Assembly: GCA_016200895.1 (NCBI GenBank)
Contig: JACQDX010000018.1
Location: 1-64,000, forward strand
Source of the DNA: Burkholderiales bacterium
GTDB taxonomy: Bacteria; Pseudomonadota; Gammaproteobacteria; Burkholderiales; Burkholderiaceae_D
DNA: 64,000 nucleotides
Direction of reading: 5' to 3'
Shown: piece by piece, positions 1-64,000 of the stretch
Numbering within the stretch: the stretch's first letter is position 1
Layout of the letters: each line of letters opens with the position of its first letter
The notes under the pieces: model-generated
The model's input: the letters and a program-made list of their open reading frames with translations, nothing else
What the model was told of the DNA's origin: nothing
The model's database searches: none
Made by a program: the position numbers and the translations under genes

Positions 1-355
1 AAAAGTAACGTTTGCAGCTGACGCATTCTTTGATTTTGACAAAGCAGTTCTGAAACCAGAAGCTAAAGTCAAACTCGACGATATGGCATCCAAACTGAAA
101 TCCATCAATCTGGAAGTTGTGATCGCTGTTGGTCACACTGACTCCGTAGGCTCTGACGAATACAACCAAAAATTGTCCATCCGTCGCGCTGAAGCTGTCA
201 AAGCTTACCTGGTAAGCAAAGGTATCGAAGCTAACCGTGTTTACACCGAAGGCAAAGGCGAAAAACAACCAGTAGCTGACAATAAAACAGCTGATGGCCG
301 CGCTAAAAACCGTCGCGTTGAAATCGAAGTTGTTGGTACACGCAACGTTAAGTAA
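1..355 (+). CDS. OmpA-family outer membrane protein, C-terminal part (5' end outside window)
   Basis: The reading frame is open from base 2 and ends at 355, so only the last ~117 codons are visible. They form an OmpA-like peptidoglycan-binding domain: FFDFDKAVLKPEAK at the start, the GHTDSVGSDEYNQKLSIRRA segment with the conserved Asp/Asn/Arg positions that contact diaminopimelate, and the terminal RAKNRRVEIEV motif. The domain anchors an outer membrane beta-barrel or lipoprotein to the cell wall. A terminator follows directly, so the gene ends its transcript. Which OmpA paralogue this is cannot be told from the C-terminus alone. Confidence 0.93.
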   Translation, partial: KVTFAADAFFDFDKAVLKPEAKVKLDDMASKLKSINLEVVIAVGHTDSVGSDEYNQKLSIRRAEAVKAYLVSKGIEANRVYTEGKGEKQPVADNKTADGRAKNRRVEIEVVGTRNVK

Positions 356-376
356 TCGAAGCCTGGCTTCAATAAG

Positions 377-401
377 AAAACCCGCTTCGGCGGGTTTTTT
401 T
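377..401 (+). terminator. Rho-independent terminator of the ompA-like gene
   Basis: Stem AAACCCG / CGGGTTT with a CTTCGG-type tetraloop followed by a T run, 20 bp after the stop codon. Classic intrinsic terminator. Confidence 0.93.
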
Positions 402-568
402 ATTTGTGGCTTGACTCATTCATTTCCGCTTCGTTACCGCTTAATGTCCAAATCCCTTCCAAATCATTTCCACACTATGTTTATTTTCCACCAATGCGGT
501 ACCGCCTCTAATCGCCTACAATAGCGGTTTCGCAGCTCATGCCCTGACCCGGCACTTCAGACCACATC

Positions 569-1273
569 ATGTCGACCTTGAACGCTGATCCCGCAGAAAT
601 CCAGAAATTTAGTGAACTTGCCCATCGCTGGTGGGACCCCACCTCCGAATTCAAACCATTGCATGAAATCAATCCCCTGCGCCTGGAATGGATCAACCAG
701 CGCGCACCACTGGCTGGTAAACAAGTCATCGACGTAGGTTGCGGCGGCGGCATCCTGGCCGAATCCATGGCAAAAAAAGGCGCAACCGTCACCGGCATAG
801 ACCTGTCTGACAAGGCGCTCAAAGTCGCCGATCTGCATGGCCTGGAATCTGGCGTCAATGTCCGCTATAAAAAAATCGCTGCCGAAGACATGGCAGAAGC
901 CGAAGCAGGCCAGTTTGACATCGTCACCTGCATGGAAATGCTGGAACATGTACCCGACCCCGCATCCATCATCAAAGCCTGTGCCAAGCTGGTCAAACCC
1001 GGTGGCCATTTATTCTTTTCTACCCTGAACCGCAACGCAAAGTCTTACCTGTTTGCCGTCATCGGTGCAGAATACCTGCTGCAAATGCTGCCAAAAGGCA
1101 CGCATGATTATGCCAAGTTCATCACCCCGGCAGAATTGTCGCAAGACATACGCAATGCAGGCCTCGAATTACATGGGATGAAGGGCTTGAGTTATAACCC
1201 CCTCACCCAAATCTATTCACTGAATGCCGATACCAGCGTCAACTACATGGTCGCCTGTACACGCCCACTGTGA
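569..1273 (+). CDS. ubiG: Ubiquinone biosynthesis O-methyltransferase UbiG
   Basis: 234 residues, the usual UbiG length. It catalyses the two SAM-dependent O-methylations of the ubiquinone ring in the cytoplasm. The class I methyltransferase fold shows motif [14 protein letters not shown] (about residues 54-66), the acidic end of beta-2 in GIDLSDKAL, and the UbiG signature EMLEHVPDP at about 123. The N-terminal [19 protein letters not shown] is also typical of the family. The ATG start gives a full-length N-terminus. The next gene, gph, is in the same direction 97 bp on; ubiG-gph adjacency is common in Burkholderiales. Confidence 0.97.
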
Positions 1274-1370
1274 ACCGGATAAATTTGATGAGCCAGATGT
1301 GCTCAATAAACTTAACAAAACGCCCTTATCAAGCATGAAGGCGTGCTTTTTGGTCTCTTGATCTTTTATT

Positions 1371-2048
1371 ATGCAAACTCCACTAGCAATACTGTTTGAC
1401 CTGGACGGCACCTTGGCAGACACTGCCCCCGACCTGGCTGCGGCTGTTAACGTCATGCGCGCCAACCGCCAACTCGCTCCAGTCCATTATCACAGCCTGC
1501 GCCCGCATGCCTCAGCTGGTGCGCGCGGCTTGCTGGGTGCAGGTTTTGGCATCACGCCAGAACACCCCGACTACCTCGCCATGCGCGATGAATTCCTGTG
1601 TCAGTATGAATCCGCCATCGCCGTCCATAGCAAACTGTTCAAGCAAGTGCCTGACCTGCTGCGCGGACTCGATGTCATGGGTGTTGCCTGGGGCATAGTC
1701 ACCAACAAAGCCATGCGCTTTACCCTCCCGCTGATGCCGCTGCTGGATTTGCAGGAAGCACGCTGCGTCATCTCCGGTGATACCACTCCCCATTCCAAAC
1801 CCCACCCTTCCCCCTTGCTGGAAGCTGCAAGACAGTTGGGTGTACGCTCAGAAAGTTGCTGGTACGTCGGCGACGACCTGCGCGACATACAAGCAGCCGA
1901 AGCCGCCGGCATGACCAGCGTCGCCGCCGCCTGGGGTTATTGTGGCGCCACTGAGCCCAAGCACTGGAAAGCCGACGCCATCATCGACAGCCCGCTGGAA
2001 TTGCTGGAACTGGTACGCGCCAAACATTTACAGGCCGTGGGCTCTTGA
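1371..2048 (+). CDS. gph: Phosphoglycolate phosphatase (HAD superfamily)
   Basis: 225 residues. HAD motif I is FDLDGTLADTAPDL near the N-terminus (nucleophile Asp and acid/base Asp two residues later), motif II is the IVTNK segment near 107, motif III the KPHPSPLLEAA lysine, and motif IV WYVGDDLRDIQAAEAAG. Gph removes 2-phosphoglycolate formed during repair of 3'-phosphoglycolate DNA ends or by Rubisco. Its place right after ubiG supports Gph over other HAD phosphatases, but substrate cannot be proven from sequence. It ends 44 bp before ssrA. Confidence 0.92.
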   Translation: MQTPLAILFDLDGTLADTAPDLAAAVNVMRANRQLAPVHYHSLRPHASAGARGLLGAGFGITPEHPDYLAMRDEFLCQYESAIAVHSKLFKQVPDLLRGLDVMGVAWGIVTNKAMRFTLPLMPLLDLQEARCVISGDTTPHSKPHPSPLLEAARQLGVRSESCWYVGDDLRDIQAAEAAGMTSVAAAWGYCGATEPKHWKADAIIDSPLELLELVRAKHLQAVGS

Positions 2049-2075
2049 ATCTATCGCTCCAGACCACATATGGGA

Positions 2076-2081
2076 TATACT
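2076..2081 (+). promoter_or_regulatory. -10 box of the ssrA promoter
   Basis: TATACT, 12 bp before the predicted 5' end of tmRNA. The -35 element is weak: the best hexamer, TTGAAT at 2045-2050, is too far upstream for a standard 17-bp spacer. Confidence 0.55.
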
Positions 2082-2092
2082 AGCAATGCTTA

Positions 2093-2452
2093 GGGGTCGA
2101 CCAGGTTTCGACAGGGGTTGCAAAGCAGCGCAGGGCATACCGAGGCCAGACTACCTCGTAAATACAATCTGAACTATATAACTGCAAACGATAACTCGTA
2201 CGCATTAGCCGCTTAATACCGGCTAACCTTACACCACTTCGTCCATAGGGTGGGCTGGCAACAGCAGTAAGGACATTCATATGGAATCGTCTTGAGCCGG
2301 GTTACTTGACTCTTGATTAAATAATAGGTAACTCGTCCTGCCGCAGCGTGTGCGTCCGCGTCGTCAGGATTAAATCAAATGGCAGCACTAAGTATGTAGA
2401 ACTGTCTGTAGAGTGCTTCTGGACGCGGGTTCGATTCCCGCCGACTCCACCA
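2093..2452 (+). ncRNA. ssrA: tmRNA (transfer-messenger RNA)
   Basis: Rescues stalled ribosomes by acting as alanyl-tRNA and then as mRNA for a degradation tag. The 5' GGGGUCG pairs perfectly (one G-U) with CGACUCC just before the 3' ACCA. The T arm GCGGGTTCGATTCCCGC is intact, and the resume codon GCA at 2184 opens the tag ANDNSYALAA ending at the TAA at 2214-2216. The A(L)AA-type tag end is recognised by ClpXP. One-piece tmRNA; CCA is encoded. The 3' ~29 nt serve as the left attachment site of the downstream prophage. Confidence 0.97.
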
Positions 2453-2453
2453 A
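2424..2453 (+). repeat. Left attachment site (attL core) inside the ssrA 3' end
   Basis: The 22 bp from 2424 to 2445 (T arm through the acceptor-stem start) recur exactly at 42837-42858 next to the integrase gene. After one missing T the repeat continues as CCACCAA. Tyrosine integrases often use the 3' end of tRNA/tmRNA genes and leave the gene intact, as seen here. Confidence 0.9.
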
Positions 2454-2463
2454 TATTTTGTTT

Positions 2464-2971
2464 AAAATCAAAGACTTAGACATTAATAATGTCATTAAAA
2501 TTGGGTGTTTTGGGGCTGTTTTAGCACCGGAATGACAACATAATGACAGCATCAAAAGGCGACTTAGGTCGCCTTTTTTGTTGCCCAAATCAGACGCGAT
2601 AGTGACCTTGATTTGCATAGGAATGGACGCCTGACCATCGATCATAGAATAGTTTTTTGCTGCGCAAATTTTGACGAAAAAAGGCATAAAAGTGCGCCCG
2701 TTCTAAAATAAGGTACCCCTCGGGAAAACCCTAACCTCACTAACATTTTTTCCCGACACCTTGGAAACCCTTGATACATATAGGTTTCAGCACTTCATCA
2801 AACCCTAACTAATCTACTAACCTTACCCTAATCAGGTTAGCTTTTAAATTCTAACTTCTCTAAAAAGTGACTTCCTTTAATATCAAGCACTTAGAAGAGT
2901 GTTAGGTTTTGGGTTAGTAGAGGTTAGGTTTTAACCCTAATATTGCAATTTCTTAAAAATCAAAGACTTAG
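2464..2971 (+). repeat. 16-bp direct repeat pair near the left phage end
   Basis: AAAATCAAAGACTTAG occurs exactly at 2464-2479 and 2956-2971. The first copy lies 12 bp from the attL end. Candidate arm-type integrase or Xis sites, or the footprint of an old left boundary; no function is shown. Confidence 0.7.
2554..2579 (+). terminator. Intrinsic terminator downstream of ssrA, phage-supplied
   Basis: Perfect 10-bp stem AAAAGGCGAC / GTCGCCTTTT with TTAG loop and T6. Integration displaced the native terminator to the far end, and this one, about 100 bp after ssrA, can replace it. Confidence 0.85.
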
Positions 2972-3018
2972 CAGGGAAAAACACTCGTTTTTCAACAGTG
3001 TTAGTGATGTTAGGGTTT
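2721..3018. repeat. Cluster of AACCCTAAC / GTTAGGGTT motifs in both orientations
   Basis: Non-coding stretch with repeated short motifs: AACCCTAAC at 2727 and 2801, ACCCTAAT at 2826 next to AGGTTAG at 2834, GTTAGG at 2901, GGGTTAG at 2911, GGTTAGG at 2922, AACCCTAA at 2933 and GTTAGGGTT at 3009. The first lies in the loop of an 8-bp inverted repeat (CGGGAAAA at 2721, TTTTCCCG at 2748). Iteron-like spacing suggests a protein-binding array, such as a replication origin or integrase arm sites. Nothing else is seen between 3019 and 3400 except repeated TTGCGTCA (about 3087 and 3097). Confidence 0.7.
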
Positions 3019-3424
3019 CCCCTTGCCCAAACCTAAAATCAACATTTCCTCGCCCTCCCCACTTCATTGCATTTGCAAAGAAATTTGCGTCAAATTGCGT
3101 CAGCTTTTGGGGGCATCCATGCGGCCGCAAACGTAAGCCGGGCTTATCTCTCAAGGGTGACGCATATTTGAGTCAAAAGCGACCCATTTAGCGGGCAGGC
3201 GTGGTGGGGGGATGTCTGCGCGCCAGGCCATCGCAAAGGAATGCTAACAAAAACCACCCGCCCCGTTCGGTGCCAAGGGGAAAGTGTCTTACAGCAGGAT
3301 TGGCTTTATTTCAACCTTTTAACAACAACGAGCAAATACTCAAATCATGTTCCAAACAAATCCCATATAATCATTAATAAGTAGCTATTTTTATAATTTA
3401 ATTATTTAAAGATTGGATACTAAA

Positions 3425-4120
3425 ATGACTCGCTTATGCACCATTGTGGTTTTGTTTCTTGCTTTTTTCAGCACCAATGCAAAAGCAGACGTGTTTGCTG
3501 GCTACGATGCATTTTGTGGTCTGCCGGTTGTTGTAGGAACAGATTCGATGATCGCATCAGCACGAACGGACCAACAAAATAGAAAATTTATACATATCGA
3601 TCCAGGAGCAATGAATAATTGGACTATGTCCCGAATGTTTACGTTGGCACATGAATGCGCTCACCATCTGCTTGGACATACTAACCCATTGGGACAGCAG
3701 CAAAGATATTATGGAGGTACTGCAACACAAGAGTTAGAAGCAGATTGCTGGGCTGCCAGAAAACTTAAAGAAATAGGCCACGAATCTGATTTAAAGGCAA
3801 CTATTTTGCAAAGAGCGAACGCTGGCCATTTCGCTGACCCGGGTTATCCAACTGGAGAGGAACGTGCGCAGAATATGTTGTCATGTATAGGGGAATCCAG
3901 TCCTGAAAGGACAAGACCAGCTCAATGTAGAAATATACAAGTTCCTGAAAGTTATACGTCCTACGATGTAGTTATGCAGACAAATCAAGTACCTTACCAA
4001 CATTGTGGCTGCAACAATTTTGGGCAATGCGGATGCCAGCATCAATTAGACCTGATTCAAGTTCCAGTTCAAGTTCCTGTCCAGCGTAGTCGAATGGTAA
4101 CTAGACAGGTGTGCGACTAA
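3425..4120 (+). CDS. Secreted HExxH zinc metallopeptidase-like protein (phage cargo)
   Basis: 231 residues from the ATG at 3425; a TTG four codons upstream is less likely because the signal peptide starts neatly at MTRLCTIVVLFLAFF and ends near AKA-D. The motif AHECAHHLLGH (HExxH followed by H) and a downstream ELEADCWAA glutamate form a gluzincin-type zinc site. The C-terminal third is rich in Cys, Gln, Pro and Val with CGCNNFGQCGCQ, suggesting disulfides. It sits alone, in the opposite direction to portal and terminase, in an AT-rich segment, so it looks like a lysogenic conversion gene acting in the periplasm or outside. Substrate unknown. Confidence 0.75.
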   Translation: MTRLCTIVVLFLAFFSTNAKADVFAGYDAFCGLPVVVGTDSMIASARTDQQNRKFIHIDPGAMNNWTMSRMFTLAHECAHHLLGHTNPLGQQQRYYGGTATQELEADCWAARKLKEIGHESDLKATILQRANAGHFADPGYPTGEERAQNMLSCIGESSPERTRPAQCRNIQVPESYTSYDVVMQTNQVPYQHCGCNNFGQCGCQHQLDLIQVPVQVPVQRSRMVTRQVCD

Positions 4121-4155
4121 TTTTATAAAAACTATAGTATTGAAAATTTCAATAC

Positions 4156-4368
4156 CTATTTTTTGCCAACCCTAACCCGCGCCGCTCTCTCCCTCTCAAA
4201 ATCATCCCGGCAATCCCGATCACAAAACAGCGTATCGGGTGCCACCGGCTCATCACAAAACCGACATTGCCCGGTCGCCTTCATGCCTTGCTTGCCACGC
4301 GCATGCGCAATAGCCGAAGCAATAAACGTCTCGATATTCTTATCTGACATATCCGCAAAATCACTCAT
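4156..4368 (-). CDS. Small zinc-ribbon protein next to portal
   Basis: 70 residues. A CRFC...CDRDC pattern gives a four-cysteine zinc site resembling treble-clef/DUF2116-like or DksA-like short phage proteins; the tail is basic (RERAARVRVGKK). It overlaps the portal gene stop by 4 bp, so it is translated in the same late transcript. A nucleic-acid-binding role is plausible but unproven. Confidence 0.65.
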   Translation of the reverse strand: MSDFADMSDKNIETFIASAIAHARGKQGMKATGQCRFCDEPVAPDTLFCDRDCRDDFERERAARVRVGKK

Positions 4369-5441
4369 TTCACCGCCCCTCTCTCATCACCCAAGGAATA
4401 AGGCGTGAAGCGGATGACTTCCTCGCCCAGCCATTCGTTACACTCCCTAAACCGCGCCTGCAGTGGTTCCAGTTCGTGCATAGAAAACACTTTGGCCGCT
4501 TTCTCCACATCCCCGAAACCGCCCGTATTGTTCGGCACCAGGCCCAGCAACTGGGGCGGTACCCGGTGCGCGGCCAGCATGTCGTCGCGAGTAACGTTCT
4601 TGATGCTGAAAAACTCATCCTTTGCCGCCACCTCAGACACCGGCAAAATCTGGATGCCGTCTTTCTTGCCGTTGGGCGCATACATGAACACATTGCGGAA
4701 ATTGCCCGGCCCCTTGCTGTCGCGCAGCGCCTGGCGCATGTTGTCGACGTCACTTTGATTCTGTGCCGGGTCAGTCATATACAAGATGAACCCAGCATGT
4801 GAGCCATTCTTGTAATACTTGCGCCTGAACAGCGTCGCCGCCTCATTCAGCCAGGCAGAATGCAAGGCGCTCAAATACTCAGGCAGGCCGTACACCTCCT
4901 GATTAATGTCCGGTTCCATCAAATGGAAAATCGCCCCAGACTCAAACACATGATCTTCCTGCCAGCCACGCACAAAGGCGTATTGGTTCAAGTCATCACT
5001 ACACCGGCGCATGTACTTGGCAAGCGCAGGTTCAAGCTGCAAAGACTTGCCGGTGCGGCTTTTACGGTTTTCCAGATAAGCATTGCCAAACACCAAAAAA
5101 TCCAGCGCAAACCGGCTAAACGCCTCGCGTGACAGCAAGGCATGCGGCACAAACGTGGCCGCCAGCAGGTTGCGCTTCACATAGATCGCCGTTGAATGGT
5201 GCACACTGGCCCTGAAAGACTTCGCCAGGCCGTCCCAACTGATAGGCGGCTCGTAATACCGCCCATTCGTCCAGCACTCGATATAGTCCAGAATTTCAGA
5301 CCGGTCGAATACCGGCGTCGGGTCGCCAAAGCTGAATACCTCAGCGCCCGGCGGCGGTGCCAGTACTGCTGAACTGTTAGTCTGTTCCGGCGCGGCACTA
5401 TGCGTTATAACTTCCTGCCCGCGCCTCTTCTTTCTCGTCAT
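4365..5441 (-). CDS. Q: Portal protein (P2 gpQ family)
   Basis: 358 residues, close to P2 gpQ (344). Forms the dodecameric portal through which DNA enters and leaves the capsid. Family features seen: WDGLAKSFRASVHHSTAI, the AFSRFALDFLVFGNAYLE region, LPEYLSALHSAWLNEAATLFRRKYYKNGSHAGFI, and VPPQLLGLVPNNTGGFGDVEKAA near the C-terminus, the typical PBSX/P2 portal ending. Its start overlaps the end of the terminase gene by 4 bp, giving the P2 Q-P pair transcribed leftward. Confidence 0.95.
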   Translation of the reverse strand: MTRKKRRGQEVITHSAAPEQTNSSAVLAPPPGAEVFSFGDPTPVFDRSEILDYIECWTNGRYYEPPISWDGLAKSFRASVHHSTAIYVKRNLLAATFVPHALLSREAFSRFALDFLVFGNAYLENRKSRTGKSLQLEPALAKYMRRCSDDLNQYAFVRGWQEDHVFESGAIFHLMEPDINQEVYGLPEYLSALHSAWLNEAATLFRRKYYKNGSHAGFILYMTDPAQNQSDVDNMRQALRDSKGPGNFRNVFMYAPNGKKDGIQILPVSEVAAKDEFFSIKNVTRDDMLAAHRVPPQLLGLVPNNTGGFGDVEKAAKVFSMHELEPLQARFRECNEWLGEEVIRFTPYSLGDERGAVK

Positions 5442-7267
5442 GAATACACCTCCATAAATGATTGATTGCTGCTGACGCCACCGTCCAAGGGTTCATGGTC
5501 CAAGGCGTGCATACAGGCCCAGGCAAGATCCGCATGTCCGGTTTCTTCGCTACGGTCTGCCACATAGGTCACATGCTGGCCGCTGGCCGTCAGGGTCTTT
5601 TTGATCGTCATGAACGCTTGCGCCAGATCCGTGGCCCCAGCGTCAAACTCCAGACGGCCCTTGCTGATCACATCGCGGGCCTTAATGACCATGCGGCTCT
5701 TCACAGCCGGGTCATAATTGATCTTGGTCACATTGGGGTAGAAGTTCTTCACCAGCTGGTGCACACCCTCCCCCATGCCAGTGGCATCAATGCCAATAAA
5801 GGCAACGTGATAGCGAATCGTGCTTTGCCTGATTTGTTCAGCCTGGGCCGCAAAGTCCATGCCCCTGAACTGCATACGCTCCAACACCCGGAACTTGCCG
5901 CCAGGCGTGCGCGGTGGCGCAAGGATCACTAGCCCGGCACTGTCACCAGTGAACGCCGGGTCGTACCCTATCCAGACCGGGTTATCACCATAAGGCCGCG
6001 TGGTGAAGGGTTTAAAGTCCGTCCAATCTACCCAGGCATCCACCATGCACTTTTGCAGCTCCTGCAAAGGGAAAACAGACGCCGTGTCATCAATAAACTG
6101 ACACATCAACAGGTTTTCAAACTGGTCCGGGCTGTACTCATAGGTGCGCAGCTCGTCAATATCGAACAAGTCACAGCCACCAGCCTGGGCGTCCATGATG
6201 GTGACGATCTGCCGCCACATCTTGTCTTCACCCGTAAAGCCAAACGCAAGCCGCTTGTGGCTGATATCAATATTCACCTGGTCTTTTTTAGGCCGCCGCT
6301 TGTTGAACAGCTCCCCTGTCCAGAATGGGTATGCCTCATGCGTAATGCTCGATGGCGTAGAAAAGTAAGTCTTACGCCACTGCTTATGCAGCGCCATGCC
6401 TGACGCCACCTTGTTCAACTCCTGAAACTTATGCGTCCAGAAAAATTCATCAAAATAGAAATTGCCGTGATAACCCTGGGCTGTCCTGGCATTGGTACCC
6501 AAGAAGTAAAGATGCGCGCCATTAGGTAAAACGATAGGATCACCGGCCAGCTCGATGCCCGCCGCCTCTTTGGCAAACTGGATAATGTATTGTTTGAATA
6601 CGTGCGCCTGGGCCTTCGATGCAGACAGAAAAATCTGATTGCGCCCCGTTTCCATGGCATCAGCTAAGGCCTCCCGCGCAAAGTACCAGGTAGCGCCAAT
6701 CTGGCGCGATTTGAGAATCACCCGCGTGCGCTCATGTCCATTGCGCAGCCATACCTTTTGATAGTCAAACAGCGAATCGCGAAAAGCCTCTAACAACTGG
6801 TCGCGCTGGTCATCGCTGTAATCGTTGCGTGTCGGCTTTTTCTTTGGCCCTGCATTGCGATTTGCCAACTTAGGATTCAGATCCACTTCATTGCCGCCCG
6901 GTGCCTCGTAGCGCCGCACCCGCGCCGTCTGCACGGCCTGGCGCATCAGCAAATCAATTTCCTTGAAGTCGCCCCCTGTCTTAACTTCCTTGGCAATCAA
7001 TTGAACCAGGCGCGTTTCAAGACTGGCTTCAATCTTTTCTATGAACGGGGTTTCGTCCCATTTCTCCCGGTCGCACCAGCTCTGCACGGTGGTGCGTTTG
7101 ATATCCAAATGCTTGGCAATGGAAGAAATGCGCCAGCCCTGCCAGTACAAGGCCTGGGCATGTTTCTTCAGGTCGTAAGTAGGCGCGACAGTCGCGCCAT
7201 CAGTTGGCGCTTCTGTGTCGTTTTCAGGGAGGGTTTCAGACGTATTTTCGTCGGCAAGATCAATCAT
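5438..7267 (-). CDS. P: Terminase large (ATPase) subunit, P2 gpP family
   Basis: 609 residues (P2 gpP 590). DNA packaging motor. An N-terminal helix-turn-helix (ALYWQGWRISSIAKHLDIKR, about 40-60) is typical of gpP. The P-loop variant SRQIGATW lies near residue 190 and the Walker B-like FYFDEFFW near 270. The C-terminal nuclease/RNase H-like part starts at IGYDPAFTGDSAGLVIL and includes FIGIDATGMGEGV. The start lies 56 bp from the centre of a 21-bp dyad at 7313-7333, the candidate late promoter shared with gene O. Confidence 0.95.
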   Translation of the reverse strand: MIDLADENTSETLPENDTEAPTDGATVAPTYDLKKHAQALYWQGWRISSIAKHLDIKRTTVQSWCDREKWDETPFIEKIEASLETRLVQLIAKEVKTGGDFKEIDLLMRQAVQTARVRRYEAPGGNEVDLNPKLANRNAGPKKKPTRNDYSDDQRDQLLEAFRDSLFDYQKVWLRNGHERTRVILKSRQIGATWYFAREALADAMETGRNQIFLSASKAQAHVFKQYIIQFAKEAAGIELAGDPIVLPNGAHLYFLGTNARTAQGYHGNFYFDEFFWTHKFQELNKVASGMALHKQWRKTYFSTPSSITHEAYPFWTGELFNKRRPKKDQVNIDISHKRLAFGFTGEDKMWRQIVTIMDAQAGGCDLFDIDELRTYEYSPDQFENLLMCQFIDDTASVFPLQELQKCMVDAWVDWTDFKPFTTRPYGDNPVWIGYDPAFTGDSAGLVILAPPRTPGGKFRVLERMQFRGMDFAAQAEQIRQSTIRYHVAFIGIDATGMGEGVHQLVKNFYPNVTKINYDPAVKSRMVIKARDVISKGRLEFDAGATDLAQAFMTIKKTLTASGQHVTYVADRSEETGHADLAWACMHALDHEPLDGGVSSNQSFMEVYS

Positions 7268-7312
7268 GCCGTCAGATTACGGGCATCGCGGGCGCGAAGG
7301 CACAGGCAGCAA

Positions 7313-7333
7313 GTTGTTATAAATCTTATCAAC
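7313..7333. promoter_or_regulatory. Candidate late-activator (Ogr-like) box between P and O
   Basis: 21-bp dyad GTTG-N13-CAAC with internal TTAT/CTTAT elements, in the divergent P-O promoter region. Two other dyads of the same length and design occur at 16050-16070 and 17186-17206. P2 late promoters carry a dyad bound by the zinc-finger activator Ogr; an Ogr-like gene is at 37061. Confidence 0.7.
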
Positions 7334-7428
7334 TCACTGCTGATTGAAGCAAAAACTCACTAGGCAGACTATGCCAACTGCACAGCCAGAAATCAATTCT
7401 TGAAACCCACAACCTACACCACCAAACC

Positions 7429-8262
7429 ATGAGCACAAAAAAATTTACCTCTAAATTTTTCCGCGTCGCAGTTGAAGGCGCAACCACCGACGGCCGCAAA
7501 ATTGATCGTAGCTGGATCGAGCAAATGGCTAAAAACTTTGATCCCAAGACCTACGGCGCACGCATCTGGTTAGAACACATACGCGGTACCGTCCCAGACA
7601 GCCCCTTCAAAGCCTACGGCGATGTAACAGCAGTCAAGGCCGAAGAAGTCACCATAGACGGCAGCAAGAAGCTAGCCCTGTATGCCCAAATCGAACCTAC
7701 CCCTGATCTGGTGGCCCTGTCCAAAGCCAAACAGAAGATCTACACCAGCGTAGAGATTAACGACAAATTCGCCGACACCGGCGAAGCCTATCTTGTTGGC
7801 CTGGGCATTACCGACAGCCCCGCCAGCCTGGGTACCGAAGTATTGAGTTTTGCGGCCAGCAATCCCAACGCCAATCCCTTTGCAGGCCGCAAGACTAACC
7901 CGGCACACCTCTTCTCTGCCGCCGTCGAAGTGAATCTTGAATTTGCAGAAGTCAACACCGAAACCACCAGCCTGGCTGCAAAAGTCAAAGACCTGCTCAA
8001 AGTCTTCAATAGCAAAAAAGGCGGTGACGATGCCCGCTTTGATGATCTCGGCCAGGCAATTGAAACAGTGGTGGAACACACCGCAGACCAGGAACAGCGC
8101 TTTAGTGAATCAAACAAACGCATTTCCGAACTGGAAAAGAATCTCAAAACCGTCACAGACAATTTCAACAGCCTGAAAACCCAGCTCGACAAAGAACCCG
8201 GCAACCAGACCACCCGCCCAACAGCCACAGGCGGCAACGGTACAGAACAAACCGACTGCTAA
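7429..8262 (+). CDS. O: Capsid scaffolding protein/protease, P2 gpO family
   Basis: 277 residues (P2 gpO 284). The N-terminal half is a serine protease that cleaves scaffold, capsid and portal; candidate catalytic residues Asp21 (TTDGR), His50 (WLEHIRG) and Ser107 (YTSVEIN) sit at the same spacing as in P2. The C-terminal half is a helical scaffold ending in a coiled coil (TADQEQRFSESNKRISELEK). First gene of the rightward O-N-M-L capsid operon. Confidence 0.94.
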   Translation: MSTKKFTSKFFRVAVEGATTDGRKIDRSWIEQMAKNFDPKTYGARIWLEHIRGTVPDSPFKAYGDVTAVKAEEVTIDGSKKLALYAQIEPTPDLVALSKAKQKIYTSVEINDKFADTGEAYLVGLGITDSPASLGTEVLSFAASNPNANPFAGRKTNPAHLFSAAVEVNLEFAEVNTETTSLAAKVKDLLKVFNSKKGGDDARFDDLGQAIETVVEHTADQEQRFSESNKRISELEKNLKTVTDNFNSLKTQLDKEPGNQTTRPTATGGNGTEQTDC

Positions 8263-8316
8263 ACCCGGCAAGCCACAGCAAACAACACCAACACACAAAA
8301 CACGGAGTAAGCACGC

Positions 8317-9321
8317 ATGAGAAACAATACCCGCCTGGCCTTCAATTCCTTGCTGGCCCGCCTGAGCGAACTCAACGGCGTCGATGACGCCACCAAAACC
8401 TTTAGCATCGCCCCCACAGTGCAACAAAAGCTGGAAACCAAGATACAAGAATCCAGCGAGTTCTTAAGCAAAATCAACATCATCGGCGTCACCGAGATGG
8501 AAGGCGAAAAGCTGCACCTCGGCATTACCAGCCCGGTCGCCAGTCGTACCGATACCACGCAGACAGAAAGACAGACACGCGATTTGACCAGCCTGTCCAA
8601 TGACCGCTATCGCTGTGCCAAGACCGATTTTGATACGCATATCCCTTACGCCAAGCTCGATGCCTGGGCCAAGTTTGCCGACTTCCAAACCCGTATCCGT
8701 GACGTCATCGTCAAACGCCAGGCGCTCGACCGAATGGTCATCGGCTTTAACGGTACCGCCGTGGCACCAAACACCAATATCGCCACTTACCCGCTGCTGC
8801 AAGACGTCAATAAAGGCTGGCTGCAGCAAATGCGCGAAAACTCCCCCGAGCGTGTCTTGTCCTCTGGTGGCACTGCCAACAAAATCAAAATCGGTGCCGG
8901 TGGCGACTTCGCCAATCTGGACGCCGCCGTGTATGACGCCATCAACCTGCTGGATCCATGGTTCCGCGAAGATGCCGGTCTTGTCTGCATCGTCGGCCGC
9001 CAGCTCATGCATGACAAGTATTTCCCCCTGGTGAACAAGAATCAGGCCGCAACCGAAACCCTGGCATCTGACATCATCATCAGCCAAAAGCGTATCGGTG
9101 GTCTGCAGGCGGCGACAGTGCCTTACTTCCCGGCAAACAGCATTCTGATTACGCGCTATGACAATTTGTCTATCTACTTCCAAGAAGGTGCGCGCCGCCG
9201 TCAGGTCATGGAAAACCCCAAGCGTGACCGCATAGAAAACTATGAGTCCTCGAATGATGCCTATGTCGTCGAAGATTACGGCATTGCTGCAGCCATTGAA
9301 CATATCGAGCTGGTGGCCTGA
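8317..9321 (+). CDS. N: Major capsid protein, P2 gpN family
   Basis: 334 residues (P2 gpN 357), HK97 fold expected. Typical segments: MRNNTRLAFNSLLARLSELN at the start, the KTDFDTHIPYAKLDAWA motif, and NLSIYFQEGARRRQVMENPK near the end. GGAG lies 9 bp before the ATG. gpN is cleaved by gpO after the N-terminal arm in P2; the same is likely here by position. Confidence 0.95.
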   Translation: MRNNTRLAFNSLLARLSELNGVDDATKTFSIAPTVQQKLETKIQESSEFLSKINIIGVTEMEGEKLHLGITSPVASRTDTTQTERQTRDLTSLSNDRYRCAKTDFDTHIPYAKLDAWAKFADFQTRIRDVIVKRQALDRMVIGFNGTAVAPNTNIATYPLLQDVNKGWLQQMRENSPERVLSSGGTANKIKIGAGGDFANLDAAVYDAINLLDPWFREDAGLVCIVGRQLMHDKYFPLVNKNQAATETLASDIIISQKRIGGLQAATVPYFPANSILITRYDNLSIYFQEGARRRQVMENPKRDRIENYESSNDAYVVEDYGIAAAIEHIELVA

Positions 9322-9323
9322 TC

Positions 9324-10061
9324 ATGTCACACACCAGCCTGGCCATGCGCCACTTTGCCCGTATCACCGCCGAGCGGGCCAATGCACAAAGTAACCAAGG
9401 CGGCGAACTCACCGGCAACGCTTACGAGCTGATGCTTGCCAAGCTTATCAACGACAAGCAAAGGCTCAAGGCCATCAAGTCTATCCAGCGAAAAATCGAA
9501 CTCAAGCGCGAAATTCTGCCTGAATACGATGACTGGATAAACGGCGCACTGGAGAGCGGCAACGGCGCACAAGACCAGGTATTAACCACAGTCCTGGTCT
9601 GGCACATAGACGCTGGCACCTATGCCCGCGCCCTGGACATCGCGCAATACTGTCTGGTTCATAACCTGAGTCTGCCAGATCAATACGCCCGTGATGTGTC
9701 CACCCTGCTGCTTGATGAAATCCCCGGCGCATACCTCGAAGGCCGATTTGAAAGCCCAGCCGCAGCCGTGGAAACGCTCAGAGCCGTGCAACTGCTGACC
9801 GTCAATGCTGATGTACCAGACCAGGCCAGTGCCAAGCTGTACAAGGCGCTGGGCTATGCACAGATAGGCAAGATGGGCAATGGCGACATTGACTTTGAAC
9901 AGTTGCCAGAAGAAGCCGCCAGCAAGGCATTGGACAACCTGCGCAAAGCACTGGACCTCTTCCAACACATAGGCGTCAAAAAAGATATTGAACGGCTGGA
10001 ACGCCGTTTAAAGAAAACTGCAGACGATGAAACGGCCACCAGCCCGCCACCACCTGCATAA
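9324..10061 (+). CDS. M: Terminase small (endonuclease) subunit, P2 gpM family
   Basis: 245 residues (P2 gpM 247). Recognises and cuts cos DNA together with gpP. The stretch KAIKSIQRKIELKREILPEYDDWINGAL and VLVWHIDAGTYARALDIAQY are gpM hallmarks. It begins 2 bp after gene N. The C-terminal ~60 residues are charged and helical, ending in a Ser/Pro tail. Confidence 0.93.
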   Translation: MSHTSLAMRHFARITAERANAQSNQGGELTGNAYELMLAKLINDKQRLKAIKSIQRKIELKREILPEYDDWINGALESGNGAQDQVLTTVLVWHIDAGTYARALDIAQYCLVHNLSLPDQYARDVSTLLLDEIPGAYLEGRFESPAAAVETLRAVQLLTVNADVPDQASAKLYKALGYAQIGKMGNGDIDFEQLPEEAASKALDNLRKALDLFQHIGVKKDIERLERRLKKTADDETATSPPPPA

Positions 10062-10168
10062 CAGGCACCCTCCGGCGCCGGGCGGCGTGGGCCGATCAGG
10101 GATTTCTAGCCATTTACCCTGTGACAGCCCACCCACCGCCCCCTTGAAACCTTTCACCGTCCAATGCC

Positions 10169-10660
10169 ATGCCATCATTTTTAGCCACACCACCAGGCGG
10201 CCAACCAGTCACAAGCCAGGCAAACAACATCATTACCAATGATGGATTCTTCCCGGATCTGGATGTCATCGCCATGCGCGACGCCATCAGGCTGGACGGC
10301 ACCGTCACCGATGCCCGTCTGATCGCAGCCACGGTAGACGCCATCATCTTTGTCAATGACCAGGTCAAAGAGCTGAAGGCATCAGCCATAGGCGCAGGAC
10401 ACAGCAGCATGGCCGCCATCCCAGCCGCCCAAGTCAACCGACAAAGCGTCCTGATTGCCCACTACCTGCGCGCTGTTTATTGCACAGCAAAAGCAGATTT
10501 GATTGAGCGGTACAAGGATTACGACACCACCGCCACGTCACTGGATGACAAGAAGCTGGTCGGCTTTCTGGCAAATGGGCCTGATGAAGAACGCAGGAAT
10601 GCAGCCTGGGCGATATCTAAGCTCATGGGCCGCCATCAAGTCACGGTCGAATTGATATAG
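10169..10660 (+). CDS. L: Head completion/stabilisation protein, P2 gpL family
   Basis: 163 residues (P2 gpL 169). Plugs the portal after packaging. The pattern FFPDLDVIAMRDAIRLDGTV and the C-terminal ARRNAAWAISKL-like helix (here RRNAAWAISKLMGRHQVTVEL) match the family. A 107-bp gap separates it from M, without an obvious gene. Confidence 0.9.
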   Translation: MPSFLATPPGGQPVTSQANNIITNDGFFPDLDVIAMRDAIRLDGTVTDARLIAATVDAIIFVNDQVKELKASAIGAGHSSMAAIPAAQVNRQSVLIAHYLRAVYCTAKADLIERYKDYDTTATSLDDKKLVGFLANGPDEERRNAAWAISKLMGRHQVTVELI

Positions 10661-10662
10661 CC

Positions 10663-10866
10663 ATGATCGTCCGCGCCCAACAAAACGACACCTTAGACCT
10701 GCTGATCTGGCGTCACCTGGGCAGCACCAGCGTCATCGCTGACGTGCTGGCCTTAAATCCCGGCATCAGCGGCCTGGGTGCATTCCTGCCCATGGGCAAA
10801 GCAATCACATTACCAGACCGCGCACCTGCAGCGCCAGTGCTGCAAATGATTAACTTGTGGGACTAA
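10663..10866 (+). CDS. X: Tail protein X (LysM-like), P2 gpX family
   Basis: 67 residues, as in P2. Short LysM-like fold: RAQQNDTLDLLIWRHLG at the N-terminus and the ITLPDR motif near the C-terminus. Essential for tail completion in P2. Starts 2 bp after L. Confidence 0.92.
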   Translation: MIVRAQQNDTLDLLIWRHLGSTSVIADVLALNPGISGLGAFLPMGKAITLPDRAPAAPVLQMINLWD

Positions 10867-10868
10867 CC

Positions 10869-11090
10869 ATGAACGACTACCCCATGGAAACAGTGAAATC
10901 TATGCCACCTATCGCCATCAGTGCAATCACCTTGCTGGGCATCCCCCTCAATGAATGGGTATTCATCCTGACGATTATTTATACCGTACTGCAGATTACG
11001 TTTTTTGTGCGCGACAGAATGTTAAAGCCTTGGCTACACAGACGTGTAAATCAGCGTGCCAATGCGCAGAAAGGTAAGAGCCAATCATGA
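10869..11090 (+). CDS. Holin-like small membrane protein
   Basis: 73 residues from the ATG at 10869, which directly follows the stop of X; a GTG at 10857 would overlap X. One clear transmembrane segment (WVFILTIIYTVLQITFFV) and a preceding hydrophobic stretch (AISAITLLGIPL), then a basic cytoplasmic tail. Position between X and the lysozyme is that of P2 gpY holin. It probably forms the membrane lesion that starts lysis. Confidence 0.78.
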   Translation: MNDYPMETVKSMPPIAISAITLLGIPLNEWVFILTIIYTVLQITFFVRDRMLKPWLHRRVNQRANAQKGKSQS

Positions 11091-11584
11091 GTACAGATAT
11101 CAAACAAAAACTGATCGCTGCAGGCATTGCCGCTGCCTTACCCTTGATTGTCCTGTTTGAAGGCACCCGGCAAACTGCCTACCTTGATCCGGTCAGCATC
11201 CCCACGATTTGCCGGGGCCACACTGGTGGCGTCAAGCTGGGTCAGACTGCCACCATAGAGCAATGCGACGACTTGACAGTACAAGACTTGCTCAAGGCAA
11301 AAGCATCAATGGAAAGCTGCCTGAAAGTGCCACTCAACGACAACCAGCGCGCCGCCTTCACGTCATTTGTATTCAATGTGGGACCAGGCCGCAAAGGCGT
11401 CAAAGACGGTTTCTGCGTGCTGGAAAGCGGCAAGCCGTCCACCATGATTACCTTGCTCAACAAAGGCGACTACACAGGCGCGTGCAATCAAATGCAGTTT
11501 TGGAACAAAGCCGGTGGTGTGGTGTACACAGGCCTGACAAGACGCCGGGCCGCAGAACGCGCACTCTGTTTGAAACCAGTATAA
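11087..11584 (+). CDS. Phage lysozyme (endolysin), GH24 family, with signal-anchor N-terminus
   Basis: 165 residues. Hydrolyses peptidoglycan. Candidate triad Glu25 (FEGTR), Asp34 (YLDPV) and Thr40 (IPTICRGHTGG), with the spacing of SAR endolysins such as P21 Lyz and RrrD. Residues 8-24 are a weakly hydrophobic Ala-rich segment (LIAAGIAAALPLIVLF), consistent with a signal-arrest-release domain, so export may not need the holin. Five cysteines are present. Starts inside the end of the holin gene (4-bp overlap). Confidence 0.93.
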   Translation: MSTDIKQKLIAAGIAAALPLIVLFEGTRQTAYLDPVSIPTICRGHTGGVKLGQTATIEQCDDLTVQDLLKAKASMESCLKVPLNDNQRAAFTSFVFNVGPGRKGVKDGFCVLESGKPSTMITLLNKGDYTGACNQMQFWNKAGGVVYTGLTRRRAAERALCLKPV

Positions 11585-11597
11585 GGAAGCCACCGTC

Positions 11598-12104
11598 ATG
11601 CCCGACTTCATCAAACTGCTGGACCCACGCCCATGGCTTGCCCTGGTCGCGGCCGCCGCTGCCCTGTTTTGTGTCGTCAAATACAAAGACGCCATACACC
11701 AGGTAGATAAACTCACCGCCCAGATTGAAAAGGACAAAGCAGAAGCCACCGCCACCGCGCGCGAAAATGAAAAGCTCATGTCCCGCAGCCTGGCCGCCAT
11801 CGCCACCAACCACCAAAAGGAAATGCAAAATGAAAAAGACAAACGCGACAAGTTTATTAGTGATGTCCGCACTGGTGCTGTGCGCCTGTCAATCCCCGTC
11901 AAAGCTTGCACCGCCCATACCGGCGCAAATACCACCACTGGACCCGGCAATAGCCCAGAAACGCGAGCCGAACTTACGCCAGAGGCTGGAGCAGCTCTTG
12001 CAGCCATCGCCGCAGACGGTGACGACGCCATCAGGCAATTGAATGCCTGTATAGACAGCTACCAGGCCATCAGGGCCATTTCCAACCATGTACAAACCAA
12101 ATAG
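11598..12104 (+). CDS. Rz-like inner membrane spanin (LysB)
   Basis: 168 residues. One N-terminal transmembrane segment (WLALVAAAAALFCVVKY) followed by a long charged coiled coil (about 35-95), the build of an i-spanin that links to the outer membrane lipoprotein Rz1 to fuse the membranes at lysis. It comes 13 bp after the lysozyme gene, and an Rz1 lipoprotein gene is nested in the +1 frame. Confidence 0.85.
   Translation: MPDFIKLLDPRPWLALVAAAAALFCVVKYKDAIHQVDKLTAQIEKDKAEATATARENEKLMSRSLAAIATNHQKEMQNEKDKRDKFISDVRTGAVRLSIPVKACTAHTGANTTTGPGNSPETRAELTPEAGAALAAIAADGDDAIRQLNACIDSYQAIRAISNHVQTK
11830..12042 (+). CDS. Rz1-like outer membrane spanin lipoprotein (LysC), nested in Rz
   Basis: 70 residues in another frame, wholly inside the Rz gene. 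The ATG at 11830 gives MKKTNATSLLVMSALVLCAC: a basic n-region, hydrophobic core and lipobox LCA-C. The mature part is proline-rich (PIPAQIPPLDPA), as in Rz1 proteins, and ends in a helical stretch RQRLEQLL. Nested Rz/Rz1 is a known architecture in P2 (lysB/lysC) and lambda. Confidence 0.85.
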   Translation: MKKTNATSLLVMSALVLCACQSPSKLAPPIPAQIPPLDPAIAQKREPNLRQRLEQLLQPSPQTVTTPSGN

Positions 12105-12582
12105 CCTACGCGCCCACCTGACAGCCGCCTTGCCGGATCTGCAGCGCAACCCAGACAAACTGCTGGTGTTTGCTGACAAAGGCAGCTTGCGCACCACGCG
12201 CACGGCTTCACGGTCTTTTGAATATGCCTATGTCTTGAATGTCATTGTGACCGACTACGGCGGCGAAGAAGACGCGCTCATGGTTCCCTTGCTGGACTGG
12301 GTGACAGTGCACCAGGCAGACTTGCTCGGCAACGAAGACAAAAGCAACAAGGGCATACGCTTTGTTGTTGACTTCAATAATCATGACAGCGTTGATATCA
12401 GTTTAGAACTGGACATTACCGAGCGCGTCATAGTCAAGCAGACCGGCAATAAGCTTGATATTGCACACGCGGGCGAGATAGCCGCCACACCGGACTATTC
12501 CGCACCGTTCTGGCAGCTCTACAACGGCGACAACCTGCTTGCGGAATGGCAGGTACTCAACCCAGCGCAAGACAATGGCTGA
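12088..12582 (+). CDS. R: Tail completion protein, P2 gpR family
   Basis: 164 residues (P2 gpR 155). The start MYKPNSLRAHLTAALPDL and the TTRTASRSFEYAYVLNVIV and ITERVIVK segments are typical. It adds to the head-proximal end of the tail. The start overlaps the Rz gene by 17 bp. Confidence 0.92.
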   Translation: MYKPNSLRAHLTAALPDLQRNPDKLLVFADKGSLRTTRTASRSFEYAYVLNVIVTDYGGEEDALMVPLLDWVTVHQADLLGNEDKSNKGIRFVVDFNNHDSVDISLELDITERVIVKQTGNKLDIAHAGEIAATPDYSAPFWQLYNGDNLLAEWQVLNPAQDNG

Positions 12583-13036
12583 CGATCTCAAGGCGCTAGA
12601 ACAATGGGCAAGCGTCCTGCTTGCCCAGCTAGATGCGGCCAACCGGCGCAAAGTCAGTCTGAAAGTCGCCCAGGATTTGCGTCGCTCACAGCAGCAGCGC
12701 ATCAAAGCGCAAATGACGCCTGAAGGTCTCCAATATACGCCCAGGAAGCCGCGCAAGGATTTGCGCAATAAAAAGGAACGGATAAAAAAGCAGAAGGCCG
12801 CTATGTTTGCCAAGCTGCGCACCAATGCCAACCTGAAAGTAAAAGCAGACGGCAATGAAATTGCTGTGGGATTCTTTGGCCGCGTTGCCCGCATTGCGCG
12901 AGTGCATCAGTTTGGATTAAAAGATCGCGTTGTCCAACACGGCCCTGAAATTAACTATTCCTCACGCCCACTGCTAGGATTAAATGCAATAGATAGAGAG
13001 TTATTAAAAATTAGCCTTTTAAAGCACGTAATATAA
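12575..13036 (+). CDS. S: Tail completion/virion morphogenesis protein, P2 gpS family
   Basis: 153 residues (P2 gpS 150). The chosen ATG overlaps the stop of R (ATGGCTGA), a coupling signal. Family markers: RKVSLKVAQDLRRSQQQRI, FAKLRTNANLKVK and RIARVHQFGLKDRV. Needed for correct tail length and head joining in P2. Base composition turns AT-rich right at its 3' end, where foreign cargo begins; the last codons may be altered compared with relatives. Confidence 0.92.
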   Translation: MADDLKALEQWASVLLAQLDAANRRKVSLKVAQDLRRSQQQRIKAQMTPEGLQYTPRKPRKDLRNKKERIKKQKAAMFAKLRTNANLKVKADGNEIAVGFFGRVARIARVHQFGLKDRVVQHGPEINYSSRPLLGLNAIDRELLKISLLKHVI

Positions 13037-13115
13037 ATAGTACACTTATAACAAATGCTCGAAACAAAGATTTCCCTGGTTGAGCCAAGTGCAAAAAATT
13101 TTAAAGGAATTTTAA

Positions 13116-14900
13116 ATGTCTCAAAGAAATAAAAACAATATCCCCGCTGAGGCATTGGATAATCCTAACAGGGACAAAAAAACAATTCATGATGTTCCTC
13201 AGATATGCCTTTTTGACCTAGACGATTCCATCGTGGAATCACTTAAAGATGCATCATTTAAATGTACGACAGGGTCACTAGGGCATTTAGTGCGAGTTCC
13301 GAACTTAAAAAGTAGAGACAAGCATTTACTGAATTTAAGCTATTCACACCCCGATAATCTACATGAGTTCGACATATTAATTTTTAATATGGATTCCAGT
13401 GTAGAGATATCTCACGAGGAAGTGGAAGCTACATTTGAAAACGTTAAAGGGCAAACTACACACGCGATAGTGAGTACGTTTCCAGAAAATATTTTTAATC
13501 CAAAAGCACTATCTACAACGATAGTCAAGCAGACAGTTAATAAAATATTGCGGAAAGAATCTATTGTAATAATATTCGCAAGCTCAGAAGAAAGCGTTAT
13601 CTATCATTCAGTAGAAATTAATTCAATTGGGCATGGTGATACGACCCGGAGTGAATATAAAAATACCAATTTCTACAGTGGCTTCCCGGAATGTCACAAC
13701 AAAACAGGCAAAATAATGAAAATGCCTGAAAAACCCTTGGAACTTTCACGTGTGTTGTCTAAGCACTCAAATGATTCACAATATAGATTGGTTTTTACAC
13801 ATCCTGAAATTCAGGAAAATAGAAAATTAGTGAAAGATCCTAACTTTATTCCTTTATTGCTAAATAATGATAATGAAGTAATTTCTTTTATTGATTTTCG
13901 TTCAAGCGGTTGTGTATTGGTCTTTCCATGTGTGAATGATAAGAAGGCTCTTTTGCTTGAATTATTTAATAATTTACTCCCAGGAGTTTTTCCAAAACTG
14001 TTTCCATTTCATGGCGAATTCGGTTGGCTTGAGAATGGCGATTATTTGCTTCCTGGTGAAGACCTTTTAATTCAAAGAAGAGAGGAAATTGAAAATTCTT
14101 ACTTAAAGGCAGTTGAGCAAAATGCGAATGCCATAAAGAATATTAAATTAGAGTTCAGTTTTCTTCATGATTTGATTTCAGAAACAGGGGCGAAACTCGT
14201 TTCTGCGGTTGAACATTATTTAAAATGGTTAGACTTTAAAAAAGTAGTAAATCTAGACGATACTGACCCAGAAATTTTAGAAGAAGATTTACAAATTGAT
14301 TGCGGTGACAGGTTTTTAGTGATTGAAGTAAAAGGCATCGGTGGCACATCAACTGATAACGACTGCTCACAGATCAGCAAGATAAGGATGCGACGATGTG
14401 AGCAGAGAAATAAATTTGATGTCTTCGGTTTGTATATCGTAAATCACCAAAGATATATGCCACCAGAAACCAGAAAAAATCCTCCCTTCACAGAAAATCA
14501 AATGAAAGACGCAGTTTCAGATAAGCGAGGCCTACTCACAACTTATGAGTTATATAAAGCATACTTCATGGTAGAAACCGGGATTCTTACAAAAACTGAG
14601 ATCCGCGAACGATTATTTGAACTCGGACGCATTGAACTAGAACCAAAAAATCTTGTCAGCCTCGGTATTGCAAAAGAAGTGTTCGTGTCAGGCTCCATAG
14701 CAATACTTAATATTTCTGACGTCGAATTAAAAAATAATATGGATTTGTTTGTTAAGAAGAAAAATACATTTAAAAAAGTTAAAGTCTTATCAATGCAATC
14801 AAACGATATCGATGTCGAAACTTTTTCAAACGGTGAAGTTGGAGTAAAGTTAGATCAACCAGTAAAAAAGAATTCAGAATTTTTTGTCCAGAAAATTTAG
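13116..14900 (+). CDS. Large cargo protein with a PD-(D/E)XK nuclease-like domain
   Basis: 594 residues, clearly more AT-rich than the flanking phage genes. Residues ~345-430 hold a plausible PD-(D/E)XK core: a helix with Glu (SAVEHYLKWLDF), an Asp strand (EEDLQIDCG, Asp391 or Asp395), FLVIEVKG with Glu404-x-Lys406, and a downstream CSQISKIRMRR helix with Gln. The N-terminal ~330 residues match no domain I recognise; they contain VVSTFPEN-like and alternating strand/helix segments that could be a sensor fold. No partner gene is adjacent on the same strand. The S-V interval hosts variable cargo in P2 relatives, so a phage-defence role is a reasonable hypothesis; the nuclease call is by motif only. 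Confidence 0.6.
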   Translation: MSQRNKNNIPAEALDNPNRDKKTIHDVPQICLFDLDDSIVESLKDASFKCTTGSLGHLVRVPNLKSRDKHLLNLSYSHPDNLHEFDILIFNMDSSVEISHEEVEATFENVKGQTTHAIVSTFPENIFNPKALSTTIVKQTVNKILRKESIVIIFASSEESVIYHSVEINSIGHGDTTRSEYKNTNFYSGFPECHNKTGKIMKMPEKPLELSRVLSKHSNDSQYRLVFTHPEIQENRKLVKDPNFIPLLLNNDNEVISFIDFRSSGCVLVFPCVNDKKALLLELFNNLLPGVFPKLFPFHGEFGWLENGDYLLPGEDLLIQRREEIENSYLKAVEQNANAIKNIKLEFSFLHDLISETGAKLVSAVEHYLKWLDFKKVVNLDDTDPEILEEDLQIDCGDRFLVIEVKGIGGTSTDNDCSQISKIRMRRCEQRNKFDVFGLYIVNHQRYMPPETRKNPPFTENQMKDAVSDKRGLLTTYELYKAYFMVETGILTKTEIRERLFELGRIELEPKNLVSLGIAKEVFVSGSIAILNISDVELKNNMDLFVKKKNTFKKVKVLSMQSNDIDVETFSNGEVGVKLDQPVKKNSEFFVQKI

Positions 14901-14967
14901 AATTCTTCCATACAGCAGACCTGTCTAAGACAGGTCGTTTATCCCAAATAAAATATGATCAAATCTG

Positions 14968-15729
14968 CTAGGTAATAATAATCAACTCCTTTGTTTTTTC
15001 TGTTGAACGGCCATTTCCCCCAATGGTGTAAGTAATCTCAACTGTACTCATATTCAGCCCTGCAAAAATTTTCCGCATCTCAGGTAAATCATTCACGCTA
15101 ATCACCATCTTTCCCTTAATGGATTTCGCTAAGGCCGCCATTTCATAGAACTGATCGAGGCCAAACTCGACGCCATAATCAGCCATCTTCCAGTAAGGTG
15201 GATCACAGTAAAAAAGCGTATGCGGTTTGTCATAGCGCCTTATACATTCTTGCCAGGGCAGGTTTTCAATGACAGTATCAGCCAGACGCGATTGCGCTGC
15301 TTTGAAGTCTTCAACAAAAGTACGTTTGTTCAGGCGCGGGCCGCGATCAGTCATCGTTCCAAAATGCTGACCGGTCACCTTGCCGCCGAAAGCAGTTTTT
15401 TGCAGATAATAAAAACGGGCGGCGCGCTGTATGTCCGTCAAATGTTCAAGCGGCTGACTCTGGTATAACTGGAACTGGCGACGACCAACAGGCATAAAGT
15501 TAATTTCTTCTGCCAGGGCATCACGGTGGTATTTCACGACACGGTACAGGTTCATTAATTCGCCGTTGATGTCGTTGATAATTTCAGACTTGGCGGGCTT
15601 CTTCATAAAGAATAATGCCGCCGCACCGCTAAAGGGTTCTACATAGCAGGTATGTTCAGGGAACAGGGGCAGGATGTGTTTTGCCAGACGGCGTTTGCCG
15701 CCCATCCATGGTACGAGTGGTTTGCTCAA
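14968..15729 (-). CDS. DNA adenine N6-methyltransferase (Dam/D12 class)
   Basis: 253 residues. Motif for SAM binding PWMGGKRRLAKHIL at the N-terminus, FSGAAALFF, and catalytic CDPPYW near residue 177. Dam-like enzymes methylate adenine, often in GATC; the target here is unknown. It overlaps the 3' end of com by 74 bp, so translation is likely coupled. No cognate restriction enzyme is adjacent on the same strand, so it may protect phage DNA or act in regulation. Confidence 0.93.
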   Translation of the reverse strand: MSKPLVPWMGGKRRLAKHILPLFPEHTCYVEPFSGAAALFFMKKPAKSEIINDINGELMNLYRVVKYHRDALAEEINFMPVGRRQFQLYQSQPLEHLTDIQRAARFYYLQKTAFGGKVTGQHFGTMTDRGPRLNKRTFVEDFKAAQSRLADTVIENLPWQECIRRYDKPHTLFYCDPPYWKMADYGVEFGLDQFYEMAALAKSIKGKMVISVNDLPEMRKIFAGLNMSTVEITYTIGGNGRSTEKTKELIIIT

Positions 15730-15868
15730 TATGGGCTCCGGTATTAGATGTGGAGCTCATGGCCCTCAAGTGGTTCAAGGTTTTACAACGTGGGCACTTA
15801 ATGGCGAGGGTGACAAATTCACCCTCACCCAATTTACGGGAGCATGTCCCACAGCGGATATCCTGCAT
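15656..15868 (-). CDS. com: Com-like zinc-finger translational regulator
   Basis: 70 residues from the ATG at 15868, whose MQDIRCGTC start matches Mu Com proteins; an upstream in-frame ATG at 15934 is possible. Cysteine pairs CGTC and CPRC form the zinc finger, followed by LNHLRA as in Com. In phage Mu, Com opens a hairpin on mom mRNA to allow its translation. Here the gene overlaps an adenine methylase, the same pairing found in other prophages, so it probably controls that enzyme's translation. Confidence 0.85.
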   Translation of the reverse strand: MQDIRCGTCSRKLGEGEFVTLAIKCPRCKTLNHLRAMSSTSNTGAHIEQTTRTMDGRQTPSGKTHPAPVP

Positions 15869-16049
15869 TTTAAAATCACCAAAAACGTGGTAGCCTTGGC
15901 GCGCCTGTCGACAGGTGACGCGGTCATCGGCCAATCTGGCAGATCCTCACTGCTGGTGCGGTGGCGTATTCGGTGTTAGAGCATCGAGTACGTCGCCGCG
16001 TCCTTTTAGGATTATCTCTTACCGCACGCGCACGCGTAGCAAGTAGCAG

Positions 16050-16070
16050 GTTGTTATCAAGCATAGTAAC
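16050..16070. promoter_or_regulatory. Candidate late-activator box upstream of com-dam
   Basis: 21-bp dyad GTTGTTAT...AGTAAC, same design as 7313-7333 and 17186-17206. It is 182 bp upstream of com on the minus strand, so it may tie the methylase operon to late transcription. Confidence 0.6.
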
Positions 16071-16383
16071 CCCGTGCCGCGTGACCAATTTCTCTATCTC
16101 GCCAAATTTAAAGCGCAAAATGAATTAAGCAAAGTGTTTTGTCGAATTTGATCAGCCTAGATAGGTACGAATGGATTCGAGTATTCGCACGCATGGCATT
16201 TTAGGAAGGAACCGTCTTGGCGTGGGCGCGACTACTTCACAAATTAAATCTACGCTGGCTAAGTAGAGTGCTATATTGAATTGCGCACTATTTTGATTTG
16301 ATATTTAACTATGATCCTGTAAAGACCTGTCCTTGCGCAATTTCAAGGTGAATCTTAGCACCGTCATTACACGAAAATTTGTC

Positions 16384-17106
16384 ATGAACAGCCTGAAAGA
16401 TCCTACTCAAAACCATTTGCTCGCCACTTTGCTAAATACCGCAAGGCTGGCACCTCATCTGAAACTGGTCGCCATGTTTCTTGGCGACATCTTATATGAG
16501 CGTGGTTGCGAAGTTCATGAAGTCTATTTCCCTGTGACCGCCGTCGTTTCTCTGCAATGCCTTTTAGAAAAAGGCGGGTCCATTCAGATTGCTGCTGTTG
16601 GCAACGAGGGCATGGTCGGAACGTCCCTATTGATGGGTACTAATATCGCAAGCAACCGTGCAATAGTACTGTCTGATGGGTATGGATATACCCTGAGTTC
16701 AGATATCTTGCTAAGGACTTTTGATCAAGCTGGCGCAGAAATGCAGCTGTTGCTTCGCTATACCCAAGTGCAAATAATGCAGATAGCACAAACAGCGGTC
16801 TGCAATCCACGCCATTCGATTGAGCAACAACTTTGTCGCTTGCTGTTAATGACCCTGGATCGCATGCCTGGGAAAGAACTTATCATGACGCACGAGTTGA
16901 TCGCCGCCACTTTGGGCGCAAGGCGTGAACGTGTAACTATTTTGGCTGGAAAATTGCAAGAACTTGGCTTTATCCAATATCGGAGGGGGCATATCATAGT
17001 TGTGGACAGAACGGGGCTGGAAAGTCTGGTTTGCGAATGTTATGGCGCTGTCAAAAGAGAGTTCGCACGCCTTCTGCCAGATGTCTCACAAGAAAAACCC
17101 GCGTAG
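16384..17106 (+). CDS. Crp/Fnr-family transcription regulator (phage cargo)
   Basis: 240 residues from the ATG at 16384 (MNSLKDPTQNH); a TTG 17 codons earlier is weaker. The cyclic-nucleotide-binding-like beta-roll spans about 20-130 (YFPVTAVVSLQCLLEKGGSIQIAAVGNEGMVG), then the dimer helix (MQIAQTAVCN) and a winged helix (MTHELIAATLGARRERVTIL, about 175-195). The cAMP-contact Arg-Ser pair of Crp is not evident and there are no Fnr-type N-terminal cysteines, so the signal is unknown. This subfamily is common on proteobacterial chromosomes. Here it sits inside a P2 prophage between two copies of late-promoter sequence, in its own orientation upstream of V. Confidence 0.88.
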   Translation: MNSLKDPTQNHLLATLLNTARLAPHLKLVAMFLGDILYERGCEVHEVYFPVTAVVSLQCLLEKGGSIQIAAVGNEGMVGTSLLMGTNIASNRAIVLSDGYGYTLSSDILLRTFDQAGAEMQLLLRYTQVQIMQIAQTAVCNPRHSIEQQLCRLLLMTLDRMPGKELIMTHELIAATLGARRERVTILAGKLQELGFIQYRRGHIIVVDRTGLESLVCECYGAVKREFARLLPDVSQEKPA

Positions 17107-17185
17107 TTGCATACAGCCCAGCGTGTTCGCACCCATGTTACCTCAAAATATCTCACACCCTTCGCGCACGCGTAAACACCTATGA

Positions 17186-17206
17186 GTTGATAAGCAGCAT
17201 AGCAAC
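17186..17206. promoter_or_regulatory. Candidate late-activator box upstream of gene V
   Basis: 21-bp dyad GTTGATAA...ATAGCAAC. Its centre is 57 bp before the V start codon, matching the 56 bp between the 7313-7333 box and the P start. Confidence 0.7.
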
Positions 17207-17252
17207 CCCGCGCCGCGTGACCATTTCAGGCTGACACATCACCATAGTCAGC

Positions 17253-17723
17253 ATGAAATTTAATCTCGCTGACCTCTCTCGCCGCTTAGAAAATCTCGTC
17301 CGCTTTGGCACCATTGCCGAAGTCAAGCACGGCCGCGTACCGCAAGTGCGCCTGCAAATTGGCGATATCAAAACCGGCTTCTTGCCCATGGCGACGGCAC
17401 GCGCTGGCAAAACCAAGACATGGAACCCGCCGACTGTTGGCGAACAATGTGTTTTGCTTTCACCCTCTGGTGAATTTGCGGGCGGCGTGGTCTTGCCAGG
17501 CATTGCCAGTAAACACAACCCCGCACCCGACACCAATCCAGACAACACCCGCACCGAATACCCAGACGGCGCGACGGCTGATTACAACCACGCAGAGCAT
17601 CACTACATCATCACGCTGCCAGCAGAGGGCAAGTTTAGCTTTGTCGTTGGTGCCACCACGCTGGAACTGCGTAACGACGGTGTGACATTGCGCACGCCTA
17701 AATTTGAGGGCGTCAAATCATGA
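17253..17723 (+). CDS. V: Baseplate spike protein V, shortened P2 gpV
   Basis: 156 residues against 211 in P2. The N-terminal OB-fold and start of the beta-helix are present (MKFNLADLSRRLENLVRFGT, GDIKTGFLPMATARAGKTKT, PTVGEQCVLLSPSGEFAGGVVLPGI). It stops at TLRTPKFEGVKS, before the apex domain that binds iron at the spike tip in P2. The next gene overlaps its stop by 4 bp and codes a PAAR protein, which most likely supplies the tip. Confidence 0.9.
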   Translation: MKFNLADLSRRLENLVRFGTIAEVKHGRVPQVRLQIGDIKTGFLPMATARAGKTKTWNPPTVGEQCVLLSPSGEFAGGVVLPGIASKHNPAPDTNPDNTRTEYPDGATADYNHAEHHYIITLPAEGKFSFVVGATTLELRNDGVTLRTPKFEGVKS

Positions 17724-17989
17724 GTTATGGCGTAGCCGTAAAAGCCCTGGACCGCGCAGGCGGCCCGCACCGCGCTGGCGGGCAAGACTTCTTTGCCGTC
17801 GATGGCGCGCCTGTCGTGCTGCTGGGTGACCGTATCGTCCCGCATGGCCCGGTACCGCACGCTAATCCGGTGATGGTAGAGGGTTCCTCATGGATGACAT
17901 TGAACGGCATTCCCGCATGCCGCGCCGGGCATCACGCCAGTTGCACCCACCCCAGCACCGGCCGTAGCTGGTTCTTGATTCCAGACTGA
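17720..17989 (+). CDS. PAAR-domain spike tip protein
   Basis: 89 residues, a single PAAR repeat domain. Zinc-site candidates are His/Cys residues in GDRIVPHGPVPHAN, CRAGHHASCTHP. It has the conserved Pro-rich turns and the central VVLLGDR and GIPACRAGH segments. PAAR proteins cap the beta-helical spike of contractile tails and T6SS. Overlap with V and fit to its missing apex support a two-piece spike. Confidence 0.85.
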   Translation: MSYGVAVKALDRAGGPHRAGGQDFFAVDGAPVVLLGDRIVPHGPVPHANPVMVEGSSWMTLNGIPACRAGHHASCTHPSTGRSWFLIPD

Positions 17990-17998
17990 GACGCAGAT

Positions 17999-18346
17999 AT
18001 GGCAGGCATGAATTTAAACACTGGTGAAAGACTCGCAGGCCTGGCACATTTGCGCCAGAGCATTGCCGATATTTTGACCACACCCATAGGCACCCGCGTG
18101 ATGCGCCGCGACTATGGCAGCTTGCTGTTTGAACTGATAGATCAGCCAGACAATGGCACCACGCAAGTGCGCCTGTATGCCGCCACGGCAGAAGCTTTGC
18201 TCAAATGGGAACCACGCATCAAGCTGACGCAAGTCAAGCTGTACCGCACAGACCAGCCCGGCAAGGTCATCATTGATCTAAAAGGCCAACTGGTGCGCGC
18301 AGCAAAAGCCTTTAGCCTGTCTTTACCTGTCACGGTGAAAGCATGA
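17999..18346 (+). CDS. W: Baseplate protein W (GPW/gp25 family)
   Basis: 115 residues, as in P2 gpW. Sheath-initiator/baseplate wedge protein. Typical motif: SIADILTTPIGTRVMRRDYGS and LFELIDQPDN, then RIKLTQVKLYRTDQPGK. Lies 9 bp after the PAAR gene and overlaps J by 4 bp. Confidence 0.94.
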   Translation: MAGMNLNTGERLAGLAHLRQSIADILTTPIGTRVMRRDYGSLLFELIDQPDNGTTQVRLYAATAEALLKWEPRIKLTQVKLYRTDQPGKVIIDLKGQLVRAAKAFSLSLPVTVKA

Positions 18347-19188
18347 GCATGATTGATCTTAAATCGCTGCCACCGCCTGCAGTCATCGAAGTGCTAGACT
18401 TTGAAGCCCTGGTCACCGCCCACAAACAAGACTTGCTGCAACGCCAGCCAAGCGCCGCCAACGTGCTGGCCTTGCCCTCTGAACCGCTGGTCAAGCAGGT
18501 AGAAGCATTTGCCTACCGCGAAATGCTGCTACGCGGCCGTATCAACGACGCCGCCCGCGCCAACCTGCTGGCATTTGCCACCGGCACGGATCTGGACCAC
18601 AAAGGCGCGTTCTACGACCTTGCCCGCTTGCCAAGCGAACCAGACGACCGTTACCGCAGCCGCATACAGTTACGCATAGCCGCCCTGGCTGGCAATGGCA
18701 CGGCAGAGCAATACCGCTTGCTTGCCCTATCTGCCAGCGCCAATGTGCGCGACGCCAACGTCACCAGCCAAACACCAGGCGTCATTAATGTGGTGCTGTG
18801 GCTGATCGATGCCAGCCAAGCACAAGCCACCAGCGCCACCGTACTGGCAGCCATGAACGCACCCAACGCCCGCCCGCTGGGTGTGCCTGTCAGCGTGGCC
18901 GTGGCGCGGCCTGTGGTGTTGAACGTCTCCGCAACACTATGGCGCGAAGCCAGCGCCCCGGCTGATATCGTCACAAAAATTACCTCTTCCTTTTCTGCTT
19001 CGCTTGCCACTTATGCCAGCCTGGGCCGGTCTGTGCCGCTGTCCTGGGTAACCGCGCAACTGCAACAGCCTGGCATTGTCCGCGTTGAATTCCCCATTGC
19101 AGGCCAACCCGCCAGCAATACCGCGCTTGCCGCCGATGAATACGCCGTCGCTGGTGCCATCACCCTGACAGATGGTGGTGTAGCGTGA
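18343..19188 (+). CDS. J: Baseplate wedge protein J (P2 gpJ family)
   Basis: 281 residues (P2 gpJ 302). N-terminal IDLKSLPPPAVIEVLDFEAL, central REMLLRGRINDAARANLLAFATG and DLDHKGAFYDLARL are diagnostic of gpJ/Mu gp47-like wedge proteins. ATG start overlaps W; its stop overlaps the GTG of I (GTGA). Confidence 0.94.
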   Translation: MSMIDLKSLPPPAVIEVLDFEALVTAHKQDLLQRQPSAANVLALPSEPLVKQVEAFAYREMLLRGRINDAARANLLAFATGTDLDHKGAFYDLARLPSEPDDRYRSRIQLRIAALAGNGTAEQYRLLALSASANVRDANVTSQTPGVINVVLWLIDASQAQATSATVLAAMNAPNARPLGVPVSVAVARPVVLNVSATLWREASAPADIVTKITSSFSASLATYASLGRSVPLSWVTAQLQQPGIVRVEFPIAGQPASNTALAADEYAVAGAITLTDGGVA

Positions 19189-20126
19189 CTGATCTCGCTT
19201 TGTTATTGCCACCCAACGCCAGCGAACTGGAACGCAATCTGGTACGCATCGCCCCGCGTGCGGATCTGGACACGGCTGCAGACACACCGGCCAACATCGC
19301 CAGCAGCATGCCTGCCGCCTTCCAGCCCTGGCTTGCCGCTGAATGGAACTTGGCGCAATTCTCGCTGCACTTTGCCAGCAATGCCGAGCTGATCGCCGCT
19401 GGTTTGCCCTGGCTGCTGGAACGCGGCAGCGCCGCCAGTGTGGTGCGCGCCTTGTCCTGGCTGGGATATGACCAGGTTGCAATAGAAGAAGATGAATTCT
19501 TAATCCACATAGATCCAGGCACCACAACGGCCGCGCTGGACTTGGCACGTATACGCCAGGTGGTAAATGCATCCTTGCCCGCCCATAGCCGTTTTTATCG
19601 CCTGTATCACGGCCAGGACCTGCGCGCTGGCCGCTTTGACGCTACCAGCTTTGATCAATGCCTGTTTGATGATGATTCTGGTATCTGGTCTACAAGTTCA
19701 ACTGAGCCCGGCACTAATGGCGTAAAGCTGTCATTCGGTGAAACGCACACGGCTGCAGTAAATGCACCGCCAGCACTGGCCCCAATTGCGGCGCACCGGC
19801 CGCGCCAGTTAAACACCATCGTTGACGATGCCCTAATGCAGCTTGATAGCTGGGTACTTGATAGCGAAATCCGCTTGAACAGCCTGGTCAGCATTAGCGA
19901 CCTGACTACCGGCCAGGTGAATCAACCGGCTTTGCTGCCAGTTGTTCGCAATCACCGCTTTAGCTATTGCGCTGTACTGATGGCGCGCGCCATGCCTGCA
20001 CCTATCACCGCCATTGCACCAAGCACCGCCACCAGCGTCACCAGCCCGGCCTTGCCTGTTTATGGTTGGGCTGACCAATGGGCCAGCGGCTGGGCAGTCT
20101 GCTACCCCTTAATTTCAAATCCATAG
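19185..20126 (+). CDS. I: Tail protein I (P2 gpI family) with C-terminal extension
   Basis: 313 residues, GTG start coupled to the J stop. The first ~175 residues are gpI (LLPPNASELERNLVRIAPRAD, PWLAAEWNLAQFSL, RFYRLYHGQDLRA). P2 gpI stops there at 176; here about 135 more residues follow, with a predicted beta-rich tail (VLMARAMPAPITAIAPSTAT). The extra part probably mediates attachment of the different fibre module downstream. Confidence 0.88.
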   Translation: MTDLALLLPPNASELERNLVRIAPRADLDTAADTPANIASSMPAAFQPWLAAEWNLAQFSLHFASNAELIAAGLPWLLERGSAASVVRALSWLGYDQVAIEEDEFLIHIDPGTTTAALDLARIRQVVNASLPAHSRFYRLYHGQDLRAGRFDATSFDQCLFDDDSGIWSTSSTEPGTNGVKLSFGETHTAAVNAPPALAPIAAHRPRQLNTIVDDALMQLDSWVLDSEIRLNSLVSISDLTTGQVNQPALLPVVRNHRFSYCAVLMARAMPAPITAIAPSTATSVTSPALPVYGWADQWASGWAVCYPLISNP

Positions 20127-20138
20127 AAAGGCACTGAC

Positions 20139-20636
20139 ATGGCAGTCCTGCAAGACCAAGGCCGCATCGAGCTGGCCGAACTGATAAAAAACCGCCCCCT
20201 GCATCTGGCCTGGGGCCGTGGCCTGCCCGCATGGGATGCAGCACCCACAGCAGAAACCATCACCGCCACCGCCCTGGTGGACGAGATAGGCCGCCGCGTG
20301 GCATCACAAAAGCAATTCGTGGTACCAGAGACGGACCCCAACGCACCCAACACCATCAAAGTGCCAGGCGGTGACCTGTACCGCATCGTGGCTACGCCGT
20401 CGCGCTACTTGCTGCTGGAATTTGTCTTTGATTATGGCGACGGCACCGGCGAAAGCATACGCGAGCTAGGCTTGTTTGTTGGCACCGAGCTGGCTGCAGG
20501 CCTGCCAGCAGGGCAACGCTATTTCACACCCGCCCAGGTTGTTGCACCTGGCCGCCTGTACATGCTGGACCACATCCCGCGCCTGATACGTTCCGGCGCG
20601 ACTGAGCAGGTCTATCGCTACGTTTTGCCATTCTGA
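20139..20636 (+). CDS. Tail fibre-module protein of unknown detail
   Basis: 165 residues, 12 bp after I and 11 bp before the DUF4815 gene. No clear domain recognised; sequence such as LLEFVFDYGDGTGESIRELGLFVGTEL and MLDHIPRLIRSGATEQVYRYVLPF resembles wedge/fibre connector proteins that accompany DUF4815 proteins in phages with non-P2 fibres. Likely structural, at the baseplate-fibre junction. Confidence 0.6.
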   Translation: MAVLQDQGRIELAELIKNRPLHLAWGRGLPAWDAAPTAETITATALVDEIGRRVASQKQFVVPETDPNAPNTIKVPGGDLYRIVATPSRYLLLEFVFDYGDGTGESIRELGLFVGTELAAGLPAGQRYFTPAQVVAPGRLYMLDHIPRLIRSGATEQVYRYVLPF

Positions 20637-20647
20637 ACAGGACACCC

Positions 20648-23600
20648 ATGGAACAAAATATTAATCTCGAAGGCTACCTGAACCGCTACAACCCGGCCAA
20701 GCAGTTTGATACGGTGCTGTATCGTTCAGACAAGGTAATCCAGTCTGACGAACTCAACGAAACACAAAGCCTGCTGCAATCACGCATCAAGGGCGTGGCT
20801 GATGTGCTGCTGGCAGACGGCGCGGTCATCCGTGATGCCCGTATTGTCGTCAATGCCAGCACCGGCGCGACTACTTGTGAATCAGGCGCGCTGTATGTGG
20901 ATGGCGCAGTACGTGGCATACCGCCTGCAACACTTGCCATTGCCGTGGTGGGTATCGTCATCGTGGGCGTGTACCTGCAACCCCACATCATCACCGAGCT
21001 GGAAGACCCAACACTACGCAACCGCGCACAGAATACCCGTGGGTTTGACAAAGCCGGTGCAGGCCGCTTACAAAAGCTGCTGGCCTGGGGCTTTGCCGGT
21101 GACGGCCAGCCAGGTGATTTCTACCCTGTCTATACCGTAGAAGATGGCACAGTACGCAGCAAAGAACCACCGCCCCAGCTCGATGGCGTGACCCAGGCCT
21201 TAGCCCGCTATGACCGCGATTCATCCGGTGGCAGTTATGTGGTGAACGGCTTGAACGTCACTGCAGCAGATAATTTGCCCACTGGTGAACAGGTGTACAC
21301 CGTCAGCGAAGGCCGCGCCCGCGTGTCCGGCTTTGCTGTCGAGTTGCCCACCAGCCGCCGTCTGGTGCGCACTGCCACACCTGACTACAGATTTATAGAG
21401 AACGAGCCGCACCAATCCACAGGCCCAGCAGCCCAGCGCGTGAACTTTGACCGCGCCCCGGCTGCGAACGTCACGCATGTGACCATCACAGCGCAAAAGA
21501 CCATAGACGTGGCACACGGCGGTTTTACTGGTGCGCTTGACCCGCTGGAAGATGGTTCTGTTTTCGTGGTGCTGTCAGTCAAACAAGGCGCAACCACCTA
21601 CACCAAGGATGTGGACTGGAAATTCACCGCCCAGCAGATAGACTGGTCTTTACCAGGCGCGGAACCCGCACCCGGCACCACCTACAAAGTCACCTATCAA
21701 TATTTGGCAACTGTGCCAGCCAGCGCCATCGATGCCGACGGCTGCACCGTGACTGGCGCGGTGGCTGGCACGGCTATTCTGATCAGCTATAACCGCATGC
21801 TGCCCCGCATAGACCGCCTGTGCATGGACAGCGCAGGCGCGCTGGTCTGGCTGCCAGGCGTGGCGGCAGACCACAACCCAAGGCCGCCCAGCGTACCTGC
21901 CAATCTCTTGCCGCTGGCATCTGTGCTGCAGAACTGGCGTGCTGGTAATCGAACGGTCATGATAGACAGCGTGCGCGTGGTTCCTATGGACACACTGGCC
22001 GCCTACAGCAAACGCCTTGATACCTTGACCGAGCTGGTAGCGCAGCAGCGCCTTGAATCCAGCACACAGCTGCGCGATGCCACGGCCAAGCGTGGCTTGC
22101 TGGTGGACCCGTTTATCTCTGACAGCGTGCGCGACCAGGGCTTGCCACAAACCGCCGCCATCTTTGGCGGTGAGCTGACCTTGCCGGTATCAGTGCAGCC
22201 TAACTTGCTATCCATCAGCCTGGCCGTGCCGCAAACCTTGCCATTCAACCCGGTCACGTTGCTGGAACAGCCATGGCGCACCGGCAGCATGAAAATCAAT
22301 CCTTACGACGCTTTCGACCCGCTGCCCTCTGACGTGGTGTTAAGCCCGGCTATCGACCGCTGGACAGATGTGGATACCCAATGGATGAGCCCAACAACTG
22401 AAACCATCACAGAAAACATTACCCGCCGCGTGGGCCTGTGGATCGTTGAAAACGGCGAAGCTTACGACACGACTAACCAAATCACCCGCGACATCAGCCA
22501 CGTCAGCAAAGCAGCGGAATACATACGCCAGATCAGCGTCAGCTTTACAGTGAAAGGTTTTGAAGCGGGCGAAACCATCCAGAGCCTGCGCTTTGATGGC
22601 ATTGCGGTGGTACCTGCCAATCTGGCAACACCAACACCCGGCACCATCACAGGCACGTTTACCATCCCGGCCAAGGTACCTGCAGGCAGCAAGCGCGTTG
22701 AATTTGTCGGCAGCCATGGCAGCTTTGGCGTTGCTATCTACAGCGGCACCGGTGTGGAAATTCAGGATGTAAAACAGCTTGTTACTGTGCACGCATCCGG
22801 CTGGGTGACTTTTCTGAAGGCTGACCCACTGGCCCAGACGTTTACCCTGGCGGCTGATCGCCAGATTGCCGGGCTGGACCTGTGGTTCACGGCCAAGGGT
22901 AATTCATTGCTTGCGGTGCAGATACGTGAAACCAGTACCGGCATCCCTAACCAGAAAGTCATCGCCCAGGCGCGCATATCGGCTGCAGCCATCAATGTGG
23001 ACGGCCAGGCTACCCGTATCAGCTTTGATTATCCTGTTTCTCTGACTGGCGGTGTGGACTATGCGCTGGTAATTTTGTGCGACGATGCCACCACGGCGGC
23101 CAGCATTGCCGAGTTGGGCAAGTATGACGACCACAAGGGGCAATGGGTAGCCAGCCAGCCTTATACCGTGGGCGTGCTGCTGTCATCGAGCAACGCCACT
23201 ACCTGGACACCGCACCAGGACCGTGACCTTGCTTTCCGTTTGCTGGCCGCTGAATTTACAGCTACCACGCGCACCATCGCTCTGGGCAATGCCAATCTTG
23301 CCAACGTCACCGACCTGATGCTGTTAAGCCTGGTAGAAACACCCAGCGCGCAGACCCGCGTTGAATATCAAATCACCTTGCCGGGTGGTTCTGTCATGAA
23401 CGTGGACGACGGTCAGCCGGTGCGCCTGGCTGCACCCATGACCGGGCAATTCAGCGTCACGGCTAAATTAACAGGTACGGCCAGTCTGTCGCCGGTGCTG
23501 CACCCAGGCGTCACGCTGTTGGCTGGCACGGTATCCAACCAGGGCAACTACATCAGCCCGCTGGTTCCTGCAGGCCAGAACGTGCGCGCCCGCATCGTGG

Positions 23601-23839
23601 TGGATTGTTATTTACCTGCAGGCGCGACCCTGAATGTCAGCGTTGCACCAGAGGCAGCAGGCGCGCCGGTCTATACAGCCGCGCCCTTTGTATCCAGCCG
23701 TGATATCGCCGCCGACTGGCATGAGCTGACCTACGAGCTGAACGGCGTCACGGCTGACCGCTTGCGGGCAAAGCTGGAATTGGCAGGGAACACAGCAGCC
23801 CGGCCGCGTCACCGTAACTTGCGCGTCATTGTCATCTGA
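20648..23839 (+). CDS. DUF4815-type tail fibre/baseplate protein
   Basis: 1063 residues. The first ~560 match DUF4815: MEQNINLEGYLNRYNPAKQF, VIQSDELNETQSLLQSRIKGVAD-type start, VYLQPHIITELEDPTLRN, and later RIDRLCMDSAGALVWLPGVAAD. The rest is beta-rich and repetitive with sandwich-like modules (about 600-1063), fitting a host-contacting fibre. It replaces P2 genes H and G. It is by far the largest fibre candidate and probably sets host range. Confidence 0.85.
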   Translation: MEQNINLEGYLNRYNPAKQFDTVLYRSDKVIQSDELNETQSLLQSRIKGVADVLLADGAVIRDARIVVNASTGATTCESGALYVDGAVRGIPPATLAIAVVGIVIVGVYLQPHIITELEDPTLRNRAQNTRGFDKAGAGRLQKLLAWGFAGDGQPGDFYPVYTVEDGTVRSKEPPPQLDGVTQALARYDRDSSGGSYVVNGLNVTAADNLPTGEQVYTVSEGRARVSGFAVELPTSRRLVRTATPDYRFIENEPHQSTGPAAQRVNFDRAPAANVTHVTITAQKTIDVAHGGFTGALDPLEDGSVFVVLSVKQGATTYTKDVDWKFTAQQIDWSLPGAEPAPGTTYKVTYQYLATVPASAIDADGCTVTGAVAGTAILISYNRMLPRIDRLCMDSAGALVWLPGVAADHNPRPPSVPANLLPLASVLQNWRAGNRTVMIDSVRVVPMDTLAAYSKRLDTLTELVAQQRLESSTQLRDATAKRGLLVDPFISDSVRDQGLPQTAAIFGGELTLPVSVQPNLLSISLAVPQTLPFNPVTLLEQPWRTGSMKINPYDAFDPLPSDVVLSPAIDRWTDVDTQWMSPTTETITENITRRVGLWIVENGEAYDTTNQITRDISHVSKAAEYIRQISVSFTVKGFEAGETIQSLRFDGIAVVPANLATPTPGTITGTFTIPAKVPAGSKRVEFVGSHGSFGVAIYSGTGVEIQDVKQLVTVHASGWVTFLKADPLAQTFTLAADRQIAGLDLWFTAKGNSLLAVQIRETSTGIPNQKVIAQARISAAAINVDGQATRISFDYPVSLTGGVDYALVILCDDATTAASIAELGKYDDHKGQWVASQPYTVGVLLSSSNATTWTPHQDRDLAFRLLAAEFTATTRTIALGNANLANVTDLMLLSLVETPSAQTRVEYQITLPGGSVMNVDDGQPVRLAAPMTGQFSVTAKLTGTASLSPVLHPGVTLLAGTVSNQGNYISPLVPAGQNVRARIVVDCYLPAGATLNVSVAPEAAGAPVYTAAPFVSSRDIAADWHELTYELNGVTADRLRAKLELAGNTAARPRHRNLRVIVI

Positions 23840-23847
23840 GGGTAGCC

Positions 23848-24069
23848 ATGATCGATCAAAAGACCCCAAACCAGCAATACAAGCTGCCACACATCCAGAA
23901 CACCGGCGCGGAAGAAGTGGCGCGCCTGCGTGACACCGTCACGGCCATAGATAACGATGTGGCCGCCCTGAATGTAGGGCTGGCTAACAAGGCAAGCAAA
24001 GCCACAACTGACAATCTGCAAGCCCAGATTGACGACCTTTCTATTCTCATTTTTGCAGGATTGATCTGA
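23848..24069 (+). CDS. Small coiled-coil protein of the fibre module
   Basis: 73 residues. The middle (VARLRDTVTAIDNDVAALN and KATTDNLQAQIDDL) forms heptad-like repeats, the signature of a trimeric fibre connector. Lies 8 bp after the DUF4815 gene and ends 1 bp before the next start. Function is by context only. Confidence 0.6.
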   Translation: MIDQKTPNQQYKLPHIQNTGAEEVARLRDTVTAIDNDVAALNVGLANKASKATTDNLQAQIDDLSILIFAGLI

Positions 24070-24070
24070 T

Positions 24071-25201
24071 ATGAGTTCTACCAACTTAGCCGATTTCCGC
24101 GACCAGTACATCGCCCGCGCCAAGACTCTGCTGCAGGGTACTGACCTTGCCAATGCCGACAGTAAAACTTTGATTTTAACGGGAGCTGTTTTTGGTGGCC
24201 TGGACAAAGTGATTAATGCCCCCCTGATAGGCCGCGACACCCTGGCCCTGTTTGATGCCATGACCAGCGCGGATATCGATGTCTGGCTGGCAGACGCAAG
24301 CCACCGCAGTGTGTGGCAGCGCCTGTGCAGTGATGAAGCCAAGACCATACAAGTGGCACTGCAAGACGATGTGCTACGCCCCAAATTGCTGGGTAGCACA
24401 CTGGCATGGACAGACATCCTTGCATCAAGTGTCATGCAAACATGGATACAGACTAAGGCCGCTTACCTGGTGCCATACATCGCCGCGATACCTGGTTGCC
24501 TGACTCTGACTACATCCAGCCGCACTACCATGGATAAGTTTGCCAGCGTACAAGCCGCTATGACGCTGATCTATGCGTCTACAAACTGGTTAAACGCTAT
24601 TGCAGCCAACACACCGGCACAAGACGCCATAGGGGCCAGCCTGATTGCATTGCGCGAATTGGCTAAATCAAGTGCGGCCATGAATGCGCTTTACACAAAG
24701 CTGACCAGCATCATGGTGTACCTGTTTGCAGATATCACCGCCGCTATAGACGCCTGGAATTTTGTATCGAGCGAAATCACCGCAGGCCGCACGACGCTGG
24801 CAAGCACTTTCTTTGGTGATGCAGGTGTACGCAATGCCTTGCACGGCAATACAGGTATCACAACAGCACTCACCAGCACGGCAACGGCGCTGTATCAATG
24901 GCTGTTCACCAACAAAATGACCGTCTTCCAGCGTACCTATGCGGCCAGCACGGCACAAAGCGGCGCGGCCATAGGCGGCAAGATATTGATGCTGGCGATG
25001 TCTGGCGCGTATAGCGGCGCTGGCCCTTCTTACTTCTATCTGACTGGCGCAAGTAGCCAGGCACTGTCAGCGGCCACCGGGGCCAGCTATATCACCCTGA
25101 CCACAGCACACAAAGCCGTAGGCAGCCAAAACGGCCCGCTTTATTTCACGGACGCCAGCACCGGCAGCTATTACATGACGCTGGGTTATCTGGTTATTTA
25201 A
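24071..25201 (+). CDS. Putative tail fibre protein
   Basis: 376 residues, Ala/Thr/Ser-rich with many aromatic tips in the C-terminal third (GAGPSYFYLTGASSQALSA, GSYYMTLGYLVI). Helical N-terminal half (LADFRDQYIARAKTLLQG). No named family recognised. Tight spacing within the fibre module and a following chaperone-like gene suggest a receptor-binding or fibre shaft component. Confidence 0.55.
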   Translation: MSSTNLADFRDQYIARAKTLLQGTDLANADSKTLILTGAVFGGLDKVINAPLIGRDTLALFDAMTSADIDVWLADASHRSVWQRLCSDEAKTIQVALQDDVLRPKLLGSTLAWTDILASSVMQTWIQTKAAYLVPYIAAIPGCLTLTTSSRTTMDKFASVQAAMTLIYASTNWLNAIAANTPAQDAIGASLIALRELAKSSAAMNALYTKLTSIMVYLFADITAAIDAWNFVSSEITAGRTTLASTFFGDAGVRNALHGNTGITTALTSTATALYQWLFTNKMTVFQRTYAASTAQSGAAIGGKILMLAMSGAYSGAGPSYFYLTGASSQALSAATGASYITLTTAHKAVGSQNGPLYFTDASTGSYYMTLGYLVI

Positions 25202-25223
25202 AGACTAAGGAGGATTAAATAAG

Positions 25224-25889
25224 ATGACACTACTTATCATTGACAACGCCAATCAAATCACCGGCTATTCACAAGACGATAACTTGCAAGCCTGGGAAGG
25301 CGTGCGCCTGGCACCAGCTCCGGACGGCTTTAACCCGGCATTGGTGGCGCATTGCATCGTTAAAGTCTCCAAGGGTAAGACCACCATTACCCTGAACTTG
25401 GACACAGCATTGACGGCAGCCAAAGCCGCCCGCTGCAGCCAAATCAAAGAAGAAGCAGCCAGGCTGATTGCCGCCACGGACTGGAAGCTGCAGCGCGCCA
25501 AGGAACGCGATACCGCAGGCTGGGGCAGTCTGGCCGATATTGACCAGGTGCTTGCCGAGCGTGAAGCCATAAGGCGCAGCAGTGATACCGCCGAGCTGGC
25601 AGCCAATGCCCTGACAGATATCAATGCGGTACAGGTCTTTACCTGGTCGGTAGATGTTCCGGTACCAACGCCCAACCGCCTGACCCGTGGCGAATTTCTC
25701 GACCGTTTCACCAAGGAAGAAACCGCCGCCATTCTGGCCGCTGCAGACGCCAACGCCAGTTTAAAGGCCTGGGTGATGCGCCTTGAAAACTCAGACTGGA
25801 TCAAGCCAGCAGAAGCCACACCCGGCCTGCAGGCGCTGGAAATCGCCGGGCTGATCCAGCCTGGCCGCGCTGCAGCCATCCTTGCATGA
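25224..25889 (+). CDS. Tail fibre assembly-like protein
   Basis: 221 residues preceded by a strong AAGGAGG site 16 bp before the ATG. The N-terminal ~50 residues resemble small fibre-assembly chaperones (WEGVRLAPAPDGFNP), the middle has RCSQIKEEAARLIAATDWKLQRAKERD, the DUF4376-like helical signature (DW...RA.E), and the C-terminal domain is helical (EFLDRFTKEETAAILAAADA). Such proteins fold or trim the fibre. Confidence in the exact role is moderate. Confidence 0.6.
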   Translation: MTLLIIDNANQITGYSQDDNLQAWEGVRLAPAPDGFNPALVAHCIVKVSKGKTTITLNLDTALTAAKAARCSQIKEEAARLIAATDWKLQRAKERDTAGWGSLADIDQVLAEREAIRRSSDTAELAANALTDINAVQVFTWSVDVPVPTPNRLTRGEFLDRFTKEETAAILAAADANASLKAWVMRLENSDWIKPAEATPGLQALEIAGLIQPGRAAAILA

Positions 25890-25933
25890 TCTTCAACTAA
25901 AAATTTGTTTCACCAACCACAGGAGCAAACACA

Positions 25934-27109
25934 ATGCCCGCAACAACTTACCACCATGGCGTACGCGTCATCGAAATTAACGAAGGCACGCGCCCAATCC
26001 GTACCGTTTCCACCGCCGTCATAGGCCTGGTGGCAACTGCAGACGATGCAGACGCAACAGTCTTTCCTTTGAACGTGCCGGTGATGATTACCAACGTCAC
26101 CGCCGCACTTGCAAAAGCAGGCCACATAGGCACGCTCTCTAAGGCGCTGGAAGCAATCAGCCTGCAAACCAACCCTGTGACCATCGTGGTGCGTGTTGCC
26201 AGTGATGTGGATGAGGCGGCACAAACTGCCAATGTAGTCGGCACCGTGACACCAAGCGGCCAATACACCGGCATTAAAGCCTTGCTGGCAGCCCAAACCA
26301 AGTTTGGTATAAAGCCGCGCATCCTGGGCGCACCTGGCCTCGATACGCAAGCTGTCACCACCGAGCTGGCCGCCGTTGCACAAAAGCTGCGCGCCTTTGT
26401 GTATGCCTCTGCCTGGGGCGCACAGACAAAGGAAGCAGCGATTGCCTACCGTCAGCACTTCGGGCAGCGTGAGGTCATGATTATTTGGCCGGATTTTGTA
26501 CACTTCGACACCGCCAGCAATGCCAGCGCATCGATACCGGCCGTCGCTTACGCCTTGGGCCTGCGCGCCAAGATTGACAATGACACAGGCTGGCACAAGT
26601 CTTTATCCAATGTCGTGGTGAACGGCCCGACCGGCATAGCGCGGGACGTGTTCTGGGATCTGCAAAGCAGTGCCACCGATGCCGGTGTGTTAAACGCTGC
26701 AGGCGTCACCACCCTGATTAACAAAACCGGGTACCGCTTCTGGGGTTCACGTACAGCAGAGGAAGCAGAATTCTTTTTCTTTGAGAACTACACCCGTACC
26801 GCCCAGGTGCTGGCCGACACCATAGCCGAGGTGCATTTTACTTACGTGGACAAGCCCATGCACCCGTCTTTAGTGCGTGACTTGATTGAATCCATCAATG
26901 CCAAATTCCGCGCCCTCAAAACAGCCGGGCTGATTATTGACGGCAAAGCCTGGTTCGACCCAGCGGCCAACAGCAAGGACAGTCTCAAAATCGGCTCATT
27001 GGTCATTGATTACGACTACACGCCAGTGCCGCCAGTAGAAGACCTGGTCTTGCAGCAGCGCATTACAGACAAATACCTGGCTGACTTTGCCAAGCAAATC
27101 ACCACCTAA
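25934..27109 (+). CDS. FI: Tail sheath protein, P2 gpFI family
   Basis: 391 residues (P2 FI 396). Starts MPATTYHHGVRVIEINEGTRPI, with STAVIGLVATADDAD and the C-terminal GKAWFDPAANSKDSLKIGSL and DKYLADFAKQI. It forms the contractile sheath. An AGGAG site precedes the ATG. The 44-bp upstream gap has no copy of the 21-bp late box, unlike P2 where FI has its own late promoter. Confidence 0.96.
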   Translation: MPATTYHHGVRVIEINEGTRPIRTVSTAVIGLVATADDADATVFPLNVPVMITNVTAALAKAGHIGTLSKALEAISLQTNPVTIVVRVASDVDEAAQTANVVGTVTPSGQYTGIKALLAAQTKFGIKPRILGAPGLDTQAVTTELAAVAQKLRAFVYASAWGAQTKEAAIAYRQHFGQREVMIIWPDFVHFDTASNASASIPAVAYALGLRAKIDNDTGWHKSLSNVVVNGPTGIARDVFWDLQSSATDAGVLNAAGVTTLINKTGYRFWGSRTAEEAEFFFFENYTRTAQVLADTIAEVHFTYVDKPMHPSLVRDLIESINAKFRALKTAGLIIDGKAWFDPAANSKDSLKIGSLVIDYDYTPVPPVEDLVLQQRITDKYLADFAKQITT

Positions 27110-27120
27110 GAAAACAAACC

Positions 27121-27139
27121 GCCCGTCAGCATGACGGGC
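27121..27139 (+). other. Hairpin between FI and FII
   Basis: Perfect 8-bp stem GCCCGTCA / TGACGGGC with a 3-nt loop and no T run. It may set FI/FII mRNA stability or partial termination. Confidence 0.6.
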
Positions 27140-27164
27140 ATATCCCCAACAACCAGGAGCAAAC

Positions 27165-27674
27165 ATGGGACTACCTAGCAAATTAAAGGACTTTAATCTG
27201 TTCAATGACGGCGCGAATTATCTGGGCCTGGTGCCTGAGCTGACCTTGCCAAAACTCAGCCGCAAAATGGAAGAGTACATCGCAGGCGGCATGTCTGGCC
27301 CTATCGAGGTGGACTACCACACAGAAAAGATAGAACTCGACTGGACGGCAGGCGGCCTGCTGGTGGATGCGCTCTTGCAATACGGTGCCGTCACTCACAA
27401 CGCCGTGCAATTGCGCTTTGCCGGTGCCTATCAGAACGATGACACCGCAGAAGTCACGGCCGTAGAAATCGTCGTTCGTGGCCGCCATAAAGAAATCGAA
27501 ATGGGCAGCGCCAAGATGGCCGACAAGAGCGACCAGAAATACAAAACCACCTGCAGCTATTACAAGCTAATTATCAACGGCCAGGACATTATCGAAATCG
27601 ACTTTATCAACGGCGTTGAAATAGTCGGCGGTATTGATCGCCGCGCCGAGCTGCGCGCAGCTATCGGCATGTAA
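27165..27674 (+). CDS. FII: Tail tube protein, P2 gpFII family
   Basis: 169 residues (P2 FII 172). MGLPSKLKDFNLFNDGANY start, LPKLSRKMEEYIAGGMSGPI and SYYKLIINGQDIIEIDFIN are typical. Builds the inner tail tube. AGGAG lies 7 bp before the ATG. Confidence 0.96.
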   Translation: MGLPSKLKDFNLFNDGANYLGLVPELTLPKLSRKMEEYIAGGMSGPIEVDYHTEKIELDWTAGGLLVDALLQYGAVTHNAVQLRFAGAYQNDDTAEVTAVEIVVRGRHKEIEMGSAKMADKSDQKYKTTCSYYKLIINGQDIIEIDFINGVEIVGGIDRRAELRAAIGM

Positions 27675-27732
27675 GCAAACTTGCATAAGCAGTATTTAAC
27701 AAGTAGTCAAATCACTTTTAGAAAGCCACACC

Positions 27733-28053
27733 ATGACAACGACCAATAACGAAGTAGTTTTCATCACAAACAAAACCATCACCCTGGACGAGCCCATCAA
27801 ACGCGGTGACACCCTGATTACAGAAATCACCCTGCGCAAGCCCAAGGCAGGCGAGCTGCGCGGCGTGTCGCTGGTAGAGCTGGGCCAGATGAACGTCGCA
27901 GCCCTGCAGCAAGTTTTACCGCGTATCACCACGCCTATCCTGACTGCGCAGGATGTCGCTAATCTGGACGTGGCCGACCTGGTAGAAATTGGCTCGGAGG
28001 TTTCGCTTTTTTTAGTCAAGAAAGCGGACCGCATGGCATTCCAGAAAGAGTAG
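27733..28053 (+). CDS. E: Tail assembly chaperone gpE
   Basis: 106 residues (P2 gpE 91). KTITLDEPIKRGDTLITEITLRKP and GELRGVSLVELGQMNVAALQ are family features. It ends in VSLFLVKKADRMAFQKE; the run of Ts coding LFL is the shift site that yields the gpE+E' fusion. The pair acts as chaperone for the tape measure protein encoded next. Confidence 0.93.
   Translation: MTTTNNEVVFITNKTITLDEPIKRGDTLITEITLRKPKAGELRGVSLVELGQMNVAALQQVLPRITTPILTAQDVANLDVADLVEIGSEVSLFLVKKADRMAFQKE
28008..28014 (+). promoter_or_regulatory. Programmed -1 ribosomal frameshift site (E to E')
   Basis: Heptamer T TTT TTA read in the gpE frame as CTT-TTT-TTA. A -1 slip enters the frame of E', which stays open from here through the E' start at 28062 to 28175, giving a ~147-residue fusion. 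P2 and many tailed phages use this device before the tape measure gene. Confidence 0.85.
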
Positions 28054-28061
28054 AAGACGCC

Positions 28062-28175
28062 ATGGCAGACCTGGCTATCGTGTTTCATTGGCCGCCGTCT
28101 GCCATGGATGATTTAAGCCTTTTGGAACTCATGGACTGGCGTGAACGCGCCAGAGTCCGCAACAGTACGGAGTAA
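28062..28175 (+). CDS. E': GpE'-family small tail protein (frameshift extension)
   Basis: 37 residues if started at its own ATG. The motif MADLAIVFHWPPSAMDDLSL is the GpE' hallmark (IAxVFHWxPxxMxxMxLxEL), followed by ELMDWRERA. It is made mainly as the C-terminal part of the E-E' fusion. The stop is 2 bp before the tape measure ATG. Confidence 0.9.
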   Translation: MADLAIVFHWPPSAMDDLSLLELMDWRERARVRNSTE

Positions 28176-28177
28176 CA

Positions 28178-31027
28178 ATGTCAGAACGTGACCTGAAGCT
28201 GCAAGTGGTGTTTAACATGATAGAGCGAGTAACCGCGCCTCTAAAAAAAATCATGGGCCAGTCCAGCGCCAGCGGCAAGGCCTTAAAAGCCCTGCGCGAC
28301 AAACTCAAAGACCTGGACACCCAACAAAAAACCATCTCCGGCTTCAGGCAACTGCATACCGGCTTGCGCGAGACTGGCGGGCGGCTCGATGCTGCCCGCC
28401 ATAAGGTGAAAGAGCTGGCCGAACAGATGGCCGCCACCCAAAACCCCACGCGCACCATGACGCGGGAGTTTGACCGCGCCACCAAGGCCGCCAGGCTGAT
28501 CAAAGAACAGCACCAACGCGAGAGCCAGCAATTGCAGGTCTTGCGCGACAAGCTGCACGCGGCAGGCGTCAGTACCAGCAATTTAAGCGGGCATGAGCGC
28601 AGCTTGCGCAACAGCATCGCCAGCACCAACAGCCAGATAGACGCACAAAAGCATAAGCTGGCCGAGCTGGCGAAGCGGCATGAACAAGTATCAGCCGCTA
28701 AGACACGCATGGAAAAAACCCGCATGGCGGCCTCAAATGCCAAGTCAACAGGCTTTGATATGGTGATGACAGGTACGGCCATGAGCATGCCGCTGATCAA
28801 AGGCGTGAACGAATCCAAGCACTATGAATCTGAAGCCCAACGCCTCAGAGGCTTAGGGCTGGGTGCGCATGATTCAAATGAAGCCATCAAGTTTGCCGCT
28901 GAAATGAAAACCTATGGTACCAGCCAGACAGAAAATCTTGAGCTGATGCGCGATGCCCTGTCTGTCTTTGGTGACCGGCACCATGCAGAAATGGTCACTC
29001 CGCTGCTTGCCAAAATGAAGTTTCTGAACGAAACCCTCTACAGCGAAGGCGAAGCGTCACAAAAGAATGAAGCCTTTATGGACATGCTCAAAGTCATCGA
29101 GCTGCGCGGCGGCCTAGCCAGCAAAGAGAGATTCGAGCACGAAGCCAATATGGTGCAAAAGGTCATTGCCGCAACCGGCGGCCGCGTGGGTTCCGGCGAA
29201 TGGCTGAACTTTATCAAGACCGGTGGCCTGGCTGCCAAGGCGCTGGACGATAAAGCCTTTTTCTATCAGATGGAACCCCTGATACAAGAAATGGGCGGCC
29301 ATCGTGTTGGTACTGCGCTGCAGTCTGCGTACCAGAATCTGTACCAGGGCAAAACTACCAACCGCGCCGCGTCTGAATTGATGCGCCTGGGCCTGGTGGA
29401 TAAAAACAAAGTCATCTATGACAAAGTGGGCAACGTCAACGAGGTCAAAGAAAAAGCCCTGGTACAAGGCGAGCTGTTCAAGGCTAACCCCTTTGAATGG
29501 ATAGAAAAGGTTTTATTGCCCAAACTGGCCGCGCACGGCATTACAGAAAAGTCCCAAATCGAAGACACCATAGGCACCATCATGACCAATCGCACCGGCT
29601 CAGGCCTGTATGCAACGGTGGTCAACCAGATGGCGCAGATTAAAAAGAATGCCCACAACAACGAACGCGCCGCCGATATTGACACTGGCGTGGGCCTTGC
29701 CAAAGATACCGCCAAAGGCCGGGAAATTGCCGCATTAAAGAAACTGCGCGACCTGCAACTGGAGATAGGCAATAAAATCATGCCCCTGTATGCGCGAGGG
29801 CTGGAATTCATTGCTGACAAGCTCGAAGCAGTCGTAACCCTGGCAAAAGAGTATCCCAACATCAGTAAAGGCTTGGTCATCGGCGTGGGAGGCTTGGCAC
29901 TGGTGACGACAGCTTTGGGGGGCTTGCTCATCGTCGTCGGCTCAGTGCTGGCACCGTTTGCTATGCTGCGCTTTGGTATGTTCATGCTGGGCATGCGCGG
30001 CGGTTTGTTATCGCGCATCTTTGCCCGGCTTGGTCTGGCGTTTGCCCGTATAGGGCCATTCTTGGCGCGCGTCGGTGGCTGGTTGCGTGGCTTGCTGCCT
30101 GCTTTGCGCCTGGCTGGCAATGCCGTCATGTGGCTGGGCCGTGTATTCCTGATCGCTGGCCGCTTCTTGCTCATGAATCCCATAGGCCTGACAATCACGG
30201 CCATTGCCGGTGCGGCTTACCTGATCTATCGCAATTGGGCCAGGGTAAGCGCATTCTTCATGGGGGTATGGGGTGAGGTCAAACAAGCCTTTAACGGCGG
30301 CATCGGCAGCGTTGCAGCCCTGATACTGAACTGGAGCCCTTTAGGCTTGTTCCATCGTGCGCTTGCTGGCGTGCTGGGTTATTTTGGCTTTGAGATACCC
30401 GCCAAATTTACCGAGTTTGGCAGCTTTATGATGCAAGGCCTAGTGAATGGTATCACCAGCGCGGCCGCCACCGTGCGCGAGACCATCAGCAGCATGGCGG
30501 ATAACGTTGTGTCCTGGTTTAAAGAGAAATTAGGCATACACAGTCCCAGCGTGGTGTTTACTGAGCTAGGACAATTCACCATGCAAGGGCTGGCAAACGG
30601 CATAGGCAACGGTGCAGGCCTGCCGCTGGCACAGCTACAGGGCGTCACAGCGCAAATGAAGACCATAGGCGCAGGCATAACCCTGGCGGCGGCCATGTCG
30701 CCAGCCATGGCCTTGCAGCAGCCCGCCTATGCCATGCCAGGTGCGCCGCTGATGCCGCAGGTAGTACCGCTGACCATCGAGCAGCCTCGCCAGGCAGCGC
30801 CCCTGCAGTTTGACCGCAGGCCACCAGTGCAAGCACCTGGCAGCAACGCGGCCAGCGCAGGCAATAACCCAGCACCAGCCGCAAGCAATATTCAGATTGT
30901 GATTAACCCACCTGCAGGCGCAGACCCGCAAGCCATTGCCAAAGCCGTGGCCGCCGAGCTGGACAGGCGTGAACGTCAGCAGAGCCAGCAACGCCGGTCT
31001 GCCATGCATGACTACGACGAGAGTTAA
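28178..31027 (+). CDS. T: Tape measure protein, P2 gpT family
   Basis: 949 residues (P2 gpT 815). Long N-terminal coiled coil (about 20-190, e.g. KALRDKLKDLDTQQKTISGF), a conserved core with GLGAHDSNEAIKFAAEMKTYGTSQ-type sequence, hydrophobic segments near 560-700 (LVIGVGGLALVTTALGGLLI, FLLMNPIGLTITAIAGAAYL), and a C-terminal GIHSPSVVFTELGQFTMQGL motif. It sets tail length and is ejected with DNA. The final ~100 residues are Pro/Ala-rich. Confidence 0.94.
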   Translation: MSERDLKLQVVFNMIERVTAPLKKIMGQSSASGKALKALRDKLKDLDTQQKTISGFRQLHTGLRETGGRLDAARHKVKELAEQMAATQNPTRTMTREFDRATKAARLIKEQHQRESQQLQVLRDKLHAAGVSTSNLSGHERSLRNSIASTNSQIDAQKHKLAELAKRHEQVSAAKTRMEKTRMAASNAKSTGFDMVMTGTAMSMPLIKGVNESKHYESEAQRLRGLGLGAHDSNEAIKFAAEMKTYGTSQTENLELMRDALSVFGDRHHAEMVTPLLAKMKFLNETLYSEGEASQKNEAFMDMLKVIELRGGLASKERFEHEANMVQKVIAATGGRVGSGEWLNFIKTGGLAAKALDDKAFFYQMEPLIQEMGGHRVGTALQSAYQNLYQGKTTNRAASELMRLGLVDKNKVIYDKVGNVNEVKEKALVQGELFKANPFEWIEKVLLPKLAAHGITEKSQIEDTIGTIMTNRTGSGLYATVVNQMAQIKKNAHNNERAADIDTGVGLAKDTAKGREIAALKKLRDLQLEIGNKIMPLYARGLEFIADKLEAVVTLAKEYPNISKGLVIGVGGLALVTTALGGLLIVVGSVLAPFAMLRFGMFMLGMRGGLLSRIFARLGLAFARIGPFLARVGGWLRGLLPALRLAGNAVMWLGRVFLIAGRFLLMNPIGLTITAIAGAAYLIYRNWARVSAFFMGVWGEVKQAFNGGIGSVAALILNWSPLGLFHRALAGVLGYFGFEIPAKFTEFGSFMMQGLVNGITSAAATVRETISSMADNVVSWFKEKLGIHSPSVVFTELGQFTMQGLANGIGNGAGLPLAQLQGVTAQMKTIGAGITLAAAMSPAMALQQPAYAMPGAPLMPQVVPLTIEQPRQAAPLQFDRRPPVQAPGSNAASAGNNPAPAASNIQIVINPPAGADPQAIAKAVAAELDRRERQQSQQRRSAMHDYDES

Positions 31028-31051
31028 CGAAACTGAGAAGGACGAAGCACC

Positions 31052-31507
31052 ATGATGATGAGTTTAGGCCAGTTTGTATTCAGCCTGTCCACGGCCGCTT
31101 ACCAAGAATTCCAGCAACAAATCGAATGGAAGCACCCGAACACCAGCCGCGTGGGCGAGCGCGACGCGCACCAGTTCTTAGGCCCAGGTGACAACACCAT
31201 CACCTTGTCCGGCTGGATGGCCCCAGCCTTTGCCGGTGACCCGGCGTCTTTGGATGACCTGGAAGAAATGGGGGATGCTGGCGATGCCTATGTACTGGTG
31301 GAAGGCACCGGGCGCATTTATGGGCAGTTTTTATTGACTAATCTGACGAAGGGCAAAACCATCTTTCTGGATGACGGCACACCACAGAGGATAGATTTTT
31401 CTATCAGCTTGAAGCGGGTAGATCTGGGCGACCAGGTAGACCCGCACACGGGCGGCCCGGATCTGGGCGAAGATGTCATTGAATGGGAAGAGGTAGATTT
31501 AGAATGA
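31052..31507 (+). CDS. U: Tail protein U, P2 gpU family
   Basis: 151 residues (P2 gpU 159). MSLGQFVFSLSTAAYQEFQQ, then GERDAHQFLGPGDNTITLSGW; these define the family. Tail terminator/initiator component. Alternative ATG codons lie one and two positions downstream. Its stop overlaps the start of D. Confidence 0.94.
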   Translation: MMMSLGQFVFSLSTAAYQEFQQQIEWKHPNTSRVGERDAHQFLGPGDNTITLSGWMAPAFAGDPASLDDLEEMGDAGDAYVLVEGTGRIYGQFLLTNLTKGKTIFLDDGTPQRIDFSISLKRVDLGDQVDPHTGGPDLGEDVIEWEEVDLE

Positions 31508-32529
31508 GCCACAACAAACCAGCCTTTGCCATCACCCTGGACGGCCAGGACATTACCAGCAAGATATACCCGCGCCTGGTCAGCCTGACACTGACCGAGG
31601 CCAGAGAAAACGCCGTTGATGAACTCAACATCACCATAGACGACAGCGACGGCCGCGTGGCGATACCGCGCAAAGGCGTCAAGATCACTTTGCAGCTGGG
31701 CTTGCAACATAGCGGCATGGTGGACAAAGGCAGCTTTGTGGTGGACGAGGTGGAACACGAAGGCGCGCCAGACATGCTGGTCCTGCGCGCCCGCAGTGCA
31801 GAGATGGCAAAGCCAGTACGCACCCGCAAAGACCGCAGCTTTGATCAAAAAACCGTTGCTGATATCGTGGGCCAGATTGCCAAAGACAACGGCTTAACAC
31901 CCAAGCTTAGCCAAAGCCTGCAGGGTGAGGTAATAGACCACATAGACCAGACCAATGAGTCAGACATTAATTTTTTAAACCGGCTGGGCAAACGCTTTGA
32001 TGCGGTGGCCACCGTCAAAAAAGACGCCCTGCTGTTCTTGCCCATTGATGAAGGCAACAACAGCAAAGGCGAAAGCCTGCCCACCATCACCCTGGAACGC
32101 CGCGACGGTGACAAACACCGTTACCACACTGCCAGCCGTGACGCCTACAGCGGCGTGCGCGCCCAATGGCACGACCCCAACGACGCCAAGGAAAAAAGCG
32201 AACTGATAGGCGAAGACGACAACCCAAAACGCCTGCGACACACCTACCCCAATCAAGAGGCGGCCGAGCAAGCAGCAAAAGCAGAAATGAACCGGGTCAA
32301 GCGTGGCAAGGCCACCTTGCAATTTACCCTGGCCCTGGGCAGGCCGGATATTACGCCCATGATGGGCGTACGCATCCCCAGCTTAAAAGCACCAATCGGG
32401 GATACAGATTGGATCATCGTCAAAACCACGCACAGCGTTGCCGCGCAGGGGTTTACTACGCAATTGGAGATGGAGACGAGGAAGGGGCAGGAGGACAAGG
32501 ATGCAAGGCAAGTAGAAGAGTCAGAGTAA
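31504..32529 (+). CDS. D: Tail protein D (hub), P2 gpD family
   Basis: 341 residues (P2 gpD 387), from the ATG overlapping the U stop (ATGA). Resembles T4 gp27-type hub proteins: PAFAITLDGQDITSKIYPRL start, VDELNITIDDSDGRV, ARSAEMAKPVRTRKDRSFD, and a C-terminal WIIVKTTHSVAAQGFTTQLE. Last gene of the late tail operon; cargo begins after it. Confidence 0.94.
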   Translation: MSHNKPAFAITLDGQDITSKIYPRLVSLTLTEARENAVDELNITIDDSDGRVAIPRKGVKITLQLGLQHSGMVDKGSFVVDEVEHEGAPDMLVLRARSAEMAKPVRTRKDRSFDQKTVADIVGQIAKDNGLTPKLSQSLQGEVIDHIDQTNESDINFLNRLGKRFDAVATVKKDALLFLPIDEGNNSKGESLPTITLERRDGDKHRYHTASRDAYSGVRAQWHDPNDAKEKSELIGEDDNPKRLRHTYPNQEAAEQAAKAEMNRVKRGKATLQFTLALGRPDITPMMGVRIPSLKAPIGDTDWIIVKTTHSVAAQGFTTQLEMETRKGQEDKDARQVEESE

Positions 32530-32697
32530 TAATGATAAGCTGTTGATTGCTGCTTCTCAACACATATTGCCGCCATATTTAGCCGCTGCCCGGACTATTA
32601 GATTTAGGTAATCTCTCATGTCTAAAAAGGTATAAATGTAAGCGTTAATACTGTCTTTCTGTGATCTTTAATAAATACGCGCCAACTCAAAAAAACT

Positions 32698-33405
32698 ATG
32701 AACTCACCCTTGCCAATAACAGAATCTCCAACCGACCGTTTTTTGAAACTATTTATTCCGCTCATGACAGAAGAAGGATTTACGTATCGAAAGTCTGGGC
32801 ATAAATTCAGACGTAAATTTGCGTTTGGTACGCAAGAATTGTGTTTGTCTTTTGATGGTAGAGGTGGGACAGTAGCAGTGACCGGCAGCGCTAGCGTGGT
32901 CTTCACTGAACTTGCGAAACTTTCAAAAAAAATTAACGGACACCTTTCATATAATCTAGGCGGCAGTTTTTCAAACCTCAAAGCAAATCCCTGGACCTAC
33001 TCATTTGCTGACTCAGACTTTATCAACATGACACCCAAGGAACGATCTGTCTATTCCTCAGAACAAGTGCATCCGCAAAGCAGAATTGAGCAAGGCCTTA
33101 ATGTAATATTTAACGCGTATAAAACAGCCGTAGTTCCTCTATTCCAGTCAATGCAGACGTACGAACAACTCTTAGCGCTCTACGTTGACAGTTTAGAGCG
33201 CCTGTCTTTCAGAAATGTTAATCGCGAAGATGCAATGTATTACGCCACTCTATTAACCATTATTCTAGGCGGAGATCTTGAAAAGATGAAATCGTTCACA
33301 AGTAAAGCAGATCTCATGGAATTTCGTTCGCCAGAGATTGACCGCGAATTAAATGCAGTTTACGAATACGCGCTGACAAATGATTTAAGAAAATTTGTTC
33401 TTTGA
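32698..33405 (+). CDS. Cargo protein of unknown function (235 aa)
   Basis: AT-richer than D. The N-terminal third looks like a compact alpha/beta domain of the DUF4304 style (FLKLFIPLMTEEGFTYRKSGHKFRRKF), a shape often seen in immunity or stress proteins, but similarity is only by eye. The C-terminal half is helical (SMQTYEQLLALYVDSLERL). No signal peptide or TM segment. A REP-like repeat starts 6 bp after its stop. Confidence 0.6.
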   Translation: MNSPLPITESPTDRFLKLFIPLMTEEGFTYRKSGHKFRRKFAFGTQELCLSFDGRGGTVAVTGSASVVFTELAKLSKKINGHLSYNLGGSFSNLKANPWTYSFADSDFINMTPKERSVYSSEQVHPQSRIEQGLNVIFNAYKTAVVPLFQSMQTYEQLLALYVDSLERLSFRNVNREDAMYYATLLTIILGGDLEKMKSFTSKADLMEFRSPEIDRELNAVYEYALTNDLRKFVL

Positions 33406-33411
33406 GTCAGA

Positions 33412-33487
33412 CCGAGTAGATGTGATTAGCTTTCGCGTAGTCGCCGCAAGGCTGGAAATGTATGAATGTCAGATCTGACCCCGCGTC
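33412..33487. repeat. REP-like repeat, copy A
   Basis: About 76 bp with GATTAGC...CGCGTAGTCGC, TGGAAATGTATGAATGTCAG and ATCTGACCCCGCG. Shares order and sequence with copies B and C. A degenerate stub (GGCGATTAAAGGCGCGTA) lies at about 33605. The rest of 33406-33790 holds only an AT-rich leader for the next gene. Confidence 0.75.
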
Positions 33488-33790
33488 TCCCCCGGTAAAT
33501 ATCGGTGCGAAATTAACGTGTTTGTAGAGGTAAGGAATGAAACCAAGAATCAGGTGCTTGATTTGCGGGGAAGTTTTGTTATTAATGTACCTTGAACCCA
33601 TATAGCGGCGATTAAAGGCGCGTAGGTGTAATCGTCTAATAATCCGCTAGGTTGCCCTCCTTTGAAAAATTAAAAATAAGATAATTAAATGATTATCTTT
33701 ATGGTACGATATTTAATTGGTATGATTTCATACCGTGTTTTATCCGTGAAGTAAATTTCTAATATGAAACTTTATTGAGGGGAAGTTAAA

Positions 33791-34147
33791 ATGAGTGACA
33801 TTTCCATAGGCAAACTGGAAGTCAACGCTAGCGGCATTACACCTGTATCAGCGAGTACCACGGCGATGTTTGGCATAAATATGCACGAATTTCAAGGACG
33901 AGCTTTTATCTCTTGGTCCGAAAATTTTGCTGGCAAAGTAAGACTTTCCGTGGCTATTTACAGTGGCCCTCAGCCAGCCAATCCAAGGGCTTATATTAAC
34001 GCAACCGAAGTAACTGGACATTCCTCTGGAATGTGGGACTCTGGACAACCTTGGGGAACTGGCTACTCTGCATCATTGCTCGGCGTCAACGAGGACGAAA
34101 ATGCTTGGGTTTATATCGGCGTCAATACACCTGTAACAAAGAAATAA
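33791..34147 (+). CDS. Cargo protein of unknown function (118 aa)
   Basis: Preceded by GAGGGGAAG 8 bp before the ATG, a good ribosome site. Gly/Ser/Asn-rich, predicted beta (GRAFISWSENFAGKVRLSVAIYS, ENAWVYIGVNTPV) with no signal peptide. It is isolated between repeats A and B, in an AT-rich leader with its own promoter-like sequence. Not recognised. Confidence 0.55.
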   Translation: MSDISIGKLEVNASGITPVSASTTAMFGINMHEFQGRAFISWSENFAGKVRLSVAIYSGPQPANPRAYINATEVTGHSSGMWDSGQPWGTGYSASLLGVNEDENAWVYIGVNTPVTKK

Positions 34148-34233
34148 GATGTTGGTCGACACCAATAAACCACTTAAGCGATAACTTGCTAAGTTGATGG
34201 CATAGCTACCTTAAAACATGATTGCTGGTATCA

Positions 34234-34311
34234 GCCCGCGTAGGGGCGATTAGAAGCGCGTAATCGCCCGCCGGGTTGGAAATGTGTGAATATCAGACCT
34301 GACTCCGCGCC
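34234..34311. repeat. REP-like repeat, copy B
   Basis: Palindromic GGGCGATTA...TAATCGCCC, then CGCCGGGTTGGAAATGTGTG and ATCAGACCTGACTCCGCG. The CAGACCTGAC block resembles sequence that accompanies REP elements moved by RAYT transposases; no RAYT gene is in the window. Confidence 0.78.
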
Positions 34312-34325
34312 CCAGCGCTGTACAT

Positions 34326-34763
34326 TTACTCAACCGTTAAAATTTCACTGTCAAGATTTAATCCGAGAAGAAATTCAAGCTCATCCGAATCGTCGCAATG
34401 AACTTTAATTTTAATATACTGGTTATCAACAATCTCGACCTCATCAATCGGCATTGTCATAACCAAACCCGAATTAAATCGCAAGGTCATATCCATACCC
34501 ACCTTTACTACGCCACTTACGATTTGGCTTTGAAGCACAAATTTAATTTTCCCTTCAAAATCCTCAGAGAAAACATTTTCAACCTGTATTTCGGAGTGCA
34601 TTTCTATCGTCTCATCATGATTGCCCTGGATTCTTGATTGCGAGCGTGTAGGGACGATTAGTGGCGAGTAATCGCCCGCCGGGTTGGAAAATGTATGAAT
34701 GTCAGCGTAGTAATCGGCCCCTGCCGAAAGTCGCACCGAAGCAAACACGAGATTTTTACCCAT
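34326..34763 (-). CDS. Cargo protein with EF-Tu domain II-like C-terminus; N-terminus overlaps a repeat
   Basis: 145 residues as an open frame, but residues ~20-40 are encoded by REP copy C, so the true start may be the ATG near 34601 (MHSEIQVENVF), giving ~91 residues. The remaining part looks like the small beta-barrel of EF-Tu domain II type (FEGKIKFVLQSQIVSGVVKVG, then DEVEIVDNQYIKIKV and a C-terminal DSEILTVE), a family of small bacterial proteins of unknown role. Orientation is opposite to its neighbours to the left. Confidence 0.55.
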   Translation of the reverse strand: MGKNLVFASVRLSAGADYYADIHTFSNPAGDYSPLIVPTRSQSRIQGNHDETIEMHSEIQVENVFSEDFEGKIKFVLQSQIVSGVVKVGMDMTLRFNSGLVMTMPIDEVEIVDNQYIKIKVHCDDSDELEFLLGLNLDSEILTVE

Positions 34764-34810
34764 TGAAATTCAATGGCTTAAAATGTTTGCTTAAGAGACC
34801 TGACCCCGCG
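34642..34810. repeat. REP-like repeat, copy C, split
   Basis: 34642-34706 matches the first part of copy B (ACGATTA...TAATCGCCCGCCGGGTTGG, ATGAATGTCAG). The last part, AGACCTGACCCCGCG, appears at 34796-34810. About 90 bp, including a start codon of the minus-strand gene, lies between. Confidence 0.7.
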
Positions 34811-34817
34811 CTTCTGT

Positions 34818-35351
34818 TCAAATAACGTTCGCCCCGGCCTTTCCCTCACTAGCGCTAGCCATAAACTTTCTTGCAGCGGCCTCAAAATCATCAGACTGTT
34901 GTCTTGATTCAAATGCTTTGCGCGGGATCAAGAAGAGATTGTAGGGAGAAATATAAATCCTAATATGTGATCTACTGGTACGTATCTTAGTAATGCCTGA
35001 CCACTTTAACTCAGTCTTATTGACACTTGTCTCTTCAACCAAACCAGTATCAGTTAGTTGAATCCGATGTGGTCCCAACACACCTGCTTTACCTTTGCTC
35101 CAAATAATTGGCAAGGGTAGGAAAGCAAATAGCACAGATGCTCCGACAGTAAAAAATATGAGTGAGTCAATTGCATCCTTGAGGAAGTACCTAAAATAAA
35201 AATGCCCCGCCGCATCTGTTGCCTGATTGTAGCTACCTGCTAGCAAGATAAGTAAGCATATGGGTGTTACGACAGTGTGTCGGAAAATCACCCTCATATT
35301 GTTTCCGACCAGCTCCCAATATGTATTTGTGTATGTCACTTCTAATGGCAA
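34818..35351 (-). CDS. YcxB-like membrane protein
   Basis: 177 residues. Two transmembrane segments (TVVTPICLLILLAGS and SLIFFTVGASVLFAFLPLPI) are followed by a soluble YcxB-like domain: HRIQLTDTGLVEETSVNKTE, LKWSGITKI and IYISPYNLFLIPRKAF. YcxB-like proteins are often found as candidate immunity or membrane-stress proteins. Here it is one of a set of unrelated small cargo genes between phage gene D and the repressor. Confidence 0.7.
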   Translation of the reverse strand: MPLEVTYTNTYWELVGNNMRVIFRHTVVTPICLLILLAGSYNQATDAAGHFYFRYFLKDAIDSLIFFTVGASVLFAFLPLPIIWSKGKAGVLGPHRIQLTDTGLVEETSVNKTELKWSGITKIRTSRSHIRIYISPYNLFLIPRKAFESRQQSDDFEAAARKFMASASEGKAGANVI

Positions 35352-35391
35352 AGCATTCTCCTATTTTTTAGTCTATTTCGAACGAATATCA

Positions 35392-35817
35392 CTAGCGTAT
35401 TCGCACTCTTTTAATACGTGTCCACTGCGATGCCTGATTCGGCAGGGCCACACATTCCCTGAACTGCCCATCATCCATTTTCTCTATGCTCCCGACTGAG
35501 TACTGATTGCCGTCGTTGTAGCATTGGTCTTGCATCTGACTTTGCTCAACGTGTTTTGATGACGCTGGCAGCACTGTTGCGGCCATGGCTGCGCATAGTG
35601 CAAGTGACGCGCCTATTACAAGGCAAGTGGCATATCGTTTGAGCCTGCTTTGTCTGTGCGCATTTCCCTGGCATTTTGTGCATTCTGGTTCTGTTCGTTT
35701 GTGGCAAATAGTGTTGTGGATCGCCAGGGGCGCGGTGACTATGAGGTCTGCCCTTTCGCTTTCAGTTTGTATTTGCAGTTTTGTTGGCTCGGTTTCTGAG
35801 CCAACGTTGATGTGCAT
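35392..35817 (-). CDS. Single-pass membrane protein with DUF1496-like tail
   Basis: 141 residues. N-terminal cytoplasmic part has a CHKRTEPECTKCQG cysteine cluster, possibly metal-binding. One TM segment (CLVIGASLALCAAMAATVL) leads to an outer part with CYNDGNQYSVGSI and ECVALPNQ, which resembles DUF1496 (two Cys, Tyr-Ser-x-Gly). Role unknown; orientation as the YcxB-like gene. Confidence 0.6.
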   Translation of the reverse strand: MHINVGSETEPTKLQIQTESERADLIVTAPLAIHNTICHKRTEPECTKCQGNAHRQSRLKRYATCLVIGASLALCAAMAATVLPASSKHVEQSQMQDQCYNDGNQYSVGSIEKMDDGQFRECVALPNQASQWTRIKRVRIR

Positions 35818-35909
35818 GTAGGTTGTTAGTCTTGGTGCTTCATTCAGATGGCCTAAGAATGCCTGGCCGACACTCGCTTCTATGTCTATTGCTTGGCTGT
35901 TGTCGGCAT

Positions 35910-36353
35910 TTACTTCTTTGACTTTTTCCCTGGCATGTTGACGGTGTTTGGTCCAGTAATATCACCGATAATGTGCTGGCCTATATCGCCATGAAAAATG
36001 TTCTTTGCTTTGGGTTCTGATGGCATCGTCAAGCCCGTAATCATCCCCAGGACCCCCGCTTTTCCTCGAATATCGAGCGCCCGGTAACCATCCAAGACTT
36101 CCATTTCGTCTTTAGCTACCACATTCGCTGATCTGCGCCCTGTCACGATGTAGTAGATATCTGCGCCTAGTTTGTCCAATCCGACTAAATACAGCAAATC
36201 AGGCTTCGTTTCTTCCGACTCATATTTGATCTGCGTCATCGAAGTTTTTTCAAGAATAGCGGCAAGTGCCTTCTGTGTAAGGCCGATTCTTTGGCGCTCT
36301 TCGGTAAGCCTAGCCCCAAAACCAAACATTTCTTTACTTTTATATGTTGACAT
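35910..36353 (-). CDS. Phage repressor, XRE/HTH family (CI/C-like)
   Basis: 147 residues. The HTH lies at about 10-65 (LTEERQRIGLTQKALAAILE, then TQIKYESEETKPDLLYLVGL). The C-terminal ~50 residues lack a LexA-type Ser-Lys peptidase, so RecA-induced self-cleavage is unlikely, as in P2. It is transcribed leftward, divergent from the early genes, with a dyad in the 56-bp gap. It should keep the early operon off and maintain lysogeny. Confidence 0.82.
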   Translation of the reverse strand: MSTYKSKEMFGFGARLTEERQRIGLTQKALAAILEKTSMTQIKYESEETKPDLLYLVGLDKLGADIYYIVTGRRSANVVAKDEMEVLDGYRALDIRGKAGVLGMITGLTMPSEPKAKNIFHGDIGQHIIGDITGPNTVNMPGKKSKK

Positions 36354-36372
36354 GTAAATTATTCTTTACTAT

Positions 36373-36395
36373 AGTAGCTACACCCTGTAACTACT
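36373..36395. promoter_or_regulatory. Operator-like dyad between repressor and early operon
   Basis: AGTAGCTACA and TGTAACTACT separated by 3 bp, one mismatch in 10 bp arms, placed in the divergent promoter region. Likely the binding site of the adjacent repressor. Confidence 0.7.
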
Positions 36396-36409
36396 CTTAA
36401 TAATACATT

Positions 36410-36607
36410 ATGAGCCTGCCCTCTATTGCTAGTCGTGCGCCAAAAATTCCTTTGGCCCTCCCTCTCGCTTTGCGGCTGTCTGCTGAAGAAATGGCAAAGA
36501 CAGATAAATACGCCGCCCAGGAAGTGCGTTCCCGTTCTGCTTTTGCGCGCATGGTTTATTTGCGCGGCCTGGCAGACTATGAACGTGAGCTTGCCGAATC
36601 CAAATAA
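36410..36607 (+). CDS. Early phage protein of unknown function (65 aa)
   Basis: First gene of the rightward early operon, under the operator dyad. Sequence LRLSAEEMAKTDKYAAQEVR then SRSAFARMVYLRGLADYERE looks like a small helical DNA-binding fold with a ribbon-helix-helix feel. In P2 this place holds cox. No firm assignment. Confidence 0.6.
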   Translation: MSLPSIASRAPKIPLALPLALRLSAEEMAKTDKYAAQEVRSRSAFARMVYLRGLADYERELAESK

Positions 36608-36618
36608 GCGAGGCCGCC

Positions 36619-36810
36619 ATGTACGCAGATAAAAGACGCATCAAGACCAATAAAATGATGATCCGCTTTGATGACTACGAATTTGAGTTAATCAAAGCCA
36701 TGGCCGCTTATCAGGGCGATCAACCTGCGGCATTTATGCGTGAGCTGGTCTTGCGCGAAGCCATCGCTTTGCTGGGTGAGCAAGTCCCAGAAATCTTATC
36801 TGCAAAGTAA
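36619..36810 (+). CDS. Early phage protein, ribbon-helix-helix-like (63 aa)
   Basis: MMIRFDDYEFELIKAMAAYQ (beta strand plus helix) and AAFMRELVLREAIALL (second helix) match the Arc/MetJ-type layout. Probably a small DNA-binding regulator. 11 bp after the previous gene. Confidence 0.65.
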   Translation: MYADKRRIKTNKMMIRFDDYEFELIKAMAAYQGDQPAAFMRELVLREAIALLGEQVPEILSAK

Positions 36811-36860
36811 TTACTTTGACAGACACCATCAGGCCATTTTGAAGTAGACGAAACAAGAAG

Positions 36861-37064
36861 ATGCCTTCACTCGATACCGATTTCACGGACGCTGAATTAG
36901 AAATACTTGAAAAAGTGCGTGTTCAATGGGGGCTGCGTGACCTTGATGAAACGGCTGAATTTTTAGCCAAACGGTTTTTGCGCATGGGCATGCAGAGAAT
37001 GACAGGCAGCGGCCGCGCAATGAATTTAGTTTCACTTGAAGATTTTGAAAGGACACCGGAATGA
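36861..37064 (+). CDS. Early phage protein of unknown function (67 aa)
   Basis: Acidic helical start (TDFTDAELEILEKVRVQWGL) and an RHH-like pair of helices (DETAEFLAKRFLRMGMQRMT). Overlaps the start of the Ogr-like gene by 4 bp, so the two are co-translated. No known function. Confidence 0.6.
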   Translation: MPSLDTDFTDAELEILEKVRVQWGLRDLDETAEFLAKRFLRMGMQRMTGSGRAMNLVSLEDFERTPE

Positions 37065-37321
37065 GAGTAATCGGTTTGCCATGCCCTCATTGCACGCAAG
37101 GTGTACGCGCTATCAAAAGCCGCACCATGTCACCCATGTTTAAAGAAATCACGTACCGCTGCAATAACGTGGATTGCGGCCATGTGTTTGTGGCTGGCCT
37201 TGAGGTATTGCGCACCTTGTCTTTGTCTGCCACGCCTGACTATAAGGTGAGGATACCTATTTCAAGGCATGCCAGACAGTCTGCCTTGAATCAGTTGTCG
37301 CTGAATTTATCTGTCGGGTGA
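37061..37321 (+). CDS. ogr: Ogr/Delta-like zinc-finger late transcription activator
   Basis: 86 residues (P2 Ogr 72). Zinc site C-x2-C (CPHC) and C-x4-C (CNNVDC), with the MSPMFKEITYRCNNVDCGHVF core of Ogr proteins. In P2, Ogr binds late-promoter dyads and contacts the RNA polymerase alpha subunit. The three 21-bp dyads in this phage are its probable targets. Here it lies in the early operon rather than after D as in P2. Confidence 0.88.
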   Translation: MRVIGLPCPHCTQGVRAIKSRTMSPMFKEITYRCNNVDCGHVFVAGLEVLRTLSLSATPDYKVRIPISRHARQSALNQLSLNLSVG

Positions 37322-37420
37322 CGCTGATCTAGCCGCCCTACCCTAACCCGTTTTTGATGAATGAACATGCCTGTTTTCGGGCGTGAGGGACTTTTTTTGC
37401 CTAATTTTTTGGAGGCCACC

Positions 37421-37576
37421 ATGCGTTTGACATTTGCAACCCGTTTTGTATTAGCGCGAGAGATACACAAGCTGCTGGCGTCATCCCGTCGCGGCCCAGA
37501 AATCAGCCGTTTGTATAACCGCAGCCTGATAGGGGAAGTGATCCACGATCTGGGCGGCCTTGCCGGGGAGTGGTGA
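37421..37576 (+). CDS. Small early phage protein (51 aa)
   Basis: Start chosen at 37421 because GGAGG stands 9 bp before it. Sequence RLTFATRFVLAREIHKLLAS, then SRLYNRSLIGEVIHDLGGLA; helical. Not recognised. The next small gene begins 2 bp later. Confidence 0.6.
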   Translation: MRLTFATRFVLAREIHKLLASSRRGPEISRLYNRSLIGEVIHDLGGLAGEW

Positions 37577-37578
37577 GC

Positions 37579-37749
37579 ATGCAACAGCCTGGTGATGATT
37601 TTACCCGCGACATTTTTAACAAGCCTGGCCGGGGCCGCCCACGCAAGCCAAATGCCAAGAGTGCCGCCCAACGCGCCAAGGAATACCGCGACCGTCAGCG
37701 GGAACAGAAATTCAATTTTTTAAGGGGGCAGCGCAATGAGATTACCTAA
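37579..37749 (+). CDS. Small basic AT-hook-like early protein (56 aa)
   Basis: ATG 2 bp after the previous stop, TAA at 37747. The core KPGRGRPRKPNAKSAAQRAK contains an AT-hook-like GRPRK and a basic helix (EYRDRQREQK), so DNA binding is likely. It overlaps the next start by 14 bp. Too short for usual length cut-offs but well placed in the operon. Confidence 0.6.
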   Translation: MQQPGDDFTRDIFNKPGRGRPRKPNAKSAAQRAKEYRDRQREQKFNFLRGQRNEIT

Positions 37750-37927
37750 TCAAGTGTATGTCGCCCTGATGGGTGCTATCAGCCTGGGTGTCACAGAAAA
37801 CGAACGCCTGCAGGGCATTGCAGAGCGTTTGGGGGATGTGGAAGCGGAGCAGGAATATTCCCGCAATGTGCGGCTGCTGCAGGAAGGCCGCCAGTTGCTG
37901 ATTGAAGAACAGCACAAATTTTCGTGA
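37736..37927 (+). CDS. Small early phage protein (63 aa)
   Basis: Preceded by AAGGGGGCA. Helical, with VTENERLQGIAERLGDVEAE and a Gln/Glu-rich end. No family recognised. Overlaps the following gene. Confidence 0.6.
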   Translation: MRLPNQVYVALMGAISLGVTENERLQGIAERLGDVEAEQEYSRNVRLLQEGRQLLIEEQHKFS

Positions 37928-38187
37928 CGTCACAAAAAATCATGCCTATACCAGCAACCACAGACGACGAACTGCGCAAGGTACATGCCGCCCTGCGCAT
38001 CACGATCCCTTTTGAGCAGTTGCCGCCATTGATGCGCCACAGCCTTGCCATGGTGGCGCATTGCTGGCGCGGCCATGTACCGGCGCACTTGTTTGGCAGG
38101 CCTGCAGCAAAACAAAAACACCAGGCGCAGCCCGGCAAGCAGCCAGTAAACGACTTTAAACGCCGTGCAAGCGGTGATTTTGATTGA
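37924..38187 (+). CDS. Early phage protein of unknown function (87 aa)
   Basis: GTG start overlapping the previous stop (GTGA); an ATG at 37942 is an alternative. The middle TDDELRKVHAALRITIPFEQ and LPPLMRHSLAMVAHCWRGHV is helical, the C-terminus basic and disordered (KQKHQAQPGKQPVNDFKRR). Unknown. Confidence 0.55.
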   Translation: MTSQKIMPIPATTDDELRKVHAALRITIPFEQLPPLMRHSLAMVAHCWRGHVPAHLFGRPAAKQKHQAQPGKQPVNDFKRRASGDFD

Positions 38188-38445
38188 ATGAATATGAATA
38201 CCACATCCTACCTTTTAGATTTACCTGAGCGCGACCGCCAGCCCATCATCAAGATGATGACGATGCTGTATCCCAGTGAGCTATACGCCTTAAGAGAGTA
38301 CTTAAACAGTGCAACAGAGGAACTAGATTCAAGTAAGCCCGGATACGAGGAAATTTGGGGCGGCTTATGCATGCTGAAGCACAGTATCAAGCACGCAATT
38401 ATTGACATAGAAGCGGCGTCCGGCAACAAGGTGGACGCGCAATGA
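38188..38445 (+). CDS. Early phage protein of unknown function (85 aa)
   Basis: ATG directly follows the previous stop; end overlaps the primase start by 4 bp. Acidic, helical (RDRQPIIKMMTMLYPSELYA, GLCMLKHSIKHAIIDIEAAS). Possibly an accessory replication protein by position. Confidence 0.55.
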   Translation: MNMNTTSYLLDLPERDRQPIIKMMTMLYPSELYALREYLNSATEELDSSKPGYEEIWGGLCMLKHSIKHAIIDIEAASGNKVDAQ

Positions 38446-41117
38446 ATTCATCGCTTCATCATGAGATTTTGCAACGCCTGACTGAATTCAATTTCAAGCC
38501 AGAATCTGGCGGCATGCTGCGCGGCGGCGAGTGTCCTATCTGCAAGAAGAAAGAGCTGTACACGAATGCAGAAAACCCCTGGGTATTGCGTTGCGGCCGC
38601 CTGAACAAATGCGGCGAAACCTTCCATGTTAAAGAGCTGTACCCGGACTTGTTTGATAACTGGTCTGACCGTTATAAGCCCTCGCCAGAGAACAAGAACC
38701 CGAACATTGCGGCAGACGCCTACATGCAGCATGCGCGTGGCTTTGAGCTGGCGAAGGTTCAGGGTATGTATACGCAGGAATATTACTTTGACCAGGAACT
38801 GAAGATAGGCAGCGCGACGGTGCGCTTTCCGTTTGCTAATGGCTATTGGGAACGCTTGATTGATCAGCCGCACCGCTTTGGTAAAAAGAAGGCGCATTTT
38901 AAATATGGTTCCAAATATTTGGGCTTGTGGTGGAAGCCTGACCCGGTCGTCATTCAAGACGTAAAGGAATTGTGGATTGTTGAGGGAGTTTTTGATGCCC
39001 TGGCGCTGATGCATCACGGCATTGCTGCTGTGGCGCTGGGTAGTTGCAATAATTACCCTGAGGAGGCATTACGCAATTTTGAGGCGTCTCGTGGCAATCA
39101 GGAATGCAGACTCGTGTGGGCTCTTGACGGTGACTATGCCGGGCGCAGCTACACAAAGAAGCACATCGAGAAAGCCAAGGCTGCAGGCTGGGAATGTGTG
39201 GCCGCGCAGATACCGCAGCTTGGCAAAAATAAGATTGATTGGAATGATGCCCACCAGCGTGATGCGCTGACTGAAAAGGATATCGAGGAATACCGCTATC
39301 ACGGTGACTTGCTCACGGCCAGGACGCCGACCGAGAAGGCGTTGCTGATGTACACCCACAACGGCGACCAAACAGAGTTTTATCTGGATTTTGGGAATCG
39401 CCTGTATTGGTTCCGCCTCGATCTGGAGCAATACAACAAGGCGCGGCTGGGGCAGGATGAGTCAGAGGAGGCAAAGACCTTGTCTGAATATGCGTTGCGT
39501 GAGCAGGCCTTGATGGCTTCGCATTCAATCAATCAGATTGCTAACTGCCTGCCGAAGCCTTTGTATTTTCAGGAGAACTTGATAACGGGCGAGAGCTGGT
39601 ATTACTTCAGGATTACGCCTTCCAACGGGATGCCGCCTGTCAAAAACACGTTTACTGCGGCGCAAATTGCCAGCTCTGTGGAATTTAAAAAACGACTGCT
39701 GGGGATTGCCGGTGGCGCGATGTACCGGGGCACCAGCCACCAGTTAGACCGCTTTATGGAGAATGAACTTCAATACATCAAGCGGGTGAATACGATTGAT
39801 TTCATTGGTTACAGCCTTGAGCATGGCTGTTATGTGCTGGGTGACGTGGGGGTGAAAGATGGTGCTATCCATGAGATGAACAGCGAGGACTTTTTCGATA
39901 TGGGTAAGCATTCGATTAAGTCGCTGAACAAGTCTGTGCAGTTGTCGATTAATAGGGACCGCAACGATTACCGCACTGATTGGGTAAATCTGATCTGGAC
40001 GGCATTTGGGGCTAAAGGCCTGGCAGCGTTGACGTTTTGGTTTGGATCGCTGTTTGCGGAGCAGATCCGGGCGACGCAGTCGTCATACCCGTTTCTAGAG
40101 ATTGTGGGCGAGGCCGGAGCCGGTAAATCGACGCTGATTGAATTCTTGTGGAAACTGTTCGGGCGTAACGGGTATGAGGGTTTCGACCCGGCTAAATCTA
40201 GCCTGGCGGCGCGTGCGCGTAACTTTAGCCAGGTGTCTGGCATGCCGGTGGTGCTAATTGAGTCTGACCGGGAGCGTATGGGCGACGATAAGACGCATAT
40301 AAAGTCATTTGATTGGGATGAGCTGAAGACAGCCTATAACGGCCGCAGCACGCGGGCCAGGGGCATGGCGACGGGTGGCAATGAGACGTATGAGCCACCC
40401 TTCCGTGGTGCCATAGTGATATCGCAGAATAACCCGGTGAACGCATCAGAGGCGATATTGTCGCGGATTGTCCATTTGTATTTTGACCGTTCGACGCAGA
40501 CGGCTGAATCTGGCGAGGCGGCGGATCAGTTGAAGTATATGTCTGTAGAGAACGTGTCTGGTTTCATCTTGGCGGCTACAAGGCGGGAGAAAGCCATTCT
40601 GGAGACGTTGAAGGCGCAGACGCTGGTTTATTTGAAGCAGTTGCGCAATGACCCCAGGGTGAAGATGCCGCGCCTGGCTGAGACGCATGCGCAGATGCTG
40701 GCGCTGGCCGATGCCTTGGCACTGGTGATTAAGCTGCCTGACTATCAATTAGACGCACTGAAAAAGCAAATCGCTGATATGGCTGCGGAGCGTCAGCTTG
40801 TCATCAATGATGATCACCCTATCGTGCAGGAATTTTGGGAGATGTTTGATTACCTGGATAGCGGCGGTGATATGTCGGTGCTAAATCATTCACGCGACCC
40901 TGAATTAATTGCGGTGAATCTGAACCATTTTATGCAGGTGGCCACCGAGCGCCGCCAGCAAGTACCCGCCATACGGGATTTGAAAAAGGTGCTGAAAACC
41001 AGCCAGAAACGGAAGTTTATCGCCGTGAAGATTGTGAACAGCGCCATCAAAGACCGTGTTTCTACCCTGACCAAACCATCTACTGCAGCAAGTTGCTGGG
41101 TATTTCAACGCCCATAG
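38442..41117 (+). CDS. Phage primase-helicase (zinc finger, Toprim, P-loop ATPase)
   Basis: 891 residues. An N-terminal zinc finger (ECPICKKKE, then RCGRLNKCGE), a Toprim domain with WIVEGVFDALAL and ALDGDYAG (about 180-235), and a helicase domain with Walker A GEAGAGKST near residue 556 and AIVISQN near 655. It resembles the P4 alpha and other bifunctional primase-helicases in general plan. P2 itself replicates with the rolling-circle nuclease gpA, which is absent, so this phage likely uses a different, theta-type mode. The origin may be the AACCCTAAC array that lies beyond int in the circular form. Confidence 0.88.
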   Translation: MNSSLHHEILQRLTEFNFKPESGGMLRGGECPICKKKELYTNAENPWVLRCGRLNKCGETFHVKELYPDLFDNWSDRYKPSPENKNPNIAADAYMQHARGFELAKVQGMYTQEYYFDQELKIGSATVRFPFANGYWERLIDQPHRFGKKKAHFKYGSKYLGLWWKPDPVVIQDVKELWIVEGVFDALALMHHGIAAVALGSCNNYPEEALRNFEASRGNQECRLVWALDGDYAGRSYTKKHIEKAKAAGWECVAAQIPQLGKNKIDWNDAHQRDALTEKDIEEYRYHGDLLTARTPTEKALLMYTHNGDQTEFYLDFGNRLYWFRLDLEQYNKARLGQDESEEAKTLSEYALREQALMASHSINQIANCLPKPLYFQENLITGESWYYFRITPSNGMPPVKNTFTAAQIASSVEFKKRLLGIAGGAMYRGTSHQLDRFMENELQYIKRVNTIDFIGYSLEHGCYVLGDVGVKDGAIHEMNSEDFFDMGKHSIKSLNKSVQLSINRDRNDYRTDWVNLIWTAFGAKGLAALTFWFGSLFAEQIRATQSSYPFLEIVGEAGAGKSTLIEFLWKLFGRNGYEGFDPAKSSLAARARNFSQVSGMPVVLIESDRERMGDDKTHIKSFDWDELKTAYNGRSTRARGMATGGNETYEPPFRGAIVISQNNPVNASEAILSRIVHLYFDRSTQTAESGEAADQLKYMSVENVSGFILAATRREKAILETLKAQTLVYLKQLRNDPRVKMPRLAETHAQMLALADALALVIKLPDYQLDALKKQIADMAAERQLVINDDHPIVQEFWEMFDYLDSGGDMSVLNHSRDPELIAVNLNHFMQVATERRQQVPAIRDLKKVLKTSQKRKFIAVKIVNSAIKDRVSTLTKPSTAASCWVFQRP

Positions 41118-41139
41118 ACCACTACTTTTAGGAGCTGAT

Positions 41140-41262
41140 ATGTATCAATTGAGGAAGTACAAGTATTCGCGCATTGCGTTGATGTTGTGGAGCGCTTTGT
41201 TTTTTGGCTTTGGCTATGCCGCGTCTGTGGTGTTGCCGCTGGTATCGAGGGTGATGCCATGA
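41140..41262 (+). CDS. Small membrane protein (40 aa)
   Basis: AGGAG 7 bp upstream of the ATG. One TM segment, SRIALMLWSALFFGFGYAAS, after a basic start. Its stop overlaps the next ATG (ATGA), so it is probably real and co-translated. Function unknown. Confidence 0.6.
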   Translation: MYQLRKYKYSRIALMLWSALFFGFGYAASVVLPLVSRVMP

Positions 41263-41447
41263 TGAAGACTATCGATGCCGGTACGCGTGTGCATTTTCAG
41301 AATGAGAGCGGCACGCATAGCGGCCAGGTGTTGCATGTGTTGCCGCATATCGGTAACGGGCAATTATATGCAGTGATAGAGGTGGACCATTTTTTACCGG
41401 GGATGACGTTCTGTGTGCCATTTGATGAAATCACTGATGTTGAATAG
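41259..41447 (+). CDS. Small beta-rich early protein (62 aa)
   Basis: Start overlaps the stop of the small membrane gene. Compact beta-barrel look (AGTRVHFQNESGTHSGQVLH, QLYAVIEVDHFLPGMTFCVP). Unknown role; last gene before xis. Confidence 0.6.
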   Translation: MMKTIDAGTRVHFQNESGTHSGQVLHVLPHIGNGQLYAVIEVDHFLPGMTFCVPFDEITDVE

Positions 41448-41483
41448 TCGCCCTGCCCCACTGACTTTTTATGCCTTACAACT

Positions 41484-41762
41484 ATGCTACGTTATCAAAC
41501 AATTGCTAAATTTTCAAAAGAATCAGGCTATACCGAGGATGCAATACGGACCAAAATTAGAGATGGGATCTGGCCGGAAAATGCAGTGTGGATTAAAGCG
41601 CCTGATGGTAGAAACCTTATTGACGTTCAAGGATATGAAAAATGGGTAGAGATGGGAGAGGTGTTAAAGGTGCATCGGAAAGCAGTATCGAAATCACCTT
41701 TACCTATCGTAACAAACGATGCCGCGAGCGGATCGCGCTTAAGCCCACGCCCGCTAATCTAA
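41484..41762 (+). CDS. Excisionase-like protein (Xis)
   Basis: 92 residues. The first ~55 residues (YQTIAKFSKESGYTEDAIRT, then IRDGIWPENAVWIKAPDGR, YEKWVE) form the winged-helix excisionase fold with the W-x-E-x-x-x-W pattern. The 3' end overlaps int by 121 bp in another frame, an arrangement common to xis-int pairs. It should direct the integrase toward excision from ssrA. Confidence 0.8.
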   Translation: MLRYQTIAKFSKESGYTEDAIRTKIRDGIWPENAVWIKAPDGRNLIDVQGYEKWVEMGEVLKVHRKAVSKSPLPIVTNDAASGSRLSPRPLI

Positions 41763-42823
41763 AGCGGGCGGAGCAGCACCGGGCGGCTATTTTGCATGCA
41801 ATTGCAACGAATAGCTTTAACTATGCTGCGACTTTCCCGAATTCGGCTAATGCTGCCAAATTTGCGGTGTACAAAGGCGAAGTTGAAACTTTGGGGCAAT
41901 ACCTGGAGGCGTGGTTAGACCGCAAGAAGGCTGGGTTAAAGGTCAGCACGTATGTCAATTATCGGAAAATCGTCGATTACAAGCTGATCCCCTGGTTTGG
42001 TCATCTGAGGCTGACTGAAATCAAGAAAAAGCATATCCGGGACAAACTGGCCACCAAAGACGTTTCCAATAAAACGCTGTCAAATATCCAGAGTCCGCTA
42101 CGTGCGGCACTGGATGACGCTGTTGAAGACGAACTGATCGAAACCAATCCGCTGACCAACTGGACATACAGCAAGGCAGATGCCATCAAGAAACCATCTG
42201 AAGTAGATCCTTTCACCAAGGAAGAGCAAAGACTGATGCTGGAGCATTCCACAGGGCAACATAGAAACTTTATCCAGTTTGCCCTATGGACTGGCCTGCG
42301 TACGTCAGAAATGGCCGCGCTTGACTGGAGTGATATCGATTTTCTGCGCGGCGTTGTTATTGTCAATAAGGCATTTACCCAGCTGTCGGACGAGTTTGAG
42401 ACAACAAAGACTGTTTCTGGCCGCCGCGAAGTGAAGTTGCTGAGAAATGCACTGGAGGCATTGAACAATCAAAAGCAGTTCACCGCCTTGAAGAATGAGG
42501 AAATCTTCCAGAACCCGCGCAGCAACGACCGCTGGAAAGGCGACCAGCCAATCCGTAAGATACTGTTTCAGCCGTGTCTTCGCAGTGCCAAGGTCCGGTA
42601 CCGCAAGCCATCGCAGACCAGGCACACATACGCAAGTATGATGTTGTCATCCGGTGAACACCCTATGTGGGTAGCTAAACAAATGGGGCATGCAGACTGG
42701 ACGATGATAGCGAGGGTGTACGGAAAATGGATGCCGGACGCTGATTTGGGGGCAGGTAGCAAGGCTGAAGTTTTATTTGGGAATGACAACATAACGCCAG
42801 CCACCAAGCTGGGAGCCGCGTAA
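41642..42823 (+). CDS. int: Tyrosine integrase (site-specific recombinase)
   Basis: 393 residues. N-terminal arm-binding domain of DUF3596 type (SIEITFTYRNKRCRERI), a core-binding SAM-like domain (about 75-165, LGQYLEAWLDRKKAGLKVST), and a catalytic domain with Arg in GLRTSEMAALDW, RHTYASMML, GHADW and the nucleophile Tyr in ARVYGKWM. It ends 13 bp before the ssrA-tail repeat, the standard place for an integrase next to its att site. Confidence 0.95.
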   Translation: MGRDGRGVKGASESSIEITFTYRNKRCRERIALKPTPANLKRAEQHRAAILHAIATNSFNYAATFPNSANAAKFAVYKGEVETLGQYLEAWLDRKKAGLKVSTYVNYRKIVDYKLIPWFGHLRLTEIKKKHIRDKLATKDVSNKTLSNIQSPLRAALDDAVEDELIETNPLTNWTYSKADAIKKPSEVDPFTKEEQRLMLEHSTGQHRNFIQFALWTGLRTSEMAALDWSDIDFLRGVVIVNKAFTQLSDEFETTKTVSGRREVKLLRNALEALNNQKQFTALKNEEIFQNPRSNDRWKGDQPIRKILFQPCLRSAKVRYRKPSQTRHTYASMMLSSGEHPMWVAKQMGHADWTMIARVYGKWMPDADLGAGSKAEVLFGNDNITPATKLGAA

Positions 42824-42836
42824 ACATTGAGTTTAT

Positions 42837-42865
42837 CGCGGGTTCGATTCCCGCCGACCCACCAA
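42837..42865 (+). repeat. Right attachment site (attR core), ssrA-tail copy 1
   Basis: 22 bp identical to ssrA 2424-2445 (T arm to acceptor stem), then CCACCAA with one T missing. Defines the right prophage end. Confidence 0.9.
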
Positions 42866-42870
42866 AATAG

Positions 42871-42901
42871 AAAAGCCACCCGGCATTATCGGGTGGCTTT
42901 T
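42871..42901 (+). terminator. Terminator after ssrA-tail copy 1
   Basis: Stem AAAAGCCACCC / GGGTGGCTTTT with a 9-nt loop. Probably the terminator that once followed ssrA, displaced by integration. Confidence 0.8.
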
Positions 42902-42947
42902 GTATTTTGACGATCTGCAGGAATTGAGCCTGCGGGACGCGGGGCGA

Positions 42948-42980
42948 GTGGGGGTTTCGAGCCGCATGCGGCGAGCCCAC
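42948..42980. repeat. 33-bp palindromic element, unit 1
   Basis: Arms GTGGG and CCCAC around a core GCCGCATGCGGC. The partner at 43128-43160 keeps the fold with different arm bases. Confidence 0.7.
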
Positions 42981-43023
42981 GAGCGACATGGCGCTTGCAA
43001 GCGCCATGGCTGGCCAGGATGGC

Positions 43024-43045
43024 CGATTCCCGCCGACTCCACCAA
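43024..43045 (+). repeat. Second ssrA-tail copy (att-like)
   Basis: 22 bp identical to ssrA 2432-2453, including CCACCA. It lies exactly 179 bp after the matching bases of copy 1, as part of a tandem ~180-bp unit (tail, terminator, palindrome). Confidence 0.85.
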
Positions 43046-43051
43046 AAATGC

Positions 43052-43087
43052 AAAACCACCCAGCTTCATCGGGTGGTTTTTTATTTT
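43052..43087 (+). terminator. Terminator after ssrA-tail copy 2
   Basis: Stem AAAACCACCC / GGGTGGTTTT, 9-nt loop, then a T-rich tail. Diverged copy of 42871-42901. Confidence 0.82.
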
Positions 43088-43127
43088 TGTTGATTTGATG
43101 AGAAACGAACCCGTGGGACGCGGGCGA

Positions 43128-43160
43128 ACAGGGGTTTCGAGCTGCATGCAGCGAACCTGT
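43128..43160. repeat. 33-bp palindromic element, unit 2
   Basis: Arms ACAGG and CCTGT around GCTGCATGCAGC. Both arms and core differ from unit 1 by paired changes. Confidence 0.7.
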
Positions 43161-43190
43161 GAACGTCAAGGCAGATGCTAAGAATTCTCT

Positions 43191-43403
43191 TTAACGAAAT
43201 ATCTCCACATCCTTCAACTTGATTGATGGAATTTGACGCCACTCTTGCAGATAAATTTTATCCTTTTGCCATGCAGACTTTACAAGCCCAGAGATTTTCA
43301 CCTTGTAATTGTTGCTTGTTTCACTGCCTAGACGAATTCCAACAAATTGATATCTACTATTGCCAAGCCATCTGTCGAAAAATCGAATCTGACAGATGTA
43401 GAG
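43191..43403 (-). pseudogene. C-terminal remnant of an unknown protein
   Basis: Open for about 70 codons to a TAA (complement at 43191-43193) but with no start codon and a TGA just upstream at 43404. The translation contains IRFFDRWLGNSRYQFVGIRL and SAWQKDKIYLQEWRQIP, normal-looking protein sequence. The neighbouring frame carries a related-looking open stretch, so a frameshift is likely. Family not recognised. Confidence 0.45.
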
Positions 43404-43518
43404 TCAAATTGGACGTTGGTGATTGAATGTCATCAGTTAATGACATTCAATGAATTACTTGTGTTTATTTCCCGAGCTATCAAAGGGAAGAAAAAGCACG
43501 GTCAACCGAACAGCTTCA

Positions 43519-43692
43519 TCAAGCCAAATTACCGGAAGCACTGTCTTCAGCCGCTTTAATGATTTTTTGCATACGCTACTTTACTTCGTCAGTACTGTAG
43601 CGCTTTGGATTGGTGCTATCAAGAGATGCTTGTACTTTCACGAAACCACACGTCATAAGACCCGGCTTCGTCAGACGTAGCGAATTCAGATT
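43519..43692 (-). pseudogene. Remnant of an unknown gene with in-frame stop
   Basis: Translation has GFVKVQASLDSTNPKRYSTD, a TAG at 43576-43578, then RMQKIIKAAEDSASGNLA and TGA. The two halves read as one protein end if the TAG is ignored. Otherwise the interval 43161-43929 shows no gene I can support; an AT-rich stretch with the start signals of the DUF6155-like gene closes it. Confidence 0.4.
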
Positions 43693-43929
43693 CTATGGGA
43701 GAAAATATAGTGCTCATGAGATGGGATTAGCATAATTTTCGATATGTGTCATCGAAGTACTCTAATCACAACTATTGCATTACTTGCACTATCAAACAGA
43801 ACTTCTCGCAATTACGGATTTTGATTGCAGCGACATGGTCAATTCAAAGAGAAGTGCCGCATCTTGCAAGACCCAGCGACTAGATGTTAGCCTTCTTGCT
43901 ACAATTTACTATTGCTGCAAGAGAAATAA

Positions 43930-44469
43930 ATGGCGCCAAATAAATCCAAAGTATCCTGGAAAGACGTAAAAGCCAGACTAACTGACCTGAGCGAAACAGA
44001 GCTTATCAAGTTGGTCCATGATCTGTATGTCGGCGACAAAAACAATCAGCACATTCTGCACGCCAGATTCGATCTGGGTGACGATGTATTGGGTCCGTAT
44101 AAAGCCACTATCCATCGCTGGCTTTGGCCTGATTTTGGTCAGGACGCTTCAGTAGGCAGGGCAAAAAAAGCGATAGCCGACTATAAAAACGCCGGTGGTC
44201 AACCTGATGATCTGGCTGAGCTGAGGGTTTTTTATTGCGAGCAAGCTGCTGGTTTCATCGATAGCATAGCTTTGGAAGATGAAACATATTTTGACGCATT
44301 GATCGCCATGTTTGAGCATGCTCTGGTTACGATCGCCGCCCTTCCCCTCAAAAAAGCGCAGTCATATAGCAATCGTCTTGAAAATGTAAGTCTCATTTGC
44401 CATCGCTTTGGTTATGGTGTGGGCGACGAAATGGATGAATTTCTTGCAAACCATGGGATCAATAATTGA
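43930..44469 (+). CDS. DUF6155-like protein
   Basis: 179 residues. Starts with MAPNKSKVSWKDVKARLTDL then SETELIKLVHDLYVGDKNNQ, the pattern of DUF6155 proteins, a helical family of unknown function with a basic N-terminus. The rest is helical with FIDSIALEDETYFDALIAMF. It is 157 bp upstream of jetA on the same strand. Family call is from memory of the pattern, so moderate. Confidence 0.6.
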   Translation: MAPNKSKVSWKDVKARLTDLSETELIKLVHDLYVGDKNNQHILHARFDLGDDVLGPYKATIHRWLWPDFGQDASVGRAKKAIADYKNAGGQPDDLAELRVFYCEQAAGFIDSIALEDETYFDALIAMFEHALVTIAALPLKKAQSYSNRLENVSLICHRFGYGVGDEMDEFLANHGINN

Positions 44470-44626
44470 AGCTTATCTGCAACGCCAGCACTATTTTCAG
44501 TGCTGCAATAATAAAGCGTAGACCTCATATTGACGCATCATTATTAAATATGCATGACAACCCCCATCTTTATGCAGTAGGATTATCGTCTGTCTAAAGA
44601 CCATTTTGAATAGCGAGCAATCCTGC

Positions 44627-46081
44627 ATGTCCCTGGACTTTTCTACTCTGTCCGCCCTGCGCACTCATCACCCTGCCTGGCGCTTGTTGTGTTCTGACCA
44701 TGCGCCCTTGATTGCCAGTTTTTTGCATCGCACCTTTGTCGCGCCTAATGTACGTGTTGTGAATGCCGCAGATCTGGCCGAGATGCTGGAAGACGAGTTG
44801 TTTGCGCTGCGCGAGCGTTTGGGTGAAAACGAATTTCCCAAGCGGGCACATGAGTATTTGAATGATTGGGCCAGCCCGGATAAAGCATGGTTACGCAAAT
44901 TTTATCAGCAGGGTTCAGACGAAGCGCAGTTTGACCTGACGCCAGCGACAGAAAAAGCCATCAACTGGCTTAGCAGCCTGACTGAGCGCAGCTTCGTCGG
45001 TACAGAATCACGCCTGCTGACCTTGTTTGACCTGCTGAAGCAAATGAGTGAAGGCAGCGAGGCTGACCCGGCCAAGCGCATTGCCGAGTTGCAAAAGAAG
45101 CGTGAAGACATTGATGCTGAGATCAGCCGGGTCTTGAGCGGTGATCTGGGTCTGCTGGATGACACGGGTATCAAGGATCGCTTCCAGCAATTCATGCAGA
45201 TTTCACGTGATCTTCTGACAGATTTTCGTGAGGTTGAATACAACTTTCGCCAGCTTGACCGCAGGGTGCGTGAGCATATCGCTTTGTGGGAAGGTTCCAA
45301 AGGTGCGCTGCTGGAACAGATCATGGGTGAACGCGATGCCATCAGCGACTCAGATCAGGGAAAAAGCTTTCGTGCCTTTTGGGATTTTTTGATGTCCAGC
45401 CGCAGGCAGGAAGAACTGACGCAGTTGCTCGATCATGTCCTTGCTTTGACGCCGGTACAGGAGCTGGCACCCGGCCCGCGTACCAGACGTGTGCATTATG
45501 ACTGGCTGGAAGCTGGTGAACATACCCAGCGCACAGTCGCGCAATTATCGCAACAATTACGGCGTTTTCTGGATGACCAGACCTGGCTGGAAAATCGCCG
45601 CATTATGGACATCTTGCGTGGCATAGAATCCAAGTCGCTGGCTTTGCGCCAGCAACAGCCATCGGGCGAATTTTGCAGCATAGATGAAATGACAGCAGAG
45701 ATAGAGTTGCCTATGGAACGCCCTTTACACACGCCCTCTTTCAAACCTGTGATTGCCGACTTGATCTTGCAGGCTGGCGATGCTGATCTTGATACTAATG
45801 CCCTCTACAATTATTTCACTATCGACAAAGCAGAGTTGATGTTACACATACGCCATGCATTGCAACTGCAATCACAAGCAACGCTGCAAGAAATCACCAC
45901 CAAACATCCCTTGCAACATGGCCTTGCTGAGTTAATTAGTTACCTGCATTTGGGTAATGAATCTTTCAATACGGTGATTGATGAAGATCATACTGAAACC
46001 ATAGGCTGGCATGCAGTCACGTCCCACGGTGAGCAAGTAGAAAAACAAGCTACTCTGCCACGCGTTATTTTTGTGAGGTGA
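44627..46081 (+). CDS. jetA: Wadjet JetA (MukF/MksF-like kleisin, DUF3375)
   Basis: 484 residues from the ATG at 44627; an in-frame TTG at 44606 is weaker. DUF3375 features: LDFSTLSALRTHHPAWRLLC at the start, a winged-helix N-terminus, a central coiled coil (AKRIAELQKKREDIDAEISR and FREVEYNFRQLDRRVREHIA), and a C-terminal winged helix. JetA is the kleisin that bridges the JetC SMC heads. First gene of jetABCD; the B start follows within the stop region. Confidence 0.95.
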   Translation: MSLDFSTLSALRTHHPAWRLLCSDHAPLIASFLHRTFVAPNVRVVNAADLAEMLEDELFALRERLGENEFPKRAHEYLNDWASPDKAWLRKFYQQGSDEAQFDLTPATEKAINWLSSLTERSFVGTESRLLTLFDLLKQMSEGSEADPAKRIAELQKKREDIDAEISRVLSGDLGLLDDTGIKDRFQQFMQISRDLLTDFREVEYNFRQLDRRVREHIALWEGSKGALLEQIMGERDAISDSDQGKSFRAFWDFLMSSRRQEELTQLLDHVLALTPVQELAPGPRTRRVHYDWLEAGEHTQRTVAQLSQQLRRFLDDQTWLENRRIMDILRGIESKSLALRQQQPSGEFCSIDEMTAEIELPMERPLHTPSFKPVIADLILQAGDADLDTNALYNYFTIDKAELMLHIRHALQLQSQATLQEITTKHPLQHGLAELISYLHLGNESFNTVIDEDHTETIGWHAVTSHGEQVEKQATLPRVIFVR

Positions 46082-46083
46082 GC

Positions 46084-46758
46084 ATGGATACGCCGACTAC
46101 CTCCATTACCCACGCCACAACCGGCCAGGTCGTACCCAATCAAGAAAATGCCTTGTCCCCGCTGCTGATCAATTTGCTCAAAACGGTACTATACCGTGAA
46201 GATGATGAGCAATTGTGGGGCTCGTTATTGAAGCTGCAAGCAAGGGTGCGTGACTATGTTGCGGTTCTCAATCTTGATCTGGTGCTGGATGAGGCAGAAG
46301 GTTATGCCTTTCTCAAAAGCCGTCCTGAACCAGAAGAACAGGAAGCAAAAACAAAAACCAGGCTACCCCGTCTGGTGGCGCGACGTCCTTTGTCATTTCC
46401 TGTCAGCCTGTTATTGGCTTTGCTCAGGAAGAGGCTGGCAGAATTTGATGCCAATGGCGGTGACACACGCCTGGTGTTAAGCAAGGAAGATATCGCTGGA
46501 CTCATGCGCGTGTTTTTACCGGACAGCAGTAACGAAGCCAGACTGGTCGATCAGGTAGAAACCCACATCAACAAGGTGATAGATCTCGGCTTTCTACGTA
46601 AATTGAAAACCGGTAGCGGCCCGCAAACTTATGAGGTGCGGCGCATACTGAAAGCCTTTGTCGATGCGCAATGGCTGGCTGATTTTGATGTCAGGCTGGC
46701 CAGCTACCAGGCGCAACTCGCAGGTGAAGATGCATCGGACAAAACTGATGATGAATGA
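46084..46758 (+). CDS. jetB: Wadjet JetB (MukE/MksE-like, DUF4194)
   Basis: 224 residues from the ATG at 46084, with AGG 6 bp upstream; a GTG at 46078 overlapping the jetA stop is also possible. DUF4194 features: LINLLKTVLYREDDEQLWGS, LDEAEGYAFLKSRPEPEEQE, PLSFPVSLLLALLRKRLAEF and ETHINKVIDLGFLRKL. JetB is the KITE-type winged-helix partner of JetA. Confidence 0.94.
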   Translation: MDTPTTSITHATTGQVVPNQENALSPLLINLLKTVLYREDDEQLWGSLLKLQARVRDYVAVLNLDLVLDEAEGYAFLKSRPEPEEQEAKTKTRLPRLVARRPLSFPVSLLLALLRKRLAEFDANGGDTRLVLSKEDIAGLMRVFLPDSSNEARLVDQVETHINKVIDLGFLRKLKTGSGPQTYEVRRILKAFVDAQWLADFDVRLASYQAQLAGEDASDKTDDE

Positions 46759-49700
46759 TGTGATGCAATCAGATACTGCAAATACTGAATTCACGGCAGA
46801 GGTCGAGTTGTCAGGCTTTCGCCTGCACAGGCTGGAAGTATTGAATTGGGGTACGTTTGACAGCAAGGTCTGGACATTACATCTGGATGGCAAAAATGGC
46901 TTGCTTACAGGCGACATAGGTTCAGGCAAATCCACCCTGGTAGATGCAATCACCACCTTGCTGGTGCCTGCACAAAAGGCGGCTTACAACAAGGCGGCTG
47001 GTGCCGACAGTCGCGAAAGAAATTTGCGCTCTTATGTGCTGGGTCATTTCAAATCAGAACGCAATGAAGTCAGTGGCGTTGCCAAGCCAGTATCCCTGCG
47101 CAAGGACAATAGTTATTCGGTCATATTGGCTGTGTTTCGCAATGCCGGTTTTGACCAGACTGTGACGCTGGCGCAGATGTTCTGGATGAAAGAGCCGCAT
47201 GGGCAACCTGCGCGTTTCTTTGTCGGCGCAGAAAAAGATCTTTCTATCGCCACTGACTTTGCCAATTTTGATGCAGATATCAATAAATTGCGCAAACGGC
47301 TGCGTACTTCTGGCGCGGATGTAGAGGAAACTTTCCCTAAATATGCGGCATGGTTCAGGCGACGTTTTGGCATCGAAAATGATCAGGCGCTGGAATTGTT
47401 TCACCAGACTGTATCAATGAAGTCCGTCGGCAATCTGACCGATTTTGTTCGTACTCACATGCTGGAACCCTTTGATGTATCCAGCCGCACCGAAGCACTG
47501 ATTTCTCACTTCGAAGATTTAAACCGCGCCCACGAAGCCGTATTGAAGGCAAAGCGCCAGACCACTATGCTGACGCCGCTAGTTGCCGATTATGAATTGC
47601 ACATCATCAAGGCTACAGAAATCGAACAACTGAAGCAATGCCGTGAAGGCTTGCCCGGTCATTTTGCAGGATTGAAATTACACTTGCTGACCCAACGCCT
47701 GAGTCATTTAGGAGACGAATGGCTACAACATAATGCGCAGATCAGGCAGTTGGAGTTACATCGTGAAAAACAAGGCTTTGAGATTGATGACATCAAACTT
47801 GCCATTGCGAATAATGGTGGTGACCGCCTGGCCAAGCTAGAAGCAGAGATAAGAGAAAAAGAAATTTTGCGTGAAAATCGCAAGTTAAAGGCTGACCGTT
47901 ACGGCCAGTTGCTAGCCGATCTTGGTGAAAAGACGGCAGACAATCAGCAAGATTTTCTGACCAAGAACCAATCCCTGCGAATATTGACTACTGACTTGAG
48001 AACTGACGAAAGTCGCTTGCAAAACACTTATACCGAACATGGTGTCACATTCAGGCAAGCGAAAATCGAAAGAGACGAGTTACAGACAGAAATCACCAGC
48101 CTGAAGCGCCGCCCAAATAATATAGACAGCAAGCAAATCAAGATACGCGAACTTTTATGCAGTGCGCTTGACATAGCAGAAGATGAAATGCCATTTTGCG
48201 GTGAATTGATACAAATCCGGGAAACTGAGCAAGATTGGGAAGGTGCGGCAGAGCGGCTCATGCGTGGCTTTGCGCTGTCCATGCTAGTGCCGGAAAAATA
48301 CTACCAGCAGGTTGCAGAATGGGTGAACAGTAATCATCTATATGGGCGCTTTGTATATTTCCGTGTGCACCAGCAGAGACGTGGCAATTTACCTAGCCCT
48401 CATGCCGACTCTCTGGTCCGAAAACTCGCCATCAAGCCAGATTCTTCATTTTATGAATGGCTGGAACGTGAACTGCTGCAACGCTTCGATGTCGCCTGTT
48501 GTGCAAGTCAGGCACAATTTCGCCAAGAAGCCAGAGCGATCACCAAGGCAGGACAAATCAAAGATTCGAACGGGCGCCATGAAAAAGATGATAGCCACAG
48601 TATCAATGACCGCAGCCGTTATGTATTAGGCTGGTCTAATGCACCAAAAATTGCAGCGCTGGAAAAGAACGGTCGCCAACTGGAAGCTGACATGCTGCGC
48701 ATTGTGAAGTTGATGAATGAGGCCAAGGCATTGCAAGACGCGGCAAAGGCCAAAATTAGTGTACTGGACAAGCTGGAGGAATTCAGGGACTTTGAAGAAA
48801 TCAACTGGGCCAGCCTGGTCACAGGCATTGCCAATTTACAGCTTGAACGGCAAAGACTGGAAGCTGCTTCTGATGTCTTGAAAACGCTGAACCAGGATTT
48901 GCAAACAGCAAGACAAGCAATGAATGAGCTGGAAAATCAGTTGGATGATCTCAAACGCAAGCGAGCCATCAACGAAAATAACAGAGAGCATGCTGAAAGC
49001 TTGCAGACATTAGCGCTGGCAGTCATACAACGGCAACAGGCTATAGCCGATATAACGCCGCTCCTGGAAAAATTGCGTAACCAGGCTTTGGGCAAGCACA
49101 CACTCACCGTCGAATCATGCGATCCGCAAGAGCAGGAGGTTCGCAGTTTCATCCAGAAAAATGTAGAGACAGAAGACAACAAGCTGAAGAGGTTAGCTAA
49201 CGGTATCAGTGAAGCCATGTTCAAGTTCAAGACAGAATTCAAGCTTGAGACCGCTGACTTTGATACTCATGTCGATGCCGGGTTTGAATACAAAAAACTG
49301 CTGGAACAATTGAATCGCGACGACTTGCCACGCTTTGAAGCTCGCTTCAAAGAAATGTTAAACGTCAATACCATCAATGAGTTGGCCAATTTCAATGCGC
49401 AATTGGCGCGGGAACGCGAAACCATCAAAGAGCGCATCGCACATATCAATCAGTCACTGATACAGATTGACTACAACCCTGGCCGCTACATCATTGTGGA
49501 ATCACAAATCAGCCCGGATGCTGATATACGCGACTTCCAGGCGGATTTGCGGGCTTGTACCGAGGGAACATTAAGCGGTTCGGACGAGGCGCTGTATTCA
49601 GAGACTAAATTCTTGCAAGTGAAAACCATCATAGACCGTTTTCGCGGGCGTGAGGGCTTGTCTGAACAAGACAAGCGCTGGACTGGCAAGGTAACAGATG

Positions 49701-50140
49701 TGCGCAACTGGTTCCTGTTTGCTGCTAGTGAAAGGTGGCGCAGCAACGATGGTGAGTATGAACATTATTCAGATTCTGGCGGCAAGTCAGGCGGTCAAAA
49801 AGAAAAACTGGCTTACACCATTTTAGCCGCCAGCCTCGCTTATCAATTTGGCCTGGGTTGGGACAGGCAACGTTCACGTTCATTCCGCTTTGTGGTGATT
49901 GACGAGGCGTTTGGACGCGGCTCTGACGAGTCAGCACAATATGGCCTGAATTTGTTCCAGCAATTGAATCTGCAATTACTGATCGTCACGCCTTTGCAAA
50001 AAATTCATATTATTGAACCTTATGTATCCAGTGTAGGTTTTGTGCATAACGAAGATGGTCAGGCATCCAAATTACGTAATTTGTCGATAGAAGAATATCG
50101 TGAACAGAAATTGCATATGCTGGTGGATGCGCTGACATGA
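46751..50140 (+). CDS. jetC: Wadjet JetC (MukB/MksB-like SMC ATPase)
   Basis: 1129 residues from the ATG at 46751, overlapping the jetB stop; 46748 is an equal alternative. Walker A GDIGSGKSTLVDAITTLLVP near residue 54; long coiled coils about 290-480 and 640-960 around a hinge; the ABC signature SGGKSGGQKEKLAYTILAAS and Walker B FRFVVIDEAFGRGSDES near the C-terminus. It powers DNA loop extrusion; the complex senses small circular DNA and brings in JetD. All ATPase motifs are intact. Confidence 0.95.
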   Translation: MNDVMQSDTANTEFTAEVELSGFRLHRLEVLNWGTFDSKVWTLHLDGKNGLLTGDIGSGKSTLVDAITTLLVPAQKAAYNKAAGADSRERNLRSYVLGHFKSERNEVSGVAKPVSLRKDNSYSVILAVFRNAGFDQTVTLAQMFWMKEPHGQPARFFVGAEKDLSIATDFANFDADINKLRKRLRTSGADVEETFPKYAAWFRRRFGIENDQALELFHQTVSMKSVGNLTDFVRTHMLEPFDVSSRTEALISHFEDLNRAHEAVLKAKRQTTMLTPLVADYELHIIKATEIEQLKQCREGLPGHFAGLKLHLLTQRLSHLGDEWLQHNAQIRQLELHREKQGFEIDDIKLAIANNGGDRLAKLEAEIREKEILRENRKLKADRYGQLLADLGEKTADNQQDFLTKNQSLRILTTDLRTDESRLQNTYTEHGVTFRQAKIERDELQTEITSLKRRPNNIDSKQIKIRELLCSALDIAEDEMPFCGELIQIRETEQDWEGAAERLMRGFALSMLVPEKYYQQVAEWVNSNHLYGRFVYFRVHQQRRGNLPSPHADSLVRKLAIKPDSSFYEWLERELLQRFDVACCASQAQFRQEARAITKAGQIKDSNGRHEKDDSHSINDRSRYVLGWSNAPKIAALEKNGRQLEADMLRIVKLMNEAKALQDAAKAKISVLDKLEEFRDFEEINWASLVTGIANLQLERQRLEAASDVLKTLNQDLQTARQAMNELENQLDDLKRKRAINENNREHAESLQTLALAVIQRQQAIADITPLLEKLRNQALGKHTLTVESCDPQEQEVRSFIQKNVETEDNKLKRLANGISEAMFKFKTEFKLETADFDTHVDAGFEYKKLLEQLNRDDLPRFEARFKEMLNVNTINELANFNAQLARERETIKERIAHINQSLIQIDYNPGRYIIVESQISPDADIRDFQADLRACTEGTLSGSDEALYSETKFLQVKTIIDRFRGREGLSEQDKRWTGKVTDVRNWFLFAASERWRSNDGEYEHYSDSGGKSGGQKEKLAYTILAASLAYQFGLGWDRQRSRSFRFVVIDEAFGRGSDESAQYGLNLFQQLNLQLLIVTPLQKIHIIEPYVSSVGFVHNEDGQASKLRNLSIEEYREQKLHMLVDALT

Positions 50141-51339
50141 GCTGGACTGGGCCATCTGAACTAAAAGCCCAGTTGCAACGCCTATGGGACCGGGGTGATT
50201 TATTGCGTATGCAGTTGGAATCTGAAGCCCACTTCCCGCTACGCCTGAGCTTGAAAATACCAACGTCCAGCGATATCAGTGATCGCTTTGATACAGTACG
50301 AAAATGGATTGCAGAACTGGCCTCAGCGCCACATATCCGTATCGAATGGCGCGAAGTACGCCACCGCGTACATGGTTTGCAACGCCTGCCTGATCAAGCC
50401 TGGGTTGATGGCCTGGATGCGGCTTTAGCGCTGATAGGCAGGAAACGCGAAGCTGCGCGTTTTCAATTGATGTTTGATGACACCCTGCATAAATTCCCAG
50501 TCTTGCAAGCATGGTTAAAAAAGCGGCCTGTGCAGGCGCTGGACTTGCATGACCGGTGGCCACAATTATTGGCGATAGTCACATGGTTATGCACACATCC
50601 ACGCCCCGCAATTTATCTGCGCCAGGTTGACATTGCTGGCATACACAGCAAATTCATTGAGGCCAATCGTGCTGTGCTGTCAGAATTGCTGGATCTGGCA
50701 TTAAGCCGAGACGCCATCGATGAGCGTTACACGGGAAGCAGCCAATTCGCGGCGCGTTATGGATTTTTGGACAAGCCACTGCGCTTGCGCTTCAGGGTAC
50801 TTGACGAGCGTATGCAAATTTTGGCTGGCATCAGCCACCCAGATATCACCCTTGATGCTGACAGCTTTGCCCATCTTGACCTGTCTGGCAAGACTGTTTT
50901 TATTACCGAGAATGAAACCAATTTTCTGGCTTTTCCTAAAGTCGCCAATGCCATCGTTATTTTTGGCTCGGGTTATGGTTGGGATGCACTGACGTCCGCT
51001 CAATGGTTGAATAACTGTGCAATTCATTATTGGGGGGACATTGATACGCATGGCTTTGCGATTCTCAACCAGTTGCGCCAACATTTCCCGCATGTCACCT
51101 CATTTTTAATGGACAGGGAAAGTTTGCTGAGGCATGAAATACATTGGGGTGAGGAAGGTAGCCCAGTCACACATGATCTGAATTCTCTTAACACTGAAGA
51201 ACGTGCGCTATTCGAAGACTTGCGCGAGCAACGCTTAGGGAAAAATCTTAGGCTGGAACAAGAGCGCATACAATTTGAGTACGTAATGAATGAAGTGCGG
51301 CGGATTATGAATACGCCACAGATATTGCATCAAGCTTGA
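50137..51339 (+). CDS. jetD: Wadjet JetD (Toprim nuclease, DUF3322-DUF2220)
   Basis: 400 residues, 4-bp overlap with jetC. N-terminal DUF3322 (WTGPSELKAQLQRLWDRGDL, then RIEWREVRHRVHGLQRLPD), C-terminal DUF2220/Toprim with VFITENETNFLAFP (Glu near 259) and YWGDIDTHGFAILNQLR (Asp-x-Asp near 302). These acidic residues bind the metal ions for plasmid cleavage in known Wadjet systems. The site looks intact. Confidence 0.95.
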   Translation: MSWTGPSELKAQLQRLWDRGDLLRMQLESEAHFPLRLSLKIPTSSDISDRFDTVRKWIAELASAPHIRIEWREVRHRVHGLQRLPDQAWVDGLDAALALIGRKREAARFQLMFDDTLHKFPVLQAWLKKRPVQALDLHDRWPQLLAIVTWLCTHPRPAIYLRQVDIAGIHSKFIEANRAVLSELLDLALSRDAIDERYTGSSQFAARYGFLDKPLRLRFRVLDERMQILAGISHPDITLDADSFAHLDLSGKTVFITENETNFLAFPKVANAIVIFGSGYGWDALTSAQWLNNCAIHYWGDIDTHGFAILNQLRQHFPHVTSFLMDRESLLRHEIHWGEEGSPVTHDLNSLNTEERALFEDLREQRLGKNLRLEQERIQFEYVMNEVRRIMNTPQILHQA

Positions 51340-51351
51340 ACATGATCGCCA

Positions 51352-51960
51352 ATGACCACAGAACTTGAATTTTATCTCGCCGCCTGGATCAGCTACTGCA
51401 TCTTGTGTGCTTGGCTCTATTTATCTGACCGCCAGTCTTTTCCCATTCAAGGCTACAAATCATTTCTGTTCGTACCCTGGAAGCTGTTTACTTTCGGTAT
51501 TGCCGCAATTGGGATTACTGTCGTCGCACCTTATACCGCTGACCCGACCTGGGACTATTTTGATGCGGCCATGATGTCGGTGCTCACATTCTTGACTGCG
51601 CCGTGGGCGACGGGGATTACCTACCTGGGAATAAGAGGCAAAGCCAGCGTCCGACATATACTGGTCGCGATTGGCGTATGGTTGTTTTCTGCGAGCTGGT
51701 GTTATGACCTGTATCTGTTGATCAGGGACGGTCATTATCCAATTACCTGGGAGGCAAATATTTATGCATCTTCAGTGCTTTATCTGAGCGCGGGTTTGTT
51801 GTGGAATCTCGAATACAAAACTGGCAGAGGTGTGACATTTTCTTTTCTAGAGCCAGGATTCCCTAATCGCCCGCAGCAAGCAGATTTTGCCAGGATCGCC
51901 TTGTTTGGTCTGCCTTTCATGCTCCTTGCTATCTGTTGCATCGGATATTTTCTTGTCTAA
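51352..51960 (+). CDS. Multi-pass membrane protein following jetD
   Basis: 202 residues with about six TM segments (e.g. FYLAAWISYCILCAWLYLSD, KLFTFGIAAIGITVVAPYTA, SVRHILVAIGVWLFSASWCY, LFGLPFMLLAICCIGYFLV). Starts 12 bp after the jetD stop on the same strand, so it is probably in the operon. Not recognised as a known Wadjet component. It could be an accessory gene or an independent passenger of the island. Confidence 0.7.
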   Translation: MTTELEFYLAAWISYCILCAWLYLSDRQSFPIQGYKSFLFVPWKLFTFGIAAIGITVVAPYTADPTWDYFDAAMMSVLTFLTAPWATGITYLGIRGKASVRHILVAIGVWLFSASWCYDLYLLIRDGHYPITWEANIYASSVLYLSAGLLWNLEYKTGRGVTFSFLEPGFPNRPQQADFARIALFGLPFMLLAICCIGYFLV

Positions 51961-52055
51961 AAACAGAAACCCATTCGCAAAAATTCCACCGCACAATCCA
52001 TGTAGCTAACTGGTCATCAACTTTTCAGGGGGATCAATCCCTGATTTATCTCGCA

Positions 52056-52717
52056 TTAGTCCCTATCCGGCGCCCCAAGAGGAAATAACTGCCGGTAGGG
52101 CCGCGCTTCTTCCACTGCCCGTGCGAATGATGGGCGGGACAGCAAGCGGCTGCAGTAGGTGCGCAATCTTGGGTATTTTTCTGCGATCTGCTGAGTCCAG
52201 TCTGCATATAAAAGTGAAAGCTGCTGCAGCACAGTCCGCCAGTGTGAAACTTTCACCGGTTGCCCATGTTGCTATGTCAGGGTGGCTCTCCAGCCACGCA
52301 TAGGCGAGGTCTAGCTTGCTGGCGGTGTGGGCCAGCCCTTCCTGTCTTTTTACGGTATCGCCTGTCAATGCTGCGCCGACCGCATGTTGTACCGGGGTCA
52401 TGATGTGCAGATCGAAGAAGCTGTCAAGGAAGCGTATGTCCAGTGCCTGCATGACATCTGTGGGCAAGAGACGCACTGACCCCGGGTGGGCTAGTTGCAA
52501 GTACTCGATGATGATGCTGGTCTCGACGACATTGCGCTCACCATCGACCAGCAGGGGGAAATTTGCCCAGCGGCCAGCGCTGATGCCATTCCGCTGCGTA
52601 TTCTGGAGTATCTGGTCCAATGCAGTGGAATTCGAAGGCAGTGTCATTCTCATGCAGGGCGATGAGCACCTTCTGGGTGTAGGAAGAGAAGGGGTGACCG
52701 TATAGTGTGAGTGACAT
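52056..52717 (-). pseudogene. Glutathione S-transferase gene broken by two frameshifts
   Basis: Pieces in three frames add up to a normal ~220-residue GST. N-terminal thioredoxin-like domain starts MSLTLYGHPFSSYTQKVLIA (52717) and runs to GKFP; at a G5 run (52554-52558) the frame changes and continues FPLLVDGERNVVETSIIIEY (Glu-Thr-Ser glutathione motif). A second change near 52216-52235, in FTLADCAAAA, moves to LLYADWTQQIAEKYPRLRTY and ends RQLFPLGAPDRD. One extra base at the G run would explain the first shift. Decayed gene unless the shifts are sequencing errors. Confidence 0.85.
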
Positions 52718-53118
52718 GGCCAGTGCCTTAAAAAAGTGCTCGTTGATGATGTTTGCATTGCCCGAGAATTTATTTCGCGTTGTAGCCGTACACATGAGCA
52801 CTCGGCCCACACTCCGCAATTACAGGGCTGGCCCGAATCTGCGCGGTCACACATATTGAATCAAAAACTTCCATTCGGCGACAAGCACAATTGTATTATT
52901 TGCCGATTATGTCAAAAATGCAACAACTTGTAAAATTAGAACGATCTGGAAACGACTTGCTATATAACAACGTGGGCGACAAGTGAAGTCCTGGCAAGCA
53001 TACGCTACCCGTCAGGGACCTTCATGACATCAGCGCAAAGACGATTACACGCTCGCCCTTCAGCGCCAAAGAATGGCTATACGCTTCATTTTCATGAAAA
53101 TAACAGGGAGTTAACACT

Positions 53119-55650
53119 ATGCATTTACATGCGCATATCGAAAGAATCTTTAAAGCCGTACCGGCTTTTTGCTCTTACCTGCCTGTCTTTGTGTTGACGG
53201 CCTGCGGTTCAGCCGCTGATGCTGGCGCTGGCGACAAGGCTCAGACCAAACTGACCACACCAGCGCCGTCATCACGCATCATTGCGGTGACAACTTATGA
53301 TGGCAACCTCTATAAGGCGAGATTTAATCAAAACTGTACACCAAACCAGGTAGCTGATTTTATTTCCAACCTGCCCCAGCTTTATGGAAATGTGTATCCT
53401 GAAGATTGTGGGATATCAAAAACCAGGGCGCCCATATTGCAGTGGCCTGAAGGCTATCTACCGGTGAATACAGACATTGCAGAACCCTGGAGTATCAATA
53501 TTATCAAGGACGGCCAGCCCTATCTGTCGGTTACCAGCAAGTATCCGCAATATCAGTTTCCAAGTACCTTGCCTATCGGTAGTTATGAATGGACTGTCAG
53601 CTACAAAAGCAAGAACGGTACGACACCACAGAGCCAGACAAGGCGTTTCTATGTCGATGCCACTGCGATTGATGTGGCCAGTTATAACCCCACACAAATC
53701 ATCAATGCGGCAAAATCAGCGATCAGGCCGCGCATGTTTCCCAGAGGCTTGAGTAAGGAAACCATGCTGGCCAATATCACGCAAAATGCCAGCGCGCCAT
53801 TTGCAGTCCTGAAAGCAAAAGCCAAAACCATACAGGACAAGGCCATTGGTGCTGAACCACAAAAACGGCCTGTCAATACGCCGAACCCGACTGACTATTC
53901 TATCTGGCTGGTTTCATTGAACAGCATGGCCTCGGCAGCGGCCAGTGATATGAATTACCTTGGTTATGTATCAAAGCTGACCAATGATGCCAGCATGGCC
54001 GCCGCTGGCAAGGCACGCCTGCTGGCATTGGCAGACTGGGACCCGGTTAATGGTGTCAGCAACTACACGTTCCAGGATCAGGCGGCACGTCAGGTGCTGT
54101 TGGCGCTGGCGAAAGGCTATGATTATTTCTATGATGATCTGAGTGCGGTAGAAAAAAGCAAGGTCATCAGCGTCATCAAAACAAGAACCGAGCAAATGAT
54201 GCCGCTGATCGCCAGTCATCATTGGCACAAAAAAGATTCACACGGTGTGACCAATGTGGGTTTCCTGCTGAATGTATTATTGCTGCTGGCAGGCGACCAG
54301 AACTTCCCGGAAGCGGAACAATATCTGCGTGATACCTATACGACATTCCTGGTCAGCAGTACTGCTCATGGTGGTGATGACGGCGCGTTTCAAAACGGTA
54401 CAGGTTATGGCTGGTATGTCGCCACCTTGCTCGAGACCATGATCAGCATCAAATCTGTCACGGGCTACGATATCAGCAAGCATCCCTACTACTCCAAGTA
54501 CGTGGATTACCTGATGGCATTCACTGCCCCATTGTACAGACAGTTGATGACGCCATTTGGTGATGATCACATCTACACCTATGATTACCAGGCCTATTCC
54601 GTCGACACCTTACAGCCATTTGCCTTGCTGACGCAAAATGCGGCGCATGAATGGTACTTCCGTGCGAACAAGGATAATCTCACCAACCAAAACACCCGTC
54701 CCGTCTATTATTTCAATTTGGTGGCCATGGGTGCCAAGCCCGTCACGCCGGTTGCGCCAACGCAGGACAACTGGTTCTTCCCGAACGCAGGGCTGGCCTC
54801 GCTGACCAGCAAGTTCACGGATGCAAACGGGTCCAGCGTCGCCTTCCGATCCAGTGAGTGGGGTGCCTACAACCATTCGTATGCCGACCAGAACAGTTTT
54901 ACATTGGTTTCCAAAGGCAGGGACATGCTCATCAGCAGTGGCTATTATTATGTTTATGATTCAGAACACCACAGGCAAACCCGCTCAACCAGGTCACAGA
55001 ATGCCCTGACCTTTGATGGCGGGATAGGCCAGTCAGAATCTCCGTCTACGGTGTCGCCACCCAGGCCAACCGTTCCGGTGTATACATCTGATGCCGCAGG
55101 CCAGCTGTATAACGGTGGTGAAAGCAATGGCATTGCCATCGTCACTGGCAACGCAAGCAAAGCCTACCGCCGCCAGACTGCCGGCGGCACACCAGCCACG
55201 TGGGTGCCCTTGCTTGATAATGCAGTGCGTTCCATCGCCTACTTCAAGGACGAGCGCATTATCGTCATTTATGACTGGGCAAACAGTTCAACAGCGCGCA
55301 CCTGGGAATTGAACTTCCATGCCTTGCAGCCGTTTAATCTTGAGACCTCCGGCATGGCCAGAGTAGTCAATGCCCCATCGTCTATCTGTATCACACACCA
55401 TAACTTCCCTTCGGTAATGACCACGACTGATCAGGTTGATATACCACCAGACAAGGCATCACCCAGCCAGTATCACCTGCGTTCAACGGCAACAGCCGCA
55501 AGCAAGGAAATGACCGCCATCACAGTAATACGCGAAGATTGCGCCACCACACAGGTTGACATCGGTGTGAAGGGTACGCTTGCCCAAGTCATGATAGGCA
55601 ACAAGGGCGTGGACTTTAACAAGAAGGTCGTTTCCATCCTCACGAAATAG
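53119..55650 (+). CDS. Lipoprotein polysaccharide lyase-like protein (DUF4962/heparinase II-III type)
   Basis: 843 residues. The lipobox LTAC in PVFVLTACGSAADAG predicts an outer membrane lipoprotein, though with a longish n-region. N-terminal beta domain (about 60-185) with ILQWPEGYLPV and DGQPYLSVTSKYPQYQFPST is DUF4962-like; the middle is an alpha/alpha toroid (QDQAARQVLLALAKGYDYFY, SHGVTNVGFLLNVLLLLAGD); the C-terminal part is a beta sheet domain of heparinase II/III type (SSVAFRSSEWGAYNHSYADQ, candidate catalytic Tyr/His, and FKDERIIVIYDWA). It probably cleaves uronic-acid polysaccharides such as alginate or glycosaminoglycans. It ends ~20 bp before an ssrA fragment. Confidence 0.8.
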   Translation: MHLHAHIERIFKAVPAFCSYLPVFVLTACGSAADAGAGDKAQTKLTTPAPSSRIIAVTTYDGNLYKARFNQNCTPNQVADFISNLPQLYGNVYPEDCGISKTRAPILQWPEGYLPVNTDIAEPWSINIIKDGQPYLSVTSKYPQYQFPSTLPIGSYEWTVSYKSKNGTTPQSQTRRFYVDATAIDVASYNPTQIINAAKSAIRPRMFPRGLSKETMLANITQNASAPFAVLKAKAKTIQDKAIGAEPQKRPVNTPNPTDYSIWLVSLNSMASAAASDMNYLGYVSKLTNDASMAAAGKARLLALADWDPVNGVSNYTFQDQAARQVLLALAKGYDYFYDDLSAVEKSKVISVIKTRTEQMMPLIASHHWHKKDSHGVTNVGFLLNVLLLLAGDQNFPEAEQYLRDTYTTFLVSSTAHGGDDGAFQNGTGYGWYVATLLETMISIKSVTGYDISKHPYYSKYVDYLMAFTAPLYRQLMTPFGDDHIYTYDYQAYSVDTLQPFALLTQNAAHEWYFRANKDNLTNQNTRPVYYFNLVAMGAKPVTPVAPTQDNWFFPNAGLASLTSKFTDANGSSVAFRSSEWGAYNHSYADQNSFTLVSKGRDMLISSGYYYVYDSEHHRQTRSTRSQNALTFDGGIGQSESPSTVSPPRPTVPVYTSDAAGQLYNGGESNGIAIVTGNASKAYRRQTAGGTPATWVPLLDNAVRSIAYFKDERIIVIYDWANSSTARTWELNFHALQPFNLETSGMARVVNAPSSICITHHNFPSVMTTTDQVDIPPDKASPSQYHLRSTATAASKEMTAITVIREDCATTQVDIGVKGTLAQVMIGNKGVDFNKKVVSILTK

Positions 55651-55669
55651 ATCATTGACCTGCCCTAAT

Positions 55670-55750
55670 GTACGTGTTTGCGTCATCAGGATCACATCAA
55701 ACGGCAGCACTAAGTATGTAGAACTGTCAGTAAAGTGCTTCTGGGCCGGG
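55670..55750 (+). pseudogene. Diverged ssrA fragment (tmRNA remnant)
   Basis: About 80 nt align with ssrA 2349-2430: identical GGCAGCACTAAGTATGTAGA continuing to CTGTC, then TAAAGTGCTTCTGG against TAGAGTGCTTCTGG, with scattered changes upstream (CGTCATCAGGAT vs CGTCGTCAGGAT). The T arm, acceptor stem and CCA are lost. It marks an old ssrA-directed junction; no resume codon or tag is present, so it cannot work as tmRNA. Confidence 0.88.
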
Positions 55751-55754
55751 ATGA

Positions 55755-55795
55755 GTGAGGATCATGAAAGCACCTGCGTACTTCATCATCCTCAC
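55755..55795. other. Strong hairpin after the ssrA fragment
   Basis: Arms GTGAGGATCATGAA and TTCATCATCCTCAC pair over 13 bp with one C-C mismatch, 13-nt loop. No T run. May stop or protect the 3' end of the lyase transcript. Confidence 0.65.
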
Positions 55796-55864
55796 GAGTC
55801 TGAGCGGCTTGCCAGCTATGTATTGTCAATACATTCGAATTAAATAGCATGCGTGCGCAGTTCA

Positions 55865-56182
55865 TCAACTCACCTTTTTATAGGCTTTAAAGATCATTGA
55901 AAAAGTGAATGCAATACAGTTCGAGCCACCAAAATCTACTGGTTGATCAATATTTGGATAATAAATTTCAGCAGGGGGAGCCCGCAGCACACTAATGATA
56001 TTCATCATGCCAAGATCAATATCATCTGATTCACACAATTTTTGAATTGCAACAGCTTCAATCTCTCTCATCATTTGCCAGGTAAATACATCACCAGATG
56101 TGCGATATGGCTCAACGAGAACAGCAATGATTGCTTTCAAACGCTCTTCAATTGTAGAAAGGTCTACATTAAGGGTAATCAT
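55865..56182 (-). CDS. Hypothetical protein (105 aa)
   Basis: Not recognised. Starts MITLNVDLSTIEERLKAIIA; mixed alpha/beta with FTWQMMREIEAVAIQKLCES and a C-terminal SNCIAFTFSMIFKAYKK. No signal peptide or TM segment. AT-rich; sits between the ssrA fragment and the cytochrome gene, so it could belong to the island or the backbone. Confidence 0.5.
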   Translation of the reverse strand: MITLNVDLSTIEERLKAIIAVLVEPYRTSGDVFTWQMMREIEAVAIQKLCESDDIDLGMMNIISVLRAPPAEIYYPNIDQPVDFGGSNCIAFTFSMIFKAYKKVS

Positions 56183-56467
56183 GGCAACTTCTATTTAACT
56201 GTATATACAATCAGTATATTTCAGGTATTTGCGAAAAGAAAGGCCTTCTCAACTTTTATTTAAATCTTGACCTCGCCCTTACCGTTCTATTAAGTCCCAA
56301 TAAGAAACAGGCTTTATTAACAAAAGTACCGTTGTTAAAAATGCACACCCATCACAAGTTAAGCACCTGCTTTATAGAAAACACTTAAAATATCAGCATG
56401 ATAAAAATACAATCATAAACATCTCCAATTCACCGGATTTCCCGCGTCTTTCCTATCAGGGAGCATC

Positions 56468-58504
56468 ATGAAACTTCCAAAAATAAAATTCAAAATATGG
56501 CATGGCTTCTTGCTGCTGATTTTGCTGTTCATCATCCCGCCATTGATCATTACTTTGTCTCAGAGATGGGAAGTGTCTGACAGTGATCCTGATCGCGGTG
56601 CGATGACGGTGAAGCAAGATGTGTTTGGTGATAGCGCAAGCAAGATTGTTTATCTGGAGCAGAACTGGAAGCCTGAGCAGAGCCTGTGGTTTTATACGAC
56701 GACGCAGGGTTCCAACTTGTTGCCTTATGATTTTTTCCTGGTGCTGGAACAGGACGACAAGCCGGAGTTGTTCCGCAGTGATGAGAACATCAACCGCTAT
56801 CGTTATCTGCCACAGAAAAAAACCTCCAGTAACCCGGATGCCTTGCCTGTGGGCTTTGTCAAAGACAATTATCTGAGCAAAAATTACATGGGCTTTACCT
56901 GTGCGGCTTGCCATACCGCGCAAGTCAATTACAAGGGTACGGGCATGCGTATTGATGGTGGTCCGGCCAGTGCAGACATGGCGGGCTTTTTAAAAGGCCT
57001 GACCCAGGCGATGGTGGCAGTAAGAGATAAACCGGATGTGCAAAAACGTTTTGTCCAGGCTGTTTTGAAGCTCGGCGCGTATAGCAATGAAGCGGATGTG
57101 ATTGCCGATATCAAGACTTATACCCTGCGCCTGACCAGCTATAACATCATCAACCACAGCCCTGTCGATTATGGCTATGCCAGGCTGGATGCCTTTGGCC
57201 GCATCTATAACCGCACGCTGGAACATTTGTTGAATCTCCAGCAGATAAAAGAAGTGCTGGGTAAGGTCTTGACCGAGGATGAAGTGAAAGCAGCGCTGGA
57301 GGGTATAGGCCAGGACATCAGTTCTGCTGACCGCGACAAGATCATAGAAAGAGTGGCGACCTCGGCCAAAAATATCGTCAAACTCAGGCAGGAATTATTC
57401 ATCAAGGCAGATGCGCCTGTCAGCTACCCCTTCTTGTGGGATATTGCCCAGCATGACTATGTGCAGTGGAATGGTCTGGGTGGCAATGGAGGCCTGGGGC
57501 CGCTGGGGCGCAATACCGGTGAAGTCATTGGTGTGTTTGGCTCACTGGACTGGCATGAAGGCAAGCGCTTCTCGATTACTTCATTGATTTCTGGCCAGGG
57601 CTGGACCAAGAAAGTCATAGAATTTGACAGCTCTATCAACACCCAGAACTTGCGTCGCATAGAAAACCAGTTGACTGAATTGCAGTCTCCCAAATGGCCG
57701 CAAGAGATTTTGGGCAAGCTGGACCAGACCCGCATCAAGCGTGGTGAAAAACTGTTTACCAATTATTGCGTCAGTTGTCATGCAGAGATAGACCCTCGTT
57801 CACCGCAACGACGCGTGGTGGCGCATATGTCGAAGCTGGAAGAAGTGGGTACCGACCCGACCATGGCCGACAACAGTATCAAATACGATGGTTATTCTGG
57901 CATCTTGCGCAATCAATATGTAGGTGCTGGCGTGGGCGACGTCTTACTGGATAAAAAAGCACCGATTGCGGCCCTGCTGACCAAGGCGACTTTGGGTGTG
58001 GTGACTACGCCAGATGCAGACAAGGGTTTCATACGCCGCTGGTCTGAATGGCTGCACAATATCATCCAGGCCTTGTTTGGTAATGAAATCCATGATTCAA
58101 ACAAGCATGGCAATTACATTCCTGACACCACCATGAACCCCTACTCTTCGCTGCAGGCATACAAAGGGCGCTCACTGAATGGTATCTGGGCGACCGGGCC
58201 TTACTTACATAACGGCTCTGTGCCTACCCTGTATGATTTGTTGCTGCCAGCGACCTGCCCTGCCGATCAAAAAGATGCAGAATGTCGCCCTGAAAAATTT
58301 CTCGTGGGTTCGCGTGAATTTGATGCAGAAAAAGTTGGTATGAAGAGTGCGGGATATGAAGGTTTCACCTTCGATACCAGACTGAATGGCAATCGTAACT
58401 TTGGTCATGAATATGGCACCAAGGCTGCAAAAGAGCCAGGCGACTTGCCTATGCTGACGAAAGAACAAAGGCTGGATTTGCTGGAGTATTTGAAGGATCA
58501 GTGA
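56468..58504 (+). CDS. Di-heme cytochrome c peroxidase/RoxA-like protein
   Basis: 678 residues. A signal anchor (GFLLLILLFIIPPLIITL) leads to a periplasmic protein with two heme-binding motifs CAACH (near 145) and CVSCH (near 434). Other marks are NHSPVDYGYARLDAFGRIYN and the C-terminal WATGPYLHNGSVPTLYDLLL, typical of the large di-heme family that includes RoxA. Length fits RoxA-type (~670) rather than classical CcpA (~340). It may oxidise an organic substrate or peroxide; the substrate is unknown. Confidence 0.85.
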   Translation: MKLPKIKFKIWHGFLLLILLFIIPPLIITLSQRWEVSDSDPDRGAMTVKQDVFGDSASKIVYLEQNWKPEQSLWFYTTTQGSNLLPYDFFLVLEQDDKPELFRSDENINRYRYLPQKKTSSNPDALPVGFVKDNYLSKNYMGFTCAACHTAQVNYKGTGMRIDGGPASADMAGFLKGLTQAMVAVRDKPDVQKRFVQAVLKLGAYSNEADVIADIKTYTLRLTSYNIINHSPVDYGYARLDAFGRIYNRTLEHLLNLQQIKEVLGKVLTEDEVKAALEGIGQDISSADRDKIIERVATSAKNIVKLRQELFIKADAPVSYPFLWDIAQHDYVQWNGLGGNGGLGPLGRNTGEVIGVFGSLDWHEGKRFSITSLISGQGWTKKVIEFDSSINTQNLRRIENQLTELQSPKWPQEILGKLDQTRIKRGEKLFTNYCVSCHAEIDPRSPQRRVVAHMSKLEEVGTDPTMADNSIKYDGYSGILRNQYVGAGVGDVLLDKKAPIAALLTKATLGVVTTPDADKGFIRRWSEWLHNIIQALFGNEIHDSNKHGNYIPDTTMNPYSSLQAYKGRSLNGIWATGPYLHNGSVPTLYDLLLPATCPADQKDAECRPEKFLVGSREFDAEKVGMKSAGYEGFTFDTRLNGNRNFGHEYGTKAAKEPGDLPMLTKEQRLDLLEYLKDQ

Positions 58505-58538
58505 CCGTCTTGATTTTCTTGGATTTTCTTGATTTTCT

Positions 58539-59549
58539 TTACATGGGGCCGGTAGTTGATCCCGCGATCAACACCGGCTGCCACAAGACCTGCAAGTCTG
58601 CTGCGGGTGTGCCGTTCATCAGCGCCAGCAGCATTTCACTCATTTTGGTGCCTGCCGCCCGAGGGTCGGGCTGGTCTATGGTGGTGACCTGGTCGCCAAC
58701 CAGGGTGTCTTCCATATTGCCCCAGACGATGACAGAGATGTCACGGCCTATGGTAATGCCTGCGTCCATCAACGCGCGCATGGCACCGACACCAGAGAGA
58801 TGGTTATCGACGATGATGGCGCTGGGTCTTGGTGAACAGTTCAATAGCTGCTGCACTGCCAGGTAACCGCTGCGTCTGTCTAATGCATCCTGTATCAGGT
58901 AGCGGGTATCAATGTCAAGGCCTGCACTGCTCATGGCTTCGACAAAGCTGGTACGCCTTTGCCGGGCAAAGTTCAATTCCAGTGGGGCGCTGATGAGGCT
59001 GATGCGCTGGTGGCCAAGTTCCAGCAAGTGCTGCACAGCCAGCCGTATGCCATTTGCATTGTCATAATCAAACCAGGCATAAGGCTTGTCGGTCTGGGTG
59101 CGGCCATGCGCAATGAAGGGGAAGCCCTGCCTGGACAGATAAGCGATACGCGGGTCTTGCACCATGGTGCGACTGACGATGAGGCCATCGACCCGGCGGC
59201 CTTTGACCATTTGCTCATACGAGGGTAATTCATTGCCGGGTGAGACAGGTGCAATCATCAGGTTCATCTTGCGCGCTTCCAACGCCTCGGCCATGCCACC
59301 GACTACCCCCAGGAACATGGGGTCACCCAAGTCAGATGGCAACAAGGGGTAGATCAGGCCAAACACATTGGTGCGGCCTACGGCAAGGCTGCGCGCCATG
59401 GGGTTGGCTTCATAGCCATGCTGTTCTGCCGCTGCCAATACTTTTTTGCGCGTCTGCTCGCCGACCTCAGGATAGCCGTTCAAGGCACGGCTGACCGTGG
59501 TCTTGGACATACCCAGACTGGCTGCAAGCTCCTTTAAAGTAATCGACAT
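58539..59549 (-). CDS. LacI-family transcriptional repressor
   Basis: 336 residues. HTH with hinge at 1-56: MSITLKELAASLGMSKTTVS, RALNGYPEVGEQTRKKV and NPMARSLA. The rest is a periplasmic-binding-like sugar sensor (VFGLIYPLLPSDLGDPMFLG, VDGLIVSRTMVQDP). It is downstream of the GH65-pgmB-MFS genes on the same strand and most likely represses them until the disaccharide appears. No clear LacI operator palindrome was identified by eye. Confidence 0.93.
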   Translation of the reverse strand: MSITLKELAASLGMSKTTVSRALNGYPEVGEQTRKKVLAAAEQHGYEANPMARSLAVGRTNVFGLIYPLLPSDLGDPMFLGVVGGMAEALEARKMNLMIAPVSPGNELPSYEQMVKGRRVDGLIVSRTMVQDPRIAYLSRQGFPFIAHGRTQTDKPYAWFDYDNANGIRLAVQHLLELGHQRISLISAPLELNFARQRRTSFVEAMSSAGLDIDTRYLIQDALDRRSGYLAVQQLLNCSPRPSAIIVDNHLSGVGAMRALMDAGITIGRDISVIVWGNMEDTLVGDQVTTIDQPDPRAAGTKMSEMLLALMNGTPAADLQVLWQPVLIAGSTTGPM

Positions 59550-59631
59550 AGGGCAAATGGTAAAGATGGAATTAATGTGGAATTAAGCTGGGATTATATA
59601 CTTGTGCAGAGTGGCTAAGTTCATGACCATA

Positions 59632-60888
59632 TCAGTCCAGTCGTTCAATCGCTCGCTTGAAGAAAAACAGGGTCAGCAAGATTACACTAAGCGGCAACAA
59701 GGACAGGTAAAAAGCCGTCTGCCCATTCATCGCCCCAAACACATAGCCGGTAATCATCGAGCCGCTGGTACCGCCCAGAGCTGAAAACAAGACCAGCAAA
59801 CCCGTCATGGCGGCATGCTGGTTGGTCGGCAAGGAACTCAGCATGACAGAATTAATGCCTGGATAAATCGGTGCCATGAACAGGCCAATCAAAGGGAAGA
59901 TGAAAGCAGCCAGCGGAGCATTGCTCCAGCGCAGATCAGGGTTGGCGGCGATATTATGCGTCAACGGCAAGGTCAGCAAGACCAGTGCGGCCATGCTGAT
60001 GAGGCAGATATTCAATACCAGGTACCAGTTCAGCTTGCGCATGACCGCACCCGCACCCAGCCTGCCTATCGCCAGGCAGGCTGCAAAAATGCTGGTGGCT
60101 TGCACGCTCATGTCCACTGGCATTTTGAGGATTTCATTATTGAAGGTTGGCAGCCAGGTGCCTATGCCCTGCTCCAGCAGTACGTATAAAAACGCCGAGA
60201 TTATATAAACACAGACGAGGGGACGCGCCATCAGTTTAAGCATATCGGCAAAATCGGTAAGCAGGCTGCTTTTACTGATAGTCAGCTTTGCTTCAAATTC
60301 TGTAAAGCTGGTGCTTGCGACCAGCAGGAAAGTCACCGCACACAAGGCTGCCAGCAACCAGAAAACGTGCAGCCAGACTGGTGAGGCAGGATCATTGGCA
60401 TCGATAAAATAGCCAAATATCCAGTAACCACTGAGCACGCCGATCATGAAGAAACCTTCCAGCGTATTCATGAGACTGGCATGCTGCTTGCGGTCTGCGC
60501 TGACCAGGCCTATGGTCGCGTAGACGGATACCTTGATGAGGGCAAAGGCGACACCCACGCTGAGGAACAAGAGTTTGGTCATCAGGAAACCGGGCAACAA
60601 GGGCATGGTTGCTGTGCTAAGCGTGACGATGGCCATGCCTGTCAGCATTGCATATTTATAACCCAGGCGCGGCAGGAAAGATGCCACGCAAAAGGATACG
60701 ATACTGATGGGGATATCCTTGAATGCCTCCAGCACACTGGCAGCAGATTTGCTGACGCCATAAGTCTTGATGACTTGCAGTATTACCGTGCCCACGCTGT
60801 TGAGCAGGATGGCGAATACAAAATACAGCAGGAATAGCGCAAAAATAATGCGCCGCCTGCTGGTTGGCTGCGGGTGTTGCTGGGTCAT
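59632..60888 (-). CDS. MFS sugar transporter
   Basis: 418 residues with 12 predicted TM segments (e.g. RRIIFALFLLYFVFAILLNS, FIFPLIGLFMAPIYPGINSV). The fold and the SLPTNQHAAMTGLLVLFSAL region resemble FucP-type MFS sugar/proton symporters. In this operon it should import the disaccharide that GH65 splits. Substrate unproven. Confidence 0.85.
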   Translation of the reverse strand: MTQQHPQPTSRRRIIFALFLLYFVFAILLNSVGTVILQVIKTYGVSKSAASVLEAFKDIPISIVSFCVASFLPRLGYKYAMLTGMAIVTLSTATMPLLPGFLMTKLLFLSVGVAFALIKVSVYATIGLVSADRKQHASLMNTLEGFFMIGVLSGYWIFGYFIDANDPASPVWLHVFWLLAALCAVTFLLVASTSFTEFEAKLTISKSSLLTDFADMLKLMARPLVCVYIISAFLYVLLEQGIGTWLPTFNNEILKMPVDMSVQATSIFAACLAIGRLGAGAVMRKLNWYLVLNICLISMAALVLLTLPLTHNIAANPDLRWSNAPLAAFIFPLIGLFMAPIYPGINSVMLSSLPTNQHAAMTGLLVLFSALGGTSGSMITGYVFGAMNGQTAFYLSLLPLSVILLTLFFFKRAIERLD

Positions 60889-60916
60889 GTTGTCTCCTGC
60901 CTTTTTATTTTTTGGA

Positions 60917-61012
60917 ACTTACGCAAAACCGCCCCAGCTGTGTTGCAGCGACTAGCCGTACTAAAGTACTGTCTTCGTCGCTGACGCCTTGCTGGGACGA
61001 TTTTTCGTAAGT
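60917..61012. repeat. 96-bp MITE-like hairpin repeat
   Basis: Ends ACTTACG and CGTAAGT pair, followed by AAAA/TTTT, CCCAGC/GCTGGG, CAGCGAC/GTCGCTG inner arms and a TACTAAAGTA centre. Looks like a mobile non-autonomous palindromic repeat. It lies between pgmB and the MFS gene, where it could act as an mRNA stability or attenuation element. Confidence 0.8.
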
Positions 61013-61068
61013 CCTGTTTTTGTATTATATTTTTTATTTACTGCTTATTTTTACTAGCTTGCTACTCT

Positions 61069-61722
61069 TCACTTCAAATAATCCTGCAAACTGAATTGAT
61101 GCAAACCTGCGATGACGACATCGGCTTCCTTCAATACTGCCGGGCTGCCTATCCCTAGCGCAAACATGTTCGCAGATTTGATGGCGCGTATGCCGGCTAT
61201 AGAATCTTCCACACCAAAGCATTCATCTGCAGTCAAACCCAGACCCGCTGCTGCGGTCAGGAATATTTCAGGGTCAGGTTTGCTGTTCTTTATTTTTGCA
61301 GCATCAACGACGACATCAAACTGATCTGCGATGCCCAGTCTTTCTATCACCGCCTGGGCATTTTTACTGACGGATGCCAGGGCGGTTTTTAAACCGGCTG
61401 CACGTACTCGTTGCAAGGACTCTGCCGCACCCGGCAATAAATCAGTCGGACTCAGTTGCGAAATCAGGCTTTGATAATGCAGGTTTTTTTGATCTGCCAG
61501 TGCCAGTTTATCTGCTTCGCTAAAGTCTTTGCCGGATGCTGCCAGGATCAGGTTCAACGAACCCATTCTATCGACGCCTTTTAATTGCTCATTGAAGGTT
61601 GCGTCAAAACTCGCGCCTACACTCTCAGCCAGTTTCTTCCAGGCCAGATAGTGATAATGTGCAGTGTCAGTCAGCACGCCATCCAGATCAAAGATCACAC
61701 CTCGATAGTTGTATTTACGCAT
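61069..61722 (-). CDS. pgmB: Beta-phosphoglucomutase
   Basis: 217 residues. HAD core FDLDGVLTDTAHYHYLAWKK (Asp12 nucleophile, Asp14 acid/base), cap-domain residues RMGSLNLIL, ASVSKNAQ, KPDPEIFL and GVEDSIAGIRAIK; this set is specific for PgmB. Converts beta-glucose 1-phosphate into glucose 6-phosphate. Its start overlaps the GH65 end by 8 bp, the usual pairing with inverting phosphorylases. Confidence 0.95.
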   Translation of the reverse strand: MRKYNYRGVIFDLDGVLTDTAHYHYLAWKKLAESVGASFDATFNEQLKGVDRMGSLNLILAASGKDFSEADKLALADQKNLHYQSLISQLSPTDLLPGAAESLQRVRAAGLKTALASVSKNAQAVIERLGIADQFDVVVDAAKIKNSKPDPEIFLTAAAGLGLTADECFGVEDSIAGIRAIKSANMFALGIGSPAVLKEADVVIAGLHQFSLQDYLK

Positions 61723-64000
61723 GGGCCAGCTCCAGTTGATGCAGTGGTACTTTGCATGTCGTTTGTTGCTCAGTCACTTGCAGGCATTGTCCTCTGTGCT
61801 GAAATTGCAATACCGTGCCGCGCAAGAGTTTATATTCGACCTGGGTTTGGCTCACGGTGATTTCCAGTAGCTGTGCCTGGAAATGCACGCGGAACTGGTA
61901 GTCTTGCCATTGACTGGGCAAGACGGGCGCAAAACTCAACTGCCCCTGGTTAACACGCATGCCTGCAAAACCGTAGGCAATACCCAGCCAGGTGCCGCCC
62001 ATGGCTGCAGTGTGCACACCGTAGTGGGTATTGCCATGGGTATTGTCCAGATCCAGTCTGGCGGTTTGCATGAAGTAGTCGTAAGCCTTGTCCTGATAAC
62101 CGACTTCTGCGGCGATGATGCTGAAAATGCAGGTGGACAGCGATGAATCATGGGTCGTGACTTTTTCATAAAAATCAAAGTCACGGCGCTTGTCATCGAG
62201 GCTGAACTGGTCACTGAGCAAGAGCAAGGCCAGCACTACATCCGCCTGCTTGCAGACCTGGTGGCGATAGATGACCAGAGGATGGTAATTCAGCAGCAGG
62301 GGATAGTTTTCTTTAGGGGTATTGGCAAAATCCCAGACTTTTTTATTGAGGAAACTGTCATCCTGCTCATGGATGCCGCGCTCTTTGTTGTAAGGCAAAG
62401 CCATCAGATCGGCAGCACTTTGCCATGCGTTTGCTTCGTCTGCGTGCAGATGAATTTTTGCAGCAAGCCCGGCAAATGCCTGCGCATGTTCAGCCTGCAG
62501 TTGCTTCACGATATCAGCAGCAAAACGCAAATGCATTTGCGCCATGGCATTGGTGTAATAGTTGTTGTTGACTTGCGCCGTGTATTCGTCAGGGCCAGTC
62601 ACTTCATTGATGCAGAATGATTCTGCATCCTGCCCTGGCAGGCGGGTGTAGTGGCCCAGGCCCATCCACAGGCGGGCGGTTTCCAGCACGATTTCTGCGC
62701 CTTGCGTGAGCAAGAAATCCATGTCTGCCGTTGCTTCCACATACAGCTTGATAGAATAAGCAATGTCAGCATTGATATGGTATTGCGCCGTTCCTGCGGG
62801 GAAGTAGGCCGAACATTCTTCGCCATCTATGGTACGCCATGGGTAGAGTGCGCCGCTGGTATGCGACATCTGCCGCGCACGCTCCCTGGCTTGTGGCAGG
62901 TATTGATAGCGGTATTCAAGCAGCTTTCTGGCGATCTCTGGCTTGTTGTAGAGGAAGAAGGGGAAGATATAAATTTCTGTATCCCAGAAATAATGGCCTT
63001 CATAACCTTCACCTGTCAGGCCCTTGGCAGCGATATTGGTCTTGCCATCACGTCCCACTGACTGCAGCAGATGGAACATATTAAAACGTATGCCCTGCTG
63101 CAAGGCAGCGTCGCCGCTGATGTGCACATCAGCCTGCGCCCAGAAGTCATCGAGATACGCTTGCTGGCTTGCTGCCAGTTGTGCAAATTTTTGTTCACAC
63201 ACCTTGCTCAGTGCCTGCTGGCTGAGTGAGAGCAAAGATGCAGCAGGATAATCGCGGGATGAAAAATAGCTGCAAAACTTGTCCAGCTTTATCGTTTGAC
63301 CTTGTACTGCCTGGATGCTGAAGTGTTGCTCCAGTTTGTCATCACCTTGTTGCAAATTGCTGGTGTAGGCACACTCTGTTTGCAAATGATTCTGCATTGC
63401 TGTTGCCAGGCTCAGGCCGCTATTGTGTGTGCGATGCAGGAATGCAGAGAAGTCATCTTCCTGCACGACCTCCAGTGTGTGCAGTACAGGGCCAGTGATG
63501 GCTGAACCAACACGCGGGTCATCGCCAGCCGTAATATTTTTTACCGCTGCATCGATAGCAGAAATCAGTTTGATCTCGCCAGAAAAATTCAAAGGCGTGA
63601 CTTCATACGACATCGCATACACATGCTTGTTGTCGAAACTGACCAGGCGCTGGCTGTACAGACGTATGCTGCGCCCCTGTGCAGATGTCCATTGCAGGGT
63701 GCGGGTCAGCAGGCCAGTGCGGAAGTCCAGTTGACGCTGGTAGCTATCTACCCTGCCTTGTTGCAAATCAAAGGCTTCGTCTTCCAGCATCAATTCCACA
63801 CACTTGGCATTCGGCACATTCAGCATGAATTGATTGATGCGCGCCAGGCCATAGGCGTTTTCTGGATACTGTATGGCTTCGGATTCATAAAAGCCGTTGA
63901 GGTAACTGCCGTTCAATGAATCTGCCGCAATTCTCTGATTACCTTCTTCTGCCGTGCCACGCAAGCCTATATAGCCATTTCCCAGGGCGAACAGGGTTTC
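61715..64000 (-). CDS. GH65 disaccharide phosphorylase, N-terminus outside window
   Basis: At least 762 codons; the frame stays open to base 64000, where ETLFALGNGYIGLRGT is the usual GH65 N-terminal motif, so little is missing. Inverting phosphorylases of this family release beta-glucose 1-phosphate from maltose, trehalose, kojibiose or nigerose. Visible: YFWDTEIYIFPFFLYNKPEI, the general acid Glu in NEVTGPDEYTAQVNNNYYTN, and KQADVVLALLLLSDQF. Partner PgmB and an MFS importer make a complete pathway. Exact sugar cannot be told. Confidence 0.93.
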   Translation of the reverse strand, partial: ETLFALGNGYIGLRGTAEEGNQRIAADSLNGSYLNGFYESEAIQYPENAYGLARINQFMLNVPNAKCVELMLEDEAFDLQQGRVDSYQRQLDFRTGLLTRTLQWTSAQGRSIRLYSQRLVSFDNKHVYAMSYEVTPLNFSGEIKLISAIDAAVKNITAGDDPRVGSAITGPVLHTLEVVQEDDFSAFLHRTHNSGLSLATAMQNHLQTECAYTSNLQQGDDKLEQHFSIQAVQGQTIKLDKFCSYFSSRDYPAASLLSLSQQALSKVCEQKFAQLAASQQAYLDDFWAQADVHISGDAALQQGIRFNMFHLLQSVGRDGKTNIAAKGLTGEGYEGHYFWDTEIYIFPFFLYNKPEIARKLLEYRYQYLPQARERARQMSHTSGALYPWRTIDGEECSAYFPAGTAQYHINADIAYSIKLYVEATADMDFLLTQGAEIVLETARLWMGLGHYTRLPGQDAESFCINEVTGPDEYTAQVNNNYYTNAMAQMHLRFAADIVKQLQAEHAQAFAGLAAKIHLHADEANAWQSAADLMALPYNKERGIHEQDDSFLNKKVWDFANTPKENYPLLLNYHPLVIYRHQVCKQADVVLALLLLSDQFSLDDKRRDFDFYEKVTTHDSSLSTCIFSIIAAEVGYQDKAYDYFMQTARLDLDNTHGNTHYGVHTAAMGGTWLGIAYGFAGMRVNQGQLSFAPVLPSQWQDYQFRVHFQAQLLEITVSQTQVEYKLLRGTVLQFQHRGQCLQVTEQQTTCKVPLHQLELAHA

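Follow-up and report, generated by a model that had tools for sequence, protein, structure and literature searches.

The window, the whole 64,000-nt stretch of Burkholderiales DNA analysed here, contains an integration hotspot between an intact ssrA (tmRNA) gene and a gene for a RoxA-like cytochrome c, and all of the insertions lie within it (Table 1). The conserved flank begins at the RoxA-like gene in relatives G004, G019, G027, G034, and G065, and at 57260 in G063. Between these borders we detected a P2-type prophage, short repeats ending in a copy of the ssrA tail (hereafter units), a Wadjet type I system with jetA, jetB, jetC, and jetD adjacent (PADLOC), a heparinase-type lyase gene, and a DUF2471 gene that is strain-specific within the genus (1 of 43 genomes). 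The 202-aa ORF behind jetD had no match in Pfam, PADLOC, or NCBIfam.

Table 1. Features of the hotspot between ssrA and the RoxA-like gene, in window positions.
Feature	Position	Strand	Evidence
ssrA (tmRNA), intact, left border of hotspot	2093..2452	+	ARAGORN; RF00023 210.2 bits
attL core of prophage, inside ssrA	2424..2445	+	22 bp identical to 42837-42858
P2-type prophage (portal, terminase, scaffold, capsid, baseplate, sheath, tape measure)	2453..42836	.	PHROGs
Tyrosine integrase adjoining attR	41642..42823	+	PF00589 2.6e-17; phrog_1 2.6e-63
attR, tail copy from prophage integration, GACCCACCA	42837..42861	+	
Resident ssrA-tail unit 1	42862..43044	+	Corresponding units without prophage in G027, G034, G063
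Unit 1 inverted T-arm, partly decayed	~42918-42933	+	
Unit 1 T-arm 5′ half, GGACGCGGG	42935-42943	+	
Unit 1 three-hairpin core (model R1)	42943..43024	+	R1 110.5 bits, by construction; covariation
Unit 1 ssrA tail	43024-43044	+	
Second unit, degenerate and tailless (terminator, inverted arm, first hairpin)	43045..43190	+	R1 39.6 bits at 43123-43189
jetA (Wadjet type I)	44606..46081	+	PDLC00457 7.6e-221; PF11855
jetB	46078..46758	+	PDLC00474 2e-95
jetC (listed ORF, whose true start is probably later)	46658..50140	+	PDLC00512 E=0
jetD	50137..51339	+	PDLC00530 3.5e-150; PF09983
202-aa ORF, hotspot backbone, no family	51352..51960	+	DNA matches G027, G034, G063, G065, in pieces G004
Weakly GST-like gene	52063..52854	-	PF13410 below cut-off; DNA matches G027, G063, G065
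Heparinase-type lyase	53119..55650	+	PF07940 1.7e-14; PF16332 7.9e-21
Drifted relic of ssrA 3′ domain	55659..55750	+	Alignment to resident ssrA; not found as such in other genus genomes searched
E2 hairpin fused to relic	55744..55817	+	77-79% to hairpin in ssrA units of G034 and G063
DUF2471 gene	55865..56182	-	PF10616 3.5e-8
RoxA-like cytochrome c gene, right border of hotspot	56468..58504	+	PF21419

A sequence-only reading of this region had proposed four ssrA-derived pieces, and exact tail copies together with alignment to the resident ssrA confirmed them. A search with all 26 nt of the tail, tolerating at most three mismatches, recovered only ssrA itself; the tail copy at 42837, CGCGGGTTCGATTCCCGCCGAC, is identical to ssrA 2424-2445 over 22 bp, 43025-43044 is an exact 20-nt copy of the ssrA end (chance expectation 0.01), and 55704-55728 reproduces 25 nt of ssrA exactly (chance 0.00). 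We consider it likely that these pieces are real and differ in origin, with 42837 as the prophage attR, 43024 as the end of a resident ssrA-tail unit, and 55659-55750 as a drifted ssrA relic, that jetABCD, the lyase, and DUF2471 came as separate insertions, and that the window's repeats belong to an rtT-like class as its ssrA-borne members.

The P2-type prophage expected at the ssrA tail was borne out by its att core and its phage genes: an integrase gene lies at one end and identical 22-bp att cores at both, and recombination of the prophage with the ssrA tail would have produced the attR at 42837. Its structural genes are like those of Peduovirus-like P2-type prophages, of which it is an ordinary member. 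Burkholderia phages such as KL3 share 66-68% DNA identity with it over 40-45% of a 5-kb tail-gene query, which 188 phage records matched at 60-80% identity, none covering more than 80% of the query. The left end of a prophage of the same type lies at the corresponding place in G019.

The resident repeat is about 179 bp long and runs from a terminator through an inverted T-arm copy, the T-arm 5′ half, and three covarying hairpins to an exact ssrA tail with CCA, the hairpin cluster occupying the position expected for the T-loop. It stands behind ssrA, with a terminator between gene and units, in the prophage-free relatives G027, G034, and G063. The tail at 43024 is the 3′ end of this resident unit and was probably present before the prophage. 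Successive integrations at one site, as proposed earlier, hold as repeated insertion behind ssrA and fail for the 43024 tail, which is no scar of this prophage. Part of the inverted arm has decayed in the window's copy of the unit, and the prophage now separates that unit from ssrA; nothing of the kind does so in G027.

Structure tests on 10 units gave 93.1% of cells paired versus 84.4% in shuffled alignments and 12 double-change pairs versus 5.5, with 0 of 500 shuffles reaching either observed value and slid controls only 33-40% paired. RNAalifold reported 13 double-change pairs in the units, and a GA/GA step is invariant. The inverted arm was significant (p ≤ 0.05) in 14 of 21 loci, L108 being left out as the same unit as L092, and also in E. 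coli rtT; because it was not significant in the other 7 and pairs with the tail with zero double changes, it may represent a copy in decay and not an arm under selection. The T-arm 5′ half reached significance in only 3 of those loci (L089, L092, and L105), in a test that used a misplaced 9-mer for E. coli (p 0.23), and is an exact 9-mer of the local ssrA in 7 of 11 loci retrieved with model R2. Compared across 29 units, the left arm fitted its own ssrA strictly best in 8, tied in 15, and was worse in 6, the window's among them, with three tail strings (L149, L154, and G000) cut 1-3 nt out of register.

Double ssrA tails were found at 22 loci by a pattern that admits only 145-175 bp between tails, so that unit length is partly set by the query and loci are picked for good tails; a tmRNA is called immediately upstream at 17, its 3′ part lies at the locus edge at 4, and L106 has none. 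Double tails of this spacing are also present in other phyla, and the strict pattern found none in viral contigs. R2, which includes the ssrA tail and is thus biased towards ssrA-linked matches, hit 16 of 300 genomes of the order, the window's own included; in the 15 others, 10 units lie behind an ARAGORN tmRNA and one (L156) follows an ssrA 3′ end located where its contig begins. Five tandem copies at 186 bp occur in G338, where a 6.5-kb gap separates the ssrA unit from the array, and two in G277; units at L146 and L152 stand, judged by eye, behind att-like tails. The hairpins themselves, searched with R1 (like R2, built partly on loci that it retrieves), are dispersed in at least 29 of 43 genus genomes, with at least 28 matches in the window's genome; these figures are minima, with 107 of 1241 candidates scored in the latter. 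The outer inverted repeats of 19 dispersed copies gave a mixed picture, own flanks being best in 7 (mean 14.8 vs 8.3).

Several other identities for the units were discarded. The reading frames downstream of 17 loci, two with too little DNA for any gene, held no common gene when their ORF lists were compared by eye, and an integrase-borne origin was rejected. A group I intron in the T-loop was rejected at an insert of about 80 nt. A permuted tmRNA, which a weak RF04321 match (17.9 bits, cut-off 47) had brought up, was rejected too; Rfam searches by E-value of L105 and of positions 42400-43800 of the window gave matches only below the families' cut-offs.

The outer piece had been placed at 55670 with a length of 80 nt, and although its derivation from ssrA stands (85 of 107 alignment columns over 55646-55750), its extent does not. 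The first ~13 nt of the aligned piece are better read as the 3′ flank of the lyase, because G065 has a similar stretch without an ssrA piece, and the relic is therefore about 55659-55750, ~92 nt. Internal sequence of the 3′ domain is retained in it, but the final ~25 nt of ssrA are missing, which sets it apart from an ordinary att duplicate. When 43 genus genomes were searched with fragment and flank, 34 others matched once each in the ssrA-like part only, 33 of these falling within a called or aligned ssrA and the remaining one (G029) lying where a contig begins, and 8 had no match; the relic with its flank was in no other genus genome. A plasmid collection searched with 55640-55760 gave no match, nor did Rfam by E-value across 55500-56500. 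The best match is the ssrA stretch common to G000, G004, G019, G027, and G034, which is the clade's own, and we conclude that the relic drifted locally; a foreign source, the other origin suggested for it, is not supported. It would then be a dead copy of the 3′ domain of the clade's ssrA that has drifted and become joined to a hairpin of unit type, and we conjecture that the joining was perhaps by recombination at the 9-bp GGACGCGGG common to ssrA and units. A hammerhead ribozyme was rejected by eye for the E2 hairpin, which lacks core bases of that ribozyme.

The jetABCD, lyase, and DUF2471 genes are separate insertions, the first two because G063 carries jetABCD at this place without lyase, prophage, or fragment, and G065, in which jet and fragment are absent, has the lyase (81% aa identity to the window's, at the same place) ahead of the RoxA-like gene. 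G027 and G034 have tail repeats and neither jet nor lyase, and in G004 jet is located behind another island. These layouts bear on the earlier proposal that the prophage arrived after one older island, which held both Wadjet and lyase and of which the 55670 piece would be the decayed outer att site. All ssrA pieces do lie on one strand downstream of ssrA, with the fragment beyond jet and lyase; however, the separate occurrences in G063 and G065 already contradict a single island bounded by that piece, the 202-aa ORF and GST-like gene between jet and lyase are present in G027 without either, and the ssrA end, which should be retained in an att duplicate, is absent from the fragment; this history is left highly improbable. 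Relatives with jet and lyase together and no ssrA fragment had been named as evidence that would tell against it; none of the six aligned relatives has the two together at this locus, to which the search for jet was confined.

The closest parallel to the units is rtT, a transcribed and processed RNA. In E. coli, rtT behind tyrT-tyrV shows an inverted T-arm copy, the T-arm 5′ half (exact AAGGTTCGA, 83 nt behind tyrV), a hairpin cluster, and an exact tRNA tail with CCA that ends 178 nt behind tyrV, and the E. coli stretch analysed holds three RtT matches. RtT matches occur in 65 of 369 genomes of the class, and 18 of the 20 loci returned sit behind Gln, Tyr, or Ser tRNAs. Among the 18 loci with an upstream tRNA (L178 and L187 dropped), the tail of that tRNA recurs at the end of the unit in 17 (mean score 17.9 vs 8.2 for other tRNA types), the inverted arm is significant at p ≤ 0.01 in 16, and the T-arm 5′ half is an exact 8-mer of the local tRNA in 14. 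RF00391 had no match at E ≤ 1 in positions 42400-43800 of the window or in L105, and none at E ≤ 0.001 in the window's genome, so kinship with rtT rests on architecture: the order inverted T-arm copy, T-arm 5′ half, hairpin insert, T-arm 3′ half is found in both A1 and E. coli, and the exact neighbor tail stands at the unit end with ssrA in place of a tRNA. Because rtT and its relatives behind tRNA-Gln, -Tyr, and -Ser have the same architecture, we read the window's repeats as putative ssrA-borne members of an rtT-like class.

Other accounts of the unit draw on the same observations. It could be a small RNA ending in CCA whose arm, antisense to the 3′ end of the neighboring tRNA or tmRNA, regulates that neighbor or competes for its processing enzymes. 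The compensatory changes and invariant GA/GA step, the complementarity of left arm to local T-arm, and the annotated E. coli sRNA rttR, which ends at the tail CCA, are consistent with such a role, but we think it unlikely: ssrA and the unit have a terminator between them, the arm is decaying in the clade to which the window belongs, the unit occurs in only 15 of 299 other genomes of the order at this threshold, and its hairpins are a dispersed repeat in the genus. That dispersed hairpin core and the decaying left arms would also suit a plain local duplication of the ssrA end, in which palindromic repeats lodged by chance and no class exists; recurrence of the same part order behind ssrA and three kinds of tRNA gene in many genomes makes this improbable as well. 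Another explanation, which we regard as rather doubtful, has the unit moved by integrases acting in trans, either as a small mobile cassette of DNA whose att sites are of tail type or as a recombination site formed by a folded single strand. Direct tail repeats flank the units, the G338 copies form arrays apart from the ssrA unit, units stand behind att-like tails at L146 and L152, and the prophage attR lies directly before unit 1; yet no circular form was seen, viral contigs gave none with the strict pattern, and arrays could arise from unequal crossing-over too.

Taking membership in an rtT-like class as our preferred reading, we suggest that hairpins of palindromic-repeat type may have lodged in a duplicated T-arm. 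Recombinases and unequal crossing-over could then use the tails, which would keep them matched to the neighboring gene and give rise to tandem arrays and repeated island borders. More tentatively, rtT could be one branch of a bacteria-wide class of tail mimics, that is, hairpin cassettes in a duplicated T-arm directly behind tRNA and tmRNA genes, each carrying the 3′ end of its own neighbor once inverted and once in direct orientation; they would be either RNAs acting on the neighbor or mini-elements on the attachment site that shape island borders; we hold this to be possible, if short of probable.

Tail copies behind ssrA and tRNA genes are usually read as island borders, and one of the two such copies here is instead the end of a hairpin repeat that is probably older than the prophage; taking a unit tail for a border would create a non-existent island. 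Should the link to rtT hold, what has been one orphan repeat in E. coli would turn into a class, with many natural examples standing behind various RNA genes, and comparison among them and deletion in a laboratory strain would give access to its function. A search of the literature, largely outside subscription papers, found no description of such units, and we make no claim that they are unpublished.

Islands specific to ssrA with a direct repeat of the ssrA end are described in Dehalococcoides (PMC3146451), where tandem insertions behind ssrA are each bordered by a tail repeat, as fits the prophage and its attR here. Those repeats are island borders, whereas the window's 43024 tail closes a hairpin repeat of 179 bp that encloses no island, and the words "inverted" and "hairpin" are absent from that paper's main text. 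Island integration is also a known source of tmRNA gene fragments according to PMC4131195, which again fits attR, but the 55659 relic, with the interior of the 3′ domain kept and the end missing, shows the opposite pattern to an att duplicate. GTAG-tagged palindromic repeats (REPs) with RAYT transposases, as presented in PMC3733652, share with the window's genome covarying hairpins dispersed in the genome, and several of the dispersed copies here start with the GTAG-like GGTGTAGC. The unit copies differ in having GGTGA or GGCGA without the tag, in having several hairpins, and in being tied to a tRNA or tmRNA tail. The window's genome has three Y1 transposase genes, all at contig ends with one flank missing each, and no R1 match lies nearby. 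The units differ from rtT in their neighbor (ssrA), in the terminator before each unit, in hairpin sequence, and in lacking an RF00391 match, and have in common with it the inverted T-arm copy, the T-arm 5′ half, the hairpin cluster, and the exact tail of the neighboring gene with CCA.

Of the ssrA-derived pieces in the window, each appears to have arisen separately, a conclusion that is well supported. The sequence-only reading placed the end of an intact ssrA at 2452, which is correct. Both tail copies (42837 and 43024) are likewise real, as is the fragment of the 3' domain near 55670, with a chance expectation of 0.00-0.01 for the patterns tested. A 22-bp core is common to ssrA (2424) and 42837, which are the attL and attR of the prophage, and these ends together with the integrase gene bear out a prophage at the ssrA tail; its structural genes are of P2 type. 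The tail at 43024 ends a hairpin repeat of about 179 bp, hereafter the unit, that stands behind ssrA in three prophage-free relatives (G027, G034, and G063). The outermost piece, a relic, aligns with ssrA over 55646-55750 (85/107 columns identical), and we put its start near 55659 because in G065 the lyase is followed by a comparable stretch (GAAATAGAC..ATTGA) although no ssrA fragment is present. Its best match is the ssrA common to the window's clade, so the other lineage once proposed as a possible source is not supported. Among the 43 genus genomes searched, the relic and the adjoining DUF2471 gene were found in the window's genome only. The relic's 3' end passes into a hairpin, E2, present once in the window's own genome and matched only by the G034 and G063 units among the loci compared for it. 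Since ssrA and the units both carry GGACGCGGG at this junction, recombination there would be a plausible origin of the fusion.

Features of the window and order of elements at the ssrA locus in relatives
Genome	Feature or order	Coordinates
Window	ssrA (tmRNA), intact	2093-2452
Window	594-aa ORF	13116-14900
Window	D12-class adenine methyltransferase	14968-15729
Window	Prophage integrase	41642-42823
Window	202-aa ORF	51352-51960
G027	ssrA, two tail units, 202-aa ORF, GST-like gene, RoxA-like gene	
G034	ssrA, one composite unit, other ORFs, 202-aa ORF, RoxA-like gene	
G063	ssrA, two units (second without tail), jetABCD, 202-aa ORF, GST-like gene, RoxA-like gene	RoxA-like gene match from 57260 on
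G065	ssrA, ~13 kb other DNA, 202-aa ORF, GST-like gene, lyase, RoxA-like gene	
G004	ssrA, other island, decayed unit with tail, prophage-left-end match, jetABCD, further foreign DNA, RoxA-like gene	
G019	ssrA, same-type prophage left end, other genes, RoxA-like gene	

Seven large genomes were compared at this locus: six align past ssrA, and G066 aligns at ssrA only in the 20 kb retrieved. Because the relatives' layouts differ, the interval that runs from ssrA to the RoxA-like gene is a hotspot in which the Wadjet type I genes (jet), the lyase, and the prophage are gained and lost separately. A single older Wadjet/lyase island, as had been proposed, is contradicted by G063, with jet but no lyase, and G065, with lyase but no jet. 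The lyase was found in 5/43 genus genomes, in G019 on a different contig. The prophage left end matches G019 at ~95% across about 950 bp that take in ssrA, and G004 at 78%, after the decayed unit's tail. The more distant G031 shows a similar but separate build-up, with an ssrA tail copy 3.8 kb behind ssrA and a jetA-like match (69%) at a distance of 7.3 kb; in the retrieved locus (L044), ssrA is followed by an integrase-like match, the tail copy, which is exact, at 4159, and the jetA-like match at 7680. The 202-aa ORF, which has no family, recurs as fragments at three sites within the G004 hotspot and may mark insertion borders. The island directly behind ssrA there (L038) opens with an ORF that, by eye, resembles a type I restriction methylase subunit. 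In an A+T-rich prophage patch (GC about 0.43), the 594-aa ORF adjoins the methyltransferase, has no Pfam, PHROGs, PADLOC, or NCBIfam match, and is possibly cargo.

From ssrA outward, the unit comprises a terminator hairpin, an inverted T-arm copy, GGACGCGGG, hairpins P3, P4, and P5, and CGATTCCCGCCGNCTCCACCA. In ten units (the window's, two from G027, one from G063, and six from a genome-contig collection), the proposed structure gave 93.1% standard pairs vs 84.4% in shuffles, with 12 doubly changed pairs vs 5.5, and 33-40% paired when slid along. RNAalifold by itself found 13 such pairs, leaving a 2x2 GA/GA step at the P3 foot. The inverted arm and P2 give no covariation support, since the variation in them consists of G-U changes or mispairs and in no case alters both partners of a pair. 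Judged by eye on terminators, the window's two units stand in reverse order to those of G027, which suggests that arrays rearrange.

A search of the genome collection for pairs of ssrA tails separated by 145-175 bp gave 22 stretches, 11 labelled Oxalobacteraceae or other Betaproteobacteria and the others from Actinomycetota, Clostridia, Geothermobacter, Acidobacteriota, gammaproteobacteria, and an unclassified bin. ARAGORN called a tmRNA in 17/22, four have a tmRNA 3' part at the locus edge, and L106 has none. The inverted arm, which the search pattern did not include, reached p<=0.05 in 14/21 loci, falling short in L093, L096, L097, L099, L104, L109, and L110; the layout is less complete outside Burkholderiales, as the T-arm 5' half was significant in only 3/21. 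A whole-unit model matched 16/300 genomes of the order. In 11 of the 15 apart from the window's genome, the unit is directly behind ssrA (gap 38-60 nt in the ten genomes with a called tmRNA); two units follow an att-like tail, one a terminator only, and one is in L157. There, at 1501-1995, a row of tRNA-Phe 5' copies precedes the intact gene, the first, dead copy carrying the same hairpin family in its D-loop between GG and GAGC. In G338, five unit copies repeat every 186 bp in an array that lies 6.5 kb away from the unit behind its ssrA; G277 has two copies at 186 bp. A model of the hairpins without ssrA parts found copies in at least 29/43 genus genomes, and at least 28 copies in that of the window; ssrA-linked copies score highest, the model having been built on them. 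The hairpins are thus a dispersed palindromic-repeat family. Some dispersed copies (L120, L121, L124, L126, L127, and L134) are centred in long inverted repeats whose core is AAAATGG/CCCATTTTT.

We prefer to read the units as hairpin repeats that would be lodged in duplicated T-arms, with recombination at the tails keeping unit tails matched. Ten units come from genomes with a less common T-arm; in eight of them the left arm matches the resident ssrA better than any differing one, the exceptions being L103 and L095, which gave a tie. Across the full set of 29 units, the own ssrA was best for the left arm in 8, tied in 15, and worse in 6, and for the direct tail best in 20, tied in 4, and worse in 5 (L144, L147, L150, L155, and G063), many loci having been picked for a good tail. 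Two rivals are live: that the unit is a regulatory RNA, or that it is a mobile cassette. At the Rfam cut-off, 20 loci gave tmRNA and SRP only, and a search by E-value gave only sub-cut-off matches for the window stretch and for L105, none of them RtT.

The units likely work like rtT, the repeats behind E. coli tRNA genes. Behind tyrV, where RF00391 matches three stretches, the order is GGGGAAGGAT (inverted tail), AAGGTTCGA (the T-arm 5' half, 83 nt behind the gene), hairpins, and ATCCTTCCCCCACCACCA (tail), at whose CCA the annotated sRNA rttR ends. RF00391 matched 65/369 genomes of the class at E<=0.001, of which 23 exceed the family cut-off and some have tandem matches; G460, G353, and G561 each have several matches at separate places, some in tandem of three. 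Among 20 loci retrieved from these matches, tRNA-Gln, -Tyr, or -Ser is directly upstream in 18 (gap -13 to 79 nt). In those 18, the unit end copies the upstream tRNA's tail in 17, the inverted arm reaches p<=0.01 in 16, and the own tRNA's T-arm 8-mer is repeated exactly in 14. The ssrA units share this layout, the neighbour-specific tails, and, by eye, a step that reads GAACG or GAGCG and separates the first hairpin from the second; however, they do not match the RtT model and are not members of RF00391. Architecture and place support an rtT-like class.
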